DNA from: Gammaproteobacteria bacterium
GTDB lineage: Bacteria > Pseudomonadota > Gammaproteobacteria > Pseudomonadales > Azotimanducaceae
Length of the DNA: 64,000 nt
NCBI GenBank assembly: GCA_009846005.1
Contig: VXYL01000059.1
Coordinates: forward strand, 62,001-126,000
Direction: 5' to 3'
The notes under the pieces were generated by a model. The model was not told the DNA's origin and did not search any database. It worked only from the letters and a program-made list of their open reading frames with translations. A program made the translations under genes and the position numbers. This document shows positions 1 to 64,000 of the stretch, in pieces. Each line of letters opens with the position of its first letter. The stretch's first letter is position 1.

Positions 1-53
1 GCTACGTCGACGAACCGGAGCTCATCCACCGAGACAACCTGGTCCTGCTTTGA
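1..53 (+). CDS. proB: C-terminal end of glutamate 5-kinase (partial)
   Basis: Only the last 16 codons are inside the window. Reading from base 3 they end in HRDNLVLL and a TGA at 51-53. This ending resembles the end of the PUA domain of gammaproteobacterial ProB, the ATP-dependent first enzyme of proline synthesis. In Pseudomonas proB lies just before rpsT and murJ, as here. Identification rests on a very short tail plus synteny. Confidence 0.5.
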   Translation, partial: YVDEPELIHRDNLVLL

Positions 54-68
54 GGGAGGGCCGTTCGG

Positions 69-177
69 CGGGGCCCTAACGCCCCACGGCGTGCGGTCGC
101 CAGCTGGGCCCAAACGCCTTGGCCCGTCCGCTACGGCAGCGGCGGAACCCCGTAGGGGCTGGGCTCGTCCCCGCCCG
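69..177. repeat. Two degenerate GTAGGGG hairpin repeats
   Basis: Between the proB end and rpsT there are two decayed copies of the dispersed hairpin. One spans about 69-103: the TAACGCCCCACGGCGTG core with a GGTCGCC right arm matches the enlarged-loop copy at 46544-46588. The other spans 151-177: CGTAGGGGCTGGG, then CTCGT, then CCCCGCCC. Arm pairing is imperfect in both. Confidence 0.5.
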
Positions 178-204
178 CGCCTGGACATTGTCGTTGCCAC
201 GGAA

Positions 205-233
205 ACGGGACGGGACAAGCCCGTCCCTTTCGG
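205..233 (-). repeat. GTAGGGG hairpin repeat, GGGACGGG type
   Basis: Arms GGGACGGG (207-214) and CCCGTCCC (220-227) are perfectly complementary, with loop ACAAG. The copy lies 6 bases beyond the rpsT stop and could act as, or beside, its terminator. The usual CTACGG flank is changed to TTTCGG. Confidence 0.8.
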
Positions 234-239
234 TTCGTT

Positions 240-503
240 TCAGGTGAGCGCGTTGACCTTGGCAGACAGGCGAGACTTGTGCCGAGCGGCCTTGTTGCGA
301 TGCATGATGCCCTTGCTGGCCATCTTGTCGATCACCGGGATCGCTTCGGTCAGCGCCGTTCTTGCCGCCTCGGCGTCGCCGGCATCGACGGCCGCGACGA
401 CCTTCTTGATGTACGTGCGTACCTTCGAGCGGTGGCTGACATTGCGCGTGCGGTGGCGTTCGGCCTGACGTGCGCGTTTGCGGGCTTGCGGGCTATTTGC
501 CAA
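240..503 (-). CDS. rpsT: 30S ribosomal protein S20
   Basis: Small basic protein of the 30S subunit that binds 16S rRNA. The product from the TTG at 503 is 87 residues, the normal S20 length, and begins (f)MANSPQARKRARQAERHR, a classic S20 start. A longer reading exists upstream but is not S20-like. AGGA stands five bases before the TTG, and there is no ATG or GTG at the conserved start. E. coli rpsT also uses UUG, which is tied to its autoregulation, so the weak start is probably functional. The gene is divergent from murJ, with 92 bp between starts, as in Pseudomonas. Confidence 0.95.
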   Translation of the reverse strand: MANSPQARKRARQAERHRTRNVSHRSKVRTYIKKVVAAVDAGDAEAARTALTEAIPVIDKMASKGIMHRNKAARHKSRLSAKVNALT

Positions 504-595
504 AACGTTCCTGCGGTCGGTGGCGGAAGGCGGCGTAATATGCCCACCGATCGCAGGCGTGTCAATTGCGCGAGGGGTTTGGGCACGGGGCAATC

Positions 596-2185
596 GTGAG
601 CGATAGCGACGACATCGCCGCCCGCAGCGGTTCCGAGGGAAGCGACGTCGCTGCGCAGGGCGGCGTGTTCGCTGGCATGACCGTGCTGTCGAGGCTGTCC
701 GGGCTGGCTCGGGATTGGGCGCTTGCGCATGTGGTGGGCGCGACGGGTGCCGCCGATACCTTCTACCTGGCGTTTCGGATCCCGAATTTCTTCCGGCGCC
801 TGTTCGCCGAATCGACGTTCGCGCTCGCCTTCGTCCCCGTGCTTTCCGAGTACCGCGAACGCGGCAGCCACGCCGCGCTGCGGGCGTTCGTCGCGGCCCT
901 ATCCGGCAACTTCCTCATTGTGTTGTTAGTGGTGACGGTGGCCGGCGTTGCGGGCGCGTGGTTGCTCGCTGCGGTGTTCATGCCCGGGTTCCTCGGCGAT
1001 CCGGAGCGCTTCGCGCTCGCCACGGATTTGACGCGGATCATGTTCCCCTACATGGCGTTGATATCGCTCACCGCCTTTGCCGGTGCGACTCTCAACAGCG
1101 CCAACCGGTTCGCCATCCCGGCGTTCACGCCCGTGCTGCTCAACGTGTCGTTGATTGCGGCGGCGTTGTGGGCGGCATCGGGTGCGACCCAGGGCGTCTC
1201 GGGCATCGCCTATGCATTGGCGTGGGGTGTGCTTGCCGGAGGTGCGGCGCAACTGCTGTTCAACCTCCCGTCGGTGGCGCGGACCGGTCTGCTCGTTGCG
1301 CCACGACCGAACTGGCGCCACGAAGGCGTGGCGAAGGTCTTCAAACTCCTGGTGCCGGCGGTGTTCGCGGGTTCCGCTTACCAGGTGAACGCCTTGATCG
1401 GCACCATGTTGGCGTCGGTGCTCGAAGAAGGCAGTGCATCTTGGCTCTACTACGCCGACCGGCTTTGGGAAGTTCCCATCGGAATCGTCGCGATCGCGCT
1501 CGGCACGGTACTCCTGCCCAACCTGTCGCGGCTGCATACCGCTGGCGACTCGGCACGCTTCAACGACACGCTCGACTGGGGCGTGCGCACCGGGCTCCTG
1601 CTGGGTATTCCCGCAGCCGTCGCGCTCTGGGTGCTCGCCTATCCGCTGGTCGCGACGATCTTCCTGCACGGCGAGATGCGCCCGTACGATGCGGACCGGT
1701 CGGCAGCGGCCCTGCGCGCCTTCGCCGTCGGCCTCGTTCCGCTCATTCTGGTCAAGGTCGCCGTCCCCGGGTTCTTTTCCCGGCAGGACTCGAAAACGCC
1801 GCTCAAGTTCGCCGTTGCCGCCACGGTGGCGAACATCGCAATCAGCCTGGCGACGTTCTGGTGGCTCGGTCATGTTGGCCTGGCCTTGGCGACCAGCGTT
1901 GCCGGAATCGTCAACGCGGGACTGTTGCTCGGCGCGCTCGTCGCGGGGCGCCACTATCGGCCGAGCCGGCGCTTGGCACGAACGACACTCGTCGCGCTGC
2001 TTGGCACCGCCGGCATGGCGGCTGCGCTGGTGTTCGGCGTGCCCGACGAGGCCTCGTGGACGGAGGCCGGTCACTGGCTGCGGGTCGGTTGGCTTGCGTT
2101 GGCTGTCGTCGCGGGGCTCGTCGTCTATTCGGGCGTGGTGCTTGTCGGCGGTATCCGCCCGCGCGACCTTCGACATCGCGCGTAG
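596..2185 (+). CDS. murJ: Lipid II flippase MurJ
   Basis: Inner-membrane MOP-superfamily flippase that moves lipid II to the periplasmic face for peptidoglycan synthesis. The 529-residue product is hydrophobic throughout, with about 14 membrane segments. It has the MurJ N-terminal signature: SRLSGLARDWALA, then FRIPNFFRRLFAE and FVPVLSEY. I chose GTG 596, preceded by GGGG; a TTG at 566 is also open but overlaps the promoter region shared with rpsT. The stop codon TAG (2183-2185) is the first TAG of a hairpin repeat, so the extreme C-terminus (RHRA) may be set by repeat insertion. Confidence 0.95.
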   Translation: MSDSDDIAARSGSEGSDVAAQGGVFAGMTVLSRLSGLARDWALAHVVGATGAADTFYLAFRIPNFFRRLFAESTFALAFVPVLSEYRERGSHAALRAFVAALSGNFLIVLLVVTVAGVAGAWLLAAVFMPGFLGDPERFALATDLTRIMFPYMALISLTAFAGATLNSANRFAIPAFTPVLLNVSLIAAALWAASGATQGVSGIAYALAWGVLAGGAAQLLFNLPSVARTGLLVAPRPNWRHEGVAKVFKLLVPAVFAGSAYQVNALIGTMLASVLEEGSASWLYYADRLWEVPIGIVAIALGTVLLPNLSRLHTAGDSARFNDTLDWGVRTGLLLGIPAAVALWVLAYPLVATIFLHGEMRPYDADRSAAALRAFAVGLVPLILVKVAVPGFFSRQDSKTPLKFAVAATVANIAISLATFWWLGHVGLALATSVAGIVNAGLLLGALVAGRHYRPSRRLARTTLVALLGTAGMAAALVFGVPDEASWTEAGHWLRVGWLALAVVAGLVVYSGVVLVGGIRPRDLRHRA

Positions 2186-2224
2186 GGGCGACGGCACGCC
2201 CACAGGGCGCGCCGTCGCCTACGG
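2181..2224 (+). repeat. GTAGGGG hairpin with enlarged loop, overlapping the murJ stop
   Basis: Arms GGCGACGGC and GCCGTCGCC pair perfectly. CGTA and TACG extend the pairing outside. The loop holds a further GC-rich partial palindrome (GCCCACAGGGC). TAG 2183-2185 ends murJ. Confidence 0.8.
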
Positions 2225-2244
2225 AGGATGGAGCAGATTCGAGG

Positions 2245-2266
2245 CGGGACGGGACAAGCCCGTCAC
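2245..2266 (-). repeat. GTAGGGG hairpin repeat, partly decayed
   Basis: GGGACGGG, ACAAG and CCCGTC are intact; the right flank has changed to ACTGTG. It lies in the murJ-ribF gap, 85 bases before the ribF start. Confidence 0.7.
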
Positions 2267-2350
2267 TGTGCGGGGTTCGCTCCGACGCTCGCGTCGCGTC
2301 GGGCGAATGTCACCTACCTAAACCCCCGAAAATCCGACAGACTCACGCGC

Positions 2351-3289
2351 ATGGAGATCATCCGCGGCCTGCACAATATCCGGCCCCGCCACGCCGGTTG
2401 TGTCGCGACCATCGGCACCTTCGACGGCGTCCACCACGGCCACCAGATGCTGCTCGCCCACCTGGTCGCCAAGAGCCACGAACTCGGCCAGCCCAGCGTG
2501 CTCGTCACCTTCGAGCCGCAGCCTCGCGAGTACTTCCAGCGCACGCCGGTCCCCGCGCGCCTGACCCGGTTCCGTGAGAAGGTCAGCCTACTTTCGGACA
2601 CCGGCATCGACCGGGTGCTTTGCATTCCGTTCAACGAACGCACGCGCCTGATCCCGGCGGGGGAGGTCATCGAACGCTTCCTGGTGGACATGCTGGGCGT
2701 TCGGTACGTGGTGGTGGGCGACGATTTCCATTTCGGTCGGGACCGCGAAGGCGACTACGACATGCTGAAGGAGGCTGGAGACCGCTTTGGCTTCGGAGTC
2801 AGCCACATGGGCACGCTCACCTTCGACCACGAACGGGTGAGCAGTACGCGGGTTCGGGAGGCGTTGGCGGCCGGTGACTTCCCACTCGCGGAAAAGCTCC
2901 TCGGACGGCCGTACTTCATGATGGGTCGCGTCGTGTATGGGCGCCGCATCGGCCGCGAGATGGGCGTGCCCACGGTCAATATCCGCCTGCAACGGTACAA
3001 GACGGCGCTCACCGGCGTGTTCGCGGTGACTGTGGATGGACTGGGTCCGACGCGGCAGGGTGCCGCGAACATCGGGATTCGGCCCACCGTGGGCGGCAAG
3101 GAACCGCTGCTCGAGGTGCACATCCTGGATTTCGACCAGGAAGTCTATGGCCGGCTGTTGACCGTGACCCTGCGCCGGAAGATCCGCGAAGAGCGCTGGT
3201 TTCCGTCCCTCGACGCGCTACGGACCGAGATCGAGAAAGACATCCACAAGACGCGGGCGTTCTTCGCCGAGGACACGGCGGCTACATGA
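2351..3289 (+). CDS. ribF: Bifunctional riboflavin kinase / FAD synthetase
   Basis: Makes FMN from riboflavin and then FAD. The 312-residue length is typical. The N-terminal nucleotidyltransferase domain shows IGTFDGVHHGHQ (HxGH at residues 28-31) and a later SSTRVREAL motif. The C-terminal flavokinase domain begins near GRVVYGRRIGREMGVPTVNI. ATG 2351 was chosen because it opens directly on MEIIRGLHNI, the usual start; the upstream in-frame extension runs through hairpin-repeat DNA. Its stop overlaps the lspA start by ATGA, so the two are probably translationally coupled. ileS, which usually separates them in gammaproteobacteria, is absent. Confidence 0.96.
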   Translation: MEIIRGLHNIRPRHAGCVATIGTFDGVHHGHQMLLAHLVAKSHELGQPSVLVTFEPQPREYFQRTPVPARLTRFREKVSLLSDTGIDRVLCIPFNERTRLIPAGEVIERFLVDMLGVRYVVVGDDFHFGRDREGDYDMLKEAGDRFGFGVSHMGTLTFDHERVSSTRVREALAAGDFPLAEKLLGRPYFMMGRVVYGRRIGREMGVPTVNIRLQRYKTALTGVFAVTVDGLGPTRQGAANIGIRPTVGGKEPLLEVHILDFDQEVYGRLLTVTLRRKIREERWFPSLDALRTEIEKDIHKTRAFFAEDTAAT

Positions 3290-3759
3290 TTCGCTGGTAT
3301 TTCCTTGCCACGGGTGTGCTCGCGCTAGACCAGGCGACCAAATGGACCGCGCTCGGCTTGCTCCGGCATGGGGCGTCCATCGACGTGCTGCCGTTCCTAA
3401 GCTGGACGCTGACCTGCAACACGGGCGCCGCGTTCAGCATGTTTCAGGGCTACAGTTGGGTGTTCGCGGTCGCGGCCGTTGCCGTCTCGGCGTTCCTGAT
3501 CTTCGAGATCTGGCGCTTGAAGTCGGGTTGGCTCGAGGGGGCGTCGTATGGACTCGTCCTCGCCGGTGCACTGGGCAACCTCACCGACCGCTTGATCCAC
3601 GAATGCGTCGTGGACTTCATTCACGTGCACTACGGGTGGTTCAATTTCCCGGTGTTCAACGTCGCCGATAGCGCCATCACCGTCGGCGCGGCTGGATGGA
3701 TTGGGCTGCTCGCGGTAGACCTGCTGCGGCGTCGATCCTCGCGAAGCGAATCAACGTGA
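3286..3759 (+). CDS. lspA: Lipoprotein signal peptidase (signal peptidase II)
   Basis: Inner-membrane aspartyl protease that cleaves prolipoproteins after lipidation. The 157-residue product has four membrane segments. Family motifs are NTGAAFS, GNLTDR (97-102), VVDF with the first catalytic Asp (D110) and FNVADS with the second (D128). The start ATG lies inside the ribF stop (ATGA). Client lipoproteins in this window include BamD and the lipoprotein at 47718-48470. The gene end overlaps fkpB by GTGA. Confidence 0.97.
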   Translation: MIRWYFLATGVLALDQATKWTALGLLRHGASIDVLPFLSWTLTCNTGAAFSMFQGYSWVFAVAAVAVSAFLIFEIWRLKSGWLEGASYGLVLAGALGNLTDRLIHECVVDFIHVHYGWFNFPVFNVADSAITVGAAGWIGLLAVDLLRRRSSRSEST

Positions 3760-4220
3760 GCGGGCTCATCGCCCGCCAAGGCGACCTCGCGGTTGGCGCC
3801 GGAACCCGGGTCACGCTGCACTTCTCGATACATCTCGCAAGCGGCGAGGAAGTTGACTCCACCCGACGCGGCAAGCCGGCGGTATTCGTCGTCGGCGACG
3901 GCAATCTTCCCACGGGGTTCGAGAAGGCGATCTACGGGCTGCGCTCCGGGGACGACGAACGAATCCCCATCGCGCCGGCCGACGGCTTTGGCCTACGCGA
4001 AAAAGCGAACATTCGCACGCTTCCCCGGGCCGACTTCCCTAACGCTGCCGACCTGGTTGAAGGGATGATGATCGCGTTTGCGGCAGCGGGATCGACGGGC
4101 GAACTCCCAGGGGTGGTGACAACGGTCCGAGCGGACACCGTGGAGGTGGACTTCAACCATCCACTGGCGGGACGGGACCTGGTGTTCGATGTGACTATCC
4201 TCGGGGTGGAAGCCGCATAG
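3756..4220 (+). CDS. fkpB: FKBP-type peptidyl-prolyl cis-trans isomerase (SlpA/FkpB)
   Basis: Small FKBP isomerase of the SlyD/SlpA class, usually encoded next to lspA. From the GTG at 3756 (overlapping the lspA stop as GTGA) the product is 154 residues. Visible family features are TLHFSIHLASGEEVDST at the N-terminus, GDGNLPTGFEKAIYGLRSGD, and the C-terminal VDFNHPLAGRDLVFDVTI. The insert-in-flap domain lies between. ispH, the usual next gene, is missing and the pilin operon follows instead. Confidence 0.93.
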   Translation: MSGLIARQGDLAVGAGTRVTLHFSIHLASGEEVDSTRRGKPAVFVVGDGNLPTGFEKAIYGLRSGDDERIPIAPADGFGLREKANIRTLPRADFPNAADLVEGMMIAFAAAGSTGELPGVVTTVRADTVEVDFNHPLAGRDLVFDVTILGVEAA

Positions 4221-4257
4221 AAGAAGCTCCCGCGCGCCGTGCCTGGAGAGGACGGCC

Positions 4258-4797
4258 GTGCATCTACACAACCACCTAGGCGCTTGCGAAGGCGCCTCGC
4301 ATTGCCATAACGCCGCGCTACGTGATGGCGCATCGCTCCACAATGCGGTCGCGTTCTCGCTGCTTGAGATCATGGTCTCGCTGGCCATCGTGGCTGTCGT
4401 GGTGGCGCTGGCGGTGCCGGTCTACCAAACCTACAGCGTGCGCGCCTACCGGACGCAGGCGCAGGCGGACCTGTTGCAGTGCGCCCAGGGGATGGAACGC
4501 CATGCGGCGTCGACCATGGGCTATGGCGGTGCGGTGGACGTGGACGGCGACGGTCTGGGGGACCAGTCCACGGGACCGGTATCCGAGAATCTCTGCAAGG
4601 TCGCCTCCATCCACTACAGCATATCGGTGCGCAGCGCGGATGCAGCGCACTTCGTGCTGCGTGCGGAGGCGTCCGGGGCAGGCAATCCGGTCGCTGCGGA
4701 CGGCGTGTTGGAGCTCGATGCCGTCGGCGAACGGCGCTGGGACCGTAACAACGACGGCGACTTCGGCGACGACGGCGAGCGCGGGTGGGGCTCGTGA
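4258..4797 (+). CDS. Type IV prepilin (PilE-like)
   Basis: Secreted type IV pilin or minor pilin: hydrophobic N-terminal helix after a 32-residue basic/polar leader, then a globular domain. The class III motif is AFSLLEIMVSLAIV, with the conserved Glu at mature position 5 (E37). The residue before the cleavage site is Ala32 where the family almost always has Gly. Two acidic loops look calcium-binding: DVDGDGLGD (94-102) and DRNNDGDFGDDGE (162-174). The GTG start is preceded by GGAGAGG. It overlaps pilV by four bases. Position matches pilE at the end of the Pseudomonas minor pilin cluster, although here it comes first. Confidence 0.85.
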   Translation: MHLHNHLGACEGASHCHNAALRDGASLHNAVAFSLLEIMVSLAIVAVVVALAVPVYQTYSVRAYRTQAQADLLQCAQGMERHAASTMGYGGAVDVDGDGLGDQSTGPVSENLCKVASIHYSISVRSADAAHFVLRAEASGAGNPVAADGVLELDAVGERRWDRNNDGDFGDDGERGWGS

Positions 4798-5288
4798 CGG
4801 CGATGCGCGGGTACTCGTTGATGGAGGTGTTGGTGGCCATCGTGGTAATCGGCGTAGGCGCGCTTGGTGCCGCTGGTCTGCAGTTGGCGAGCTCGAAGAA
4901 CACCCGAACCGCGTTGCAGGGAACAACGGCGGTGATCCTCGCCCAGGACATGGCCGAGAGACTCCGTGCCAACCCGCAGGGCGCGTATGTCGGTGTGAGC
5001 GACGGCAGTGCCCCGCCGGGGTTCGTGGACTGCCTGGCAGCGAGGTGTTCTGCGGCTCAACTGGCGTCCTTCGACGTCACGCTGTGGAAGTGTTCCCTCG
5101 GTCGCTGGCGTGACGACGCCGCGTGCCGAGAGGCTCGGGAAACGGGCGTCCTTCCACCCGCGCAACGGCGACCGGGCCTACCCATGGGCGACGGTGCGAT
5201 TGCCTGGGACGGGGAGGGCAAGTTCACGGTCATCGTGACCTGGAGTGGCACCGGGCCGCATCGCGTCGCGGTGTCCGGACGCCGGTAA
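4794..5288 (+). CDS. pilV: Type IV pilus minor pilin PilV
   Basis: Minor pilin that helps prime pilus assembly. The prepilin peptidase site is RG/YSLMEVLVAIVVIGVGALG, typical of PilV, followed by LQLASSKNTRTALQGTTA and AQDMAERLRANP, a common PilV stretch. GTG 4794 overlaps the upstream stop (GTGA) and follows GGGTGGGG; ATG 4803 is the alternative. Product about 164 residues. The gene lies in a tightly packed pilin operon and its stop is 5 bases before pilW. Confidence 0.9.
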   Translation: MTAMRGYSLMEVLVAIVVIGVGALGAAGLQLASSKNTRTALQGTTAVILAQDMAERLRANPQGAYVGVSDGSAPPGFVDCLAARCSAAQLASFDVTLWKCSLGRWRDDAACREARETGVLPPAQRRPGLPMGDGAIAWDGEGKFTVIVTWSGTGPHRVAVSGRR

Positions 5289-5292
5289 CGGA

Positions 5293-6369
5293 ATGGTCGT
5301 GCCTAGACAACGTGGTTTCTCGATGCTCGAACTGCTCATCGCGGCGGCACTCGGCATCGTCTTGATCGCCGCCGTCATCCAGCTATTCGCCGGCAGTGGA
5401 CGGGGCAATGCCGCCTTGGCGGGCCAGGCCCGGTTGCAGGAGTCCGCCCGTCATGCGGTGGCCCTGTTGTCTCGCTCGGCACGCAGTGCCGGATACCTTG
5501 GATGCGGCGGCGGCGACCGGCTTGTGAACACCGTGAACGCCACGTGGCGAGAGATCGTCGAGTTCGACGTATCCCGACCGGTCGAGGGCTTCGACGGCAC
5601 GGATACGGGCTGGACGCCGGACATCGTCGTCCTACCCACCGTCGGCGGTTCCGCGCTCGCTTTCTCGGGTAACCGTATCGATCCCACCGAACTGCGCCGC
5701 GGCAGCGATATCGTCGTGTTCCGACGCCTCGAGGCCCCCGGGCGGCCACTGGCACGTTCCCTGGCCACGACCCAGGATCCGTTGACCGGCAAGCGCGCGG
5801 ACCCCTTGGTGGCGTTCGACGACGAGTTCGCTTTCGTCGCCGACGATTTCGTCGTGATCAGCGACTGCAGGCAAGCGGCCCTATTCCGAATCGGCGCGAT
5901 CAACGAGGTCGGCCGCGTCGCGGCGCTGACCCGGCCGCCGGGCCGCGATCCGTTCGCGAATCTAGCCGAGCTTTCGTTGTCCGACGACGAGCAGCCTTTC
6001 GGTGGCGCGGTCGGCCCCGAAGGTGCCGGAGTGGGGCGTGTAATCACTGAAGTCTACTTCGTCGCCCGGGGTGCAGGCGTCAACAACCGCAGCGAAACCG
6101 TGTGGTCGCTGTGGCGGAAGACGGGCGCGGCCCGGGCGGCCGAAATGGTGCAGGGCGTGGATGACCTGCAGGTGCTGTTCGGCATCGACCTCACACCCGG
6201 GGACGGAATCGAAGCGCCTAACCGCTACGTGCCCGCGGGGCAGGTTGGCACGAATCCGGTCATGGCCGTTCATTTTGTCGCTACGGTTTCGAGCGTCGAC
6301 GCGGTAGGGCGGGATCAGGCCGTGATGCGACGGAGCTTTCCATGGATAGTGGCGTTGCGAAACACGTGA
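5293..6369 (+). CDS. pilW: Type IV pilus minor pilin PilW
   Basis: Large minor pilin of 358 residues. The leader is short and the cleavage site is RG/FSMLELLIAAALGIVLIAAV, with Glu at mature position 5. The rest is a soluble domain with a PilW-like stretch near the C-terminus (VQGVDDLQVLFGIDLTPGDG, with RYVPAGQVGTNP soon after). ATG 5293 fits the usual short leader. The end overlaps pilX by 28 bases. Confidence 0.92.
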   Translation: MVVPRQRGFSMLELLIAAALGIVLIAAVIQLFAGSGRGNAALAGQARLQESARHAVALLSRSARSAGYLGCGGGDRLVNTVNATWREIVEFDVSRPVEGFDGTDTGWTPDIVVLPTVGGSALAFSGNRIDPTELRRGSDIVVFRRLEAPGRPLARSLATTQDPLTGKRADPLVAFDDEFAFVADDFVVISDCRQAALFRIGAINEVGRVAALTRPPGRDPFANLAELSLSDDEQPFGGAVGPEGAGVGRVITEVYFVARGAGVNNRSETVWSLWRKTGAARAAEMVQGVDDLQVLFGIDLTPGDGIEAPNRYVPAGQVGTNPVMAVHFVATVSSVDAVGRDQAVMRRSFPWIVALRNT

Positions 6370-6932
6370 CTCGCCGAGGGTTGTTCCGCTGTACGTGCAC
6401 GCGGACCGCCCAGGGCGGGGCGGTATTGTTCTTGGGCTTGGCGCTGTTGCTGGCGATCACGGCGGGCGCGTTGTCGGCGGCGCAGACGACAAGCCTGGAA
6501 CTTCTGATGTCCCGCAGCAGTCATGACGCCGCACTTGCGTTCCATGCCGCGGATGCGGCGCTTGCGGAGGCCGAGGCATGGCTGGGAGCCGGTGGCGACG
6601 CAACCGATCCGCAGGTCTACCCGCGAGGCAGGCCCTACGGCATGGTCTCGGCTTGGCGCGACCAAACCGCATGGACTACCTACGGCCAAACCGCCGCAAC
6701 GCCGTTGCGCGGCGTGTTCGAGGCCCCGCGTTTCCTCATCGAGTGGGTTACTACGTACGACACGGGCATCGATGCGCCAACGGGGACGCTCGTCGATGTG
6801 TTCCGCGTCACGGCGACGGGAGTCGGGAGTCGCCCGGCGACCGTGGTGCGGCTGCAAAGCACCCTCGCCCGAACGCGCGGCGCCCCCGACGCCGCGGTCA
6901 CGCGCTTGTCGTGGGTAGAGTTGGAGTTGTGA
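6342..6932 (+). CDS. pilX: Type IV pilus minor pilin PilX
   Basis: PilX-type minor pilin, 196 residues. The N-terminus has AQGGAVLFLGLALLLAITAG, the PilX-like transmembrane helix without the strict FTLIE motif, followed by an AADAALAEAEAWL helix. ATG 6342 has GGAG six bases upstream. GTG 6366, which would overlap the pilW stop, is a weaker alternative. pilY1, which normally follows pilX, is absent; the operon ends here, convergent with fimT. Confidence 0.85.
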   Translation: MDSGVAKHVTRRGLFRCTCTRTAQGGAVLFLGLALLLAITAGALSAAQTTSLELLMSRSSHDAALAFHAADAALAEAEAWLGAGGDATDPQVYPRGRPYGMVSAWRDQTAWTTYGQTAATPLRGVFEAPRFLIEWVTTYDTGIDAPTGTLVDVFRVTATGVGSRPATVVRLQSTLARTRGAPDAAVTRLSWVELEL

Positions 6933-6968
6933 GGAATGTGCGCTCGTAGTGTCTGCGGCGATCGAGCA

Positions 6969-7538
6969 TCAACAGGAGACTGGCCGCCCGCGGGCATCCT
7001 CCACGACGCCGTCTCCGTCGTGATCGCGGCTGAGGCGCAGGCGACCCTGGGCGTTGACGATGAGTTGGCGTGCGTGCCGCGCATCGCCGTTGGTCGGGCA
7101 TACCACCATGTTGCCGGGCTGCCAATCGGTGGTGCCGTCGGGCCGCATCGACAACGACTTTCGGTTGCGGAAAGATCGCCAGCGCACGCGGTACCCTGCG
7201 ATCGGGGGCAGGCGCTGCAGGACTTCCTCGCCACTGTCGCGGTCACCGTCGGCGTTGGCATCCAGGAAGACCATGGCCCCTTCATGCCAGGAGTCCCGAC
7301 GTCCGCACGAGGTCTCTCGGGCCGGGCACAACGTCGCGGTACTCCGTCGGGTGATCGCCTGGTAGCGCGTGAACTGTATCGCGCGGGACATTTGCTCGAT
7401 GGCGGCATCGGCCTTGGCGCGGGCTATCAAGGGCGACATCCCCGCAACGGCAGCGCCTGCGAGCACCGCGGCGACGGCCAATACGGCGAGCAGTTCGCTC
7501 AACGTCAACCCCGTTTGCGCGAATCGCTCGCCAGCCAT
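6969..7538 (-). CDS. fimT: FimT/GspH-like pseudopilin
   Basis: Minor pseudopilin of 189 residues. The cleavage site is TG/LTLSELLAVLAVAAVL with Glu at mature position 5. The GspH/FimT body contains MVFLDANADGDRDSGEEVL (about 89-107) and a C-terminal DHDGDGVVED (172-181). Such D-rich loops are common in this family and may bind calcium. It is convergent with the pilin operon, with 36 bp between stops. In Pseudomonas fimT/fimU lie in the same cluster. The symbol is by family, since FimT and FimU are hard to separate by eye. Confidence 0.85.
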   Translation of the reverse strand: MAGERFAQTGLTLSELLAVLAVAAVLAGAAVAGMSPLIARAKADAAIEQMSRAIQFTRYQAITRRSTATLCPARETSCGRRDSWHEGAMVFLDANADGDRDSGEEVLQRLPPIAGYRVRWRSFRNRKSLSMRPDGTTDWQPGNMVVCPTNGDARHARQLIVNAQGRLRLSRDHDGDGVVEDARGRPVSC

Positions 7539-7756
7539 CGTTCTGCTCCATCCGCGGATAGGTGGGCAATGGTGCGCGCCTGCGGCCAGTCGCCGCTATG
7601 GGCGTCGTCTGACTTGCGAGTGAGAAATCACCCAATGCCGGTTCGATCACCGCCGACCTTGAGACGGGACGCTGCCCGATGGGCGCCTGCTATCGATCGA
7701 CTTGCTCGTGAACACCCTCGGCGGGACGGGGACGCCGGGGAAGACGCATTGGACCT

Positions 7757-8863
7757 TCAGAGGCGGTCGCCGGACCGAGACTCAGGGCACTTGGTGAACG
7801 TCAGCGCTTCCCTCCAGCCCGCCGCGCGGTCGATCTCCCGTAGGGGTGGTTCCTTCTCGTCCCCGATCAAATGCGCCAGGCCGTGTGCGAGCATGTAGGT
7901 CGGCAAGTACTCTGGCGGCTCCAAGTCAGCCAGGTTCGCACATAGAGCGCCCACCCGCGCGTCGTCCCCGGCCAGCGCGTCGATAGCCGTCCCGGCCCGA
8001 TCACGTTGCGCCGAGGAGATGTCCGCGAATTGTTCCGCGAACAGGGCGGAGAGTGCAGCGTGGGCGCTCGTATCGGTGACCCGCAGAGTGTCGTAGTACG
8101 CGAAGGCGTTCGCGACCAGCAGCAGGTCGGCCATGCGATCGTAGTTTCCCATGTCGAGACATGCCCGAGCGCCGGAGGTGATGTCAGCGGCCGTGAACGA
8201 ATTGGAAACGGTCTCCGCCGCCACGCAATCCAGCGCATTCGTTGCAGCCAGATTACCTGGGACTTCGATGTGCACGCCGTTCGCAGGTTCGCTTGACGGC
8301 TCCGCGATTCGCACCGACTCGGCCACGAAGTCCGCCGAACGCGCCATACGCTCTCTGAACGCTTCGGATTCGGCGCCCGATCCGAACGTGAACCCCCCCG
8401 GTACGGAGTGCGGCCGCGTGCGCAGTGCACTCGTAACTATGAACACGACAGTTCCGTCCACGACGATGCGCAGGTCGCTCACGGTCCCGTAAGGGGAATC
8501 CAGATCGTGGGTGCAATAGGTCCGACCCCGAACGCCTTGGCCGATAGCCGAGTCGATGCGGTAGGGGCCATCGAACTTGACCGCCGCGCAGCCCTCGCGG
8601 GACAGCTCTCGCATGAGCGCCATGACCGCCTCCGCGGTCATCGGTTTCGCCACGCTCAGGCGCTGTTCGACGATGACCCACTCCGCGTCCAGAATATTCG
8701 ATCCTGCGGGAATCCACTGGCGCTCGTACGACTCGCCCATGGTCTCCTTGGGAAGCCCGGTCCACTCGATACCCGCTGGCATTTGCATGGTGATTTCGCC
8801 GGCGGCCGCGCCATCCGAGAGTACTGCGAATATGGCGGCGACCGCTGCGACATGGAACCCCAT
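7757..8863 (-). CDS. Hypothetical exported protein
   Basis: I do not recognise the family. The 368-residue product from ATG 8863 has a probable signal peptide (MGFHVAAVAAIFAVLSDGAAAG). Three single cysteines (in EGCAAV, RTYCTHD and LDCVAA) could form disulfides. The C-terminal half is helical, with NALDCVAAETV and YLPTYMLAHGLAHLIGDE. A longer reading to 9034 is low-complexity Arg-rich sequence and unlikely. It sits alone between fimT and bamD. Confidence 0.75.
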   Translation of the reverse strand: MGFHVAAVAAIFAVLSDGAAAGEITMQMPAGIEWTGLPKETMGESYERQWIPAGSNILDAEWVIVEQRLSVAKPMTAEAVMALMRELSREGCAAVKFDGPYRIDSAIGQGVRGRTYCTHDLDSPYGTVSDLRIVVDGTVVFIVTSALRTRPHSVPGGFTFGSGAESEAFRERMARSADFVAESVRIAEPSSEPANGVHIEVPGNLAATNALDCVAAETVSNSFTAADITSGARACLDMGNYDRMADLLLVANAFAYYDTLRVTDTSAHAALSALFAEQFADISSAQRDRAGTAIDALAGDDARVGALCANLADLEPPEYLPTYMLAHGLAHLIGDEKEPPLREIDRAAGWREALTFTKCPESRSGDRL

Positions 8864-9085
8864 CCGGGGACGACGGGTGCGGGCCGTCGTGGCATGCGAC
8901 CGATCCGGCGGAAGCCCGCAGACAGCCCAGTATACGGTCCGTTCTCTCAATTCTGGCCCTGAACGACCAGCGCCTCGACGAGAATTTCGCGCGCGATTCG
9001 ACGGCGGGGCTGGGCCCGAGGCGGCCCGATGCACAGGGGAGCGAAGGCGCGTCGTCCCCGGCGCGGTCGGGCAGTCACTGGCGCG

Positions 9086-10033
9086 CTACGATGGGTTTTT
9101 GGCAACGGTACCGCTACGCCGGATCGTGAGAGGTGGCGGCGCCTCGGGTCGACCGAGCAGGCCGAAGGTCACCATGTTCAGCCAGTTTCGTTGCCGGTTG
9201 TCGATGACCTTGCGGAGCACAAGCTGGCCTTGCCCGTCGAAGGCGTAGTAGTCGGGGAAGTTGAGCGCGAGCACCGCCAAGGCGTCGTGGGCGGAGTCAT
9301 CGAGTCCCAGTTGCCAATTCGCCTCAACGAGCACAGCTAAGGCGTCGGGCACGGCATTCGTCTGCGAGAAATTCTCGATGACGTAACGGGCGCGATTGGC
9401 GGCGGCCACGAATGCTCCGCGACCCAAGTAGTAGGTGGCCACATTGAGTTCGTGCGCCGCGAGCACATTGCGGATGTAGATCATCCGCTGCCGGCTGTCC
9501 ATGGCGTAGATACTGCCGGGAAAGCTGGTGACGAGGTCGTTGAAGTAGACGAATGCCTGTTTGATGTTGGTGATGTCGCGACGCGAGATGTCCGTCCCCA
9601 GGAACCGTCGGAAGATGCCGCGGTCCTGGGCGAGGGAACTCAAGCCCCGCATGTAGTGGGCGTAGTCGACATTGGGATGCTGCGGGTGCAGCCGGATGAA
9701 TCGGTCCGCGGCAGCCAGGGCCGCATCGTGGTCGCCAATCATGTGATGCGCGAAGATCAGTTCCAACTGCGACTGTTCGGCGTACCTGCCAAACGGAAAC
9801 CGGGCGTCCAGGCGCTGTAGCCGGACTATGCTCTCGGTGTAGTTGCCGGACCGAAGGGCTTGCTGGGCCTCGTCGTATAGGGCCTGCTGACTTGCCTCGG
9901 CGGAATCACCATATTCGTCCAAGTCGTCACGCTCGCCCAAACCGGCGCATCCGGACAGCGCCGCCACCAGTGCAATGACGATGACGCCGTGGTGCCGCGC
10001 GGCACACCGGTCGTTGGGTGCTTCCCCGAACAT
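9086..10033 (-). CDS. bamD: Outer membrane assembly lipoprotein BamD
   Basis: Essential lipoprotein of the beta-barrel assembly machine, acting on the periplasmic face of the outer membrane. A signal sequence ends in the lipobox LSGC. TPR repeats follow: ALYDEAQQALRSGNYTESI, RFPFGRYAEQSQLELIFAHH, ADRFIRLHPQHPNVDYAHYM, and the BamD-typical stretch DFNDL-like FVYFNDLVTSFPGS. At 315 residues it is longer than E. coli BamD, mostly by a C-terminal extension. It is divergent from rluD, the same arrangement as in Pseudomonas. Confidence 0.95.
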   Translation of the reverse strand: MFGEAPNDRCAARHHGVIVIALVAALSGCAGLGERDDLDEYGDSAEASQQALYDEAQQALRSGNYTESIVRLQRLDARFPFGRYAEQSQLELIFAHHMIGDHDAALAAADRFIRLHPQHPNVDYAHYMRGLSSLAQDRGIFRRFLGTDISRRDITNIKQAFVYFNDLVTSFPGSIYAMDSRQRMIYIRNVLAAHELNVATYYLGRGAFVAAANRARYVIENFSQTNAVPDALAVLVEANWQLGLDDSAHDALAVLALNFPDYYAFDGQGQLVLRKVIDNRQRNWLNMVTFGLLGRPEAPPPLTIRRSGTVAKNPS

Positions 10034-10214
10034 GCACGCGCCAAAGACTTGGGATCGCGGTCTGCGCGGGTTCATTGGTGCCGTGTCAACGTGTGCCATG
10101 GAGCGTGGCGCTATCGTAGCAGTCCAACCGGCGCTATGCTCGGCTCGATGCCCGCCGTCGACGTGCCGCTGTTGGAATACCTCATTTGCATGGGCTGTCG
10201 CTCGTTCGGTTGCC

Positions 10215-11219
10215 ATGCGCCCTGGCATGGCTGATCCGTTGGATCGTCCCTCCGCAGTCGTTGAGTTGGACGCCGTCGTGCCGCGGGAGTTCCACGGTCG
10301 GCGGGTCGATTGGGTGGCGACGCAGTTGTTCCAGGAAAGCGAACCGGAAGATGGGCCGGTTGTGTCGCGCTCGGAACTGAGCCGGTGGATCCGGGCGGGC
10401 CTGCTGTCGCTTGACGACCGCGCGGTGAAGCCCAAGACCCCGGTGGCGGCGGGACAGCGGATTCGCCTGCGCGCGGAGCGGTTGCCGCGGTTCGACTGGA
10501 GCGCCGCGGAGGCGTTGGCGTTTGGCGTCGTCTACGAAGACCCGCACATCCTGGTTGTCGACAAGCCGGCAGGGCTCGTGGTTCATCCCGGTGCCGGGAA
10601 TCCGCGCGGAACGCTGGTCAATGGCTTGCTCCGTCACCGGCCGACGCTTGCGGAGCTTCCTCGGGCGGGACTGATCCAGCGACTCGACAAGGACACCAGC
10701 GGGTTGATGGTCGTGGCGGGCAACGAATCGAGCCTCAAGAGCCTCCTGAACGACATGCAGGCCAGGCGGATCGAGCGGAGCTACTTGGCGGTCGTCGAGG
10801 GGACGGTCGCGACCGACCGGCGCATCGACTTCGCCATCGGCAGGGATCGCCGCAACCGGCTGCGCCAGAGCGTTCGCCAGGATGGTCGCGCGGCCGTGAC
10901 CCACGTTGCGGTCAGAACACGGTTCTCGGCGCATACGCTGATCGAGGCGCAGCTCGAGACCGGCAGAACCCACCAGATTCGCGTGCACATGGCATGCATC
11001 GGCCACCCCCTAGTGGGCGATCGCCGTTACGGCGCCCGGCGCGTCGTTCCTGCGAGTGCAACGGCAACCGACGCCGAGGTCGTGCGGCGTTTCCCTCGCC
11101 AGGCGCTACATGCCTATCGCTTGGCGTTCACGCACCCGGCGAGCGGCGAACGGGTGGCGTTTCAATCGGATCTGCCGGAGGACATGCGGTGCTTGCGGCA
11201 CGCGTTGGAAGCACACTGA
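10215..11219 (+). CDS. rluD: 23S rRNA pseudouridine synthase RluD
   Basis: Makes pseudouridines 1911/1915/1917 in 23S rRNA helix 69. N-terminal S4-like RNA-binding domain (SRSELSRWIRAGLLSLD), then the RluA/RluD catalytic domain with GLIQRLDKDTSGLMVVA carrying the catalytic Asp, and ETGRTHQIRVHMACIGHPLV. Product 334 residues from ATG 10215; ATG 10227 is also possible. pgeF starts inside its last codons, a common arrangement. Confidence 0.96.
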   Translation: MRPGMADPLDRPSAVVELDAVVPREFHGRRVDWVATQLFQESEPEDGPVVSRSELSRWIRAGLLSLDDRAVKPKTPVAAGQRIRLRAERLPRFDWSAAEALAFGVVYEDPHILVVDKPAGLVVHPGAGNPRGTLVNGLLRHRPTLAELPRAGLIQRLDKDTSGLMVVAGNESSLKSLLNDMQARRIERSYLAVVEGTVATDRRIDFAIGRDRRNRLRQSVRQDGRAAVTHVAVRTRFSAHTLIEAQLETGRTHQIRVHMACIGHPLVGDRRYGARRVVPASATATDAEVVRRFPRQALHAYRLAFTHPASGERVAFQSDLPEDMRCLRHALEAH

Positions 11220-11959
11220 TAGAGCCCGAGTGGCCCGTGCCGAACCGTGTCCGTGCCCTGGTCACGACCCGGGCCGGGGGAGTCAGCGAGCCGCCCTATG
11301 AGTCCTTCAACCTGGCGTTCCACGTTGGCGATGCGGCGGAGCGGGTCAAGCGCAACCGACGTCGATTGCTGGACCAGGCAGGAATCGAGGTGGTGCAATG
11401 GCTCGATCAGGAGCATGGCCAGCGCGTACTGGCGGCATCAAGCGGCACCGCGGCGGGCGGGCCGATCACGGCGGATGCATCCTGGACGATGGCGGGGGAT
11501 CTGGGCCTGGCCGTGCTCGTGGCCGATTGCGTTCCGCTTCTGCTGGCAGACGAAGATGCATCCCTGGTGGCCGTGGCGCACTGCGGCTGGCGCGGCACGG
11601 TCGCCGGCGTTGTCGAGGCGACGCTGGATGCGCTGCCGTCAGCGCCGGGCCAACTGATCGCCTGGTTGGGGCCCGGCGTTTGCAGGGACTGCTACGAAGT
11701 CGGTCCCGAAGTCCGAGACGCGCTCGACGGCGACGAGCGGGCGGTTCTCGACGAACAGAGGCGGCGTAGCGGCTCGGAGCGCAAGTGGCTCATGGACCTG
11801 CCCGCGCTCATCGTGGCGCGCCTGCGGCGGTCGGGCGTCGGGCGGATCGTTGCGTCGTCCCTGTGTACGATATGCGACAAGCGGTTCTATTCGTACCGCC
11901 GGGATGGACGCACCGGGCGCTTCGCAGCGCTGATTTGGCTGGCGGCGAGAGGGGTTTAA
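11189..11959 (+). CDS. pgeF: PgeF/YfiH family purine nucleoside phosphorylase / peptidoglycan editing factor
   Basis: Copper/zinc-binding enzyme of the LACC1/YfiH family. It is reported to act on purine nucleosides and to prevent wrong amino acids entering peptidoglycan. Motifs: TTRAGGVSEPPYESFNLA, VVQWLDQEHG, the metal site AHCGWRG, GPGVCRDCYEVG and CTICDKRFYSYRRDGRTGR. GTG 11189 gives 256 residues and overlaps rluD by 31 bases; a longer reading upstream is antisense-like. Confidence 0.93.
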   Translation: MLAARVGSTLIEPEWPVPNRVRALVTTRAGGVSEPPYESFNLAFHVGDAAERVKRNRRRLLDQAGIEVVQWLDQEHGQRVLAASSGTAAGGPITADASWTMAGDLGLAVLVADCVPLLLADEDASLVAVAHCGWRGTVAGVVEATLDALPSAPGQLIAWLGPGVCRDCYEVGPEVRDALDGDERAVLDEQRRRSGSERKWLMDLPALIVARLRRSGVGRIVASSLCTICDKRFYSYRRDGRTGRFAALIWLAARGV

Positions 11960-11961
11960 CC

Positions 11962-12795
11962 TTGGCTTGGATCGATCATCCGTTTCTTGATGCGCCCTTC
12001 GGCACCGCACTTGTCGTATGCCTGATACTCGCTGCGGTCGCGTGGGTCTTATCGCTGCTCACGCGCGAGGTTTCCTGGGTGGATCGCCTGTGGTCCATTT
12101 GTCCGCCGGTCTACTGCCTGATCGTTGCGGCGGAAACGGGCTTCGAGTCGACACGCATCAACCTGATGACTGCACTCGTGGTGCTATGGGGCGTGCGCCT
12201 GACTTACAACTTCGTGCGAAAGGGCGGCTACAAGAAGGGCGGCGAGGACTACCGCTGGGCATATGTGCGCGAGAGGGTCGGTCCGGTCGGCTTCCAGTTC
12301 ATGAACGTCATCTTCATCGCGCCGGGCCAGATGCTCCTCGTGTGGTTGTTCACATCGCCGGTGCACCAGGCTTGGCGGTTCCAGGAAACAGCGTTGAATT
12401 GGCTCGATCTGGTGGCCGCCGCGCTGTTCTTGCTGCTGTTCGTCGGCGAGACCGTCGCCGACCAGCAGATGTGGAACTTCCAACAGGACAAGAAACGCCG
12501 GCTCGCCGCCGGCGAGGACATCGAACAACCGTTCATTACGACGGGTCTGTTTCGCTACTGCCGCCATCCTAACTTTGCCTGCGAGATCGGCATGTGGTGG
12601 GTCTTCTACCTGTTTGCGGTAGCGGCCTCGGGAGCGTGGCTGCATTGGACGGCGCTTGGTTTCATCGCCCTGACGGCGCAGTTCATTCCGGCCATGCGCC
12701 TCGGCGAGTCAATCTCGGCAGCCAAGTATCCCGGGTATCGCGACTACCAGGCCACAACCCCGGCGCTAGTACCCCTGCCCTGGAAAAGACCGTAG
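11962..12795 (+). CDS. DUF1295 integral membrane protein (steroid reductase / methyltransferase-like fold)
   Basis: Multi-span membrane protein of 277 residues, related to the DUF1295 group of the steroid 5-alpha-reductase / isoprenylcysteine methyltransferase fold. Typical motifs are VSWVDRLWSICP, WGVRLTYNFVRKGGY, and the C-terminal GLFRYCRHPNFACEIGMWW. Physiological substrate unknown. TTG 11962 follows GAGAGGGG and lies 2 bases after pgeF, so it is probably co-transcribed. The stop TAG 12793-12795 belongs to a hairpin repeat. Confidence 0.82.
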   Translation: MAWIDHPFLDAPFGTALVVCLILAAVAWVLSLLTREVSWVDRLWSICPPVYCLIVAAETGFESTRINLMTALVVLWGVRLTYNFVRKGGYKKGGEDYRWAYVRERVGPVGFQFMNVIFIAPGQMLLVWLFTSPVHQAWRFQETALNWLDLVAAALFLLLFVGETVADQQMWNFQQDKKRRLAAGEDIEQPFITTGLFRYCRHPNFACEIGMWWVFYLFAVAASGAWLHWTALGFIALTAQFIPAMRLGESISAAKYPGYRDYQATTPALVPLPWKRP

Positions 12796-12996
12796 GGGCG
12801 ACCCTGTCGCGCGCGCAGGTCGCGCGGTCGCCCGCCGAGGCGCGACTGGCGGCGCGGGACGGGACAAGCCCGTCCCCTACGGTTCGTCCCGTCGCTGCCA
12901 TGGCGTTGTAGGGGCGACCCTTGTGGTCGCCCGCTCGGCCCCTGTGGTCGCCCGTGCCGGTTTTGCCAACGGGACGGGACAAGCCCGTCCCCTACG
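12791..12996. repeat. Cluster of four GTAGGGG hairpin repeats
   Basis: Four copies fill most of the gap before ilvI. (1) 12791-12834 (+): arms GGGCGACC/GGTCGCCC with a 21-base loop; its TAG ends the preceding gene. (2) 12855-12882 (-): GGGACGGG/CCCGTCCC. (3) 12907-12933 (+): GGGCGACC/GGTCGCCC with loop CTTGT, followed by a lone right arm at about 12939-12954. (4) 12970-12996 (-): GGGACGGG/CCCGTCCC. Confidence 0.88.
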
Positions 12997-13020
12997 AGGC
13001 CGGTTGGTCGGAGAGGGGGC

Positions 13021-13029
13021 TGGTATAGT
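13021..13029 (+). promoter_or_regulatory. Possible extended -10 promoter of ilvIHC
   Basis: TGGTATAGT matches an extended -10 element and ends 30 bases before the ilvI GTG. No good -35 is seen at normal spacing. It lies directly after the repeat cluster. Confidence 0.35.
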
Positions 13030-13059
13030 ACGCGCCCGTTTTCGCAGGGCGACTCGCTT

Positions 13060-14838
13060 GTGACCGAACGCCTCAGCGGCGGCGAAATGCTGATCCGCGC
13101 ATTGCAGGACGAGGGTGTCGAGTACGTATTCGGCTACCCCGGCGGCGCCGTGCTGCACATTTATGACGCGATCTTCAAGCAGCAGCGCATCGAGCACATC
13201 CTGGTTCGCCACGAACAAGCCGCTACCCATATGGCGGATGGCTACGCCCGTTCCACCGGCAAGCCGGGCGTGGTGCTGGTCACGTCTGGCCCCGGGGCCA
13301 CGAATGCGGTTACCGGCATCGCCACTGCATACATGGACTCGACGCCCATCGTGGTGATCTCGGGCCAGGTCGCCAACGAATTCATCGGCAGCGACGCCTT
13401 CCAGGAGACGGACATGGTCGGGGTGTCCCGTCCGGTGGTGAAGCATAGCTATCTCGTAAGAAGTGCCGCGGAGATCCCGCGAATCGTCAAGGAGGCGTTC
13501 TACATCGCCTGTTCCGGACGCCCGGGCCCGGTGGTGATCGACGTCCCCAAGGACACCACCGATCCCAACGTGTTCTTCGACTACGAATACCCGGAAACGG
13601 TGTCCCTGCGTTCCTATGCGCCGTCGACGCGCGGTCACAGCGGGCAGATCAGGAAGGCCGTGGCCGCGCTTCTGGCCGCCAAACGGCCCGTCCTCTACAC
13701 GGGCGGCGGCGTGATCCAGGGCGACGCCGCCAGTGAGTTGACACGGCTGGCGACAAGGCTCGGATTCCCGGTCACCAATACGTTGATGGGACTTGGCGGC
13801 TTTCCGGGGGATCAGGAGCAGTTTCTCGGCATGCTCGGCATGCACGGGACTTTCGAAGCGAACATGGCCATGCATCACGCCGATCTCATCTTCGCCGTGG
13901 GGGCGCGTTTCGACGACCGGGTGACCAACAATCCCGCCAAGTTCGCCCCGGACGCGACGATCATCCACCTCGATGTCGACCCCGCGTCCATTTCGAAGAT
14001 CATCAACGCCGACATCCCCATCGTCGGACCGGCATGCTCCGTGCTGGCGGAAATCGACCGTGTCGTCGAGGCGAAGATGGCGGAAGATCCCGATGCGCTG
14101 GACGCACGCGCGTTGGCGGACTGGTGGCGGCGTATCCGGGGCTGGCGCGAGGAACACGGTCTCGACCACGATCAGCGGCACCGCAAGGGCCTCAACGGTT
14201 CGTTGCTGCCGCAGCAGGTGGTGCAGGCGGTCTACCGGGCGTCGAACGGCCAAGCCTTCGTCACCAGCGATGTCGGTCAGCACCAGATGTTCGCGGCCCA
14301 GTACTACAAGTTCGATGCGCCGCGGCGATGGATCAACAGCGGCGGGCTCGGCACGATGGGATTCGGATTGCCGGCGGCGATGGGCGTGCAGTTCGCGCAT
14401 CCCGATGGCACCGTCGCGTGCATCACCGGCGAGGGCAGCTTCATGATGAACATGCAGGAGCTGTCCACCTGCATGCAGTACGCGCTGCCGATCAAGATCA
14501 TCAACTTGAACAACCAGGCGCTGGGCATGGTCAAGCAGTGGCAGGACATGCAGTACGGGGGGCGCCACTCCCACAGTACCTACCGGGATGCCTTGCCGGA
14601 CTTCAAGGCGCTCACCGAGTCGTTCGGCCATGTCGCGTATCGGATAGACGAGCTCGACGAACTCGACGATGTCATGGCCGATGTGTTCGGGGCCAAGCAC
14701 AAGAACGACCTGGTCTTTGTCGACGCCCACATCGACGCCGAGGAGCATGTCTATCCGATGGCCATCAAGGGGGGCGCGATGAACGACATGGTGCTCGAAC
14801 GCGTGGATGGTCGAGATGACATCCGCGACGATCTCTAG
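13060..14838 (+). CDS. ilvI: Acetolactate synthase large subunit
   Basis: ThDP- and FAD-dependent enzyme making acetolactate or acetohydroxybutyrate, the first common step to Val, Leu and Ile. 592 residues. The catalytic Glu is in HEQAATHMADGYAR (E52). The FAD/central domain has VGARFDDRVTNNPAKF. The ThDP motif runs from GEGSFMMNMQELSTC to LNN. The GTG start has no longer in-frame alternative. It forms an operon with ilvH and ilvC, followed by pssA-msrP-msrQ as in Pseudomonas. This is the biosynthetic enzyme; two further ThDP enzymes at 33425 and 57735 are separate families. Confidence 0.96.
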   Translation: MTERLSGGEMLIRALQDEGVEYVFGYPGGAVLHIYDAIFKQQRIEHILVRHEQAATHMADGYARSTGKPGVVLVTSGPGATNAVTGIATAYMDSTPIVVISGQVANEFIGSDAFQETDMVGVSRPVVKHSYLVRSAAEIPRIVKEAFYIACSGRPGPVVIDVPKDTTDPNVFFDYEYPETVSLRSYAPSTRGHSGQIRKAVAALLAAKRPVLYTGGGVIQGDAASELTRLATRLGFPVTNTLMGLGGFPGDQEQFLGMLGMHGTFEANMAMHHADLIFAVGARFDDRVTNNPAKFAPDATIIHLDVDPASISKIINADIPIVGPACSVLAEIDRVVEAKMAEDPDALDARALADWWRRIRGWREEHGLDHDQRHRKGLNGSLLPQQVVQAVYRASNGQAFVTSDVGQHQMFAAQYYKFDAPRRWINSGGLGTMGFGLPAAMGVQFAHPDGTVACITGEGSFMMNMQELSTCMQYALPIKIINLNNQALGMVKQWQDMQYGGRHSHSTYRDALPDFKALTESFGHVAYRIDELDELDDVMADVFGAKHKNDLVFVDAHIDAEEHVYPMAIKGGAMNDMVLERVDGRDDIRDDL

Positions 14839-14848
14839 GGAATCGCCG

Positions 14849-16377
<1,529 letters not shown>

Positions 16378-16430
16378 GCCACGGCCGGCGGCGTTGTCCC
16401 GCCTCGATGTGGTCGCCATGATGTGGTCGA

Positions 16431-16486
16431 CCACAAAGGTCGCCCCTCGAAAACGACGGCGTAGGGGACGGGCTTGTCCCGTCCCG
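16431..16486 (+). repeat. GTAGGGG hairpin repeat plus an adjoining fragment
   Basis: The full copy at 16460-16486 has GGGACGGG, loop CTTGT and CCCGTCCC. A fragment at about 16431-16446 (CACAAAGGTCGCCCC) resembles part of a GGGCGACC-type copy. They lie between ilvC and pssA. Confidence 0.8.
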
Positions 16487-16534
16487 CTTTGGTAAGGGCT
16501 ACAATCCGTGCGACGGGCCACGATTGTCCATGAT

Positions 16535-17320
16535 ATGGCCAAGACCGAACCGCAGGACGCGGACGACGACATACATCAACTGGATCCGGGCGACCGCCTG
16601 CGGCGACGCGGCGTGTACCTGCTACCCAACCTGATCACCACCGGCGCGCTCTTCGCCGGTTTCTTCGCCATCGTCGCCGGCATGAGCGGCAACTTCGTCG
16701 CGGCGGCGCTGGCGATATTCAGCGCACTGATCTTGGATACCCTGGACGGACGCGTAGCGCGCTGGACGCGGTCCGAAAGCGAATTCGGCGCCGAGTACGA
16801 CAGCCTGTCGGACATGGTGGCGTTCGGCGTGGCCCCGGCCTTGGTGGCGTTCACCTGGGCGCTGTCCGACTTGGGACAGGTGGGTTGGGTGGTCGCGTTC
16901 ATCTACATGGCCTGCGCGGGTTTGCGCCTCGCCCGGTTCAACACTAAGGGCGACAACACCACCTTCACGGGACTCGCGAGTCCGTCTGCCGCCGCGATTG
17001 TCGCGAGCGCCGTGTGGATCTGGAGCACGCCGGGGGAAGCACCGAGCCTTTTCGCATCGATTGGGATGGCGGTGATTACCGCTGCGGTCGGACTCTTGAT
17101 GGTCTCTCAGTTCAGCTACTTCTCTCCCAAGACCCTGGATCTCAAGGGGCGCCAACCGTTTCTCGTCCTGGTCGCCATCGTCCTGGTGTTCGCGGTCATC
17201 TTCGTCCACCCGCCCCTTGTGCTGCTGCTTTGCTTCGCCGCCTATGCGCTGTCCGGCCCGGCGATGTACCTGTGGGGGCGCTATCGCGGGAACGGACTGA
17301 CGGGAACCGCGTCCAAGTAA
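16535..17320 (+). CDS. pssA: CDP-diacylglycerol--serine O-phosphatidyltransferase
   Basis: Membrane enzyme that makes phosphatidylserine, the precursor of phosphatidylethanolamine. The CDP-alcohol phosphatidyltransferase signature is complete: DTLDGRVARWTRSESEFGAE followed by YDSLSD. Several membrane helices follow. 261 residues from ATG 16535, which opens on the usual charged N-terminus; an upstream TTG/GTG-type extension is unlikely. This is the Bacillus-like small PssA typical of Pseudomonas, and its place after ilvC is conserved there. Confidence 0.95.
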   Translation: MAKTEPQDADDDIHQLDPGDRLRRRGVYLLPNLITTGALFAGFFAIVAGMSGNFVAAALAIFSALILDTLDGRVARWTRSESEFGAEYDSLSDMVAFGVAPALVAFTWALSDLGQVGWVVAFIYMACAGLRLARFNTKGDNTTFTGLASPSAAAIVASAVWIWSTPGEAPSLFASIGMAVITAAVGLLMVSQFSYFSPKTLDLKGRQPFLVLVAIVLVFAVIFVHPPLVLLLCFAAYALSGPAMYLWGRYRGNGLTGTASK

Positions 17321-17344
17321 GCAACCGAACCTGGGAAACCCGCC

Positions 17345-18307
17345 ATGCTCATCAAACCGCCGACCGACATCACGCCTTCCGAGATCACCCCGGAGAGCGT
17401 CTACCGTTCCCGGCGTCGATTCATGCGCGAGTCGGGAACGCTTGCCGCGGGAGCGGCAACGTTGGTCGGCACGTCCGCCGTCGGCCTACCCGCCGAGTGG
17501 CTGGCTGCGCGGGACGTAAAACCCGGCGAGCCCATCGGCGAGCAGATGACCTCGGAGTCCGACGCCACGAGCTACAACAACTTCTACGAGTTCGGCACCG
17601 ACAAGGGCGACCCGGCGAAGTACGCCCACGAACTGACCGTCGACCCGTGGACGGTCAACGTGACCGGCGAGGTCGAGAGACCCGGCAAGATCGGCTTGGA
17701 AGACATGCTCTCGGGGATCGATCTCGAAGAGCGCATCTATCGACTGCGCTGCGTGGAGGCCTGGTCCATGGTCATCCCCTGGATCGGCTTTCCGGTCAAG
17801 GAGGTGCTTGGCAAGTTCAAACCCACGAGCGACGCCAAGTACGTCGAGTTCAAGACCCTGCACCGGCCGTCCGAGATGCGCGGCCAACGTTCGTTCTTCT
17901 CGAACATCGACTGGCCGTACGTCGAGGGGCTTCGCATGGACGAGGCCAACCACCCCTTGGCGATCTTCGCGGTGGGCATGTACGGCAAGCTGCTGCCCAA
18001 CCAGAACGGCGCGCCGATCCGGCTCGTCGTGCCTTGGAAATACGGCTTCAAGAGCGTCAAGTCCATCGTCGAGATCCGGCTCATGAAGACGCAGCCGAGG
18101 AACACCTGGAACGTACTCCAGCCCAACGAGTACGGGTTCTACGCCAACGTCAACCCCAACGTCGATCACCCGCGCTGGAGCCAGGCCTCCGAACGACGCT
18201 TCCCCACGACGCTGTTCAGGCCAAACCGCATCCCGACGCGGATGTTCAACGGCTACGACGAGGTGGCGTCGCTCTACACGGGGCTGGACCTTACGCGCCA
18301 CTTCTAG
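17345..18307 (+). CDS. msrP: Protein-methionine-sulfoxide reductase catalytic subunit MsrP
   Basis: Periplasmic molybdopterin enzyme that repairs oxidised methionines in envelope proteins, with electrons from MsrQ. 320 residues. A twin-arginine signal SRRRFM (22-27) is followed by a small hydrophobic stretch. The Mo ligand is Cys136 in [16 protein letters not shown]-terminal family stretch: [19 protein letters not shown] 17345 gives the usual MsrP N-terminus. msrQ starts 4 bases after its stop. Confidence 0.96.
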
Positions 18308-18311
18308 AGGC

Positions 18312-18959
18312 GTGCGGGACATGATCCCGACAACGCGCTTGGGGATCGCCAGGCTCGGCGTCTTTTGCCTTCTGGCGCTGCCCCTCGTGCTTCTGGGCGT
18401 TGATGTCTGGCGTGAGGTCGCGCAGCCGGGAAGCGCTTTCGGGCCCGACCCCACCGAGGAGGTTCTGCACTATCTGGGCCAATGGGGAATCCGGATCCTG
18501 TTGTTGACGTTGGCCGTGTCGCCGGCGTCGAGGCTGTTGCGCAAACCCCAGCTGGTTCGCTTCCGCCGGATGGTGGGGCTCTGGGCGTTCAGCTACATCG
18601 TGCTGCACTTCGCCGCCTTCCTCCTGTCCCAAGCGGGCAATTCGTTTGAGACCATCCTGGCGGTCACGCTTGCCAAAGTACGCTTCGCCGTCGTCGGCTT
18701 CTATGCGCTGGTGATGCTGATCCCCCTTGCCATCACGTCGACCCGTGGTTGGCAGCGGCGCCTCGGTCCGGGGTGGCGCAAGCTGCATCGGCTGGTCTAT
18801 CCGGCGGCCTTCGCGGCTTGGATCCATCTTGTTTGGCTTTCCAAGGGCGATTTCATGGATCCGTTGATCTACGGCCTGGTGCTGGTGTTGCTGTTCGGCG
18901 AGCGGATAGTGTTTAGAATCCGCAAGGAGCGGAGGGCCGCAGCGGCCAACGCAGCTTAA
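18312..18959 (+). CDS. msrQ: Heme-binding membrane subunit MsrQ
   Basis: Cytochrome b-type membrane protein that passes electrons from the quinone pool to MsrP. About six membrane segments, with heme-ligand candidates His in YIVLHFAAF, KLHRLVYPAAF and WIHLVW. YLGQWGIRILLLTLAVSP and LRKPQLVRFRRMVGLWAF are typical MsrQ stretches. GTG 18312 gives 215 residues; ATG 18321 may be the true start since AGAGG is 10 bases before it. Confidence 0.94.
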   Translation: MRDMIPTTRLGIARLGVFCLLALPLVLLGVDVWREVAQPGSAFGPDPTEEVLHYLGQWGIRILLLTLAVSPASRLLRKPQLVRFRRMVGLWAFSYIVLHFAAFLLSQAGNSFETILAVTLAKVRFAVVGFYALVMLIPLAITSTRGWQRRLGPGWRKLHRLVYPAAFAAWIHLVWLSKGDFMDPLIYGLVLVLLFGERIVFRIRKERRAAAANAA

Positions 18960-18970
18960 GGGGGCGGCAC

Positions 18971-19231
18971 ATCAAGGAACCGAGCTACTGGCGCGAGAAT
19001 CTGCGCCTGGTCGCCATCTGCCTCGTGGTCTGGTTCGCCGTCTCCTTCGGGTGCGGCATCTTCCTGGTCGACTTCCTGAATCAGTTCACCTTCGGCGGCT
19101 TTCAGCTCGGCTTCTGGTTTGCCCAGCAGGGCAGCATCTACACCTTCGTGGTGCTGATCTTCGTGTACGCGGCGTGCATTGCGCGCATCGACAGGAAGCA
19201 CCAGGTCGACGAAGAAAATGATGAGTCTTGA
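18971..19231 (+). CDS. DUF4212 small subunit of a sodium:solute symporter
   Basis: Two-helix membrane protein found as the partner of VC_2705-type sodium:solute symporters. The conserved N-terminus (SYWRENLRLVAICLVVWF) and GFGxxL-like GCGIFLVDFLN are present. The first standard in-frame start is GTG 19025, which would cut into the first helix. The conserved part instead opens at ATC 18971, with GGGGG six bases before it. The true start may be a non-canonical ATC, or an ATG changed in this sequence. It overlaps the symporter gene by 14 bases. Confidence 0.72.
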   Translation: MKEPSYWRENLRLVAICLVVWFAVSFGCGIFLVDFLNQFTFGGFQLGFWFAQQGSIYTFVVLIFVYAACIARIDRKHQVDEENDES

Positions 19232-20963
19232 GACACTGACCTACATTGTCGTGGGGCTGTCCTTCGCGCTCTACGTCGGCATCGCGTTCTGGTCGACGGC
19301 CCGCAGCACCGGGGATTTCTACGTCGCCGGCAAGCATGTCCATCCGGTGGCCAACGGCATGGCGACGGCGGCGGACTGGATGTCGGCGGCGTCGTTCATT
19401 TCCATGGCGGGACTGATCGCCTTCATGGGCTACGACGGCGCGGTCTACCTGATGGGCTGGACCGGCGGCTATGTCCTGCTCGCATTGCTCCTCGCCCCGT
19501 ACCTGCGCAAGTTCGGCAAGTTCACGGTTCCGGAGTTCATCGGCGAGCGCTACGCCTCGGACACCGCGCGGGTTGTTGCGGTGGTCTGCCTGATCATTAT
19601 TTCGTTCACCTACGTTGCGGGTCAGATGCGCGGCGTGGGGATCGTGTTCTCGCGGTTTCTGGGTCTCGAAATCGGCGAAGGTCTCCTCGTCGGCATGGGT
19701 GTGGTGTTCATCTACGCAGTACTCGGGGGGATGAAGGGCATCACCTACACGCAGGTTGCGCAGTACTGCGTACTGATCTTTGCCTACACGGTCCCGGCGG
19801 TGTTCATTTCGCTCCAGGTGACCGGTGTTGCGCTGCCGCAGATCGCGTTCGGAAGCGAGGTGGCGGAAGGCGGGGGTTACCTGCTCGCCAAGCTGGATCA
19901 GATCGTCACCGACCTCGGTTTCGCAGAGTATACGGACGGCACCAAGAGCCGCATCGATGTGCTCTTCATCACGTTTGCATTGATGGTCGGCACCGCTGGC
20001 CTGCCCCATGTCATCGTGCGTTTCTTCACAGTTCCCAGGGTCCGTGATGCAAGGACATCAGCAGGTTGGGCATTGCTCTTCATTGCGATTCTCTATACCA
20101 CCGCACCGTCGGTCGGGGCGTTGGCACGGCTCAACCTGACCACCACCATCCAAACCGGTCCGGTCGGGGAGGAGACCGCGAACCTCGCCTACGAGGATCG
20201 ACCGCAATGGTTCCGGACCTGGGAAGAGACGGGATTGATGACCTTCGAGGACAAGAACGGTGATGGGCGTATCCAGTACTACAACGACGCCAATCCGGAG
20301 TTTGCGGACACGGCCGAGGGGTACGGTTGGGCTGGCAACGAACTGACCGTGGACCGGGACATCATCGTGCTGGCCAACCCGGAGATTGCCGGATTGCCGG
20401 ACTGGGTGATCGCCCTGGTGGCGGCCGGCGGCATCGCGGCGGCGCTGTCCACCGCGGCCGGGCTCCTATTGGTGATCTCGGCAGCGATCTCCCACGACAT
20501 CATGAAGGGCGTCCTGGTTCCGCGGATAACAGAACGCCAGGAACTGTTGGCGGGCCGCATCAGTGCGGGGGTGGCGATCATCCTCGCGGGCTATCTGGGT
20601 TTCAACCCGCCTGGTTTCGTCGCCCAAGTGGTGGCCTTGGCGTTCGGGCTCGCGGCGTCGTCGTTGTTTCCCGTCATCTTGATGGGGATTTTCTCGATTC
20701 GGATGAACAAGGAAGGGGCGATTGCCGGGATGCTCAGCGGCCTGTTGTTCACCTTGGGCTACATCATCTATTTCAAAGGCATCTTCATCGGGCCGTTCGC
20801 GGAGAACGTCGCCGAGAACTGGCTGTTCGGCATCTCCCCGGAGGGGATTGGCGGTATCGGCATGTTGATCAACTTCGCCGTGGCGATTACGGTGAGCCGA
20901 TTCACGGCCAAGCCGCCGGATGAGGTTCAGGCCTTGGTGCAGCGGATTAGGGTCCCTCGATAG
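19218..20963 (+). CDS. Sodium:solute symporter (VC_2705 / acetate permease-like)
   Basis: SSS-family symporter of 581 residues with about 13 helices, closest to the group that pairs with DUF4212 proteins and related to the acetate permease ActP. Family stretches: [57 protein letters not shown], and [13 protein letters not shown] soluble insertion carries DKNGDGRI (345-352), an EF-hand-like calcium loop, between two helices. ATG 19218 sits inside the DUF4212 gene. The substrate is likely a small organic anion, by inference. Confidence 0.88.
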
Positions 20964-20977
20964 GAAGGAATACGACC

Positions 20978-21322
20978 ATGAGCGAGTCGCTTGCCAGCGA
21001 ACAGTGCCAGGCCTGCCGGCCAGATAGTCCAACCGTGACCGGAACGGATGCCGCAGCGCTGCTCGAGGAGCTTCCGGGTTGGCAGATTGTCGTCCGGGAT
21101 GGGATGGAGCAACTGTCGGGCGACTTCGAGTTTCCGAATTTCGCCGACGCACTGGCGTTTACCAATCGCGTCGGCGCCCTAGCGGAGGAGGCGGATCATC
21201 ATCCGGCGATCACCACCGAGTGGGGTCGCGTGAACGTGCGTTGGTGGACCCACTCCATCGGCGGCCTGCACCGCAACGACTTCATCATGGCGGCACGGGC
21301 GAGCGGGGCGGCAACGCCGTAG
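20978..21322 (+). CDS. phhB: 4a-hydroxytetrahydrobiopterin dehydratase (PCD)
   Basis: Recycles the pterin cofactor of aromatic amino acid hydroxylases (PCD/DCoH family). 114 residues, normal length. The active-site signature [20 protein letters not shown] contains H74-H75-P76, and [15 protein letters not shown] follows. No phenylalanine hydroxylase gene is adjacent. folE, at 56014, is the other pterin-related gene in the window. It starts 15 bases after the symporter. Confidence 0.93.
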
Positions 21323-21357
21323 CCGACGAAATTCTCCGGATATCCTTCGCTTGGAAG

Positions 21358-21576
21358 CTAGGCGGCGTCGTGGCGACCGAACATCGAGTCCCGAACGACA
21401 TCGAGAGTGCCTTCGAGGCGTCCCATACGCTCACCAAGTTGGTTGATACGCTCTTCGAGTCGATACACGTGGGCGCGCAGTTCTTTGATTTCCGCTCGTA
21501 TGGAACGATTCGAGGCGGCGATGGCAACAAGGATGGCGATGCCGGTTCCGATGATGGTCCAAGCGTCGGCGGTCAT
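21358..21576 (-). CDS. Small membrane-anchored coiled-coil protein (paralogue A)
   Basis: 72 residues: an N-terminal helix WTIIGTGIAILVAIAA spans the membrane, then SNRSIRAEIKELRAH opens a heptad-rich coiled coil (VYRLEERINQLGERMGRLEG). ATG 21576 has AAGGAG seven bases upstream. It is clearly related to the protein at 24437-24772, sharing the T(I/W)-TIIxTGIxIL-AIAASNRS pattern. Function unknown. It stands alone, convergent with phhB. Confidence 0.78.
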   Translation of the reverse strand: MTADAWTIIGTGIAILVAIAASNRSIRAEIKELRAHVYRLEERINQLGERMGRLEGTLDVVRDSMFGRHDAA

Positions 21577-21741
21577 GAGAAACTCCTTGAACTGCATCTC
21601 GATGGCCTATCTTGAAGCGAGTTAGGGAGCGGGAGGAATGGCAATTCGCCCCGGCCCCGCGTAAGAAATCGACCACACCGACTGTAGGCCGTCGACGTTG
21701 ATAGCGTCAAACCCCACCTTCGTTAGATCGCGGAACACACG

Positions 21742-22761
21742 ATGACGACGTCCACGACCCGGAACAGGACACCGCGCCTCGACCTCGCTTCGCCCGGCAG
21801 GACGGTTCGGGAGAATATCGAACTGGCGACGCTGGCCGAACGGGTCGGCTGGCGGGGGTTCTGGGTTGCCGAGACCACGGGTGGCGATGCTGTCGCGACG
21901 GCGGCGGCCGTCGCTGCCCGACTCGAGTCGAGCCGTGTCGGCTCGGCCATCCTGCCTATGCAGACCCGCGACCCCCTACTGCTCGCCATGGCGGCGACCT
22001 CGGTCGGCCAGATCGCGCCCGGTGGCTTCGTTCTCGGCCTCGGCACCAGTACGCCGCTCGTTATCGAGGACTGGCATGCGACCCCCTCGGGCGCCTCGCC
22101 CCTGCAACTCACCCGGGAGTGCGTTGGTCTCGTGCGCCGATTCCTGGCTGGCGAGCGGGTCACGACGGACGCCGGGCGTTGGCGGTACCGACGTGCGCAA
22201 CTCGCTGCGCGCCCGGCGGGGACTACGCCCGTCTATCTGGCCGCGCTCAACGACCGGATGCTGGAACTCGCCGGCGAGATTGCCGACGGCGTGATCCTGA
22301 ATTTCGTGACCTTGGCCGATGTGGCCCATGCAAAGCGTCGCGTGGCTGCCGGTGCGGCGCGCATCGGGCGGAACCTCGCGGATTTCGAGTTCATGGTGTT
22401 CTTCCGCGCCACGGTGACGGACGACTACGAGGAGGTGCGGGAGCGGTATCAGCGCGAACTGTTCACGTATGTCATGGCCCCAGTCTACGAACGCATGTTC
22501 GCCCGGGAAGGCTACGGCGACGCCTGCCGGGAAATCCAGGCGTTGTGGCGGGCCGGGGAGCGGCAACGCGCCCTCGACAGTATCCCGCCGGCGCTGATCC
22601 GGGAACGTACGCTGGTCGGCACCGCGACCGAAATCCGCAGCCGTCTGCAGGCCTACGCGGACGCCGGGGTGGACTCGACGATCATGTTCCCGGTCGCCAT
22701 CCCGGACCGGGACTATCTCTCGGACTGCACGCGGATCATCGAGGCGCTTGGGGGCACCTAG
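21742..22761 (+). CDS. LLM-class flavin-dependent oxidoreductase
   Basis: Bacterial luciferase-like monooxygenase or F420/FMN-dependent reductase, 339 residues. Typical pattern: ENIELATLAERVGWRGFWVA, then RLESSRVGSAILPMQTRDPL, then GGFVLGLGTSTPLV, and PVYLAALNDRMLELAGEIADG near the middle. Substrate unknown. Two other members of this superfamily occur in the window (45602 and the partial one at 63131). It is convergent with the esterase gene. Confidence 0.85.
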   Translation: MTTSTTRNRTPRLDLASPGRTVRENIELATLAERVGWRGFWVAETTGGDAVATAAAVAARLESSRVGSAILPMQTRDPLLLAMAATSVGQIAPGGFVLGLGTSTPLVIEDWHATPSGASPLQLTRECVGLVRRFLAGERVTTDAGRWRYRRAQLAARPAGTTPVYLAALNDRMLELAGEIADGVILNFVTLADVAHAKRRVAAGAARIGRNLADFEFMVFFRATVTDDYEEVRERYQRELFTYVMAPVYERMFAREGYGDACREIQALWRAGERQRALDSIPPALIRERTLVGTATEIRSRLQAYADAGVDSTIMFPVAIPDRDYLSDCTRIIEALGGT

Positions 22762-22852
22762 CTGCGGCGCACGCTCGTACGGTCGGGCTATCGCGCCCTT
22801 ACGGCGCCCTCCGGCAGGCCGGTATCCCGGCGCCTCCGTCTGCGACCAAGGC

Positions 22853-22877
22853 GGGACGGGAAGCCCGTCCCCTACGG
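22853..22877 (-). repeat. GTAGGGG hairpin repeat with a short loop
   Basis: GGGACGGG and CCCGTCCC with loop AAG, two bases shorter than usual. The reverse-strand TAG (22874-22872) is the stop codon of the carboxylesterase gene. Confidence 0.85.
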
Positions 22878-24440
22878 CGTGGAATCTTCTGGCTCGGCTG
22901 CCATCATCGCCGTCCAGATCTCGTTGAGGGCGTCCACGGCTTCCTTCCGGTAACCCGCGCCGGCCTTGATCTCGTCGCCCAATTCCAGATGCTGGTCGGT
23001 TTCCGGGTCGTACGCGGGCCAAGCGGGTAGACCCTCGACGTTGGGATTGCCCGTCTTGGCGAACTGTACCCAGTAGCGGGTCATGGCGTCCGACAAACCC
23101 TGGTCGTGGGCGGATGCGTCGGGATCGAGGTTGCCGAACGCATAGCCGATCTCCATGCCGTGGAATGCACCGAGCATGGGTGCCTGCGGCGCGCGGCGGC
23201 TGAAATGGTAGTGCCATCCGTTCGAGGAAACCTTGGCCATGCCGGCGAGCATGTTGCGCGTGTTCTGCACGAACCAGGTGTCGGTGATCAACTGGTTCTT
23301 GGCCGCGAACAGGGAACGGGTGTCCGTAGCGGGGTACAGATTGAGGATCGTGGAGGCGTGGTCGCCGAATTGTTCCTGCATGGCGGTGCCGTAGTCTTCC
23401 GGCGAGTCGAAGGGGAGCAAGCCCAGGAAGATCGTGCCCTCGTCGGTGTTGGTGCCGGCGATAACGGGGACGTCTTGCTGCCCACCACGTCTATAGACGT
23501 CGACAGCGTGGTCCAGCATGAAGTCGCCATCCACCGTCACGGCCACGGCGTAGCCTGTTTCCTGGGCCGCGAAAAGATCGTCGGCACCCAGCGCCCGCAA
23601 CTTGGCCAACGAGTCGATGCCATCGAAATGCGCATCGATCCATTGCCGCCCGTTCTCGGTGGCGCTTCCAACCGTGGGCAGCGCCTCGTCAAGACGGGCG
23701 TAGTTGCTGCCGGTAACCCATGGACTCTGCGCAATACCGCGATGCACAAGCCCCTTGGATCGGGGCGATGCGATCAGCGCGTGAACGCTGGTACCACCGG
23801 CGGATTCGCCGAAGATCGTTACGTTGCCCGGATCACCGCCGAAGGCCTCGATGTTGCGTTGCACCCATTCGAGCGCGGCGATCTGGTCCTTGAGCCCGTA
23901 GTTGCCCGACACGCCGGCTTCCTCGTTCAGCAGTGGATGCGCGAGAAACCCAAGCGCGCCAAGCCGGTAGTTGATGGAGACCAGCACCACGCCTTGCTTG
24001 GCGAGATGCGTGCCGTCGTAGCCGCGTTGGTGTCCCCAGCCGAGGGTCAGTCCGCCGCCGTGGATCCAGACCATTACGGGTTGTTTGGTTTCCCCGCCGA
24101 TGGCGCCGGTCCAGACGTTGAGATACAGGCAGTCTTCACTGCGCGTCGGCAGATCCTCGCCGATCATCGCGGCGAGTGCCGGGCCTTGGTGGCAGATGTT
24201 GCCGAACTCGGTTGCGGATCTAACGCCTTCCCAGGGTGCCACGGCCGCGGGTTCGCGCCAGCGCAGATCGCCCACCGGCGGTGCCGCGTAGGGGATACCG
24301 CGGAAGACCTGTACGGTGGTGCCTTGCAGCGGCTCACCTTGCACCAGCCCGCTGTCCAATTGAACCGGTTTGCCGAGCGCGGTTGCGGTGGCAAGGACTG
24401 CTACCAGGATGGTCGTGTATCGGATGGTGGGTTTGGTCAT
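22872..24440 (-). CDS. Exported type B carboxylesterase
   Basis: Serine esterase of the cholinesterase/type B family, 522 residues, with an N-terminal signal peptide (TTILVAVLATATALG). The oxyanion hole is WIHGGGL. The nucleophile is Ser213 in GESAGG. Glu in NTDEGT and His in AFHGMEIGY complete the triad. The opening LDSGLVQGE and FRGIPYAAPPVGDLRW are family signatures. Its ATG overlaps the stop of the upstream coiled-coil gene (ATGA), so the two are probably coupled. The TAG stop comes from a hairpin repeat. Confidence 0.93.
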   Translation of the reverse strand: MTKPTIRYTTILVAVLATATALGKPVQLDSGLVQGEPLQGTTVQVFRGIPYAAPPVGDLRWREPAAVAPWEGVRSATEFGNICHQGPALAAMIGEDLPTRSEDCLYLNVWTGAIGGETKQPVMVWIHGGGLTLGWGHQRGYDGTHLAKQGVVLVSINYRLGALGFLAHPLLNEEAGVSGNYGLKDQIAALEWVQRNIEAFGGDPGNVTIFGESAGGTSVHALIASPRSKGLVHRGIAQSPWVTGSNYARLDEALPTVGSATENGRQWIDAHFDGIDSLAKLRALGADDLFAAQETGYAVAVTVDGDFMLDHAVDVYRRGGQQDVPVIAGTNTDEGTIFLGLLPFDSPEDYGTAMQEQFGDHASTILNLYPATDTRSLFAAKNQLITDTWFVQNTRNMLAGMAKVSSNGWHYHFSRRAPQAPMLGAFHGMEIGYAFGNLDPDASAHDQGLSDAMTRYWVQFAKTGNPNVEGLPAWPAYDPETDQHLELGDEIKAGAGYRKEAVDALNEIWTAMMAAEPEDSTP

Positions 24441-24772
24441 GGCGTTCCGGCTTTGATGTGTCCAAGAATCGAGTCGCGGATACCCTCGAACAGCCCTTCG
24501 ACGCGGGCAAGGCGTTCGCGGAGATCCATCTCCAGACGGTTCATGCGTTCGGTCAAGGTCGACTCGACGCCCTCGATCCGGTCGTGGATGTCGTGGACTT
24601 CGACGCGCAGTTCTTTCAGTTCTGCTCGCAGTCCATCGCCCAAAGCGATCCGTTCGGCACGTTCGGCCCGCATCTCCGTGCGCATTTCCGTTCGCATTGA
24701 TCTGTTGGATGCGGCGATCGCGATCAGGATCACGATTCCGGTTGCGATGATGGTCCATGTTTCGGCGGTCAC
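24437..24772 (-). CDS. Membrane-anchored coiled-coil protein (paralogue B)
   Basis: 111 residues from GTG 24772, with AAGGAGAG just upstream. The N-terminal helix WTIIATGIVILIAIAA is followed by a long charged coiled coil with repeating RTEMRTEMRAERAER and ELRVEVHDIHDRIEG. It shares its first 30 residues with the protein at 21358-21576 and differs by a longer coil. The stop overlaps the esterase start. It may anchor or oligomerise something at the membrane; no function is known. Confidence 0.78.
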   Translation of the reverse strand: MTAETWTIIATGIVILIAIAASNRSMRTEMRTEMRAERAERIALGDGLRAELKELRVEVHDIHDRIEGVESTLTERMNRLEMDLRERLARVEGLFEGIRDSILGHIKAGTP

Positions 24773-24899
24773 TCGGGCTCTCCTTGTTTGTTCGAGATGC
24801 TCCGAGTCTCAAGGCAGCGCGCCGCGTAGTGTATGGCACAACGCCCCCTCGATGTGTGCGACTTCGCCCATTCATGCCATGCGACATTAGCCATGCCGT

Positions 24900-25661
24900 T
24901 CAACGAGCCGTGTAGCCGCCATCCACCGGCAAGACGACGCCCGTAACGAAACTCGCCTCGTCACTGGACAGGAAGACCACCGCCGCAGCGACTTCCTCCG
25001 CTTGCCCGAGGCGGCCCAGTGGGTGCAACGATTCCAGGTACCGCTCGGCCTGGGGGTTCTCCCGCAAACCGGCCGTCATCGCCGTTTCGATGTAGCCGGG
25101 TGCGACGGCGTTGACGCGAACGTTGTGTTGTCCGTAAGCGATGGCGTATTGGCGGGTGAGTCCGGCTACGCCGTGCTTGGCCGCGACGTAGGCGCCGACT
25201 GCGGGTTGCTCACGCTCCGCCGAGGGTGTGCTGAGACCGGTCAGGGCCACCAATCCCGCGATGGAAGCGGTGGATACGATGACACCCCCGCCGCGCTCGG
25301 CTAGGAACGGCGCGCCATGGCAAAGCCCATAGTAAACCCCACTCAGGTTGACCGCGATCGTGCGGTCCCATTCGCCGCCGCCGCCGATCCCGGCGTTGTT
25401 GAAGATCACGTCGAGGGCGCCGAGTTGATCGACGGTTGCCTGCAGGGAGTCTCGCACCGCGTTTTCGTCGCTGACATCGAGGGCCATGGCCGCTGCCCGG
25501 GTCCCGGCCGCGGCGACGGAGTCAGCGGTTCCTTTCGCGCCCTCGGCGTTGATGTCAGCGCACATCACGTTTGCGCCTTCGCGTGCGAATGCCAGCGCGG
25601 TGGCGGCGCCGATGCCGCTCGCGGCGCCAGTGATCAGCGCGGTCTTGCCTTGCAGTTGCAT
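24900..25661 (-). CDS. SDR-family oxidoreductase
   Basis: Classical short-chain dehydrogenase, 253 residues. NAD(P)-binding TGAASGIG near the N-terminus, ADIN after the second strand (suggesting NAD preference), NNAG, the catalytic Ser in STASIAG, YVAAK active-site pair, and VNAVAPGYIETAM. It starts 4 bases after the enoyl-CoA hydratase gene on the same strand, so the two likely form an operon for acyl-CoA or alcohol oxidation. Confidence 0.92.
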   Translation of the reverse strand: MQLQGKTALITGAASGIGAATALAFAREGANVMCADINAEGAKGTADSVAAAGTRAAAMALDVSDENAVRDSLQATVDQLGALDVIFNNAGIGGGGEWDRTIAVNLSGVYYGLCHGAPFLAERGGGVIVSTASIAGLVALTGLSTPSAEREQPAVGAYVAAKHGVAGLTRQYAIAYGQHNVRVNAVAPGYIETAMTAGLRENPQAERYLESLHPLGRLGQAEEVAAAVVFLSSDEASFVTGVVLPVDGGYTAR

Positions 25662-25665
25662 CCAA

Positions 25666-26604
25666 TCAGTCCCCGTAGCCGGCACCGCCTCCACCCGCCG
25701 AGCTCTTGTCCATCCCCGCCACGGCGCGCTCCTTCGGCGCGCTGTCGTAGGCGCCTCGGAAATCGCGGAACGGGCCGTCGCGCCATTCGAGCGCGGCCTT
25801 GAGGCCGTCCTCCCGCACCCGTCGGCCCCACTCCGAGGCGGCATCTCGGGCCGAAGAGAGCGCTTGGATCTCGGTGCCGGAATGCAACCCGTCGTAGATG
25901 CCCATGGTTTCGTACTGCCGGTTCACGGAGCGCTTCGAGTACATCAGCATCTCGTTGTCGACGTGGGCCATGCGGCGCGCGAACTTCTCGGTGAAATCGG
26001 CCAACTCGTCCGGCGGTACCGCGTAGTTCGCCCACCCGAGGCGGGCCATTTCGGACCCGGAGAACGAGTCGCCCACGTAGGCGAACTCACGCGCTTTGCA
26101 AGGCGGCAGATGCCACGGCGTCCAAATCATGTCCATCGTCGTCATGGCCCGCACCGGCGGGTAGCCGATTTGCGCATTGTCCGCACAGATGCGGAAATCG
26201 CAGACCGTCGCAAGCTCCGTGCCGCCGGCGAGACAGTGGCCCTGGATCTGGGCGACCACGGGCTTCGCGAGTTCCCAGATGATCCAGTTCGTCATGACGA
26301 CATGGCGCGCCCACTGATTCTTGCCGGGGTGGGTGGAGCCGGTGTCGGGCAGGCCGGAGCGCGGGCTTACGAAATCGTGGCTACTCGCGGCGCGGGCCGG
26401 CGACAGGTCGTAGCCGGCGGAGAACGAACGACCCGCGCCGCGCAGGACGATGACGCCGACCTCGTCGTTGCTCTCGGCCTCGCGCATGGCGTCCATGACT
26501 TCGCCGCGCAAGTTGTTGGATAGCGCGTTCAGTTTCTCCGGCCGGTTGAGCGTAACGAACGCCAGTCGGCCGTCGGTTTCGTAGAGGATGTCGGTGTAGG
26601 GCAT
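25666..26604 (-). CDS. Enoyl-CoA hydratase/isomerase family protein
   Basis: Crotonase-fold protein of 312 residues. Visible features: FVTLNRPEKLNALSNNLRGE, oxyanion-hole region RGAGRSFSAGYDLS, and QGHCLAGGTELATVCDFRI. It has a long insertion between the two oxyanion strands and a Gly/Ser-rich tail. The reaction is unproven; hydratase, isomerase or hydrolase are all possible. ATG 26604 is good. It is divergent from the thiolase-like gene, with the small gene 26648-26866 between. Confidence 0.9.
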   Translation of the reverse strand: MPYTDILYETDGRLAFVTLNRPEKLNALSNNLRGEVMDAMREAESNDEVGVIVLRGAGRSFSAGYDLSPARAASSHDFVSPRSGLPDTGSTHPGKNQWARHVVMTNWIIWELAKPVVAQIQGHCLAGGTELATVCDFRICADNAQIGYPPVRAMTTMDMIWTPWHLPPCKAREFAYVGDSFSGSEMARLGWANYAVPPDELADFTEKFARRMAHVDNEMLMYSKRSVNRQYETMGIYDGLHSGTEIQALSSARDAASEWGRRVREDGLKAALEWRDGPFRDFRGAYDSAPKERAVAGMDKSSAGGGGAGYGD

Positions 26605-26647
26605 GTCCCCCTCTCAAGTCTCGGTTGAACCGTCTATCTTAGCCGCT

Positions 26648-26866
26648 TCAAGGCCGCGCAAGCGCGCGCCCTGCGGGCGCGTTGGGAAGTTCGAGATTCA
26701 GGTCGATCTTGCCTTGCGCCGACCACTGCGCCTGCTCCGAATTGATGGCATTGACATTCTCGAAGACCTGTAGAAGGCCGATTCGGCGTTGCCTGCTGAA
26801 CACCTTGAGCGTGCGTCCGACGATTTCCCACTCGAATTCGCCGTACACGCCGTTGTACTCGATCAT
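26648..26866 (-). CDS. Small hypothetical protein
   Basis: 72-residue reading from an ATG at 26866: MIEYNGVYGEFEWEIVGRT then a mixed beta-like body. It is compositionally ordinary and lies between two divergent catabolic genes. No family recognised. Coding status is uncertain, since a longer overlapping frame exists upstream. Confidence 0.4.
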   Translation of the reverse strand: MIEYNGVYGEFEWEIVGRTLKVFSRQRRIGLLQVFENVNAINSEQAQWSAQGKIDLNLELPNAPAGRALARP

Positions 26867-26994
26867 GGATACCCGCGGTCGGAAGCGGGGAAGTCTGTGG
26901 GATCGTCCGCAACGAAGGCAAGGGCGGTGTATTGTGGCGACGCCGCGACCAATCGTGGCACTCTAATGCGCTGCTTCGCTGCCACCGTCCAAGC

Positions 26995-28467
26995 ATGCCG
27001 AACCCGAGAACGCCGGTGATCGTCGGCGTTGGCCAGTTCCTGAACCGGATCGAGTCCCTCGAACAGGCGGTGGAACCCCTCGATATGATGATGCGTGCCG
27101 TGCGTCTCGCCGAAGACGACACCGGTATCGGCGGCTTCCTCGACCAGACCCAATCCGTGCGCGTCGTTCGAGGCATGTGGAGCTACGAGAATCCTGCAGC
27201 CGCCATCGCCGAACGTATCGGCGCGCCGGGCGCGCAGACCGTCGGGACGTTGATTGGCGGCAACCAGAACCAGGCGCTGCTGAGCGAAACGGCCATGGAG
27301 ATTCTCGCGGGGAAGTTCGATCTCGTGCTGATCACGGGTGCCGAGAACGGCAATAGCTCGGGTAAGGCGCGGCGCGCAGGAGTCGCGCTGCCGCAGACGC
27401 CGGCACCCGGCAAGCCGGACACAGTGTTCGGCGCCGAGCAGCAGCCCGAGCACCACGAATACGAGCGCGCCAAGGGCATCAGCCGCGCCATCCAGGTTTA
27501 CCCGATGTACGACAATGCGCTTCGTTACGAGCGCGGCGAGACCCTCGATGAGCACATCCGGCGGGTCTCCGGCCTGTGGGCGCGGTTCAACGATGTCGCC
27601 CAGGGAAACCCCAACGCGTGGGTACGGCAGAACATGACCGCGGAGGAGATCCGCACGCCGTCCCCGAGGAACCGACAGATCAGCTTTCCGTACACGAAGT
27701 TCATGAACGCCAACATGTCCGTGGACATGGCGGCAGCGCTCATCGTGTGTTCATTGGAGAAGGCCAAGACTCTGGGTATTGCCGAGGACCGGCTCGTCTA
27801 TCCCCACTCCGGCGTGGAGGGCTACGATCATTTCTCGGCGTCCGTTCGAGACAACTTCTACACCTCCCCGGGTGTGGGCATCACCGGAAGGCGTGCCATG
27901 GACCTGGCGGGAATCGAGGCTGCCGATCTGGACTTCGTGGATCTCTACAGCTGCTTCCCGTCGGCGGTGCAGATCGCCGCCTGGGAACTGGGTCTGCCGG
28001 AAGACCGACCGCTGACCGTCACGGGCGGCCTCACGTTCGGCGGCGGGCCGCTCAACAACTACGTGATGCACAGCATCGCGCGCACCGTGGAACTGCTGCG
28101 CGAGAAGCCCGACGGCTATGGGCTCGTCACCGGCAACGGCGGCAACCTCTACAAACACGCGCACGGCATCTATTCAGGCACGCCGCCGCGCCGCGATTTC
28201 CGGCACGACGATGTCAAGGCCGAGATCGCGGTCCTGCCGTCCCGGGAATGCCTGGCCGAGTACGACGGCGATGCGGCGATCGAGTCCTACACCGTGATGT
28301 ACGACAATGAGGGGCCGAGCATCGGCCATGTGTCGTGCCGGACGCTGGACGGGGCCCGAGCGTGGGTCAACACCGAGGATCCAGAGTTGGTCCAGGGCAT
28401 GGTCAGCGAGGAGTTCTGCGGCCGGCGGGTCAAGGTACGCGGCGGACAACTGTCCGTCTTGAACTAG
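26995..28467 (+). CDS. Thiolase-like (SCP2/TLP1-type) protein without the acylation Cys
   Basis: 490 residues, like the acetyl-CoA acetyltransferase group with an extra C-terminal domain. It opens with TPVIVGVGQFLNR. The block that normally carries the nucleophilic Cys reads TVGTLIGGNQNQALLSETAM and has no Cys. The later thiolase regions remain: VDLYSCFPSAVQIAAWELGL, TVTGGLTFGGGPLNNYVMHS and GNGGNLYKHAHGIYSG. Loss of the Cys suggests a retro-aldol, non-acylating or structural role, as in some SCP2-type thiolase-like proteins. It is followed 20 bases later by a hydrolase gene. Confidence 0.85.
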   Translation: MPNPRTPVIVGVGQFLNRIESLEQAVEPLDMMMRAVRLAEDDTGIGGFLDQTQSVRVVRGMWSYENPAAAIAERIGAPGAQTVGTLIGGNQNQALLSETAMEILAGKFDLVLITGAENGNSSGKARRAGVALPQTPAPGKPDTVFGAEQQPEHHEYERAKGISRAIQVYPMYDNALRYERGETLDEHIRRVSGLWARFNDVAQGNPNAWVRQNMTAEEIRTPSPRNRQISFPYTKFMNANMSVDMAAALIVCSLEKAKTLGIAEDRLVYPHSGVEGYDHFSASVRDNFYTSPGVGITGRRAMDLAGIEAADLDFVDLYSCFPSAVQIAAWELGLPEDRPLTVTGGLTFGGGPLNNYVMHSIARTVELLREKPDGYGLVTGNGGNLYKHAHGIYSGTPPRRDFRHDDVKAEIAVLPSRECLAEYDGDAAIESYTVMYDNEGPSIGHVSCRTLDGARAWVNTEDPELVQGMVSEEFCGRRVKVRGGQLSVLN

Positions 28468-28487
28468 GCGGAGCAAAAGGAGCTTAC

Positions 28488-29213
28488 ATGGCGTTCTTCG
28501 AACGGGGCGAGGTCAACCTCTACTACGAAATCCACGGCGAGGGCTATCCCGTCCTGCTGTTCGCACCGGGTGGCATGCGATCGGCGGTGTCGTTCTGGCG
28601 AGGCTCGGAGTGGGATCCCATCGAAGCGCTGTCGCCGCACTTCCAGGTGATCGCCATGGACCAGCGCAACGCGGGCCAGTCCAGGGCACCGGTCACTGCC
28701 GACGACGGATGGCACACCTACACGTCCGATCACGTCGCGTTGCTAGACCACCTCGGCATCGAGAAGACCCATGTCATGGGCGGCTGCATCGGGGGTCCCT
28801 ATTCGTTCGGCGTGATCGAGCGCCATCCGGCGCGGATAACCGCTGCGGTATTGCAACAGTCCATCGGCGACAGCGGCGAAAACCGGGAGCTGTTCCACGC
28901 CATGTTCGACCAGTGGGCGAACCCCTTGAAGCCCTCGATGCCTTCGGTCTCCGAGGAGACCTGGTCAAGTTTCCGTAGCAACATGTTCGACCACGAGTTC
29001 GTCTACAACGTCTCGCGGGAGTTCGTTGCGTCGTGCCAGACGCCGCTTTTGGTGTTGATGGGCAGCGATCCCTACCACCCGGAAGCGACGTCCAGGGAGA
29101 TCGCCGAGCTGGCGCCCAATGCACAACTGATCGAAGCGTGGAAAAACGCCGACGCCGATGGAACGGTTGAGGCGGTGGTCGAGTTTCTGAAGGCGAATAC
29201 GCCGCGCAACTAG
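28488..29213 (+). CDS. Alpha/beta hydrolase with a Cys nucleophile
   Basis: 241 residues with the alpha/beta hydrolase fold: YYEIHGEGYPVLLFAPGG, DQRNAGQS, then the nucleophile elbow HVMGGCIGG, where Cys100 replaces the usual Ser. Near the C-terminus are LLVLMGSDPYHPEATS (acid region) and an EAWKNADADG stretch. A Cys nucleophile occurs in dienelactone hydrolases and in some uncharacterised relatives. AAAGGAG precedes ATG 28488. It is probably co-transcribed with the thiolase-like gene. Confidence 0.88.
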   Translation: MAFFERGEVNLYYEIHGEGYPVLLFAPGGMRSAVSFWRGSEWDPIEALSPHFQVIAMDQRNAGQSRAPVTADDGWHTYTSDHVALLDHLGIEKTHVMGGCIGGPYSFGVIERHPARITAAVLQQSIGDSGENRELFHAMFDQWANPLKPSMPSVSEETWSSFRSNMFDHEFVYNVSREFVASCQTPLLVLMGSDPYHPEATSREIAELAPNAQLIEAWKNADADGTVEAVVEFLKANTPRN

Positions 29214-29231
29214 CGCTGCCCGGAGCGTCGG

Positions 29232-32200
29232 CTACGGTAGGGGCAACGACGCCATGTGTCCGAGCAGGTCGTACTCGCTGTAGGTCGGTACGGGCGGCTC
29301 GGTCGTGCCAGGACAGCTATTGCGGCCGGTGCAGGTGTTCGGGAAATTGGTCAGGCTCAGGACGTACCCTTGGCTGGCCTCGTGCACATACTTCGTGAAC
29401 ACGACCAGCACGATGCCTTCGTCCGGCCATACGAAAATGTGCTGACCCTCCAAACCGTGCGCAGCGCTTACTGCTTTTATGGGGGGCTCGAATCCCCTGT
29501 AGTAGGTGGTGTTCAGTACCCACCACTGCAGGCCGTACCAGCCGACGCGGGCGGCGAGGCTGGTATCGACGTAGTCCGCCGAGACGACCGTCTCGCCATC
29601 CCAAGTGCCACTATTCGCGAACAGTACGCCGAAGCGGGCGAAGTCGTCCGCCCGCATGTCGATGCAGCAGTAGGTCAGCGGGTTGACGCCAGTCGGGTCG
29701 AGCCACAGGCCGATCGCGGTCGCGTCGATTCCGATGGGCTTTAGGATCTGCTCGGTCAGCCACAGGTGGGCGTTCATGCCCGTGGCCCGCAGGAGGAGGG
29801 GCTCGAATAGTTGGGAGGTGTTGTTCGAGTACTGGAACATGCTGTCGGGTACCCGGACGAGTGGCTGGTCGAGCGCGAACTGCGACTGGTCCGTTTGGAC
29901 GAAGATGCTGGCGTCCCCGAACCCGGCGCGCATCTCCAGTAGGTTTCGGATCGTGACGTCCTCCTTGTCCGTGTCCAGCCACTCGTCAAAGAAGTCGCTG
30001 GCCTTCTGGTCCAGGGACTCGATATGGCCCTCGTCGATGGCAACCCCGACTGCAGCGCTGTAGAAGCTCTTGGCGACGGACCAACTGGTGACGAGGTCGT
30101 CGACGCCGTAGCCGTCGGCATAGCGCTCAACCGCCACCTGACCATTGCGGAGCAGGAGTGCGGCCTGGACGGCCCGGTCGGTGAATACATGGTCGAGTAC
30201 GTCGGCGGCCGCGCATGTGGATACGCCGATCGCATCCGGCGCGGCGCGGGGCAACGCCCAATCCGGCGCTTCGGGATGGCGGACCTCGACCGTGAATGTC
30301 CGTTCCGCCGACGCGGCATTGTCGGCGCCGCTGTCGTCGGTCGCCGAGACTGCAACCGTGACGCGCCCCGCCAAGAGTCCCGTCAGCGTGAGCGTCTGGT
30401 CGGTCGTGGATAGCGCTGCCACGCAGTTCTCCGGGACGCTGGCTTGGACCATGGTCATGCCCATCTCGTCGCCGTCGTCCACGGCGACCGTCACGTCGAC
30501 GCTGTCGCCGATGACGACTACCTGGTCATCGATGAACGCGACCCGGGGACGCTTGTTGGCGACTGCGGAAGCCGCCTCGCGGAGCACATCGAGGAACCGT
30601 TCCAGGTTGCCAAAGTCCTCGGTGCCAGCGGCAACCTGTACGCCGCCGCCGTGGTCGTTGCCTTGGATCTTGTCGAGGATTCGTGTCGCGCCGTCCTCGA
30701 TGTCGACGAGGAAGTCCTTGAAGGCCGCGAAGTTCAGTGTGAGATGGTCCGGATTCGAGGCGGGCACGAACACAAGCCGCGTGCGCTCGGACTGGCCGCC
30801 TTGGACGTGACACAGGATGCACTTGGCCTGGACGACGGACGCCGAAACATCGGTTTGAAATCGCACCTGAGCGGCCTCGTTGGCGCCAATGCGTCGCTCG
30901 TCGGGGGTCGTGGACAGGTTGGTCAGCAACCCGGCCGGGCTCTCCATCAGGCTCATCGCGAGGATCGCGCGGTCGGCCTCGACGACAAGCCGCCACTTGC
31001 CACGGCCGTCACCGAGCGCACCGTCGCGCCCAGCGGCACGGGACTCGAGCTCGGCCGCCGACAACGCCAGGGCACCGTGAGCGGGAATCGACACACGCAC
31101 CTCGCTCCCCGGAGCACGCCCTTGGTCGTCGATACCGGTGATGGTGACGGTCGTCTCTTCGGCGCCCGGATTGACGAGTCGCAGTCGACTCGCCTGGTTG
31201 GTGTTGCTGCCGGGATTGAAGATCGCGATGCGGTGGCGGTTGTTGATCACGGGCGCCGTGTCGTGCAACGCCGTCAGGAACCCTTCCACGTCCGCGTTCG
31301 CACCGTCTTCGCTCGGCTTGATACGGGTATAGGCGAGAACCTCGATGTCGAGGTCGGTGGTCAGCTGCAGTCGCCAATCGCCCGCGCCGGCGCCGGTGGA
31401 TCCGGACAGGGGCTTGTCGGCATTGCCGGCTTCGAGGTCATCGGAGTTGAGATGCACGACCTCGCGGGCGGCTATGGAAAGCGCCACGGGGCCATGTTCG
31501 GTCCCCGTGTCGTCGAACGCCGCGATCTGGATCTCGCCCCCGAGGTCGGAGTAGTTGATCACCCGCAGGAACCCCTGGCGGTTCGAAGCATCGGACGCCG
31601 AGGGGAACAGGGGCACGGTTCGCGAGCCCGGCGCGCCCACCGTGGACAGATTGGTGACGTGTCCGGTTGGCGTCGCCAGCAGGCTCATGACATGGATGGG
31701 TTCGTCGGCGGCTACCGCGAGGGTCCACTTCCCGACGCCGTCGCCCAGCGCGCCGGTCAGACCATCGCCGCCGGCCTCGAGTTCCCGGGCGTTGAGCGTA
31801 CGCGCGGTGCCCGGGTCCAACGACATCTCGACGCTGCCGCGGGGCTGGCCATCGTCGTCGGTGCCTTGGATGGTGACTGCGGCCGGCGTGCTGCCCGGGT
31901 TGATGAGCCGCAGCCGGCTCACCTGCTTGTCGTTGCTGCCCGGATTGAAGATGGCCACGCGGTGGCCATCGGCGGATACCGGCACGGTGTCGTGCATGGC
32001 GGTCAGGAAACCGTCTCCGGTGCGGATGTAGGCCAGCACTTCGATATCGAGATGGCTGGTCAACTCGAGCCGCCAATCGCCGTCACCCGCGCCTGCCGCG
32101 CCGGACAGACCCTTGTCCGGATTGCCCCGCTCGAGGTCGTCGGAGTTGAAGTGCACGGTTTCGCCGGGGCCGATCCCGAGCACGAGGTCGTCTTTCTCGT

Positions 32201-32420
32201 TCCCGGCATCGTCCACCGCCACGACGTTGACCATGCCTCCAGCGGTCGAGTGATTGACGACGCGCACGAAACCTTGCCGAAACTCGTCGTCGGCGGCGGG
32301 GAACAGAGGCACAAGCTCGGCGCGCGCGGTGACTGACCCGACCGTTGGCCAGGCAATGACGACGCTTGCCGCCCAGCGGCGCCAGCGCGTGGCACCGCAG
32401 GTCGACGAGCCGCCGGTCAT
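29232..32420 (-). CDS. Large exported chimera: beta-repeat units + CxxCH + serine beta-lactamase-like domain
   Basis: 1062 residues. A signal-like N-terminus (about 12-34) is followed by two long related units (about 35-262 and 267-504). Both carry VPLFP, VHFNSDDLE/VHLNSDDLE, DIEVLAY, AIFNPGSN and NLST. Next comes a short segment with a single heme-c motif CILCH (534-538), then an Ig/cadherin-like piece (about 622-712), then a class C beta-lactamase / esterase domain with SVAK (780-783), YSN (863-865) and HGLEG (987-991). The start overlaps the upstream gene stop as ATGA. A longer reading to 32969 is antisense to that gene. Periplasmic or surface location is inferred; substrate unknown. Confidence 0.85.
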   Translation of the reverse strand: MTGGSSTCGATRWRRWAASVVIAWPTVGSVTARAELVPLFPAADDEFRQGFVRVVNHSTAGGMVNVVAVDDAGNEKDDLVLGIGPGETVHFNSDDLERGNPDKGLSGAAGAGDGDWRLELTSHLDIEVLAYIRTGDGFLTAMHDTVPVSADGHRVAIFNPGSNDKQVSRLRLINPGSTPAAVTIQGTDDDGQPRGSVEMSLDPGTARTLNARELEAGGDGLTGALGDGVGKWTLAVAADEPIHVMSLLATPTGHVTNLSTVGAPGSRTVPLFPSASDASNRQGFLRVINYSDLGGEIQIAAFDDTGTEHGPVALSIAAREVVHLNSDDLEAGNADKPLSGSTGAGAGDWRLQLTTDLDIEVLAYTRIKPSEDGANADVEGFLTALHDTAPVINNRHRIAIFNPGSNTNQASRLRLVNPGAEETTVTITGIDDQGRAPGSEVRVSIPAHGALALSAAELESRAAGRDGALGDGRGKWRLVVEADRAILAMSLMESPAGLLTNLSTTPDERRIGANEAAQVRFQTDVSASVVQAKCILCHVQGGQSERTRLVFVPASNPDHLTLNFAAFKDFLVDIEDGATRILDKIQGNDHGGGVQVAAGTEDFGNLERFLDVLREAASAVANKRPRVAFIDDQVVVIGDSVDVTVAVDDGDEMGMTMVQASVPENCVAALSTTDQTLTLTGLLAGRVTVAVSATDDSGADNAASAERTFTVEVRHPEAPDWALPRAAPDAIGVSTCAAADVLDHVFTDRAVQAALLLRNGQVAVERYADGYGVDDLVTSWSVAKSFYSAAVGVAIDEGHIESLDQKASDFFDEWLDTDKEDVTIRNLLEMRAGFGDASIFVQTDQSQFALDQPLVRVPDSMFQYSNNTSQLFEPLLLRATGMNAHLWLTEQILKPIGIDATAIGLWLDPTGVNPLTYCCIDMRADDFARFGVLFANSGTWDGETVVSADYVDTSLAARVGWYGLQWWVLNTTYYRGFEPPIKAVSAAHGLEGQHIFVWPDEGIVLVVFTKYVHEASQGYVLSLTNFPNTCTGRNSCPGTTEPPVPTYSEYDLLGHMASLPLP

Positions 32421-33364
32421 GCTCCCGTGAAGAAGCGCTGCGGATTGTCGACGAACAGCGTGTCGATGGTGCCGTCCGATACGCCCATCTCTTTCAAATC
32501 GGGGATGACGTGACGGTGCATGTAGAGGTACTTGTCGGGATTGCGCAACGCGAGGTCGTGCTCGTCCGGAAGCGTGCCGTCGGGGCGCTCGTTCAAGATG
32601 TGCAGGCAGATGCAGTCGTGCGCGGGGCACAACCGGTCCGCGTAGCCATCGTCGATCAACGACTTCATCGTCACCGTGCGCATGTGCGGGCTCACGAGGT
32701 GGCCGGGATAGCGGTCGAGGCCCAGGAAGCAGCCCTGATCGAGGATCCACTTCAGGTACTCGGTATCCGTGGTGTCGTTGGAGTGGTCGATTTTGACCCG
32801 TTCGAGGTCGACGCCTTCCTCCTTGAAGATGGCGATCTGCCGGCGCGCGACCTGCCCGGTGGGGTAGGAGTGCACCATGATCGGCACGCCCGTCTCGTTG
32901 TGCGCCCGGGCGACCGCACGGTTCATGATCTCGAGTTCCGGCGTGACGCCCTCGAAGTCCGCCGCGCACTTGAGTACACCCGCCTTGACGTCGGTGCCCC
33001 GGAAGCCGTCCTCAATGTCGCGCACGAACTCTCGCGCCATCTGGTTGGGCGAGACGTGGCGGATGAACCGCGGCACGTCGAGCCACCAGCCCGTGACGTT
33101 GATGATGTTCACCCCCGATGCTTCGGATACCGCTCGCAGAAGCTCAGGATCGCGGCCGAGGTCGAAGGTCGTGGCGTCCACCATGGTGTCGATGCCGCCG
33201 GCCTTGGCTTCCTGCAGACACGCCACGGCACGCTCGAAGCGGTTGGGCCCGAGCAGGTCGGGATAGCTCTTGTACATGCCGCTCGCGCTTACCATGACGT
33301 GCTCGTGCATGAGCGTGAAGCCGAGCTGGTCGGCTTCGATGGGACCGGTCACGGAATTGATCAT
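32417..33364 (-). CDS. Phosphotriesterase-family metal-dependent hydrolase
   Basis: TIM-barrel amidohydrolase-superfamily protein of 315 residues. The first metal motif is LMHEHVMVS. The bridging Lys is likely in AGVLKCAAD. Further ligands are His in IMVHSYPTG and VKIDHSND, and Asp in PAHDCICL. The family includes lactonases and organophosphate esterases; the substrate cannot be read here. ATG 33364 opens on the usual VTGPIEADQLGFTLMHEH. It is coupled by ATGA to the exported chimera and follows the ThDP enzyme gene, separated by a hairpin repeat. Confidence 0.9.
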   Translation of the reverse strand: MINSVTGPIEADQLGFTLMHEHVMVSASGMYKSYPDLLGPNRFERAVACLQEAKAGGIDTMVDATTFDLGRDPELLRAVSEASGVNIINVTGWWLDVPRFIRHVSPNQMAREFVRDIEDGFRGTDVKAGVLKCAADFEGVTPELEIMNRAVARAHNETGVPIMVHSYPTGQVARRQIAIFKEEGVDLERVKIDHSNDTTDTEYLKWILDQGCFLGLDRYPGHLVSPHMRTVTMKSLIDDGYADRLCPAHDCICLHILNERPDGTLPDEHDLALRNPDKYLYMHRHVIPDLKEMGVSDGTIDTLFVDNPQRFFTGA

Positions 33365-33402
33365 GGGTTTGACTCCGGTGCGTGGGGTCGGGGCGAGGCA
33401 AG

Positions 33403-33429
33403 CGGGACGGGACAAGCCCGTCCCCTACG
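33403..33429 (-). repeat. GTAGGGG hairpin repeat ending the ThDP gene
   Basis: GGGACGGG (33404-33411), loop ACAAG, CCCGTCCC (33417-33424). The adjoining reverse-strand TAG (33427-33425) is the stop codon of the ThDP enzyme gene. Confidence 0.88.
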
Positions 33430-35086
33430 CGGGTACCAGCAGGTCCGGGTACGTCGAGAACCTGGTCTCCTGGCGGGTGCGGATCTCGATCATCGCGACC
33501 TGACCCTCCGCATTGGCGCGTTTGGCGCTCTCCAGGGCCGGGCCGATGCCGGCGACGTCGTTCACGTGGATCGACTTCGCGCCCAGCGCAGCGGCAACCC
33601 CAGCGTAGTCGCCGGACTGGTTGCCCACGCCGTACTTGGCCATCGCCACCGGCATCTTCTCGTCGTAGCCGCCCATGGTCAGGTTGTTGATGACCACTGT
33701 CGTGATGGGGATTTCGGCCCGTACCGCGGTCTCGATCTCCAACCCGGTGTGGCCGAAAGCGAGGTCGCCCATGAAGTTCATGCAGAACTTGGACGGATCC
33801 GCCATCTTCGCGCCGATCACGAGCGGGATGCCGTAGCCCAAGTGCGTCGTCTTGCCCCAGCCGATGTAGCCGTGGGGCTCGTGCGCCTGGTAGAACGGCA
33901 TGATCTGGTCCCGCGGGTTGCCCGCATCGTGGGTGAGCACGGTGTTGGCATGATCGATGTGCGCGTTGATCTCGCGGATCACCCGGTACGGGTTGATCGG
34001 CGTCTCGTCGGCGTTCAGAAGCGGCGCCCATTCGGCAAGCCACTCGGCCTTCGTCGCGGCGATTTCCGACACCGTGCGGGTGTCTTCGGTACGGCCGTCT
34101 TCGCCGATTTCGGCCTTGGCCTCGTCGATCATGGCCTCGAGGGTGAGCTTGGCGTCGCCCACGAGTCCCAGGTCCACCGTGTAGTCCTTGTTGATGTCCT
34201 CGGCGGACACCGTCGAGTGGATCAGGAACTTGCCACCGGGGATCGGCAGGCCGAATCCGGTTCGCGTCAAGCCGGAACCAATGGCGAGCACGGTGTCGGC
34301 GGCACCGAGCCACTTGAACACGGCCTTGGGTGCCGTGCGGTTGGCGGAACCGAGCGCCAGCGGGTGGTCGTCGGGGAAAGCGCTCTTGCCCTGCATGGTC
34401 GTGATGACCGGAATCTGGGTCAGCTCGGCGAAGGCCTTGAGTTCGTCGCAAGCATCGGCGTAAAGGATGCCTTGGCCGGCCCAGATCACTGGCCGCTTGG
34501 CCTTGAGAAGCGCAGCTACGGCGTCCTTGACGTCGCCCCCGGACGGCACGGAACGCATCGCCGTCGAAGGTTTGTACTGTTCCGCCGCACCCTCGGGCGC
34601 TTGCTGACCAAGCACGTCGCCGTGCATCTCCACGATCACGGGACCGGGGCGGCCTTGGCGGGCGGTGTGGAACGCGCGCCGGATCTGCGTCGTGGTGCGG
34701 TCGATGCGGTCGATGGACAACGCCAGTTTGGTCACCGACGCGTAGTTCTTCGTCGCCGAGAAGTTCGGCGACACGTCGTAGCCGCTTAAGCCCGCGCCTC
34801 CCGGCAGGAACACCAGCGGTACGGCCTCGCCCCAAGCTTGGGCGATGCCGCCGAAGGAGTTTTCGACGCCAGGACCCGATTGCGAGGCGAAAACGCCGGG
34901 CGGCGCGCCCCGGGTCTGCCGTGCGTAGCCATCCGCCGCGTTGATGCCGCCGCGTTCCTGCCGGAACACCAGGGGGCGGATACCAACCCGAGCTGCGGCC
35001 TCGATCAACGGGTTGGCCGGGAAACAGGGCATCCAGGTGACGCCCTCGGCCTTCAGGCAATGTGCAATCAAATCGTAGCCGTTCAC
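33425..35086 (-). CDS. ThDP-dependent enzyme (acetolactate synthase-like, function unknown)
   Basis: 553 residues, three-domain ThDP enzyme. The catalytic Glu is in FRQERGGINAADGYAR. The middle domain has RPVIWAGQGILYADA. The ThDP motif runs from GDLAFGHTGLEIETAV to INN. It differs clearly from IlvI (13060) and from the enzyme at 57735, and resembles uncharacterised decarboxylase/lyase members. I chose GTG 35086 because AGGGG is close upstream; ATG 35104 is the alternative. Its neighbours, a phosphotriesterase-like hydrolase and an exported esterase-like chimera, suggest a degradation unit. Confidence 0.9.
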   Translation of the reverse strand: MNGYDLIAHCLKAEGVTWMPCFPANPLIEAAARVGIRPLVFRQERGGINAADGYARQTRGAPPGVFASQSGPGVENSFGGIAQAWGEAVPLVFLPGGAGLSGYDVSPNFSATKNYASVTKLALSIDRIDRTTTQIRRAFHTARQGRPGPVIVEMHGDVLGQQAPEGAAEQYKPSTAMRSVPSGGDVKDAVAALLKAKRPVIWAGQGILYADACDELKAFAELTQIPVITTMQGKSAFPDDHPLALGSANRTAPKAVFKWLGAADTVLAIGSGLTRTGFGLPIPGGKFLIHSTVSAEDINKDYTVDLGLVGDAKLTLEAMIDEAKAEIGEDGRTEDTRTVSEIAATKAEWLAEWAPLLNADETPINPYRVIREINAHIDHANTVLTHDAGNPRDQIMPFYQAHEPHGYIGWGKTTHLGYGIPLVIGAKMADPSKFCMNFMGDLAFGHTGLEIETAVRAEIPITTVVINNLTMGGYDEKMPVAMAKYGVGNQSGDYAGVAAALGAKSIHVNDVAGIGPALESAKRANAEGQVAMIEIRTRQETRFSTYPDLLVPA

Positions 35087-35128
35087 GGCTTCCCCTCTAG
35101 GCATGCGATGCAATGAGAATAGCACTCC

Positions 35129-35156
35129 CGTAGGGGACCGGCTTGGCCCGTCCCGT
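35129..35156 (+). repeat. GTAGGGG hairpin repeat, imperfect
   Basis: GTAGGGGACCGG, then a GCTTGG core and CCCGTCCC; the arms no longer pair fully. It lies upstream of the ThDP gene and hisI. Confidence 0.65.
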
Positions 35157-35262
35157 GCCGGAGCACCGAACGCGCGTCCCAAGGGGCACATCTCCGGCGC
35201 GGGGGAACACCACTTGGTCGCCGCAATCTGTGGGGTCGACTAGGGCGGACCCCCGTGCCGCC

Positions 35263-35271
35263 TGCTATGAT
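35263..35271 (+). promoter_or_regulatory. Possible extended -10 promoter of hisI-hisG
   Basis: TGCTATGAT is an extended -10-like element 40 bases before the hisI ATG. No convincing -35 was seen. Confidence 0.35.
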
Positions 35272-35311
35272 GCGCCGCTTTCCAACGCGGCCCCGCGCCG
35301 AACGTGAGCCC

Positions 35312-35692
35312 ATGGACGGCCCCGACTTCTCGAAGAACGAACTGGTGCCCGCGATCGCCCAGGACGCCGAAACGGGCGACGTGTTGATGCTCGCCTATAT
35401 GAACGCGGACGCCTACGCGGAGACGCTCGCCACCCGGCGCGTCTGCTACTACAGCCGTTCCAGGGCGAAGCTCTGGCGCAAGGGCGAGGAGAGCGGCCAC
35501 GTGCAGCACTTGAAGCAGATCTACTACGACTGCGACGCCGACACCGTGCTTGTGAAGGTGGAGCAGGTGGGCGGCGCCGCCTGCCACGAGGGCTACCGCA
35601 GTTGCTTTTTCCGGGAGATCGACCCGGACACCGGGAGTGCCAAGGTGATCGCCGAACGCGTTTTCGATCCCGCCGACGTCTACAAGAAGTGA
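35312..35692 (+). CDS. hisI: Phosphoribosyl-AMP cyclohydrolase
   Basis: Third step of histidine biosynthesis. 126 residues, stand-alone HisI without the HisE domain that is fused in E. coli. Family motifs: [60 protein letters not shown] with the zinc Cys/His, and CFFREID. ATG 35312 opens just before the conserved part. hisG follows after 2 bases, so the pair is an operon. Confidence 0.95.
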
Positions 35693-35694
35693 CC

Positions 35695-36570
35695 ATGGGC
35701 AACGTACTGAACCTCGGCATACCCTCCGGGAGCCTGCAGAACGCCTGCGCGGAACTGTTCGAGCAGGCGGGCTACCGCATCTCGTTCCCGAACCGGTCCT
35801 ACTACCCGGAGATCGACGATCCGGAAATTGACTGTCTCCTAGTACGTGCCCAGGAGATGGCTCGCTACGTGGAGCAGGGCGTGCTCGACGCGGGCATCAC
35901 CGGCCACGACTGGGTGCTGGAGACCGGTGCCGATGTCGAGGAACTCGGCGAGTTCGTGTTCTCCAAGGTCAGTCGCCGCCCGAGCCGTTGGGTGCTGTGC
36001 GTACCGAACGACTCCCCGGTCCAGACCGTCAAGGATCTCGAAGGCAAGCGAATCGCCACCGAAGTGGTCAACCTGACCCGTGCCTATCTCGCCCGACACG
36101 GCGTGACGGCGAACATCGAGTTCTCCTGGGGTGCGACCGAGGTCAAGCCTCCGCGTCTAGCCGACGCCATCGTGGAGATCACGGAGACCGGTAGCTCGCT
36201 GCGTGCCAACAACCTGCGCATCGTCGCGGAGGTGCTGACCAGCACGCCCCGGCTGATCGCCAACAGCGCCGCCTGCCAGGATCCGTGGAAAAAGACCAAG
36301 CTGGACAACATCACCCTCATGCTCGAGTCCTGTCTAGCCGCCGAAGGCCGGGTCGGTCTGATGATGAACGTCCGCAACGAGGACCTGGATGCTGTAACGG
36401 CGATCCTGCCAGCGCTTCAGAATCCCACCATCTCGCACCTTAGCGACCCCGGTTGGGTGGCGATCAGCACGATCATCGAGGAGGCCGAAGTGCGCGTCAT
36501 CGTGCCGGAACTGAAAAAGGCAGGCGCCACCGGGATCGTGGAATACCCGATCAACAAGGTCATCGACTAG
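35695..36570 (+). CDS. hisG: ATP phosphoribosyltransferase (long form)
   Basis: First and feedback-controlled step of histidine biosynthesis. 291 residues, the long HisG form with a C-terminal ACT-like regulatory domain (GWVAISTIIEEAEVRVIVPE). Catalytic part: LGIPSGSLQNACAELFEQAG, GITGHDWVLE, and the PRPP-binding stretch DAIVEITETGSSLRANNL. It is usual for Pseudomonas to have the short form with HisZ, so the long form is of note. Confidence 0.95.
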   Translation: MGNVLNLGIPSGSLQNACAELFEQAGYRISFPNRSYYPEIDDPEIDCLLVRAQEMARYVEQGVLDAGITGHDWVLETGADVEELGEFVFSKVSRRPSRWVLCVPNDSPVQTVKDLEGKRIATEVVNLTRAYLARHGVTANIEFSWGATEVKPPRLADAIVEITETGSSLRANNLRIVAEVLTSTPRLIANSAACQDPWKKTKLDNITLMLESCLAAEGRVGLMMNVRNEDLDAVTAILPALQNPTISHLSDPGWVAISTIIEEAEVRVIVPELKKAGATGIVEYPINKVID

Positions 36571-36615
36571 ATAACCCTCGCGTCGGGCCCGGCGGACGAG
36601 CAAGGAACAACGGGA

Positions 36616-36643
36616 TCGTAGGGGACGGGCTTGTCCCGTCCCG
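36616..36643 (+). repeat. GTAGGGG hairpin repeat, GGGACGGG type
   Basis: GGGACGGG (36622-36629), loop CTTGT, CCCGTCCC (36635-36642), with the CGTA flank on the left. It lies between hisG and the carboxylase gene. Confidence 0.88.
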
Positions 36644-36735
36644 CGGCCAGGTTCATGCGAGGCGTAGCCTCACTCCCCGTTGCCTCGGCCAATGCCGTTA
36701 TGATGGCGAGTTACTTCGGTCGAGCGCGGGCAGGT

Positions 36736-39700
36736 ATGTTTCAGCGAGTCCTAATCAGCAATCGGGGCGAAATCGCCATCCGCATCGCCAAGGCCGCGTC
36801 CGCCCTCGGGGTCGAGTCAGTGGGTGTGTTCTCGCCCGTGGACGCGCTGTCGCTGCACACGCGCATCGCGACCACCGCCTACGAGATCGGCAACGGATCG
36901 GCCGACGATCCCGTCGGGGCGTACCTCGATGCACAAGCGCTGATCGACATCGCGAAGGAGAGCGGGTGCGACTGCGTCCACCCGGGGTACGGCTTCCTGG
37001 CCGAGAACGCCGAGTTCGCAGAACGTTGCGCACAAGCGGGATTGACGTTCATCGGCCCGTCGCCGGCGGCGCTGTCGCTGTTCGGCGACAAGGTTCGCGC
37101 CCGTGCCTTGGCTTCGTCGCTCGACATACCGGTCGTGCTTGGGAGTGGTGAAGCGCTCGAATCGGCGGATGCTGCGTCGGCAATGGCGGCGGAATTGGGT
37201 TATCCCGTCATGCTCAAGGCCGCAGGCGGCGGAGGCGGGCGCGGAATGCGCGTGGTCGACGAACCGGAAGCCATGCCGGAGTCCTTCGAACGTTGCCGCG
37301 GCGAAGCCGCCGCAGCGTTTGGCAACGGCGACGTGTTCGTCGAGAAGCTCATCGCTCGCCCGCGTCATATCGAGGTGCAAATCCTCGCCGACGGTGACGG
37401 CAACGTCCTCCACCTCCACGAACGCGACTGCTCAGTGCAGTTGCGCAACCAGAAGGTCATCGAAACCGCACCCGCGCCAGGTCTCAATGACGAACTCCGG
37501 GACCGCATTCTCGCTGATGCCATCAAGCTCATGCAGGCGGCGAACTACGCCAACGCCGGCACCGTCGAGTTCCTCGTCGCGCCGGAGAGCGGCGAGCACT
37601 ACTTCATCGAATGCAATCCGCGTATTCAGGTCGAACACACCGTCACCGAACAGGTGACGGGTGTCGACCTCGTCGAGGCCCAGTTCCACATCGCCGCTGG
37701 TGCGTCCCTTGCGTCGTTGGGATTGGACAGCCAGCAGGCCGTCGGCGCACCCCGGGGTTCCGCCGTGCAGGCGCGCGTTGTGGCACGCGGAGCCGGTACC
37801 TTGAGCGCCTACAAGGAACCCACCGGTCCGGGTGTCCGTGTCGACGGCAACGGATACGTGGGCTACGCACCACCGCCGCAGTTCGATCCGCTGCTCGCCA
37901 AGGTGATCGCGTCGAGTTCGTCGTCGGCGGGTTCGTCGTACGCGGCGGCGGTGGACCGCACGCGGCGCGCGCTCGACGAGTTCCACATCGGCGGACTCGC
38001 CACGAACCTCGAGCAGCTCAAGGCGATTCTCGCGCATCCGGCGGTCCGGACCGGGGATGCCCGTACGACGCTGTTGTCCGACGAACCGGCATTGCTGGCG
38101 CCCGCCGTCGACGGCAATGGCAACGGCGCTTTGGCCTTGATGCAGCAGCAGGCCACGGTCATGGGCGTGTCCACGGTCTCCGGCGCTGGCGTTGCCCCCA
38201 CCGTCGCTCCTGCCGTCGCCCCGCTTGAGGTGCAAACGGGGCAGGAGGCGGTCGCCTGTCCGATGGCCGGCTCAGTGCTTGATTTCCGGGTGCAGGAGGG
38301 CGATGCGGTCAAGGCCGGCGAGGCATTGATCGTCATCAGCGCGATGAAGATGGAGTCCCAAGTGTCCGCCCCCTGCGACGGCACCGTGGCCGCGGTGCAG
38401 CCGCTCTGCGCGGGCGACAGCGTCGAGGCGGGCCAAGTGTTCGCGGTCATCGAGCCGAGGGCCGGCGCGGAACGCACCCGCGAAGACGTCGGCGACAACA
38501 CTTGGGCGTACTTGCTTGAGGACGTGGCCACGATGCAGTCGTTGGCGCACGAACGCCTCGCACCGGGCTCGGAAGACCCAGGCGTCGTGCGGCAGCGCAG
38601 CCGCGGCAAGCTGACCTGCCGGGAACGTATCGATCTACTGCTCGACGACGGCTCCTTCCGGGAAGTCGGCAGCGTCGCAGGCTTCGCGTCCTACGACGAG
38701 GACGGCAACGTCATCGCGTTCACGCCGGCGAACCACGTCGGCGGCTCGGGCCGGATCGAAGGTCGTTCCGTGGTGGTCTGCGCCGACGACTTCACGTCCC
38801 GGGGCGGCCATTCCGACGGTGCCATCGGTGCGAAGAGCGGCTACATCGACCGTCTCTCCATCGAAATGAGGATCCCCTCCATCCGTCTCCTCGATGGATC
38901 CTCGGGCGGTGGCAGCGTGGCCTCCATGGTGCCGGCGCAGAAGAAGGAAGGCGAGAGCAAGGCCAAGGAAAGCCGCGGCGCGATCAAGGCTGGCCGTCCC
39001 CGCGTCGCCGGTGGCGGCGGCTCGTTCCTGCCCGGGCACTTGGGCAGCGCCATGTACACCGACCAACTGGGCAAGGTGCCGGTCGTGAACATGCTGCTCG
39101 GCAGCGTGGTCGGCATCGGCGCCGCCAAAGCCGTGCTCGGCCACTTCTCCGTGATGGTGCGCGACATCGCCCAGTTGTTCGTCGCCGGGCCACCGGTCGT
39201 CGCCCACGCCATGGGCTACGACATCACCAAAGAGGACCTTGGCGGCTGGCATATCCATTGCCGCAACGGTTCCGTCGACAATCTCGCCGACACCGAGGAG
39301 GAAGCCGCTGAACTCACCCGGCGGTTCCTGTCCTACCTGCCTTCTTCGGTGTACGAGACGCCGCCGGTCAAAGCACCGCGCACAGACGACCCGCCCGAAC
39401 GCCGGGAGGAGGAACTGTTCACGCTGATCCCCCGCAAGCGCACCACGACCTTCGATGCGCGCAAGGCGATCCGGCTGATCGCGGACCGTGACTCGTTCTT
39501 CGAGATCGGCCCGCTCTGGGGCACCGACCAGATCACCGGCTTCGTACGCATGAACGGCCACCCCATGGGGGTCATCGCATCGGACAGCCAGCACGCCAAC
39601 GGCGGCGCGCTCACCGCCGACGGCTGCAGCAAGCTCACCCGCCACCTCGATCTCTGCGACCTGTTCCACCTCCCGGTGCTGAACCTGGTAGACAACCCCG

Positions 39701-40161
39701 GTTTCGCGGTGGGTCTCGAACACGAGATCACCGGCACGATCCGTCGCGGCGGCGAATGGATGGTCGCCTTCTCCCAGGTGACGGTGCCGATCTTCACGGT
39801 CGTGATGCGCCGCAGCTTCGGCGTCGCCGGCAACAACTACGCGACACCGCGATCACAAGTGTCCTCCCGCGTCGCGTGGCCCGCAGCCGACGTCGGCGGC
39901 ATCCCGCCGGAAGGCGGCATCGAGGCGGCCTACAAGCGGCAATTGGCCGAAGCCGAGAATCCCCGGGCATTGCGCGACGAATTGATGGCCCGGATCGAGA
40001 GCGCGCGGGGGCCGGTCGGACCGCTGTCCAGGTTCCAGATCGAGGAGATGATCGACCCCCGGGACACCCGGCGAATCGTGTGCGAGTGGTTGGAAACGGC
40101 GTGGCGGCTGGTGAGCCAGCCGGAGCGGTTGAAACCTCGGGTGATTCAGTTCCGGCCCTGA
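36736..40161 (+). CDS. Single-chain acyl-CoA carboxylase (BC + BCCP + carboxyltransferase)
   Basis: 1141 residues joining all three activities of a biotin-dependent acyl-CoA carboxylase. Biotin carboxylase (about 1-450): VLISNRGEIAIRIAKAA, KAAGGGGGRGMR, and ECNPRIQVEHTVTE. Biotin carrier (about 510-575): the biotinyl Lys is K538 in SAMKMES. Carboxyltransferase (about 600-1141): RERIDLLLDDGSFREV, GGGSFLPGH, NLVDNPGFAVG and RRSFGVAGNNY. ATG 36736 opens on the conserved strand. Substrate (acetyl-, propionyl- or other acyl-CoA) cannot be read with confidence. Confidence 0.94.
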   Translation: MFQRVLISNRGEIAIRIAKAASALGVESVGVFSPVDALSLHTRIATTAYEIGNGSADDPVGAYLDAQALIDIAKESGCDCVHPGYGFLAENAEFAERCAQAGLTFIGPSPAALSLFGDKVRARALASSLDIPVVLGSGEALESADAASAMAAELGYPVMLKAAGGGGGRGMRVVDEPEAMPESFERCRGEAAAAFGNGDVFVEKLIARPRHIEVQILADGDGNVLHLHERDCSVQLRNQKVIETAPAPGLNDELRDRILADAIKLMQAANYANAGTVEFLVAPESGEHYFIECNPRIQVEHTVTEQVTGVDLVEAQFHIAAGASLASLGLDSQQAVGAPRGSAVQARVVARGAGTLSAYKEPTGPGVRVDGNGYVGYAPPPQFDPLLAKVIASSSSSAGSSYAAAVDRTRRALDEFHIGGLATNLEQLKAILAHPAVRTGDARTTLLSDEPALLAPAVDGNGNGALALMQQQATVMGVSTVSGAGVAPTVAPAVAPLEVQTGQEAVACPMAGSVLDFRVQEGDAVKAGEALIVISAMKMESQVSAPCDGTVAAVQPLCAGDSVEAGQVFAVIEPRAGAERTREDVGDNTWAYLLEDVATMQSLAHERLAPGSEDPGVVRQRSRGKLTCRERIDLLLDDGSFREVGSVAGFASYDEDGNVIAFTPANHVGGSGRIEGRSVVVCADDFTSRGGHSDGAIGAKSGYIDRLSIEMRIPSIRLLDGSSGGGSVASMVPAQKKEGESKAKESRGAIKAGRPRVAGGGGSFLPGHLGSAMYTDQLGKVPVVNMLLGSVVGIGAAKAVLGHFSVMVRDIAQLFVAGPPVVAHAMGYDITKEDLGGWHIHCRNGSVDNLADTEEEAAELTRRFLSYLPSSVYETPPVKAPRTDDPPERREEELFTLIPRKRTTTFDARKAIRLIADRDSFFEIGPLWGTDQITGFVRMNGHPMGVIASDSQHANGGALTADGCSKLTRHLDLCDLFHLPVLNLVDNPGFAVGLEHEITGTIRRGGEWMVAFSQVTVPIFTVVMRRSFGVAGNNYATPRSQVSSRVAWPAADVGGIPPEGGIEAAYKRQLAEAENPRALRDELMARIESARGPVGPLSRFQIEEMIDPRDTRRIVCEWLETAWRLVSQPERLKPRVIQFRP

Positions 40162-40203
40162 GGTTGAATGTGCTTGCCGCCCAGTGCACGGGGGGGCCGA
40201 GGA

Positions 40204-40230
40204 TGTAGGGGCGACGCTTGTCGTCGCCCG
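40204..40230 (+). repeat. GTAGGGG hairpin repeat, GGGCGACG type
   Basis: GGGCGACG (40209-40216), loop CTTGT, CGTCGCCC (40222-40229). Both arms differ from the common GGGCGACC form in one place each and remain paired: a clear compensatory change. Confidence 0.88.
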
Positions 40231-40272
40231 TATGATATTTGACGGCTTTGCGCGGTATGCGACAGCGTGACG

Positions 40273-40300
40273 CGGGACGGGACAAGCCCGTCCCCTACGG
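40273..40300 (-). repeat. GTAGGGG hairpin repeat, GGGACGGG type
   Basis: GGGACGGG (40274-40281), loop ACAAG, CCCGTCCC (40287-40294), CTACGG flank. It lies 13 bases beyond the stop of the TlpA-like gene. Confidence 0.88.
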
Positions 40301-40312
40301 TCCGTTGTTCCG

Positions 40313-41500
40313 TCAGCCGCCGTCCCCGAGCATCTCGGCCAGCGTTTCCATCAGGCGCTCCCCACGGGCGTGCATGTCGACCACGACGCCGTTGGTGTCC
40401 ACCAGCAGGTTCATCGGTACCATGCGAACGGCGAACTCCTCGCTGATGGGGCTGTCGTAGCCCTTCAGGTCGCAGGTATTGATCCAGGTGATGCCGTCTT
40501 GCAGCGATGCGTCCTCCCAGTCTTCGCGATCGGTATCGAGCGAGAAGGCGAAGATGGCGAAGCCGCGGTCACCGTATTGTTCAACGGCGGCCTTCAAGTT
40601 CGGCACGTCCGCCCGGCAGGGCCCGCACCAGGATGCCCAGAACTCCACCAGAACGAGCTCGTTGTCGGCGAGGGCGTCCTCGAGGCCGTAGGTTTCGCCG
40701 TCGAGGCCAACGGCTGCAAAGCTCTCGATCTTGTCGCCCGCCTTGATGAATCGGGTTCGTGCGGCAATGCGATTCAGCGTCTCGTTGCGAGCGCGAAGAG
40801 CGCTCGCCGACGCGGGGAGCGGCGTGACTGCTTCGAGTTCGTTCAGGCGTTCGAGTGCTTGCGTGCCGCTAAGACCACCCATCGCGATCGCGAGGAAACT
40901 GACCAACGGGTCGTCATCCGCAAGCGCAATCCCACGCAACGCGCCGCCGCGAATCCGCGTTAGTCCATTGCGCACCTCCACGGCTTCCGCCATGAGGGCG
41001 TCGTGCTCGGGGCCCGGTTCAAGATCCGACTTTGCAGCCATCACGTCGGCATACTCGGCAAGGGCTCGCTGGTACTCGCCGGATTCCTGCCACGAGCCGA
41101 TCACCCGCTGGTTGTACGGTCCGCCGTCGGCCGCGAACCCGGCTACGGGATTGACGTAGCGTATGCGGATTTCGCCCGGTTCGAGGATGAACCGGGCGGC
41201 CCCGACGTAGTTCCCGGCAGAATCCTCGGCAGTGAGCGAGACGACACCGATGTTGTCCGTCACGTCGCCAGCGATGCGAAAGCGGCCGTCTCTGATCGGC
41301 GCACGAGTCAGTTCATGGCTGGCCCCGGGCGCGGCGCCGGGTCGGGCGAGTATCACTTCGCCGCTCTCTAGGGCTTCGCCGACGTCGCCGACGATGACGT
41401 AACCGGCTGCGGCACCATGCGCGATGTCGACGAGTGCAGCGATGGCTAGGACAGCTGCGCAAAGTCCCTTCGGCCAACGGTGGTTTCGATGGATCTTCAT
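40313..41500 (-). CDS. Exported TlpA-like thioredoxin-fold protein
   Basis: 395 residues with an N-terminal signal sequence (GLCAAVLAIAALVDIAHG). The N-terminal half is beta-rich, similar to DUF4369-type domains that precede thioredoxins (GYVIVGDVGEALESGEVIL). A helical linker follows. The C-terminal TlpA/ResA-like thioredoxin domain has WASWCGPC and a cis-Pro region VRMVPMNLLVD. Likely a periplasmic disulfide reductase. ATG 41500 is chosen; a GTG two codons earlier is also in frame. Confidence 0.87.
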   Translation of the reverse strand: MKIHRNHRWPKGLCAAVLAIAALVDIAHGAAAGYVIVGDVGEALESGEVILARPGAAPGASHELTRAPIRDGRFRIAGDVTDNIGVVSLTAEDSAGNYVGAARFILEPGEIRIRYVNPVAGFAADGGPYNQRVIGSWQESGEYQRALAEYADVMAAKSDLEPGPEHDALMAEAVEVRNGLTRIRGGALRGIALADDDPLVSFLAIAMGGLSGTQALERLNELEAVTPLPASASALRARNETLNRIAARTRFIKAGDKIESFAAVGLDGETYGLEDALADNELVLVEFWASWCGPCRADVPNLKAAVEQYGDRGFAIFAFSLDTDREDWEDASLQDGITWINTCDLKGYDSPISEEFAVRMVPMNLLVDTNGVVVDMHARGERLMETLAEMLGDGG

Positions 41501-41635
41501 TGTCACTGTCCTCTCGATAGGACGATTGCTCAGTTCACGGTCAAAGGTAGCCTTCCATTAACACTGATGCGTTAGCGGGCGATTTCGTCTATGAACGGCT
41601 CGCCGGTGCAGTCGGACAACTAGCGAGATTCCGCT

Positions 41636-44362
41636 TCAGACCGATGAGGGGTGTTCCGTAGGGGCGACCCTTGCGGTCGCCCGGGCGGGGACAAGCCCCG
41701 CCCCTACGGTCACCGACCCACTGTCGCCGTCAACCGTTAGGGTCTGACCGTCCAGGATTCGTTCCGTGGCATCCACAAGCCCCAGCACCGCCGGAATCCC
41801 GTATTCCCGCGCCACGATGGAACCGTGGGCGAGGATGCCGCCGATGTCGGTGACCAGCCCGATCGCCTGGGGAAACAACTGCGTCCAGGCGGGCGTCGTG
41901 GTGGGGCAGACGAGAATCGTCCCGGGCCGCATTCGGTCGAAATCGCTAGGCGACAGGATGACACAGGCTTCGCCGGTGACCTGACCCGGGCTGACGGCCG
42001 AGCCCTTCAGGACGCTGCCTGACGTATTGGATTCGGCCCCCGACGATAACGGTGACCATGGCGGGGGGCCGGGGATCAGGGCGGGCGGCTTCAATCGCTT
42101 CCTCGCCTCCCGAAGCTCGCGCCGTGCGAACGCCACGTCCGCGTACTCGGGAAGACCCGGTCCGTCCGGGTAGTGTGCATGCCGGTGGGATTGAGGCAGC
42201 CGGGCCAGCGCGACGAGGCTGCGGACGGCACGACCGAGCTCGCCGGTGGTGAGGAAGAAGATGTCACCGGGTTGGTGCAACGTGCCGACTTCGACCAGTC
42301 GCCGACCCAGTTCCCTGGCAAGGGGGCGCAGGACGGTCCATGCCCGGCCCAGGTCGAACATCGCCCGTTCGCGGTTTGGGTAGTAGCGGCGCGCAATCCA
42401 GAGCCGCCACCGGAATCGCCACCGCAGCTTGCCTCGGAAGTGCTGGCTTGCGGCTCGTAGGGCGTCTCGCTGCCGGCGTCGGATCTGTCGTCTGGCGGCG
42501 CTGCCATCGTAGGGTGAAACCAGGAGCGCGTGGAGGCTGCGGAGGGTGTTCAATGGACTCTCGGCCTCGGAGGGCTCGACGAAGTCCAGGGTGAAGACCT
42601 GGTGTCCGTATTCAGCGAAGTAGCCGTCCATGGCGGCCCGTGCCAGGCCGCCATCCGGGTGGCTGTCGAGGATCTCGCGGAGCCGGTGGGGCGAGGCGGC
42701 AATTACGGCATCGAACAACGTCTCTCGGTCGCGGATCGCCTCGGCGACCGCCGCGAGCTTGGTTTGCGCGTCCAACGCGGGAGACGCAAGGCCGCTCAGG
42801 AACTGGCCGCTGGTGAACTGGCCGTCACCGTGTTGCTCGAGGAATTGGTGGAGTTGGTGCTCGGTACCCCGGCTGAGCGCGAATGCGTTCCAGACACCGT
42901 CGTTGTACCAGTAGCGCGCGTCGGCTTTGGACATGGCCCGAATGCCAGTCCATAGCTGCTCGACGGTGGTCGCCTTCGGATCCACTGCGTGCCAGGTGTG
43001 AATTTCGCGTCGGTAGCGGGGGAGGGCGACGAAGCGCCACCTTGGGACGAAAGTCAGGTACATGCGGAGCGTCCGTAGTCGCGCCGCTAGTCGAGATCGT
43101 CGGGCAGGGCTCCCGGCCAGGGGTCGCCCCCTGCGGGGCGGTTCGCCCACTTGCCGGTACGCGAATCCGTTGACCGTCGTGGTGAGGTGGAACGAAGCGG
43201 GTGGCTGCGTGTCCTCGTAGTCGTGGTTGCCGCGTCGAACCAGGTTGCGACCCCAGGCCTCCTGTAGCGACCGCTTCATGTGCAGGTCCTCGAACAACGT
43301 CGACACCGGCTCCGGAACATGCTCGACCCACTGGCTGCGCTGCAGGTAGGCACCGGGCTCTGGCGGGTCCCAACGCACATCGACGAGCGGCTCTGGCGGC
43401 AGGTTCGTGATCGGTCGGGATTGCAGTATCCACAGCTTGCCGGACGCAAATGCCCACTCGATGTCCTGGGGGATGCCGTCGAAGTGTTGTTCGATGGCGC
43501 GAGCCTCGCGACCGAGTTCAGTCAGCTGATCCGGCGACACCGAGGCGAGGCGCCGCTGCTTAGCCCCGACGTCAACGGGACGGGTGCCGCCATCGTCCGC
43601 GCCGACAACCATGTGCGCCTTGTCGCCGAGGTGGGTGTCCCTTGCCGCGAGGCTCTCCCTGTCGAGGACGAATTCGTCGGGGCCGACGGTGCCGCCCACG
43701 ATGCCTTCGCCGAGGCCGTAGCCGGCGTTGACGATCATTTCGCCTCGGGCACCGGTGGCGGGATTCGCGGTGAAGACCACCCCGGACACGTCGGCGTCGA
43801 CCATGCGTTGCACGACCACCGCCACGGCCACGTTGGCGTTGTCGACGCCGAGGCGGTGGCGGTAGGCCAGTGCGCGGGCCGACCACGCCGACGCCCAGCA
43901 TCTCCGGACGGCCGCCACGAACGCTTCCAGGTCGAGGATGTTGAGGTAGCTCTCCTGCTGTCCCGCGAACGAGAAGTCCGGCAGATCCTCGGTCGTGGCC
44001 GAGGAGCGAACCGCAACGGGCGTCACATCGGCGGCGACATCCGCATAGGTATCCCGGAGGCCGTCGAATAGGTCGCTGGCCAACGAGGCCGAATCGAACA
44101 TCTCTCGGATTCGGCCCGCAGCGGCATCGAACGACAACATCCCTTGCGCGAACTCCGGTCTCGCCGCGTCCACCACCGATCGATCCATTCCGGTGTCCCG
44201 GACGAAGCGTCGGTACACCGCCGTTGGAAGGATGCGGGCGTGAGGAACCGCGAAGCCTTCCCCCACCAGTCGCGACAGGGAATGGCCTTTGCCACCGACT
44301 TGCCCGATGGTGGCCGGCTCGCCCAGTCTCATCGATCGCGTTCGTTCATCCACTTGTTGCAA
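41636..44362 (-). CDS. PEP-utilising enzyme, rifampin phosphotransferase-like
   Basis: 908 residues in the order ATP-binding PEP synthase domain, middle helical domain, swivelling His domain. ATP domain: IGQVGGKGHSLSRLV, PVAVRSSATTEDLPDFSFAG, ADVSGVVFTANPATGARGEM. The phospho-carrier His is H846 in ILAHGSIVARE, followed by GIPAVLG. The layout matches rifampin phosphotransferases, which inactivate rifamycins, but the middle domain cannot be assigned by eye. Residues about 885-902 are translated hairpin-repeat DNA. TTG 44362 is the longest start; GTG 44353 is possible, and ATG 44332 would trim the conserved N-terminus. Confidence 0.85.
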   Translation of the reverse strand: MQQVDERTRSMRLGEPATIGQVGGKGHSLSRLVGEGFAVPHARILPTAVYRRFVRDTGMDRSVVDAARPEFAQGMLSFDAAAGRIREMFDSASLASDLFDGLRDTYADVAADVTPVAVRSSATTEDLPDFSFAGQQESYLNILDLEAFVAAVRRCWASAWSARALAYRHRLGVDNANVAVAVVVQRMVDADVSGVVFTANPATGARGEMIVNAGYGLGEGIVGGTVGPDEFVLDRESLAARDTHLGDKAHMVVGADDGGTRPVDVGAKQRRLASVSPDQLTELGREARAIEQHFDGIPQDIEWAFASGKLWILQSRPITNLPPEPLVDVRWDPPEPGAYLQRSQWVEHVPEPVSTLFEDLHMKRSLQEAWGRNLVRRGNHDYEDTQPPASFHLTTTVNGFAYRQVGEPPRRGRPLAGSPARRSRLAARLRTLRMYLTFVPRWRFVALPRYRREIHTWHAVDPKATTVEQLWTGIRAMSKADARYWYNDGVWNAFALSRGTEHQLHQFLEQHGDGQFTSGQFLSGLASPALDAQTKLAAVAEAIRDRETLFDAVIAASPHRLREILDSHPDGGLARAAMDGYFAEYGHQVFTLDFVEPSEAESPLNTLRSLHALLVSPYDGSAARRQIRRRQRDALRAASQHFRGKLRWRFRWRLWIARRYYPNRERAMFDLGRAWTVLRPLARELGRRLVEVGTLHQPGDIFFLTTGELGRAVRSLVALARLPQSHRHAHYPDGPGLPEYADVAFARRELREARKRLKPPALIPGPPPWSPLSSGAESNTSGSVLKGSAVSPGQVTGEACVILSPSDFDRMRPGTILVCPTTTPAWTQLFPQAIGLVTDIGGILAHGSIVAREYGIPAVLGLVDATERILDGQTLTVDGDSGSVTVGAGLVPARATARVAPTEHPSSV
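41657..41710. repeat. Two GTAGGGG hairpin repeats inside the gene end
   Basis: Back to back: GGGCGACC (41662-41669), CTTGC, GGTCGCCC (41675-41682), then GGGCGGGG (41683-41690), ACAAG, CCCCGCCC (41696-41703). The second shows yet another paired arm version. Both are read as codons of the PEP-utilising gene. Confidence 0.9.
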
Positions 44363-44364
44363 TC

Positions 44365-44383
44365 GAGAATGATTAACGTTTAT
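44365..44383 (+). promoter_or_regulatory. Candidate Fur box upstream of bfd
   Basis: GAGAATGATTAACGTTTAT matches 12 of 19 positions of the classical Fur consensus and lies 12 bases before the bfd ATG, next to the divergent PEP-utilising gene. Bfd genes are commonly iron-repressed. Confidence 0.45.
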
Positions 44384-44394
44384 ATTTGCGCTTC

Positions 44395-44580
44395 ATGTAC
44401 GTCTGCCTATGCCAAGCCGTCAAGGACAGCGAGGTTCGCCAAGCGGTGGCCTCGGGCGTCGAGGACGTCGACCAGCTTGCCGAAGCGCTCGGCGTGGGCA
44501 CGGGCTGCGGCTCATGCCGCGACTTCGCCCAGTCACTGATAGACGAAGCCCTCGACGAGTCTCTCGCCTACGCCGCGTAG
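44395..44580 (+). CDS. bfd: Bacterioferritin-associated ferredoxin
   Basis: Small [2Fe-2S] protein of 61 residues that releases iron from bacterioferritin. The four cluster cysteines are C4, C6 (CLC) and C38, C41 (CGSC). VCLCQAVKDSEVRQAV and GTGCGSCRDFA are typical. ATG 44395 is chosen; a TTG three codons upstream is in frame but lacks support. No bacterioferritin gene is adjacent. Confidence 0.93.
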   Translation: MYVCLCQAVKDSEVRQAVASGVEDVDQLAEALGVGTGCGSCRDFAQSLIDEALDESLAYAA

Positions 44581-44621
44581 GCGCTTGGGCACACACTCTA
44601 CCTTGTTGCATGGAACAACCG

Positions 44622-44694
44622 CGTAGGGGCGACCCTTGTGGTCGCCCGCGACGGTAACGGGCGCTGCGGGACGGGACAAGCCCGTCCCCTACGG
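44622..44694. repeat. Two GTAGGGG hairpin repeats in opposite orientation
   Basis: 44622-44648 (+): GGGCGACC, CTTGT, GGTCGCCC. 44667-44694 (-): GGGACGGG, ACAAG, CCCGTCCC, CTACGG. They fill the gap between bfd and the epimerase gene. Confidence 0.9.
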
Positions 44695-44711
44695 TGCGTC
44701 CCTGATAAGGT

Positions 44712-45470
44712 ATGCGAATTGTGAACATTCTCGTCACTGGCATGAGCGGGTTGATCGGCGGCTTGGTCCGCGCGCGGCTCGAATCCCGGGCCGAGCTTTC
44801 GGCCCTCAATCGGCAGCCTGTCGACCGCATCCCAACCACGCAGGCCGATCTGGCGGACTACGACGCGATCCGGCCGGCCTTCGAGGGTCAGGAGGTCGTC
44901 GTCCATTTGGCAGCCAAGGCTGGCGAGAACTTCACCTGGGACGAATTGCTCCAAACCAACATTGTTGGTACCCGCAATGTGCTGGAAGCGGCCAACGACG
45001 CGGGTTGCCGACGAGTCATCTTCGCGAGCAGCGGTGCCACGGTGGCGGGCTGGGAGCAGGAGGAACCCTATAAGTCGATGGCCGAAGCGCGCTACGACGA
45101 CGTACCTACCGAGTGGCCGATGATCCGCCACGACATGGCGACGCGACCGCGGGGCGTCTACGGGTCGACGAAGGTGTGGGGCGAGGCCATCGGCCGCCAC
45201 TACGCCAACACGACCGTCCTTTCCGTTCTGTGCATCCGCATCGGCTACGTCAACGCGGCGGACCGACCGTCCCGGCCGAGGGACTTCGCCGTGTGGTGCT
45301 CGCAACGTGACATCAGCGAGGCGATCGAGCGTTGCGTGTTCGCACCCACCGAGCTCAAGTTCGACGTGCTGTTCGCGAACTCCCGCAACCGATGGGGCTA
45401 CCGCGATCTCACGCATGCCGAGGAAGCGGTCGGATTCGTTCCCCGGGACGCGGCGGAGGACCATCGCTGA
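44712..45470 (+). CDS. NAD-dependent epimerase/dehydratase family protein
   Basis: Extended SDR of 252 residues. The nucleotide-binding motif is ILVTGMSGLIGG. VVVHLAAKAG, IVGTRNVLEAANDAG and the catalytic YGSTK pair follow. It resembles uronate dehydrogenase-like or sugar-nucleotide epimerase members (CIRIGYVNAADRPS). Substrate not identifiable. ATG 44712 starts the conserved strand. Confidence 0.88.
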   Translation: MRIVNILVTGMSGLIGGLVRARLESRAELSALNRQPVDRIPTTQADLADYDAIRPAFEGQEVVVHLAAKAGENFTWDELLQTNIVGTRNVLEAANDAGCRRVIFASSGATVAGWEQEEPYKSMAEARYDDVPTEWPMIRHDMATRPRGVYGSTKVWGEAIGRHYANTTVLSVLCIRIGYVNAADRPSRPRDFAVWCSQRDISEAIERCVFAPTELKFDVLFANSRNRWGYRDLTHAEEAVGFVPRDAAEDHR

Positions 45471-45601
45471 GTCCTACTCGTCCGAATCGCATTGGACGGA
45501 CGAACCCCAAACGGCATAAGGTGAATCGAGGGGAGGGCCCGCTCGGCGAATTCCGGCCGCGTGGTTGTCGCCCGCATGTGCAATCGTTTGAGGAGAGAGT
45601 C

Positions 45602-46516
45602 TTGGACTTCGGAGTACAGGTAAACGTCTACCGGACATCTTGGGAGGACATTCGCACCTCCGTGGAAGCCATGGAGGCCGGCGACTGGGACAGCGTCTGG
45701 TTTGCCGACCACTTCATTCCGCCCGGTGCGAACCGCGAGCAGGAGGCGATGACCGCCTTCGAAGGCCTCGCGGCGATCGCGGTCGCGGGCGGCATGACGA
45801 AGAAGCTGCGGCTTGGCAACCTGGTGCTAGGCAATACGTACCGCAACCCGGCCCTCGTCGCGAAGATCGCGGGCACCATCGACACCGCGACCGAGGGACG
45901 GTTCACCCTCGCCATTGGGGCCGGCTGGTACAAACGCGAGCACGAAGCCTACGGTTGGACCTTTCCATCGATGAAGGAGCGCCAGGACCGCTTCGAGGAA
46001 GCCTGCGAACTGCTGAGGCTCCTGATCCACTCCGACGAGCCGGTGGACTTCCACGGCACCTACTACGATCTCGACAACGCGCGGTTGTCGCCGGGATCTT
46101 ACGACAAGCCGATTCCGATCATGGTCGGTGGCACCGGCCCGAAGCGCACGCTCAGGACACTCGCCAGGCACGGCGACGTCATGAACCTCGACGGCTGGGC
46201 CGGCGGCGGCATGTCCCTCGACTACTACAAGTACAAGGCGGGCATCCTCGAGAAGCATTGCGAGGACGCGGGCCGCGATCCCGCCGAGATCCGCCGCACG
46301 TTGCTGATGCCCTGCTACCTGACGGAGGACAAGAACCTGGTCGAGCGGGTCGTGAAAGGCTTGGGGCCGGGGACCGTGGCCGGCTCGCGCCAATACATCG
46401 TCGATCGCATCGGCGAGTTCCAGGACGCCGGCATCGCGGAGATCATGTTCGGGGGCGTGGCGGGCGTCGAGCGACTCAAGCAGTACGAGGAAGAGATCAT
46501 CTCGGCTTTCCGGTAG
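45602..46516 (+). CDS. LLM-class flavin-dependent oxidoreductase
   Basis: Luciferase-like protein of 304 residues, of the F420-type group: LDFGVQVNVYRTSWEDIRTS, DSVWFADHFIPPGANREQE, RLGNLVLGNTYRNPALVAKI, AIGAGWYKREHEAYGWTFPS and IPIMVGGTGPKRTLRTLARH. TTG 45602 is the likely start, since AGGAGAGAG lies just upstream; the in-frame extension to 45332 overlaps the epimerase gene antisense-like. It is probably expressed with the epimerase. Confidence 0.88.
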   Translation: MDFGVQVNVYRTSWEDIRTSVEAMEAGDWDSVWFADHFIPPGANREQEAMTAFEGLAAIAVAGGMTKKLRLGNLVLGNTYRNPALVAKIAGTIDTATEGRFTLAIGAGWYKREHEAYGWTFPSMKERQDRFEEACELLRLLIHSDEPVDFHGTYYDLDNARLSPGSYDKPIPIMVGGTGPKRTLRTLARHGDVMNLDGWAGGGMSLDYYKYKAGILEKHCEDAGRDPAEIRRTLLMPCYLTEDKNLVERVVKGLGPGTVAGSRQYIVDRIGEFQDAGIAEIMFGGVAGVERLKQYEEEIISAFR

Positions 46517-46543
46517 GGCCGGTCGCGATTTTCCCGAAACAAG

Positions 46544-46588
46544 CCGTAGGGGCGACCCTAACGCGCCCGAAGGGCGCGCGGTCGCCCG
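46544..46588 (+). repeat. GTAGGGG hairpin with enlarged loop
   Basis: Outer arms GGGCGACC (46550-46557) and GGTCGCCC (46580-46587). The 22-base loop holds an inner hairpin, GCGCCC-GAA-GGGCGC. This is the clearest nested form. Confidence 0.85.
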
Positions 46589-46619
46589 CGCGGGGGCACA
46601 ATGCGCCGATTGACGGCCA

Positions 46620-46641
46620 CGAGAATGCGCGAGCATTCTCG
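46620..46641. repeat. Perfect 9-bp inverted repeat
   Basis: CGAGAATGC and GCATTCTCG are separated by GCGA. The arms are much less GC-rich than the surrounding hairpins and are not of the GTAGGGG type. It lies between the LLM and SDR genes and could be a terminator stem or protein-binding site. Confidence 0.6.
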
Positions 46642-46662
46642 AAACGCGCCCGAAGGGCGCGC

Positions 46663-46690
46663 CGGGACGGGACAAGCCCGTCCCCAACGG
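46663..46690 (-). repeat. GTAGGGG hairpin repeat, GGGACGGG type
   Basis: GGGACGGG (46664-46671), ACAAG, CCCGTCCC (46677-46684), flank CAACGG instead of CTACGG. It follows a second GCGCCCGAAGGGCGCGC stretch like the inner loop of the copy at 46544. Confidence 0.85.
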
Positions 46691-46769
46691 CGACCTGCAC
46701 ACCTAGCCCGGTTCGCGGGTTTTCCGGTATTCTCGCCCGCCTTTGACCGAGACCTAGGGGAGATACGCA

Positions 46770-47648
46770 ATGAGCGTGGACGGACGCGTGGCCATCGTGA
46801 CGGGGGCAGGCGGCGGGCTGGGGCGCTGTCATGCGCTGCTGCTGGCCGAGCACGGCGCGAGGGTCGTCGTGAACGACTTGGGCGGCAACGTCGACGGTAG
46901 CGGTCAGGGCGACATGGCGGACCGCGTCGTCGAGGAAATCCGCGACAATGGGGGCGAGGCGGTGGCCAACAAGGCGAGCGTCGCCACGCGCACCGGTGCC
47001 AAGAGCATTGTCGAGGACGCGGTCAACGCGTTCGGCACCTTGGACATCGTGGTCAACAACGCCGGCATCCTGCGCGACAAGTCGTTCAAGAAGATGACCC
47101 TCGACGAGTGGGACATCGTCATCAACGTCCACCTGAACGGCACGGCCTACGTGACTTGGCACGCCTGGCCGATCATGTACGACAAGAACTACGGCCGGGT
47201 GATCTTCACTTCCTCCGTGTCCGGCATCTTCGGGAGCTTCGGCCAGTCGAACTACGGGGCTGCCAAGATGGGCATGGTGGGGCTCATGAACAACCTCGCC
47301 CGGGAAGGCGCGTCGCACAATGTCCGGACCAACTGCCTGTCCCCCGGTGCCGCCACCCGCATGACCGCGAGCGTGCCGGGCAGCACCATCGACCCCGCCA
47401 ACCCGAACCCCGCCAACCACCCCGGTCTCGTGAGTCCGGCGGTGCTGTACCTGGCCGGCGAGGATGCCCCGAACGGACGGATCGTTCAGGCCATGGGCGG
47501 CCGGTTCTCGTCGAACATGGTGTACACGAACGCCGGCGTCGATCTCGGCGTCGATGCATCGTTCGAGACCTTGGAACCGGAAATGGAGAAGGTGCTCGAC
47601 ATGTCGGAAGCACAAGCGGGAAGCAGCTTCCAGAGCGCCAACGCCTGA
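46770..47648 (+). CDS. SDR-family oxidoreductase, multifunctional-enzyme (3-hydroxyacyl-CoA) type
   Basis: 292 residues, related to the (3R)-hydroxyacyl-CoA dehydrogenase part of peroxisomal MFE-2. Opening: GRVAIVTGAGGGLGRCHALL, VVVNDLGGNVDG (characteristic of this subgroup), NNAGILRDKSFKKMTLDEWD, catalytic Ser in TSSVSGIFG, and SNYGAAK. Likely acts on acyl-CoA in fatty acid or sterol side-chain oxidation. ATG preceded by GGGGAG. Confidence 0.93.
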   Translation: MSVDGRVAIVTGAGGGLGRCHALLLAEHGARVVVNDLGGNVDGSGQGDMADRVVEEIRDNGGEAVANKASVATRTGAKSIVEDAVNAFGTLDIVVNNAGILRDKSFKKMTLDEWDIVINVHLNGTAYVTWHAWPIMYDKNYGRVIFTSSVSGIFGSFGQSNYGAAKMGMVGLMNNLAREGASHNVRTNCLSPGAATRMTASVPGSTIDPANPNPANHPGLVSPAVLYLAGEDAPNGRIVQAMGGRFSSNMVYTNAGVDLGVDASFETLEPEMEKVLDMSEAQAGSSFQSANA

Positions 47649-47683
47649 CCGCGGTGGCAGCAAAAGCGGCGGCGGGAACGACC

Positions 47684-47710
47684 CGTAGGGGACACCCTTG
47701 TGGTGTCCCT
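47684..47710 (+). repeat. GTAGGGG hairpin repeat, GGGACACC type
   Basis: GGGACACC (47689-47696), loop CTTGT, GGTGTCCC (47702-47709). The only copy with this arm pair; pairing is perfect. It lies between convergent genes. Confidence 0.9.
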
Positions 47711-47717
47711 TCCTGAT

Positions 47718-48470
47718 CTATCGAACGAGATCCAGGGCGAGGATTTCGATATCGGCCGCGGCACCGTATAGCCGCGCTGCGGTATGCGGAACTCCGGCTG
47801 GCGGCATCAGCGCTGGCCACATATCGGCGAGTCCCTCGATATGTGCGGCGATACGCTCGAACACGGGTTTGTCGGCTGGATTGTCCGCCGCGGCCGTTTG
47901 CGCCCAAAAACCGGCCACCTGGGTGAATCCGAAGGCGTCCTGGTATTCGTGGGCGTTGGCCGGTTTGCCGTCGACGATGCCGATGGCGTACTCCCTGCCG
48001 GCCTCCCGGACTAGCCGCACGATGACGCTGGCGGCGAGTTCGGACGAGACCTGCACGACATCTTCGTTCTTCCCAATTGCCGCAACGAGTTCCGCGTAGC
48101 GGTCCGGGACGACCACTTCGGCGCCTGCGGTGACTGCCTGGGCGTGTGCTTCGAGTTCGGCAGCGAAACCCGCCGTGCCCCGGGCTGCGAACTCCGTCTC
48201 CATGGGTGCGTACAGTTCGTCGGTCGGGTGCTTGGCGTGGGTACCGGCAGCTGCTTGTTCGCCGGTTTCGAATAGTGCGTTGCCGACGAGCAGGTGGCCG
48301 CGCATCAGGCCAAGCTGGTAGAGATAGGTGGCATCGTCCATCTGCGGTTCGGGACGTTCGGTAGGCGCAGTGGAGACCGGGTCCGCTGGCGGTAACTCCT
48401 CGCCGACGCATCCCGCGAGTACCAGGCATGCGACGCAGGAGAGGCGCTGCAGAGGCCGATTGCCGGTCAT
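47718..48470 (-). CDS. Lipoprotein of unknown function, coupled to fbpA
   Basis: 250 residues with a lipobox LAGC (Cys21) after RLSCVACLVL. The mature part is helical, with LGLMRGHLLVGNALFETGEQ and several His/Glu-rich stretches (GTHAKHPTDELYAPMETEF). It overlaps the fbpA stop by ATGA and so should be made with it. The operon position suggests a role in iron handling, perhaps like imelysin-type lipoproteins, but that is inference and no family signature is certain. Confidence 0.82.
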   Translation of the reverse strand: MTGNRPLQRLSCVACLVLAGCVGEELPPADPVSTAPTERPEPQMDDATYLYQLGLMRGHLLVGNALFETGEQAAAGTHAKHPTDELYAPMETEFAARGTAGFAAELEAHAQAVTAGAEVVVPDRYAELVAAIGKNEDVVQVSSELAASVIVRLVREAGREYAIGIVDGKPANAHEYQDAFGFTQVAGFWAQTAAADNPADKPVFERIAAHIEGLADMWPALMPPAGVPHTAARLYGAAADIEILALDLVR

Positions 48471-49480
48471 CGCCAGCCCGCCCGGTCGTAGGTCTTCACC
48501 GCAAGCGCTTGGTTGGCGCCGAGTACCGCCGCGTTGACGGCGTCCTCCTTGAATTCGCCGAGCGCCGCGATGGGTCCGGATGCCCGCCCGACCACGGGGT
48601 ATTCGTTGTTGCCTTCCGCGAACAGGCGCTGGGCGTCGTTGCCGGTGAGGTATTCGAGGAACTTCACGGCGTTGTCCCGGTGGGGCGCATGCCGGGTGAC
48701 GCCGGCACCGCTAATGTTGACGTGGGTGCCCCGGTCCTCCTGGTTGGGAAACAACACGCCCAGACCTTCGGCGACCGCCCGATCCTGCGGGTTGTCCGAA
48801 CCCAATAGGCGGCCGATGTAGTAGGTATTGGCGAGGCTGAGTCCGCACTCGCCGGCCGCGACGGCGCGGAGTTGGGCCGTGTCGTTGCCTTGCGGCGGCC
48901 GACGGAAGTTTGCCACGACACCGCTTGACCAGTCGCCCGCGCTGCCCTCGCCGTTGTGCTCGATGAGGGAACCGAGCAGGGACAGGTTGTAGATGTTGCC
49001 GGACGATCGCATACAAACCTTACCGCCGAGTCTCGGGTCGGCGAGATCCTCGTACCGGGCGATTCCCTCCGGCAGTCCCGCTGTTTTGTTGTAGACGATG
49101 ACGCGGGCACGCTTGGACAACCCGAACCAATGGCCGCGCGGGTCCCGTAGGTGCGCCGGTATCCGCTCTTTCAACACGGCGGAATCGACAGGCTGAAAGA
49201 CACCGGCCTGCTCCGCCCGCCAAAGGCGTCCCGCATCCACGGTGATCAGGAGATCGGCCGGGGAGAACTCGGCCTCGTTGACGATGCGTTCGATCAGGCC
49301 GTCGCTACCGCCCTCGATCAGGTTGACGCGAATTCCGGTCCGTTCCTCGAAACGCTCGTAGAGGGCGAGGTCGGTATCGTAGTGCCGAGCGGAATAGACG
49401 TTGACGACGTTGCCGTCGTCAGCCGCGGTTGCCGTTGCGGCGAGCGCAAGACCCGAAGCCAGGAAGCGAAGAGCAAACAT
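48467..49480 (-). CDS. fbpA: Periplasmic Fe(III) ABC transporter substrate-binding protein
   Basis: Binds ferric iron in the periplasm and delivers it to FbpBC. 337 residues, with signal peptide FLASGLALAATATAADDG. Family motifs: VNVYSARHYDTDLALYERFE, ADLLITVDAGRLWRAEQAG, and the iron-binding tyrosine pair in LANTYYIGRL. ATG 49480 is chosen; the upstream TTG at 49498 overlaps the candidate Fur box. The next gene, a lipoprotein, is translationally coupled. Confidence 0.93.
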   Translation of the reverse strand: MFALRFLASGLALAATATAADDGNVVNVYSARHYDTDLALYERFEERTGIRVNLIEGGSDGLIERIVNEAEFSPADLLITVDAGRLWRAEQAGVFQPVDSAVLKERIPAHLRDPRGHWFGLSKRARVIVYNKTAGLPEGIARYEDLADPRLGGKVCMRSSGNIYNLSLLGSLIEHNGEGSAGDWSSGVVANFRRPPQGNDTAQLRAVAAGECGLSLANTYYIGRLLGSDNPQDRAVAEGLGVLFPNQEDRGTHVNISGAGVTRHAPHRDNAVKFLEYLTGNDAQRLFAEGNNEYPVVGRASGPIAALGEFKEDAVNAAVLGANQALAVKTYDRAGWR

Positions 49481-49494
49481 ACCGAAACGCACAT

Positions 49495-49513
49495 GCAAAC
49501 GAATATCATTTGC
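49495..49513 (-). promoter_or_regulatory. Candidate Fur box for fbpA
   Basis: GCAAACGAATATCATTTGC is a near-palindrome and matches 12 of 19 Fur consensus positions. It overlaps the last codons and stop of fbpC and ends 15 bases before the fbpA ATG. It implies an internal iron-repressed promoter for fbpA and the lipoprotein. Confidence 0.5.
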
Positions 49514-50528
49514 GATTGTAAACGAATGTGTCGTTTTGGTTAAACCTTGCCGTCACGAAATCGCCAACGTCGAACGCCGGGCGATCCGCCATGCTGGCCC
49601 GCAACGTCTCGCCGTCGCGTTCGACGAAGACCGTATACCGATCACCGAGGAACCGGATGTCGGCGACTCGAGGTCCTTGACTCGCGGGACGGAGCGCCAC
49701 GTCGTTGGGCCGCACCACGACGTCCACGGGACCGTCGTGTTGGTTTGCCTGCCATGACAGTTCGCCGAAGGCGGTGGCGATGACGCCGTCGCACAAGGTG
49801 CCGCGAACGTGCTGGGCCTGGCCGAACAGTACCGCGACGGTCTTATGAGCGGGACGGTGCCAGATTTGATCTGGGTTCCCGGCCTGGACGATGCGGCCGT
49901 CTTCGAGGATGCCGATGTGGTCGGCGAGCTCCAGGGCTTCCTCGGGATCGTGGGTGACGAGCAGGGTGATGCAACCGGTGGAGCGAAGCGCTCGCCGTGC
50001 ATCTTCCCGAAGCGCACGCCGCAGGGTCGCGTCCACGTTGGCGAAGGGCTCGTCGAGAAGGATCGCACGGGGCCTCGGCGCGAGCGCCCGGGCAAGTGCC
50101 ACCCGTTGCTGCTGGCCGCCCGAGAGCGTGTCGGGGTACCGATCGGCGAGCGCGGCGAGCCCAACCGACGCCATGCATGCCTCGGCGGTTCGACGGCGCT
50201 CCGAGGAACCCATCGCGCGCAGACCAAACTCCACGTTTGCCCTCACCGTCATGTGCGGGAAGAGCACGTGATCCTGGAACACGAGCCCGATCGGGCGGCG
50301 TTCAGGCGGCGGCTCGCGGCCGGGTTCGGCCAGCGTCTCGCCGTCGAGCAGGATGGCTCCCGACTGCAGGCGCTCGAGGCCGGCCGCCAGGCGCAGCAAC
50401 GTACTCTTGCCGCTACCCGATGGCCCGAGCAGGCAGGTGATTTCGCCCGGCCTCGCGGCCAACGCCACGTCGCGCAGCACGGGGTCGTCGCCGTAGCGGT
50501 GGCTGACCTGATCGAATTCAAGGGCCAT
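49506..50528 (-). CDS. fbpC: Fe(III) ABC transporter ATP-binding protein
   Basis: ATPase of the ferric iron importer, 340 residues. Walker A GPSGSGKST, Q-loop FQDHVLFPHMTV, signature LSGGQQQRVALARAL, Walker B AILLDEP, H-loop THDPEEALELAD. The C-terminal TOBE-type domain (VDVVVRPNDVALRP) follows. ATG 50528 opens on the first strand. It is divergent from the permease gene fbpB and upstream of fbpA, an unusual arrangement since fbpA usually comes first. Confidence 0.94.
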   Translation of the reverse strand: MALEFDQVSHRYGDDPVLRDVALAARPGEITCLLGPSGSGKSTLLRLAAGLERLQSGAILLDGETLAEPGREPPPERRPIGLVFQDHVLFPHMTVRANVEFGLRAMGSSERRRTAEACMASVGLAALADRYPDTLSGGQQQRVALARALAPRPRAILLDEPFANVDATLRRALREDARRALRSTGCITLLVTHDPEEALELADHIGILEDGRIVQAGNPDQIWHRPAHKTVAVLFGQAQHVRGTLCDGVIATAFGELSWQANQHDGPVDVVVRPNDVALRPASQGPRVADIRFLGDRYTVFVERDGETLRASMADRPAFDVGDFVTARFNQNDTFVYNRK

Positions 50529-50596
50529 TCCGGCCGAGTATACGCACGGGCTCGGTGTAGCGTCGGTACCTGGGACGACCGTGGGACAATGGGCCA

Positions 50597-52222
50597 ATGA
50601 ACCGTTGGTGGACGGTGGTTGCCTGGGCTATCGCGACGCTCGTCGGGATTCCCGTCATCGTGGTGGTGGCGGCACTCGTCACACCCGAGAGCGCCTCATG
50701 GTCACATCTGCGCGACACGGTTCTCGTCGACTACGTGGTCAATACGGTCGCGTTGACGGTTGCGGTCGGCGTGCTCGCCGCGCTGATCGGAATCGCCGCC
50801 GCGTGGACGGTTGCGACCCGGGAGTTTCCGGGCCGGCGGCTGTTCTCCTGGGCGTTGGTATTGCCCCTTGCGGCACCCGCCTACGTGGTCGCGTACGTGT
50901 ACACCGATCTCTTGGAGTTCGCCGGGCCTATGCAAAGCGCATTGCGCGCCGCCACGGGTTGGGAGGCAGGCGAATACTGGTTCCCGCCGATCCGGTCGCT
51001 TCCCGGTGCGGCGCTGGTGTTGGGCCTCGTGCTCTATCCGTACGTCTACCTGTTGGCACGGACGGCGTTCGAGAGCCAGGCCGCCTCGCTGTTCGAGGCG
51101 GCTCGAGTGCTGGGCGCTTCGCCCCGGCGGGCATTCGGGGCCGTCGCCCTGCCTGCGGCGCGCCCAGTGATCGCCGGGGGGATCGCGTTGGCGATGATGG
51201 AGGCCGTCGCCGACTACGGTGTCGTCGACTATTTCGGCGTGTCGACGTTCACGACGGGCATCTTCCGCACCTGGTTCGCGCTCGGCGACCGGGCGGCCGC
51301 GCTTGAACTGGCGGCTTGGCTGTTCGTGCTGGCCCTGGTGCTGGTACTCGCCGAGCATGCCGGCAGGCGTGGACAGTTCAGCAATCCGGTCGCACGGGAC
51401 GTGGCGGCACCGCGGTTGGTCCTGCGTGGTGCGCGCGCGGTCTTGGCGATGGTTGGATGTTCGATTCCGCTGTTGCTGGGCTTCATCGTGCCTGTCGTGG
51501 TCTTGGCAAGCCACGCGGTTGCGGTGGGCGACCCCCTCTTAGGTCGGCAATTCGGCGGTTTCGTCAGCAATAGCGTGGTCGTTGCCGGTGCGACGGCGGC
51601 CGTCGCGACCGTGTTGGCGATCTGCCTGGCCTACAGCGGACGCTTGAGCGGTGGGCGGTCGACCGGACTCGCACTACGGGCGGCAACGCTCGGCTATGCA
51701 CTGCCCGGCACCGTGGTCGCGGTGGGCGTGCTGGTACCGCTGGCCTTCCTCGACAAGTCCATTGCCCGATTCCTGGCTGGACACGGGATCGATGTCGGGC
51801 TGTTACTGACCGGGACGGTCGCTGCCCTGGTATTCGCCTATGTGGTCCGGTTCCTGACGGTGGCGTACAACGCCTGCGACGGCGGGATGGAAAAGGTGCA
51901 TCGGAACCTGGATGCCGCCGCCCGGACGCTCGGCGCGCAGCCGCGCCGGGTACTCGCCGCCATCCACTTCCCGCTGACCCGCGCCGCCGTCGCGAGTGCC
52001 GCGCTGCTCGTGTTCATCGATGTCATGAAGGAATTGCCGGCAACGTTGATCCTGCGGCCGTTCAACTTCGAGACGCTCGCGACCCGGGTCTACCGTCTCG
52101 CTTCCGACGAGCGACTCGCGGAAGCTTCGACAGCGGCTCTCACCATCGTCCTCGTGGGCGTGGTACCGGTCGTGCTGCTCAACCTTGCGGCGGCACGTCG
52201 TCGAAAGGATGAAAACACGTAG
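50597..52222 (+). CDS. fbpB: Fe(III) ABC transporter permease
   Basis: Double-domain permease of 541 residues with about 12 membrane segments. Each half carries an EAA-type loop: EAARVLGASPRRAFGAVALP and DAAARTLGAQPRRVLAAIHF. DVMKELPATLILRPFNFETL is typical of FbpB. It is divergent from fbpC, with a 68-bp gap. The stop TAG 52220-52222 belongs to a hairpin repeat. Confidence 0.94.
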   Translation: MNRWWTVVAWAIATLVGIPVIVVVAALVTPESASWSHLRDTVLVDYVVNTVALTVAVGVLAALIGIAAAWTVATREFPGRRLFSWALVLPLAAPAYVVAYVYTDLLEFAGPMQSALRAATGWEAGEYWFPPIRSLPGAALVLGLVLYPYVYLLARTAFESQAASLFEAARVLGASPRRAFGAVALPAARPVIAGGIALAMMEAVADYGVVDYFGVSTFTTGIFRTWFALGDRAAALELAAWLFVLALVLVLAEHAGRRGQFSNPVARDVAAPRLVLRGARAVLAMVGCSIPLLLGFIVPVVVLASHAVAVGDPLLGRQFGGFVSNSVVVAGATAAVATVLAICLAYSGRLSGGRSTGLALRAATLGYALPGTVVAVGVLVPLAFLDKSIARFLAGHGIDVGLLLTGTVAALVFAYVVRFLTVAYNACDGGMEKVHRNLDAAARTLGAQPRRVLAAIHFPLTRAAVASAALLVFIDVMKELPATLILRPFNFETLATRVYRLASDERLAEASTAALTIVLVGVVPVVLLNLAAARRRKDENT

Positions 52223-52244
52223 GGGCGACCCTTGCGGTCGCCCG
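52218..52244 (+). repeat. GTAGGGG hairpin repeat overlapping the fbpB stop
   Basis: GGGCGACC (52223-52230), loop CTTGC, GGTCGCCC (52236-52243). TAG 52220-52222 ends fbpB. Confidence 0.9.
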
Positions 52245-52346
52245 CATCGACCGTGTTTCACTGCTCGTCGTGCGCTGGCTCCGCGCAGTCACGGACTCGC
52301 ATGGCATAGTGCAAGCAGAATCAACCCGGAAGATATCGGCCACGAC

Positions 52347-53327
52347 ATGGACAACAAACTACGCAATGCGCTGGATGAAGGCGACCTCGACCGCGTGAGG
52401 TCGCTCGTCCTGCTCGGAGCGACAGAGTCCCGCGCCCAGGTTGGCCTCGGCGCGGAGTCGGAACTCACGACACTGCAACTTGCGGCGTTGCATGACGAGG
52501 AGTTGGCGCGCGGCCTCCTTGAACGCGGCATCGAATGCGACCTTCACAGCGCCTGTGCGATGGGGATCACGAAACGGATCGCGTCGGCGACACCCGTGGA
52601 ACTCGACACCCTGGCCGAGTGGCTGACGCCGATGGGATTCGCGTTGGTTCGCGGAAACCACGACGCGGTTCAGGCGTTGCTGCGGGCTGGCGACGATCCG
52701 AATCGTCCCCTGCCGCGCATCGGATTCTTCGTCTGGGAGGTCGAGGCGATGACCGGGGGCCACGGTACCTGGATGCCGATTCACTCGGCAGCCACCCATG
52801 GCTACGCGGACGACGCGCATCGCATCGTCCAACGCCTCATCAAGGGCGGCGCCAAGGTCGACTCGTCGAGCCCGCTCGGTGCCCAGCCCATCCATCTGGC
52901 GGCGATCTACGGGTGGCTCCCCGTGTTGTCGGCGCTGTTGGACCATGGTGCGGATGTGAATGCCCGCACACGTCCGATGTCCGACCTTGTATGGCGGCTG
53001 TCGGCGCCGGCCAATGCGCAGCGGGCACATCGCCAGACGCCGCTTGCGATTGCCGCCCACGAGGGGACAACAGCGGCGGCCCGGTTGCTGCTCAAGCGTG
53101 GTGCCACGGTGGGGTTGCGCGATAGTTCCGGTAATACCCCACTGCATGCCGCGGCCAGCGCGTGGTGGGACGAGAACACCGAGTTCGTTTCCCTGCTTCT
53201 CGAAAGCGGTGCGGACCCGAGTGCCCGCAATGCCCGCGACCGCACACCGCAGGACCTTGCGATTGCGGCGGGCTATGCGGCGTCCGCGGCGCTGCTCGCG
53301 GGCAATGAGACCGCTTACGGCGGCTGA
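52347..53327 (+). CDS. Ankyrin-repeat protein
   Basis: 326 residues made of about seven ankyrin repeats. Clear units are AQPIHLAAIYGWLPVLSALLDHGADVN, QTPLAIAAHEGTTAAARLLL and NTPLHAAASAW (quoted in short pieces). No signal peptide, so probably cytoplasmic protein binding. ATG 52347 is the natural start; the upstream extension crosses the hairpin repeat. It ends 13 bases before selO, within a 7-bp inverted repeat. Confidence 0.88.
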   Translation: MDNKLRNALDEGDLDRVRSLVLLGATESRAQVGLGAESELTTLQLAALHDEELARGLLERGIECDLHSACAMGITKRIASATPVELDTLAEWLTPMGFALVRGNHDAVQALLRAGDDPNRPLPRIGFFVWEVEAMTGGHGTWMPIHSAATHGYADDAHRIVQRLIKGGAKVDSSSPLGAQPIHLAAIYGWLPVLSALLDHGADVNARTRPMSDLVWRLSAPANAQRAHRQTPLAIAAHEGTTAAARLLLKRGATVGLRDSSGNTPLHAAASAWWDENTEFVSLLLESGADPSARNARDRTPQDLAIAAGYAASAALLAGNETAYGG

Positions 53328-53338
53328 TAACATCAGCC
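53322..53338. repeat. 7-bp inverted repeat at the ankyrin-selO junction
   Basis: GGCTGAT-AAC-ATCAGCC spans the ankyrin stop (TGA 53325-53327) and ends two bases before the selO ATG. It occupies the place of a selO ribosome-binding site, so it could restrict initiation. Confidence 0.55.
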
Positions 53339-53340
53339 CC

Positions 53341-54930
53341 ATGTTTGCCGAGTCGTCGACAACCGAACTTGGTCGCCTCAACTTCGACAACCGGTTCGCG
53401 TTGGCGCTACCGGCGGATTCGGAGTCCGGCAACTTCCGACGGCAGGTGGCCTCGGCCTGCTATTCGCGGGTCATGCCGACTCCTGTCACCAAGCCGTTGC
53501 TCGTGGCATGGTCGCCGCAAGCCGCGACGCTTCTGGATCTACCGCCGGAGGTCGAGGAGGGCGGCTTGTTCGCGGAGGTGTTCGGCGGCAACCGAGTACT
53601 CGATGGCATGGACCCCATCGCCACCTGCTATGGCGGCCATCAGTTCGGCAACTGGGCGGGCCAGCTTGGCGACGGTCGTGCGATCAACCTGGGTGAAGTT
53701 CTCAACTGCCGGGGCGAACGCTGGACTGTGCAGTTGAAGGGCGCGGGACCGACGCCTTACTCCCGTACCGCGGATGGGCTGGCGGTGTTGCGATCGTCGT
53801 TGCGAGAGTTCGTGTGCAGCGAAGCGATGTTCCACCTCGGCGTTCCTACCACGCGGGCATTGTCGTTGGTGCTGACCGGCGACGAGGTGGTCCGCGACAT
53901 CCTCTACGACGGCCATCCCGCAGCGGAGCCGGGTGCCGTGGTCTGCCGGATCGCACCGTCGTTCACCCGGTTCGGGCACTTCGAGATTCTCGCTTCGCGA
54001 CAGGAAACGGACCTGCTTCGCCGCATGGTGGACTTCACCATCGAGACGGACTTCCCGGAAATTGCGAACGAAGGCGACCCGAAGCAGCGTACGCTGGCCT
54101 GGTTTAATGAGGTGTCCGACCGCACCGCCGACATGATCGTGCACTGGATGCGCGTCGGTTTCGTGCACGGCGTGATGAATACCGACAACATGTCGGTGCT
54201 TGGCCTCACCATCGACTATGGCCCCTACGGCTGGCTCGAAGGCTACGATCCGACCTGGACGCCGAATACGACCGATGCCTCGACGCGACGCTACCGGTTC
54301 GGTGCCCAACCGGCAGTTGCGCAGTGGAACCTGATGCAACTGGCCAAGGCAATCTACCCGTTGATCGAGGACGCCGATCCCTTGAACGAGATCCTGAACG
54401 GCTTCGCCTCGCGCTACACCGAGGGATCGGAAACGATGGTCGCCGCGAAACTCGGCTTGCGGGAATACCGATCGAGTGACGAGCAACTCAGCACCGAACT
54501 GTTCGAGTTGCTTGGCGCTGTCGAGACCGACATGACGTTGTTCTTCCGGAACCTGGCCGCTGTCGATCTCGAACGTCCAACCATGGATCCACTCATGGAT
54601 GCCTACTACGAGCCCGCCGCGCTGTCGCCGGCCCTGCGCGAACGGACGCAGGCCTGGCTCGGCACCTACGCTCAACGCCTTCGTGCGGAACGTTGGCCCG
54701 AACGCGTGGACCGGATGAATGCGACGAACCCGCGTTACGTGCCGCGGAACTACCTGGCGCAACTCGCGATCGATGCTGCCGAGGGCGGCGACTACGCGGT
54801 GCTCCACGAGCTGATGGACGTCCTGCGCCATCCCTACGATGAGCAGCCCGGCAAGGAGCGCTTTGCGGAGAAACGCCCGGAATGGGCCCGCCACCGGGCC
54901 GGGTGCTCGATGTTATCGTGCAGTTCGTGA
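53341..54930 (+). CDS. selO: Protein adenylyltransferase SelO (YdiU/UPF0061)
   Basis: Pseudokinase-fold enzyme that transfers AMP from ATP to Ser/Thr/Tyr of target proteins under oxidative stress. 529 residues. Family motifs: YGGHQFGNWAGQLGDGRAI, QLKGAGPTPYSR, SLREFVCSEAMFHLGVPTTR, HGVMNTDNMSVLGLTIDYGP (metal-binding Asn/Asp). It ends in CSMLSCSS; the penultimate-region Cys replaces the Sec of eukaryotic SelO. pcm follows within a GTGA junction. Confidence 0.95.
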   Translation: MFAESSTTELGRLNFDNRFALALPADSESGNFRRQVASACYSRVMPTPVTKPLLVAWSPQAATLLDLPPEVEEGGLFAEVFGGNRVLDGMDPIATCYGGHQFGNWAGQLGDGRAINLGEVLNCRGERWTVQLKGAGPTPYSRTADGLAVLRSSLREFVCSEAMFHLGVPTTRALSLVLTGDEVVRDILYDGHPAAEPGAVVCRIAPSFTRFGHFEILASRQETDLLRRMVDFTIETDFPEIANEGDPKQRTLAWFNEVSDRTADMIVHWMRVGFVHGVMNTDNMSVLGLTIDYGPYGWLEGYDPTWTPNTTDASTRRYRFGAQPAVAQWNLMQLAKAIYPLIEDADPLNEILNGFASRYTEGSETMVAAKLGLREYRSSDEQLSTELFELLGAVETDMTLFFRNLAAVDLERPTMDPLMDAYYEPAALSPALRERTQAWLGTYAQRLRAERWPERVDRMNATNPRYVPRNYLAQLAIDAAEGGDYAVLHELMDVLRHPYDEQPGKERFAEKRPEWARHRAGCSMLSCSS

Positions 54931-54941
54931 GCCCTTCGACC

Positions 54942-55673
54942 ATGATGAAACGACCATTCGCCTTGATCTTGCTTCTGGGGGCGGCCTCGGCGTCGTGCTC
55001 CGACGAGGCGATGCCCGGCGAGACCAGGGAAACGCCAATGGACCGGATGCTCTCGGAAATCCAAACGGACGCCCGGCGGACGGCGTCGTACACCGGAATC
55101 GACCAGATCGGCGAGGCAGTCGTCGAAGCGATGCGCGCCACGCTGCGCGAGGAGTTCGTGCTGCCACGCAACCGGTCCCTGGCCTACGCCAACCACCCGC
55201 TGCCGATCGGTCACGGCCAAACCATCTCCCAGCCGTTCATCGTCGCCATCATGACCGAGGTCTTGAATGTCGAGCCGCACCACAAGGTGCTGGAGATCGG
55301 CACGGGCTCGGGTTACCAGGCGGCTGTGCTGTCGCACCTTGCATCGGAGGTCTACACCATCGAGATCGTCCCCGAACTGGCCGAGACGGCGACGAAGCGG
55401 TTGGAGCGACTCGGCTACGACAATGTCTTCGTTCGCACCGGGGACGGCTGGTACGGTTGGCCGGAGCACGCGCCGTTCGACGGTGTGATCATCACCGCCG
55501 TCAGCGACGAGATCCCGCCTGCGCTGGTCGAGCAGCTAGCCGACGACGGACTCCTGGTCATGCCCCTCGGCGACGACGACGGCTTCCAGGAACTCGTCGT
55601 CTACTCGAAACGAACGGGCGTCTCCACGCCGTTGTTCCCGGTCCGGTTCGTGCCACTGACGGGGGACCATTGA
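54942..55673 (+). CDS. pcm: Exported protein-L-isoaspartate O-methyltransferase
   Basis: Repairs isoaspartyl residues using S-adenosylmethionine. 243 residues. The methyltransferase part has [50 protein letters not shown] and [19 protein letters not shown]. Unlike the usual cytosolic enzyme it has an N-terminal signal ([16 protein letters not shown]), possibly a weak lipobox at SASC. GTG 54927, overlapping the selO stop, is an alternative start. Confidence 0.92.
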
Positions 55674-55692
55674 CCGCCTGGTCCCTTGCGGA

Positions 55693-55887
55693 CTAGCTGA
55701 CGTCCAGCGACTCCCGGTCTTCCAATGGCCTGAGATCCCGTCGGGCACCCGACATTGCCTCCACGAAATCGTCGCTGACGCGCGGCGCTTGGCGAAAGTA
55801 GTCGTTCCAGTCTTCGTAGACCGGACGGGCGAACTTCCCCCTCGGGATTGCAGAGGACTTGGGTACTGTCCTACCAGAGCAAGGCAT
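55693..55887 (-). CDS. VapB-like antitoxin C-terminal part, orphan or decayed
   Basis: 64-residue reading from an ATG at 55887. The C-terminal half, [20 protein letters not shown] followed by [12 protein letters not shown], looks like the toxin-binding tail of VapB antitoxins (xxWxxYFxxxPxxxDDFxxxREx). The N-terminal half ([16 protein letters not shown]) is not a clean AbrB-type DNA-binding domain, which suggests a frameshift or degradation. No VapC toxin is next to it. It occupies the otherwise empty 340 bp between pcm and folE; nothing else was seen there. Confidence 0.4.
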
Positions 55888-56013
55888 ACATCGCCCTTTC
55901 GTCTGACTAGCAGAGGAACATACGGCCTTTGGTTCATGGCGGCAACGTCTTTGCATTTCATCGCATCGCCGTGGCAGTCTCGCTCGTTCGATGACTGTCG
56001 GAACGTCCCGAAG

Positions 56014-56586
56014 ATGAGCGACTCCGAAACCTGGGAGACCTTGGTTCGCCCGTATCGCGAACTTATCGCGGGAATCGGCGAGGAACCGGATCGGGAGGGA
56101 CTGCGTTATACGCCGCAACGCGCCGCGAAAGCGCTGGCGTTCCTGACCCAGGGGTATGGCCAGAGTCTGGACGAGGTGGTCAACAACGCCTTGTTCGAGA
56201 CCGATCTCGACGAGATCGTGCTGGTTAAGGACATCGAGCTCTACTCGCTTTGCGAGCATCATGTCCTGCCGTTCATCGGCAAGTGCCACGTCGGCTATCT
56301 TCCGAGGGGACGCGTCCTCGGATTGTCCAAGGTCGCGAGGATAGTCGACATGTACGCGCGACGACTGCAGATCCAGGAGACCCTGACCCAGCAGATCGCC
56401 AATACGATTCTCACCGTCACTGGCGCGTCCGGCGTCGGCGTGATCATCGAAGCCCAGCATCTATGCATGGCCATGCGGGGCGTCGAGAAGCAGCATTCGA
56501 CGATGAAGACCTCGGTGATGCTCGGTAGTTTCCGGGACAACCCGCCGACACGTTCCGAGTTCCTGCAGTTGGCGGGCAACGCCTGA
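56014..56586 (+). CDS. folE: GTP cyclohydrolase I
   Basis: Converts GTP to dihydroneopterin triphosphate for folate and pterin cofactors. 190 residues. Zinc ligands are in [10 protein letters not shown] and the later Cys in [29 protein letters not shown] and [12 protein letters not shown] are family signatures. ATG 56014 is chosen since upstream sequence is unrelated. The dehydrogenase gene follows after 5 bases. Confidence 0.96.
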
Positions 56587-56591
56587 CGCAC

Positions 56592-57665
56592 ATGCCTCGC
56601 TATCGGATCGCTGTCATTCCCGGCGACGGCATCGGCAAGGAAACGGTGCTGGAAGGAATCCGCGTACTCGACGCCGCCGGTAGGCGTTTCGGCATCGATT
56701 TCGACTGGGAGACGTTCGACTGGGGCTGCGAGCGCTACGCCCGCACCGGTGCGATGATGCCCGAGGACGGCATCGAGGCCATCCGTGACCACGATGCCAT
56801 CTTTCTCGGCGCCGTCGGTTTCCCCGGAGTTCCAGACCATGTCTCGTTGTGGGGCCTGCTGATACCCGTCCGGCGGCATTTCGAGCAGTACGTGAACCTG
56901 CGTCCAGTGCGGCTGCTCAGAGGCGTCGAGTCGCCGCTGCGGGGCCGCACGTCGAAGGACATCGACTTCCTCGTCGTGCGGGAGAACAACGAAGGGGAGT
57001 ATTCGGACATCGGCGGACGGCTGTTCCCCGGCACGGACGACGAGGTGGTGGTCCAGGAAAGTGTCTTCACCCGTCGTGGCACCGACCGGATCATCCGCTA
57101 CGCATTCGAACTGGCGCGGCAGCGTCCTCGGCGCCAAGTCACGTCGGCCACGAAGTCCAACGGCATCAAGCACACGATGCCGTTCTGGGACGAGCGTTTC
57201 GAGGCCGTCGCCTCGGACTATCCGGACATCGAGACGGCCAAGTTCCACGTTGACATCCTCGTCGCACAGTTCGTCCTGCACCCGGACTGGTTCGACGTCG
57301 TGGTGGGCAGCAACCTGTTCGGCGACATCCTCTCGGACTTGGGCCCGGCGGTGGCGGGTACCATCGGCATCGCGCCGTCGGCGAACATCAATCCGGAGCG
57401 GAAGTTCCCGTCGATGTTCGAGCCCGTGCACGGCTCGGCACCGGACATCGCGGGGCAGGGCATCTGCAACCCCATCGGTCAGATCTGGTCGGGGGCGATG
57501 ATGCTGGAACACCTAGGACACGAGGATGCCGCGCGGGCCGTGGAGACAGCCATCGAGGCGGCGCTTGCCGACCCGGCGGTGCTCACCCCGGACATGGGCG
57601 GCACGGCGAACACCGTGGCGCTCGGCGAAACCATCGCGCACGCCGTGGCAAAACCGTCCTCGTAG
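56592..57665 (+). CDS. Tartrate dehydrogenase / D-malate dehydrogenase-type oxidative decarboxylase
   Basis: 357 residues, beta-decarboxylating dehydrogenase family (isopropylmalate, isocitrate, tartrate, D-malate). Start RIAVIPGDGIGKETVLEGI; ENNEGEYSDIGGRLF gives the substrate Arg/Tyr region; the metal/NAD motif is VGSNLFGDILSDLGPAVAGT; and EPVHGSAPDIAGQGICNPIG is conserved. FLGAVGFPGVPDHVSLWGLL is typical of tartrate/D-malate members. The TAG stop is part of a hairpin repeat. Confidence 0.9.
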   Translation: MPRYRIAVIPGDGIGKETVLEGIRVLDAAGRRFGIDFDWETFDWGCERYARTGAMMPEDGIEAIRDHDAIFLGAVGFPGVPDHVSLWGLLIPVRRHFEQYVNLRPVRLLRGVESPLRGRTSKDIDFLVVRENNEGEYSDIGGRLFPGTDDEVVVQESVFTRRGTDRIIRYAFELARQRPRRQVTSATKSNGIKHTMPFWDERFEAVASDYPDIETAKFHVDILVAQFVLHPDWFDVVVGSNLFGDILSDLGPAVAGTIGIAPSANINPERKFPSMFEPVHGSAPDIAGQGICNPIGQIWSGAMMLEHLGHEDAARAVETAIEAALADPAVLTPDMGGTANTVALGETIAHAVAKPSS

Positions 57666-57738
57666 GGGCGACCCTTGTGGTCGCCCGCGGGTGGTCGTCC
57701 CGGTGGCGGCCGCGGGACGGGACAAGCCCATCCCCTAC
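57661..57738. repeat. Two convergent GTAGGGG hairpins, each supplying a stop codon
   Basis: 57661-57688 (+): GGGCGACC, CTTGT, GGTCGCCC; its TAG (57663-57665) ends the dehydrogenase gene. 57713-57738 (-): GGGACGGG, ACAAG, CCCATCCC; its reverse TAG (57737-57735) ends the acetolactate synthase-like gene. The second arm has one mismatch (a G-T wobble in RNA). Confidence 0.92.
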
Positions 57739-59387
57739 AACGTCGCCGTGATCTCCCCGAGTTTCTGGGTAAGCAACCGGTTTTCCCGGTAGTCGATGGG
57801 GATCACGACCAGGCTTGGTCCCGGATCTCGGAACGACTGTTCCAGGACGTCCCTGAGGTCCCGGCTGTTCGGGCATTCGTAGCCGTTCCAGCCGAACGCG
57901 TCGGCGAGCTGAAGCCAATTGGGATTGCCGAACGACAGGTCGGTATGACGCCCGAATTCGTTCTCCTGTTTCCAGGCGATGAGCCCGTACTCGTTGTCCT
58001 CCCAGACGAGCACGGTAATCTCGCTACCCAGCCGCCGGGCGGTCTCCATCTCTTGTACGTTCATCAGGAAGCCCGCGTCGCCGCACACCGCGAGAACCCG
58101 ATGCTCGGGAAACACGAGGTTGGCGGCGATGGCGCCCGGGAGGGCGAATCCCATGGAACAAAACCCGTTCGGGATCAGGCAGGTATTCGGCTCGTAGCAG
58201 TGGTAGTGGCGGGCGATCCACATCTTGTGCGCGCCGACGTCGGACAACAGGATGTCTTGGGCGCCCAACACGGCTCGTGCGTCGATCAACGCCTTCTGCG
58301 GGCGGATCGAGCCCTCGGTGTCGTCGTCGGCGTGCTCCGCGATGTCGTCGAGCATGTCCGAGCGAAGAGAGCGTTGGTCTGCGAGGTCGAACTGGAGTCC
58401 TCCCGCCTGGTCAATTCGTTCATTGAACATCCACAGCAGGTGCGCCAGGTCGCCGACCAGTTCGACCGTCGGCACGTAGTGCGCGTCGACCTCCGCCGGC
58501 AGGAAGTCGGCGTGGATGATCGGCTTGTCGGCGTTGGGGTTCCACAGCCGTGGGTGGTATTCGACCATGTCGAACCCTAAGGAAATGACGAGGTCGGATT
58601 CGTCGATGGCGAGGTTCACCCGGTCGCGTGTACCCAGTCCGGCCGTGAACAGGCAGTACTCGGCGCCCATGTCGACGCACCCCTTGGCCATGAAGGTGCT
58701 GACCACGCCGATGCCCGTCTTCTCGCAGAACAGCTTCAACTGCCGGCTGGCGCGACGGCGAATGCAGCCGTTGCCGGCGAGGATGACTGGCCTCTTTGCC
58801 TCCCGAAGCAATTCGAATGCCTGGTTGACGATCTTGTCGTCGGTGACAGGTCGTCGGCGCCGACGGGGCGTGATGGGTTTCGCTTCGGTGTCGAGCTTGG
58901 CGATGTCCTCGGGAAGTTCGATGTGCACGGCACCCGGCTTTTCCGTGGTGGCGATGCTGACGGATTTGCGGATGATCTCCGGAATGGCTTCGGGTGTGCG
59001 CACGGTTTCCGCCCACTTGGTCACCGGTTCGAACATGGCGACGACGTCCATGACCTGGTGGGACTCCTTGTGAAGGCGGTGCGTGGTGCCTTGCCCAGTC
59101 AGCACCAGTAGCGGCGAGCGGTCCATGTTGGAGTCGGCCACCCCGGTGATGAGATTGGTGGCGCCCGGCCCGAGCGTTCCCAGGCACGCGGCCGGCGTAC
59201 CCGTAAGCCGACCGTACACCTCCGCCATGAACGCCGCCCCCTGTTCGTGGCGGGTCAGCACGAAGCGGATCTTGTCCGAGGCTTCGAGCGACATCATGAA
59301 GTCGGCGTTCTCCTCGCCGGGGACGCCGAAGATGTACTCGATGCCTTCCTCTTCAAGGCACTTGACGAACAGGTCGGATGCTTTCAT
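57735..59387 (-). CDS. Acetolactate synthase-like ThDP enzyme (catabolic AlsS/IlvB-type)
   Basis: 550 residues. The catalytic Glu is in TRHEQGAAFMAEVYGR. ThDP motif: GDAGFLMNVQEMETA to WEDNEYG (with N-Tyr-Gly). LISLGFDMVEYHP-like VISLGFDMVEYHPRLWNPN and QNEFGRHTDLSFGNPN are typical of acetolactate synthase-like enzymes without a small subunit. It is the last of a minus-strand group after gabD and an esterase, so it may act in catabolism rather than in Val/Ile synthesis. Confidence 0.9.
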   Translation of the reverse strand: MKASDLFVKCLEEEGIEYIFGVPGEENADFMMSLEASDKIRFVLTRHEQGAAFMAEVYGRLTGTPAACLGTLGPGATNLITGVADSNMDRSPLLVLTGQGTTHRLHKESHQVMDVVAMFEPVTKWAETVRTPEAIPEIIRKSVSIATTEKPGAVHIELPEDIAKLDTEAKPITPRRRRRPVTDDKIVNQAFELLREAKRPVILAGNGCIRRRASRQLKLFCEKTGIGVVSTFMAKGCVDMGAEYCLFTAGLGTRDRVNLAIDESDLVISLGFDMVEYHPRLWNPNADKPIIHADFLPAEVDAHYVPTVELVGDLAHLLWMFNERIDQAGGLQFDLADQRSLRSDMLDDIAEHADDDTEGSIRPQKALIDARAVLGAQDILLSDVGAHKMWIARHYHCYEPNTCLIPNGFCSMGFALPGAIAANLVFPEHRVLAVCGDAGFLMNVQEMETARRLGSEITVLVWEDNEYGLIAWKQENEFGRHTDLSFGNPNWLQLADAFGWNGYECPNSRDLRDVLEQSFRDPGPSLVVIPIDYRENRLLTQKLGEITATL

Positions 59388-59478
59388 GGGCGCTCCCTTG
59401 CCGGACCGATGGCAGTGATTTGGAGTACGTGAACGCCGGCTGGTTCCGGTGCCGTGTGAACGGCGACCGCCTGGGGCG

Positions 59479-60297
59479 TCAAAGCGGTTGGGTTGGCGGT
59501 CGATATCCCGCCGGGTTCACGACGTAGCGGTCGAGGAACAGCGCCGCCTCGTCCATGGTGGGCTGCACCCACTTCGGCCACCGAGCCCAGGTATGCGGCT
59601 GTTCGGCGTAGATGTGCATCTCGGCGCGGGCGCCTGCTCGCGACAGGGCGTTGTACATGTTGATGCTGGCGGACACGGGAACCACCTTGTCGCCGTTGCC
59701 GTGCAGGAAGAATGTCGGCGGGAAGCTGGCGTGGGCGTATTCGATGGGACTGGCTGCCTTCGCAGCCTCTTCCGTCGTGGCGTCACCGAGAATGGCCGTG
59801 GCGCTGGTGCCGCCGGAGGTACGCTCCCCGACAAAGAACGTGACCGGCGGGTAGACGGCGATTACCGCAGCGACACAAGTGTCGACGTCGGCATTTCCCC
59901 CGTCGCCCTCGTACTCGGCGCGACCCGGCGTAGCGGCCAGCAACAGGGCGAGGTGGCCGCCCGCCGAGTTGCCCAGCACGGCGATTCGGTCCGACTCGAC
60001 GCCGAGCGAACCCGCGTGGGCGCGAAACCATCGCATGGCGGTCTTCACGTCGTGAATCTGTGCAGGCCATGGTGCTTCCGGCGTCAACCGGTACTCGATG
60101 GCGACGCAGGTGAAGCCACGCCTAGCCAAAGCGTTCGACTGGGGCGGCATCATGGCCTTCGAACCCATGCGCCAACCGCCGCCGTGGATCATCAGCACGC
60201 CCGCGCCGTTGGGATCCGCCGGACGATAGATGTCGGCGTGCAGGTCTCGACCGCCGCCGGTCCCGACGACGACGTCTTCCTCCGTGGGATTCGACAT
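59479..60297 (-). CDS. Alpha/beta hydrolase (HSL/esterase-lipase type)
   Basis: 272 residues, BD-FAE/hormone-sensitive lipase-like. Oxyanion hole MIHGGGWRMGS, nucleophile Ser in LGNSAGGHLALLL, acid Asp in HGNGDKVVPVSASI, and His in EQPHTW. No signal peptide. It lies 21 bases after gabD and before the acetolactate synthase-like gene. Confidence 0.92.
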   Translation of the reverse strand: MSNPTEEDVVVGTGGGRDLHADIYRPADPNGAGVLMIHGGGWRMGSKAMMPPQSNALARRGFTCVAIEYRLTPEAPWPAQIHDVKTAMRWFRAHAGSLGVESDRIAVLGNSAGGHLALLLAATPGRAEYEGDGGNADVDTCVAAVIAVYPPVTFFVGERTSGGTSATAILGDATTEEAAKAASPIEYAHASFPPTFFLHGNGDKVVPVSASINMYNALSRAGARAEMHIYAEQPHTWARWPKWVQPTMDEAALFLDRYVVNPAGYRPPTQPL

Positions 60298-60318
60298 GGG
60301 TCTTTGCGACTCCCCGAC

Positions 60319-61809
60319 CTACTGGTCGATGCCGCCCAGGCAGAGGTATTTGACCTCCATGAACTCGTCGAGACCGTAGTGAGAGCCCTCCCGGCCGATG
60401 CCGGATTCCTTCATGCCGCCGAACGGCGCGACCTCCGTAGAGATGATGCCGACGTTGACGCCGACGATGCCGTACTCCAGCGCTTCGCCGACCCGCCAGA
60501 TCCGGCCGATGTCGCGACTGTAGAAGTAGGCGGCCAGGCCGAACTCGGTCGCGTTGGCGAGCCGGATCGCGTCTGCCTCGGCGTCGAACTTGAACAGCGG
60601 CGCCAGCGGCCCGAAAGTCTCTTCGCGGGCGACCTTCATCGCGGGGGTGACACCGGTCAGGACCGTCGGCTCGAAGAACGTGCCGCCGAGGGTGTGGCGC
60701 TTGCCCCCCGCGACCACGCTGGCCCCGGCTTCGACGGCATCGCGGATGTGGTCTTCGACCTTCTCCACGGCCGCCATGTCGATCAACGGTCCCTGTTCCA
60801 CGCCGCCGGAGAAACCGGGCCCGACGCGCAATGCCGCACTCGCAGCCGCGAGCTTTGTCGCGAACTCGTCGTAGACGCCCCACTGGACTAGGAAGCGATT
60901 CGCGCAAACGCAGGTCTGGCCCGTGTTGCGGTACTTGGAGGCGATGGCGCCCTCGACGGCGGCGTCCACGTCCGCGTCGTCGAAGACGATGAACGGTGCA
61001 TTGCCGCCCAACTCCATGGAGACCTTCTTGACCGTGCCCGCGCATTGTTCGAGGAGCAGCTTGCCAACCTCGGTGGACCCCGTGAACGACAGCTTGCGAA
61101 CGATGGGGTTGCCGGTCAGTTCGCCGCCCGTTTCCCGGGACGGGCCGGTGATCACGTTGAAGACGCCGGGCGGAATACCGGCACGGGTGGCGAGTTTGCC
61201 GAGCGCCAGGGCGGAGTAGGGCGTGGCCGAGGCCGGGCGGGCCACCACGGTGCATCCCGCCGCCAGCGCCGGACCGGCCTTTCTCGTGATCATGGCGTTG
61301 GGGAAGTTCCACGGCGTGATGCAGGCCACCACGCCCACCGGCTCCTTGGTCACGACGATGCGACGGTCGGCGAGCGTTGACGGAATCACGTCGCCGTAGG
61401 CGCGTTTGCCTTCTTCGGCGAACCATTCGATGAACGACGCCCCGTAGAGGATCTCGCCGCGCGACTCCGCCAGGGGCTTGCCCTGTTCTGCGGTCATGAT
61501 GATGGCGAGGTCTTCCTGGTGCTCGAGCATCAACTCGTACCAGCGGCGCAGGATGTTGGCGCGCTCCTTGGCCGTCAGGGCGCGCCACGCCGGATAGGCC
61601 GCGTCGGCCGCTTCGATGGTCCGACGGGTCTCTGCCGCGCCGAAGGCCGGTACGACGCCGATAGGCTGCCCCGTGGCCGGATCCGTAACGTCGAACGACC
61701 GCCCGGAGTCGGCATCGACCCAGTCGCCCCCGACGTAGCACTGCTCGCGGAAAAGGGCGGCGTCTTGCAGGTGGATGCCAGAGACGATTTCAGCGGTGGC
61801 GGCAGCCAT
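60319..61809 (-). CDS. gabD: NAD(P)-dependent succinate-semialdehyde dehydrogenase
   Basis: Aldehyde dehydrogenase of 496 residues closest to GabD. WNFPNAMITRKAGPALAAGC, SFTGSTEVGKLLLEQC, catalytic Glu in MELGGNAPFIVFDDAD and Cys in NTGQTCVCANR are present, as is GMKESGIGREGSHYG. The cofactor-binding KPA motif reads RPA (R191). ATG preceded by GAGGAG. First gene of a three-gene unit. Confidence 0.92.
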   Translation of the reverse strand: MAAATAEIVSGIHLQDAALFREQCYVGGDWVDADSGRSFDVTDPATGQPIGVVPAFGAAETRRTIEAADAAYPAWRALTAKERANILRRWYELMLEHQEDLAIIMTAEQGKPLAESRGEILYGASFIEWFAEEGKRAYGDVIPSTLADRRIVVTKEPVGVVACITPWNFPNAMITRKAGPALAAGCTVVARPASATPYSALALGKLATRAGIPPGVFNVITGPSRETGGELTGNPIVRKLSFTGSTEVGKLLLEQCAGTVKKVSMELGGNAPFIVFDDADVDAAVEGAIASKYRNTGQTCVCANRFLVQWGVYDEFATKLAAASAALRVGPGFSGGVEQGPLIDMAAVEKVEDHIRDAVEAGASVVAGGKRHTLGGTFFEPTVLTGVTPAMKVAREETFGPLAPLFKFDAEADAIRLANATEFGLAAYFYSRDIGRIWRVGEALEYGIVGVNVGIISTEVAPFGGMKESGIGREGSHYGLDEFMEVKYLCLGGIDQ

Positions 61810-61835
61810 GGGGTTCTCCTCTCGGTGGCCGCTCG

Positions 61836-61844
61836 ATCATAGCA
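61836..61844 (-). promoter_or_regulatory. Possible extended -10 promoter of gabD
   Basis: Reverse-strand TGCTATGAT lies 27 bases upstream of the gabD ATG, the same sequence as the element before hisI. No strong -35. Confidence 0.35.
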
Positions 61845-61923
61845 GCCTGTCCAGTTCGAGGAGCGCTGGTTGCCGGTGCGGGTGATAGGCTTGACGACCA
61901 TTGCAGGATGCGGAATCGACCCC

Positions 61924-62982
61924 ATGAGCCGAAAGTCAGTCGTTTGTCTTGGCGGCCCTGCGGTCGCCGCCTTTGGCGTGTTGGCGTTCGTGACCGGTCA
62001 CGTTGTTGGCGGCGAATTGCCGAACCTTGCCGACCGGGCGGGACGGTTCCTCGCCGAGATGACCCCCCAACAACGCGAAGCCGGCACCTGGGCGTTCACC
62101 GACCGGAAACGTTACGACATCCACTTTGCGCCATTCGACTTGGAGGGCGTCCGTCACGGTGAGCTCTCAGACATGGCAAAGAACACCGGGGAGAGTCTGC
62201 TCGCGGCGTTCCTGTCGGAACGGGGACACGAAAAGACCCGGGCCATCCGGCAGTTGGAACTCGACATCCGCGAACTCGAGTCGGGCCGATCAGGCGTCGA
62301 GGAGTTCCGCGACCCCGAACGCTACTACTGGGCGGTCTTCGGCGAGCCGGCCGTGGACGCAGCCTGGGGCTTTCGCTTCGAGGGCCACCACCTGTCGTTA
62401 AACGTCACCGCCATGCCTGGACAACCGGCGGCGACACTGCCCCTGTTCCTGGGCGCGCAGCCGCGCCTCGTCCCGGCGGACATGCCCTCTGCCGGGGTCG
62501 CGGTACTCGGTGAGGAGGAGCGCCTCGCGCGCGAGCTTTACGACAGCCTCGACGAGTCCCAACGTGCCGCGGCCACGCTGCCCTACAAGCGCGGCCGCGG
62601 CCACATGCTGGGCCAGGTGTCGACGCTGCGCGACCCGGCATCGGTTGGTCTGCCGCGCCGCGACATGAACGACGATCAACGAGCGATGCTGGACGCCTTT
62701 CTAACCGAGTTCGCCGGGCTCTGGAACGCTGGCATCGAAGCCGCCCGACTCAAGGAGATCAACGACGCGCGTGAAGGACTGCACTTCGCCTTCGTCGACC
62801 GGGCCGATCCGCCGTTCTCCTTCTACGTGCGGGTGTCCGGGCCGGGTGTCCTGATCGAGATCGACAATACGGCTGGCGGCGATCACCTGCATGCTGTGTG
62901 GCACCGCCCGGGGGCGGATTTCGGCGAAGATCTACTGGCTGCACACCTGGAACGTCACCACGGCGTTCTGGCACGCCGCTAG
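61924..62982 (+). CDS. DUF3500 exported protein
   Basis: 352 residues with a signal sequence (GGPAVAAFGVLAFVTGHVVGG). Family stretches: MTPQQREAGTWAFTDRKRYD, YYWAVFGEPAVDAAWGFRFE, GHHLSLNVT and the C-terminal EIDNTAGGDHLHAVWHRPGADFG (in pieces). The HLHAVWR-type motif is characteristic of DUF3500. Function unknown. It is followed by three hairpin repeats. Confidence 0.9.
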   Translation: MSRKSVVCLGGPAVAAFGVLAFVTGHVVGGELPNLADRAGRFLAEMTPQQREAGTWAFTDRKRYDIHFAPFDLEGVRHGELSDMAKNTGESLLAAFLSERGHEKTRAIRQLELDIRELESGRSGVEEFRDPERYYWAVFGEPAVDAAWGFRFEGHHLSLNVTAMPGQPAATLPLFLGAQPRLVPADMPSAGVAVLGEEERLARELYDSLDESQRAAATLPYKRGRGHMLGQVSTLRDPASVGLPRRDMNDDQRAMLDAFLTEFAGLWNAGIEAARLKEINDAREGLHFAFVDRADPPFSFYVRVSGPGVLIEIDNTAGGDHLHAVWHRPGADFGEDLLAAHLERHHGVLARR

Positions 62983-62997
62983 GACCGCACAGACGCG

Positions 62998-63127
62998 TGT
63001 AGGGGACGGGCTTGTCACCGCCCTCGTTGAACCGGTGGCGTGCGGAGACCGTAACACGGGCGGGGACAAGCCCCGCCCCTACGGGCCTGCCCCGCACGGA
63101 CGTAGGGGACGGGCTTGTCCCGTCCCG
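62998..63127. repeat. Three GTAGGGG hairpin repeats in tandem
   Basis: 62998-63024 (+): GGGACGGG, CTTGT, then a decayed right arm (CACCGCCC). 63057-63084 (-): GGGCGGGG, ACAAG, CCCCGCCC. 63101-63127 (+): GGGACGGG, CTTGT, CCCGTCCC. They lie between the DUF3500 gene and the convergent LLM gene, whose TGA is 4 bases beyond the last copy. Confidence 0.9.
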
Positions 63128-63130
63128 TGG

Positions 63131-64000
63131 TCAGCTGTTGGCCAATCCTTGCAGCAACGCAGTCGTCCTGGCGAAAGAGCCCCGGCTGTCGTCGCCCGCC
63201 GGATAGACGCTGGCGATGACTTCGGTGGCGCCCGCATCGAAGTAGGCCTGAAGCTCGGTGGTCACCTCGTCTTCGTTGCCAACGACGGCGATCTCGCCTG
63301 CTTGGTCGATGCCCTCCGCGTCGAGTTGCCGGCGGTAGTTCGGAAGTTGGCCGTACCCCGCGAATATCTGCACCGCCCGGGCGGTGGCTTGGGCCTTGTC
63401 GTCGTGGACGCAGACGGGCAGGGCGGCGATGACGCTCGGCGACGCGCGTCCGGCGTCCGCTGCCGCCTTGGTGATTCTCGGAGCGGTGTGGCTGGCGATG
63501 GTGTTCTTGCCCACCATCCAGGTGACCGTGCCGTCGGCGACCTCGCCGGCGGCTTTGAGCATCAGCGGCGCCAAGGCGGAAACCACGACCTTGAAAGGCG
63601 ACGCGTCGGGACAGGCGAAACCGGTACGCACCTGGTACGTCTCGCCCTGGAAGTCGACGCGTCCCTCGTTGCCCAGTGCCTTTAGCACGGTGACGTATTC
63701 GCGCATGTGCAGTGCGGGGCGGTCATAGGCGAGCCCCAAGGCTTCGATGCCGGGTGCGTGCGACGGTCCGACTCCGAGCACCAACCGACCGCCGCATAGC
63801 GCATTCACCGTGGCGGCCTGCTGTGCCAATGCGCTGGGATGACGGGGATAGGACGGCACAACCGCCGTGCCTAGTTCGATACGGCTTGTCTGTTGCCCGG
63901 CGAGAGCCAACATCGTCAGAGCATCGAAGGTGCCCACTTGGGGTGTCCAGTAGCTCGAAAACCCCTGCTCCTCCTTCTCGACGACCTCGTCTACCAAGCT
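63131..64000 (-). CDS. LLM-class F420-dependent oxidoreductase (5' end outside window)
   Basis: At least 289 residues; the gene continues past the window edge. Clear F420-dependent LLM pattern: FSSYWTPQVGTFDALTMLAL, IELGTAVVPSYPRHPSALAQ, LCGGRLVLGVGPSHAPGIEA and LGLAYDRPALHMREY. The 5' part with the MRIG-type strand is off-window, so the TTG at 63997 is not the real start. Third LLM protein in the window. Confidence 0.9.
   Translation of the reverse strand, partial: SLVDEVVEKEEQGFSSYWTPQVGTFDALTMLALAGQQTSRIELGTAVVPSYPRHPSALAQQAATVNALCGGRLVLGVGPSHAPGIEALGLAYDRPALHMREYVTVLKALGNEGRVDFQGETYQVRTGFACPDASPFKVVVSALAPLMLKAAGEVADGTVTWMVGKNTIASHTAPRITKAAADAGRASPSVIAALPVCVHDDKAQATARAVQIFAGYGQLPNYRRQLDAEGIDQAGEIAVVGNEDEVTTELQAYFDAGATEVIASVYPAGDDSRGSFARTTALLQGLANS

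Follow-up and report, generated by a model that had tools for sequence, protein, structure and literature searches.

A high-copy family of GTAG-headed REP hairpins and the RAYT transposase that very probably spreads it

Introduction

REPs are short palindromes which, in the current view, a bacterial transposase copies to new places in its genome. REPs, RAYTs, REP dimers, alternative complementary stems and a foot of three G-C pairs have already been described (PMC3733652, PMC2817692, PMC6006769). The text on the GTAG super-family (Di Nocera et al. 2013, PMC3733652) describes elements with a GTAG end and stems of mostly 6-9 bp; their sub-families differ in stem residues that stay complementary, and their dimers carry GTAG on the outside, heterodimers being favoured in most families. 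These elements are placed in convergent and co-directional gaps, their GTAG can serve as a stop codon, and RAYT genes are flanked by REPs. TnpA-REP subclass 2.4, as presented in PMC6006769, combines a long canonical REP and three consecutive foot G-C pairs with a transposase carrying NHVH and WQ motifs, occurs in many phyla and has REPs within some RAYT genes. Among gammaproteobacterial RAYT-associated REPs (Nunvar et al. 2010, PMC2817692), a GT(A/G)G head and a GC-rich palindrome stand beside the RAYT, and the table includes REPs whose tip has a CTT or CTTG core, as in Haemophilus. For the REPINs of Pseudomonas fluorescens, inverted REP doublets are reported as the likely moving unit, and they cluster next to the RAYT that is cognate to them (Bertels and Rainey 2011, PMC3116915).

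The hairpins analysed here share these features and are an ordinary but very clear REP family, a further example of a known system. The differences lie in detail. The loop has five bases, whereas most loops in the GTAG super-family are very short, frequently of 2-3 bases; none of the strings GTAGGGG, GGGCGAC and CTTGT appears in the text of PMC3733652, whose 24 families were compared through that text rather than its Figure 1. The stems of the REPs in PMC2817692 differ, the host's stem not being among the table classes compared. The P. fluorescens doublets pair across their spacer as one hairpin (PMC3116915), whereas here the arms differ and each REP folds alone. The RAYT carries YINANP where subclass 2.4 is given YIxNNP (PMC6006769) and is therefore treated as a putative relative of that subclass and not filed in it. 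Literature containing the string GTAGGGGCGAC had titles unrelated to REPs; the string GTAGGGGC gave many matches, of which a small part was listed, and the loop is not claimed to be undescribed.

Our reading, to which we assign a probability of roughly 0.93, is that the hairpins are GTAG-class REPs spread by a Y1/HUH RAYT encoded on contig C12, with the middle of the stem most likely needed only as a duplex and foldable versions amplified. The REP units would be non-autonomous, about 25 bases long and often arranged as outward-facing heterodimers (BIME/REPIN-like).

Hairpin copies in the window

The window, that is the whole 64,000-nucleotide stretch of DNA, holds 32 GTAGGGG sites on both strands, where 100 dinucleotide shuffles gave a mean of 3.99 and a maximum of 9. 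Inspection of the site listing assigned 27 sites plus one degenerate copy to the family. The family described in an earlier note on this DNA is thus real, its count of about 29 copies becoming 27 plus one here, and each of the five arm pairs that it quoted is found in the window. An intact GTAG head and hairpin are present at 24 of the 27 sites, the head is decayed at two (207-231 and 46664-46688) and the 3' arm is broken at one (62999). In window coordinates, the features are as follows.

152-176 (+): REP hairpin, arms GGGCTGGG/CCCCGCCC, loop CTCGT
207-231 (-): REP hairpin, GGGACGGG type, with a decayed head (GAAA); its partner is 152
2182-2220 (+): REP-like hairpin with long loop; GTAG is the stop codon of gene 566-2185
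2245-2264 (-), approximate: partial degenerate copy, ACGGG type
12792-12833 (+): REP hairpin, GGGCGACC type, long internal loop; GTAG is the stop of gene 11935-12795
12856-12880 (-): REP hairpin GGGACGGG; outward-facing dimer with 12792
12908-12932 (+): REP hairpin GGGCGACC, loop CTTGT
12971-12995 (-): REP hairpin GGGACGGG; dimer with 12908
16461-16485 (+): REP hairpin GGGACGGG, single
22853-22875 (-): REP hairpin GGGACGGG, three-base loop; GTAG is the stop of gene 22872-24440 (-)
33404-33428 (-): REP hairpin GGGACGGG; GTAG is the stop of gene 33425-35125 (-)
35130-35154 (+): REP hairpin GGGACCGG/CCCGTCCC, one mispair; in a divergent gap
36618-36642 (+): REP hairpin GGGACGGG
40205-40229 (+): REP hairpin GGGCGACG/CGTCGCCC
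40274-40298 (-): REP hairpin GGGACGGG; forms a dimer with 40205 within a convergent gap; in relative G005 the corresponding gap lacks the dimer
41658-41682 (+): REP hairpin GGGCGACC, loop CTTGC; 3' end of gene 41636-44332 (-)
41683-41707 (-): REP hairpin GGGCGGGG; directly adjoins 41658
44623-44647 (+): REP hairpin GGGCGACC
44668-44692 (-): REP hairpin GGGACGGG; dimer with 44623; the folded dimer pairs its outer CGTAG/CTACG ends
46546-46587 (+): REP hairpin GGGCGACC, long internal loop
46664-46688 (-): REP hairpin GGGACGGG, head GTTG; dimer with 46546
47685-47709 (+): REP hairpin GGGACACC/GGTGTCCC
52219-52243 (+): REP hairpin GGGCGACC, loop CTTGC; GTAG is the stop of gene 50597-52222
57662-57686 (+): REP hairpin GGGCGACC; GTAG is the stop of gene 56592-57665
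57714-57738 (-): REP hairpin GGGATGGG/CCCGTCCC, one G-T pair; dimer with 57662; GTAG is the stop of gene 57735-59387 (-)
62999-63023 (+): broken copy, ACGGG head side, 3' arm mutated
63058-63082 (-): REP hairpin GGGCGGGG; with 62999, remnant of an outward dimer
63102-63126 (+): REP hairpin GGGACGGG; inward-facing neighbour of 63058

Seven GTAGGGG occurrences inside genes (1051, 7840, 8561, 21979, 24288, 29237 and 54228) were taken as chance; those at 7840 and 24288 passed a loose detector, which reports 26 window copies, and were left out of the 27-site family. The stretch at about 63-130, palindromic and decayed-looking, may correspond to the start at 69 given in the earlier note and was excluded from the count. 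By the loose detector, the window is richer in copies than its surroundings, with 26 in 64 kb as against none in the adjoining 62 kb and one per 4.9 kb across 832 kb.

Placement and dimers

An exact pattern finds 545 copies genome-wide and none in the reversed control; a first, looser pattern (121 matches against 86 for its own control) was rejected as too loose. By the gene calls, all 27 window copies are intergenic or placed at the 3' end of a gene, including those at 41658 and 41683, which fall inside the final 72 bases of a gene. The claim that every copy is so placed is strict for the window only, since across 832 kb of the genome 33 of 170 loose-detector copies lie fully within called genes; the remaining 137 compare with 12% expected at random. 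Most copies are found downstream of genes, and divergent gaps seldom hold one: among gaps of at least 40 bases, one or more copies occur in 36 of 73 convergent, 47 of 248 co-directional and 3 of 101 divergent gaps. The GTAG of the copy is itself the gene's stop codon in 38 of the 170 cases.

Where copies neighbour one another at a distance of at most 120 bases, GTAG lies outside in 41 of 52 pairs, inside in 8 and in tandem in 3. Nearly all classifiable outward dimers (25 of 26) are heterodimers; about 11 homodimers would be expected, and 0 of 20,000 shuffles gave a number as low. Two dimers were folded, and the outer CGTAG/CTACG ends paired in one of them.

The strong convergent and co-directional bias, the near absence from divergent gaps and the many hairpins right at stop codons would also suit intrinsic terminators or elements that stabilise mRNA 3' ends, retained by the host for this role, the RAYT linkage being incidental. 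However, no T tract follows the hairpins on their 3' side, positions +1 to +12 each being mostly G or C, and no Rfam match in the window reaches the gathering score. The dimer layout, together with the RAYT flanking and the turnover at two gaps described below, is likewise unexpected for a conserved regulator. We consider this explanation very improbable; a secondary role as terminators or stabilisers may exist. If the hairpins are REPs spread by the RAYT, their placement would reflect purging from promoters and genes.

Stem arms and the source of their co-variation

Stems were compared in an anchored set of 131 copies in 832 kb, in which pairing was free and the loop was required to be C[TC][TC]G-any. 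The loop is CTTGT in 108 of these copies, and in 94 of 121 GTAG hairpins once the loop is left free. Each stem position from 4 to 8 is Watson-Crick in 121-125 of the 131 copies, compared with 63-71 expected under independence, and foot pairs 1-3 are G-C in 125-128 (the search imposed GGG on the 5' side and left the 3' side open). The fixed GTAG head, near-fixed loop and paired arms reported earlier are therefore borne out for the host genome.

The further statement that the arms change together stands insofar as pairing is far above chance but does not extend to single copies. Three stem types hold 88 of the 131 copies, and six minor perfect types together account for 11, while a single position is unpaired or G-T in 24 copies and more than one in 8. 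Given these 24 and 8 imperfect copies against 11 minor perfect ones, an excess of paired over single changes, the test set by the earlier note, fails for individual copies. Arm co-variation is mainly inherited with a few amplified stem versions, and single copies mostly carry one-sided changes.

These counts bear on a reading in which co-variation records long-term structural selection on each copy, with compensatory mutation in place. The six minor perfect types are what it would produce; the numerous imperfect copies and the REP content that differs between relatives at both gaps compared speak against it, and amplification of a few stem versions explains the arms more simply. We judge in-place compensation unlikely, and the case is a caution against reading per-copy compensatory evolution from arm pairing alone in a dispersed repeat. 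Under the REP/RAYT reading, the enzyme would need the mid-stem only as a duplex, and foldable stem versions would be amplified, so that sub-families with different yet complementary arms arise.

A hairpin-flanked RAYT and its distribution in the genus

A search for a Y1 HUH transposase, as the earlier note had proposed, recovered one flanked by the hairpins, so that their origin, then regarded as unsettled, can be placed within the known REP/RAYT system. The profile search of the genome located this RAYT (REP-associated tyrosine transposase) gene on contig C12, not on the window's contig. Its product matches Pfam Y1_Tnp above the cut-off and scores 79.1 bits against the NCBIfam REP-associated tyrosine transposase NF047646, just below a cut-off of 80 that is a naming threshold. 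The translated ORF contains NHVH, WQ and YINANP, whose meaning as HUH and tyrosine motifs in RAYTs is taken from PMC6006769. The enzyme is predicted to cut and paste the hairpins.

In the host genome (G000), hairpins of both the GGGACGGG and GGGCGACC types flank the RAYT on both sides, one copy being mutated to GGGCAACC. A full-length relative (74%) was found among the 16 genus genomes in G010 only; there, eleven copies of alternating type lie on one flank of the gene and a single GGGACGGG copy on the opposite flank. The two genomes with close RAYT versions also have the highest copy counts of the 16 (545 in G000, 491 in G010). Nine other genus genomes have 9 to 283 copies and no close RAYT was found in them; there it may have been lost, or missed in draft assemblies. 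RAYT-like matches in G004, G009 and G014 are partial (39-41%) and without REP flanks, and a second Y1 match in the host genome, on contig C23, is weak, below the cut-off and without flanking hairpins.

Those nine genomes and that second match are what could be cited for another enzyme moving the copies, the RAYT being one of many neighbouring genes. Yet dense arrays flank the RAYT in two genomes and not the other Y1-match places inspected (14 in all, one in G000 and 13 from among the 17 of the genus relatives), whose flanks hold 0 or 1 GTAGGGG each; the second match scores under the cut-off, and related RAYTs elsewhere carry GTAG hairpins. From this survey of Y1 matches, there is little chance, in our estimate, that another enzyme is responsible. 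REP content differs between relatives at both orthologous gaps compared (n=2). The genus offers a clean REP/RAYT system of high copy number whose transposase looks intact; it can be compared between relatives that have the RAYT and others that lack it, and two gaps show turnover.

GTAG hairpins beside RAYTs of other phyla

GTAG hairpins also stand beside related RAYTs from many phyla; their paired arms are different ones and the CTYGT loop is often shared, and REPs lie inside some of these RAYT genes. With the loop left free, 117 GTAG hairpins occur in 40 of 62 RAYT loci, where four scrambled heads gave 4 to 8; the other 22 loci have no such GTAG hairpin, some of them being truncated or partial matches. 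The loop is recurrent rather than fixed across loci, 60 of the 117 hairpins having CTYGY. At anchored sites across organisms, 347 of 448 cells are Watson-Crick (the largest value in 5000 shuffles is 260), and the pairing constraint is better seen here than within the host genome.

On single-stranded DNA, the features that the RAYT most likely recognises are the GTAG head at the 5' end, the foot of three G-C pairs and the loop. A broader proposal, which we hold tentatively and at less than even odds, is that a single RAYT lineage, present in many phyla, recognises its REP through GTAG, the G-C foot and a recurring loop (CTYGT or CCTTGT), leaving the mid-stem free as long as it is paired. In E. 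coli, it is the bulged stem that gets read, and the proposed reading of head and loop differs in this respect. Such reading would explain GTAGGGG palindromes with ever-changing arms across bacteria. The best lead from this analysis is a loop that recurs with exchangeable arms, and the cross-phylum loop and arm variants form a ready substrate panel for what a RAYT reads.

The insertion point may lie just 3' of a pre-existing GTAG, because 38 of 170 copies supply a stop codon and one relative, G008, retains an in-frame GTAG as stop codon where the hairpin is missing (read by eye).

The GTAG hairpins are REPs

The hairpins of this genome (4.96 Mb in 106 contigs, with the window lying within contig C93) are a further example of an already described kind, in which REPs are accompanied by a REP-associated tyrosine transposase (RAYT). 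PMC3733652 describes REPs that resemble this family in their head and copy number, their dimers and placement, their supply of stop codons, their position beside RAYT genes and their alternative complementary stems. PMC2817692 covers RAYTs together with REPs that have a GT(A/G)G head, some of them tipped CTT or CTTG, and PMC6006769 gives three G-C foot pairs, as here, for subclass 2.4. A less noticed part may be that the five-base loop recurs across many phyla on arms that can be exchanged.

GTAGGGG occurs at 32 sites in the window, compared with a mean of 3.99 and a maximum of 9 in dinucleotide shuffles. Listing sites against gene calls assigned 27 to the REP family (24 have a hairpin and an intact head, in two the head is decayed and in one an arm is broken), with an additional partial copy at ~2245; seven intragenic GTAGGGG sites look like chance occurrences. 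The earlier note's estimate of about 29 copies was essentially right, as were its arm pairs and CTTGT loop within the window. In single-stranded DNA folding, each of two single copies formed the expected stem of eight pairs around a loop of five bases (z -4.5 and -3.2); the folds of two dimers were better than those of most shuffles (z -3.5 and -3.7).

Across the genome, the pattern GTAGGGG-5-CTYGY-5-CCC has 545 matches, while a reversed control has none here and two in total over 38 searched genomes. Exact-pattern copies number at least nine in 11 of 16 genus genomes (this one included), one in two and none in three; among 22 non-genus genomes, two have one each and 20 have none. The stretch directly left of the window (C93:1-62000) has no REP copies, versus 26 in the window, despite 31 gaps of at least 40 bases. 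Given gap-type rates, the chance of this is ~2e-4, and the stretch may represent an island or an error in joining the contig.

Arm pairing

We assessed pairing in 832 kb of the genome using 131 copies anchored by the head, 5' GGG and loop, with the 3' arm left free. At each of stem positions 4-8, 121-125 of these copies form a Watson-Crick pair, where independence predicts 63-71. Three perfect stem types account for 88 copies (GGGACGGG 54, GGGCGACC 24 and GGGCGGGG 10) and six minor perfect types for 11. Of the remaining 32, whose stems are imperfect, 24 have a single unpaired or G-T position and eight have more, some of these eight perhaps being non-family. Pairing thus greatly exceeds chance, but most of it is carried by a few amplified versions. 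The proposal that arms change together therefore holds for the pairing itself but not for single copies, which show mainly one-sided changes.

Leaving the loop free yields 121 GTAG hairpins in the same 832 kb; the loop is CTTGT in 94 of them and either CTTGC or CTCGT in 14. A looser detector, which admits some chance sites, found 170 copies there; C precedes GTAG in 148, and G follows the 3' arm in 148.

Dimers and placement

Neighbouring loosely detected copies at most 120 bases apart form 52 pairs: 41 with GTAG outside, eight with GTAG inside and three in tandem. Among outward dimers with both arms of the three main types, 25 of 26 are heterodimers, where ~11 homodimers would be expected; a homodimer count this low arose in 0 of 20,000 shuffles. 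Section 14 of PMC3733652 reports a heterodimer preference for other REP families.

Based on gene calls from our own dicodon script, 98 of the 170 copies are intergenic, 37 cross a gene 3' end and two a gene 5' end, with 33 lying wholly within a gene, whereas 88% of random 25-base stretches fall inside genes. A between-genes preference is borne out; the earlier note's statement that all copies lie between genes or at gene ends is true of the window, but not strictly so genome-wide. Among gaps of at least 40 bases, REPs occupy 36/73 convergent, 47/248 co-directional and 3/101 divergent ones (convergent versus divergent, Fisher P 1e-13).

In a separate count of copies that run into a gene 3' end, all 38 provide its TAG stop from their GTAG head. 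That rate is largely a consequence of where ORFs stop, but the presence of 38 of 170 copies exactly at gene stops is not. Stop codons from GTAG ends have already been reported (PMC3733652, section 15). Seven window genes take their stop from a REP head (2182, 12792, 22875, 33428, 52219, 57662 and 57738).

Turnover at two gaps

We compared REP content among genus relatives (G001-G015) at two gaps. For the gap after the gene at 11935-12795, eight genomes were compared (G006, G009, G013 and G014 were not anchored; G004, G007, G012 and G015 were left out). Our genome (G000) has two dimers. In G010, G003, G005, G002 and G011 the REPs are different, single or degenerate; in G008 there is GTAGGG without a hairpin; and G001 has none. 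At the convergent gap 40161-40313 (G000, G010 and G005 compared; G002 and G011 not anchored), dimers differ between G000 and G010, and G005 has none. By eye, several relatives share the in-frame GTAG at the 12792 stop, G008 without the hairpin. This hints that REPs may insert just after a GTAG already present, or that a head may be left behind after hairpin loss.

The transposase and its flanks

The search for a Y1 HUH transposase suggested earlier led to a RAYT on contig C12, flanked by family hairpins. This Y1_Tnp protein (18965-19591) scores above the Pfam cut-off and, at 79.1 bits, misses the NCBIfam REP-associated tyrosine transposase cut-off of 80. Its solved-structure relatives by sequence are 2xm3-type transposases, weakly matched (best E 0.009); TnpA-REP 4er8 gave E 0.14.

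Ten hairpins, mostly alternating, lie on both sides of the gene within 4 kb. One strand carries the GGGACGGG types, one of them GGGGCGGG, and the opposite strand the GGGCGACC types, one of them GGGCAACC. Around the G010 homologue, 3 kb contain twelve hairpins: eleven to one side of it and, to the other, a single GGGACGGG copy. Flanks of 14 other Y1-match places (13 of 17 others listed for genus relatives plus one in G000) hold 0 or 1 GTAGGGG, some stretches stopping at a contig end.

Within the genus, close full-length RAYT matches were found only in G000 and G010, the genomes with the highest REP copy numbers (545 and 491). Nine genomes have 9-283 copies without such a match, which counts against a tight RAYT-REP link. 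The nearest named relative by transposase (L053, a MAG labelled Gammaproteobacteria) is very likely the same genome as G010 and so not independent.

Hairpins beside related RAYTs in other organisms

Searching with the RAYT provided 62 loci. Requiring eight pairs, at least seven of them Watson-Crick, with the loop free, we identified 117 GTAG hairpins in 40 loci, versus 4 to 8 for four scrambled heads. Their loops are CTYGY in 60 (26 loci) and CCTTGT in 13 (eight loci), the rest being varied; L080 alone supplies 17 varied-loop hairpins.

A second test required the head and CTYGY loop and left pairing free. It found 101 sites in 44 loci, where five scrambled heads gave between 0 and 14 sites; 32 loci have a site with seven or eight Watson-Crick pairs. 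The 56 distinct arm pairs, 17 of them perfect (for example, GGGCGACC, GGGCAACC, GGGCAGGC, GGGCACCC, GGGCGCCC, GGTCGACC, GGGTAACC and GGACGGGG), are Watson-Crick in 347 of 448 cells; the highest among 5000 shuffles, which ignore relatedness, was 260. Titles of perfect-type loci, many of them MAG records, cover Chloroflexi, Cyanobacteria (Nostoc), Bacteroidetes, KSB1, Omnitrophota, Spirochaetia, Phycisphaerae, Thermus/Deinococcus and several proteobacterial groups.

At L054, L058, L060, L062, L066, L068, L072, L076, L083 and L089, GTAG hairpins also occur within the part of the RAYT coding sequence that was matched, several at a shared relative position. Such insertions are reported for subclass 2.4 in PMC6006769.

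Other genes in the window

Three separate thiamine-pyrophosphate enzymes lie within ~46 kb, and a further gene encodes a long protein with a single Pfam match:

13060-14838: thiamine-pyrophosphate enzyme
33425-35125: thiamine-pyrophosphate enzyme
57735-59387: thiamine-pyrophosphate enzyme
29232-32420, minus strand: 1062 aa protein, Beta-lactamase-family domain at residues 753-1014

Beta-lactamase-family domains are found in esterases and peptidases too.
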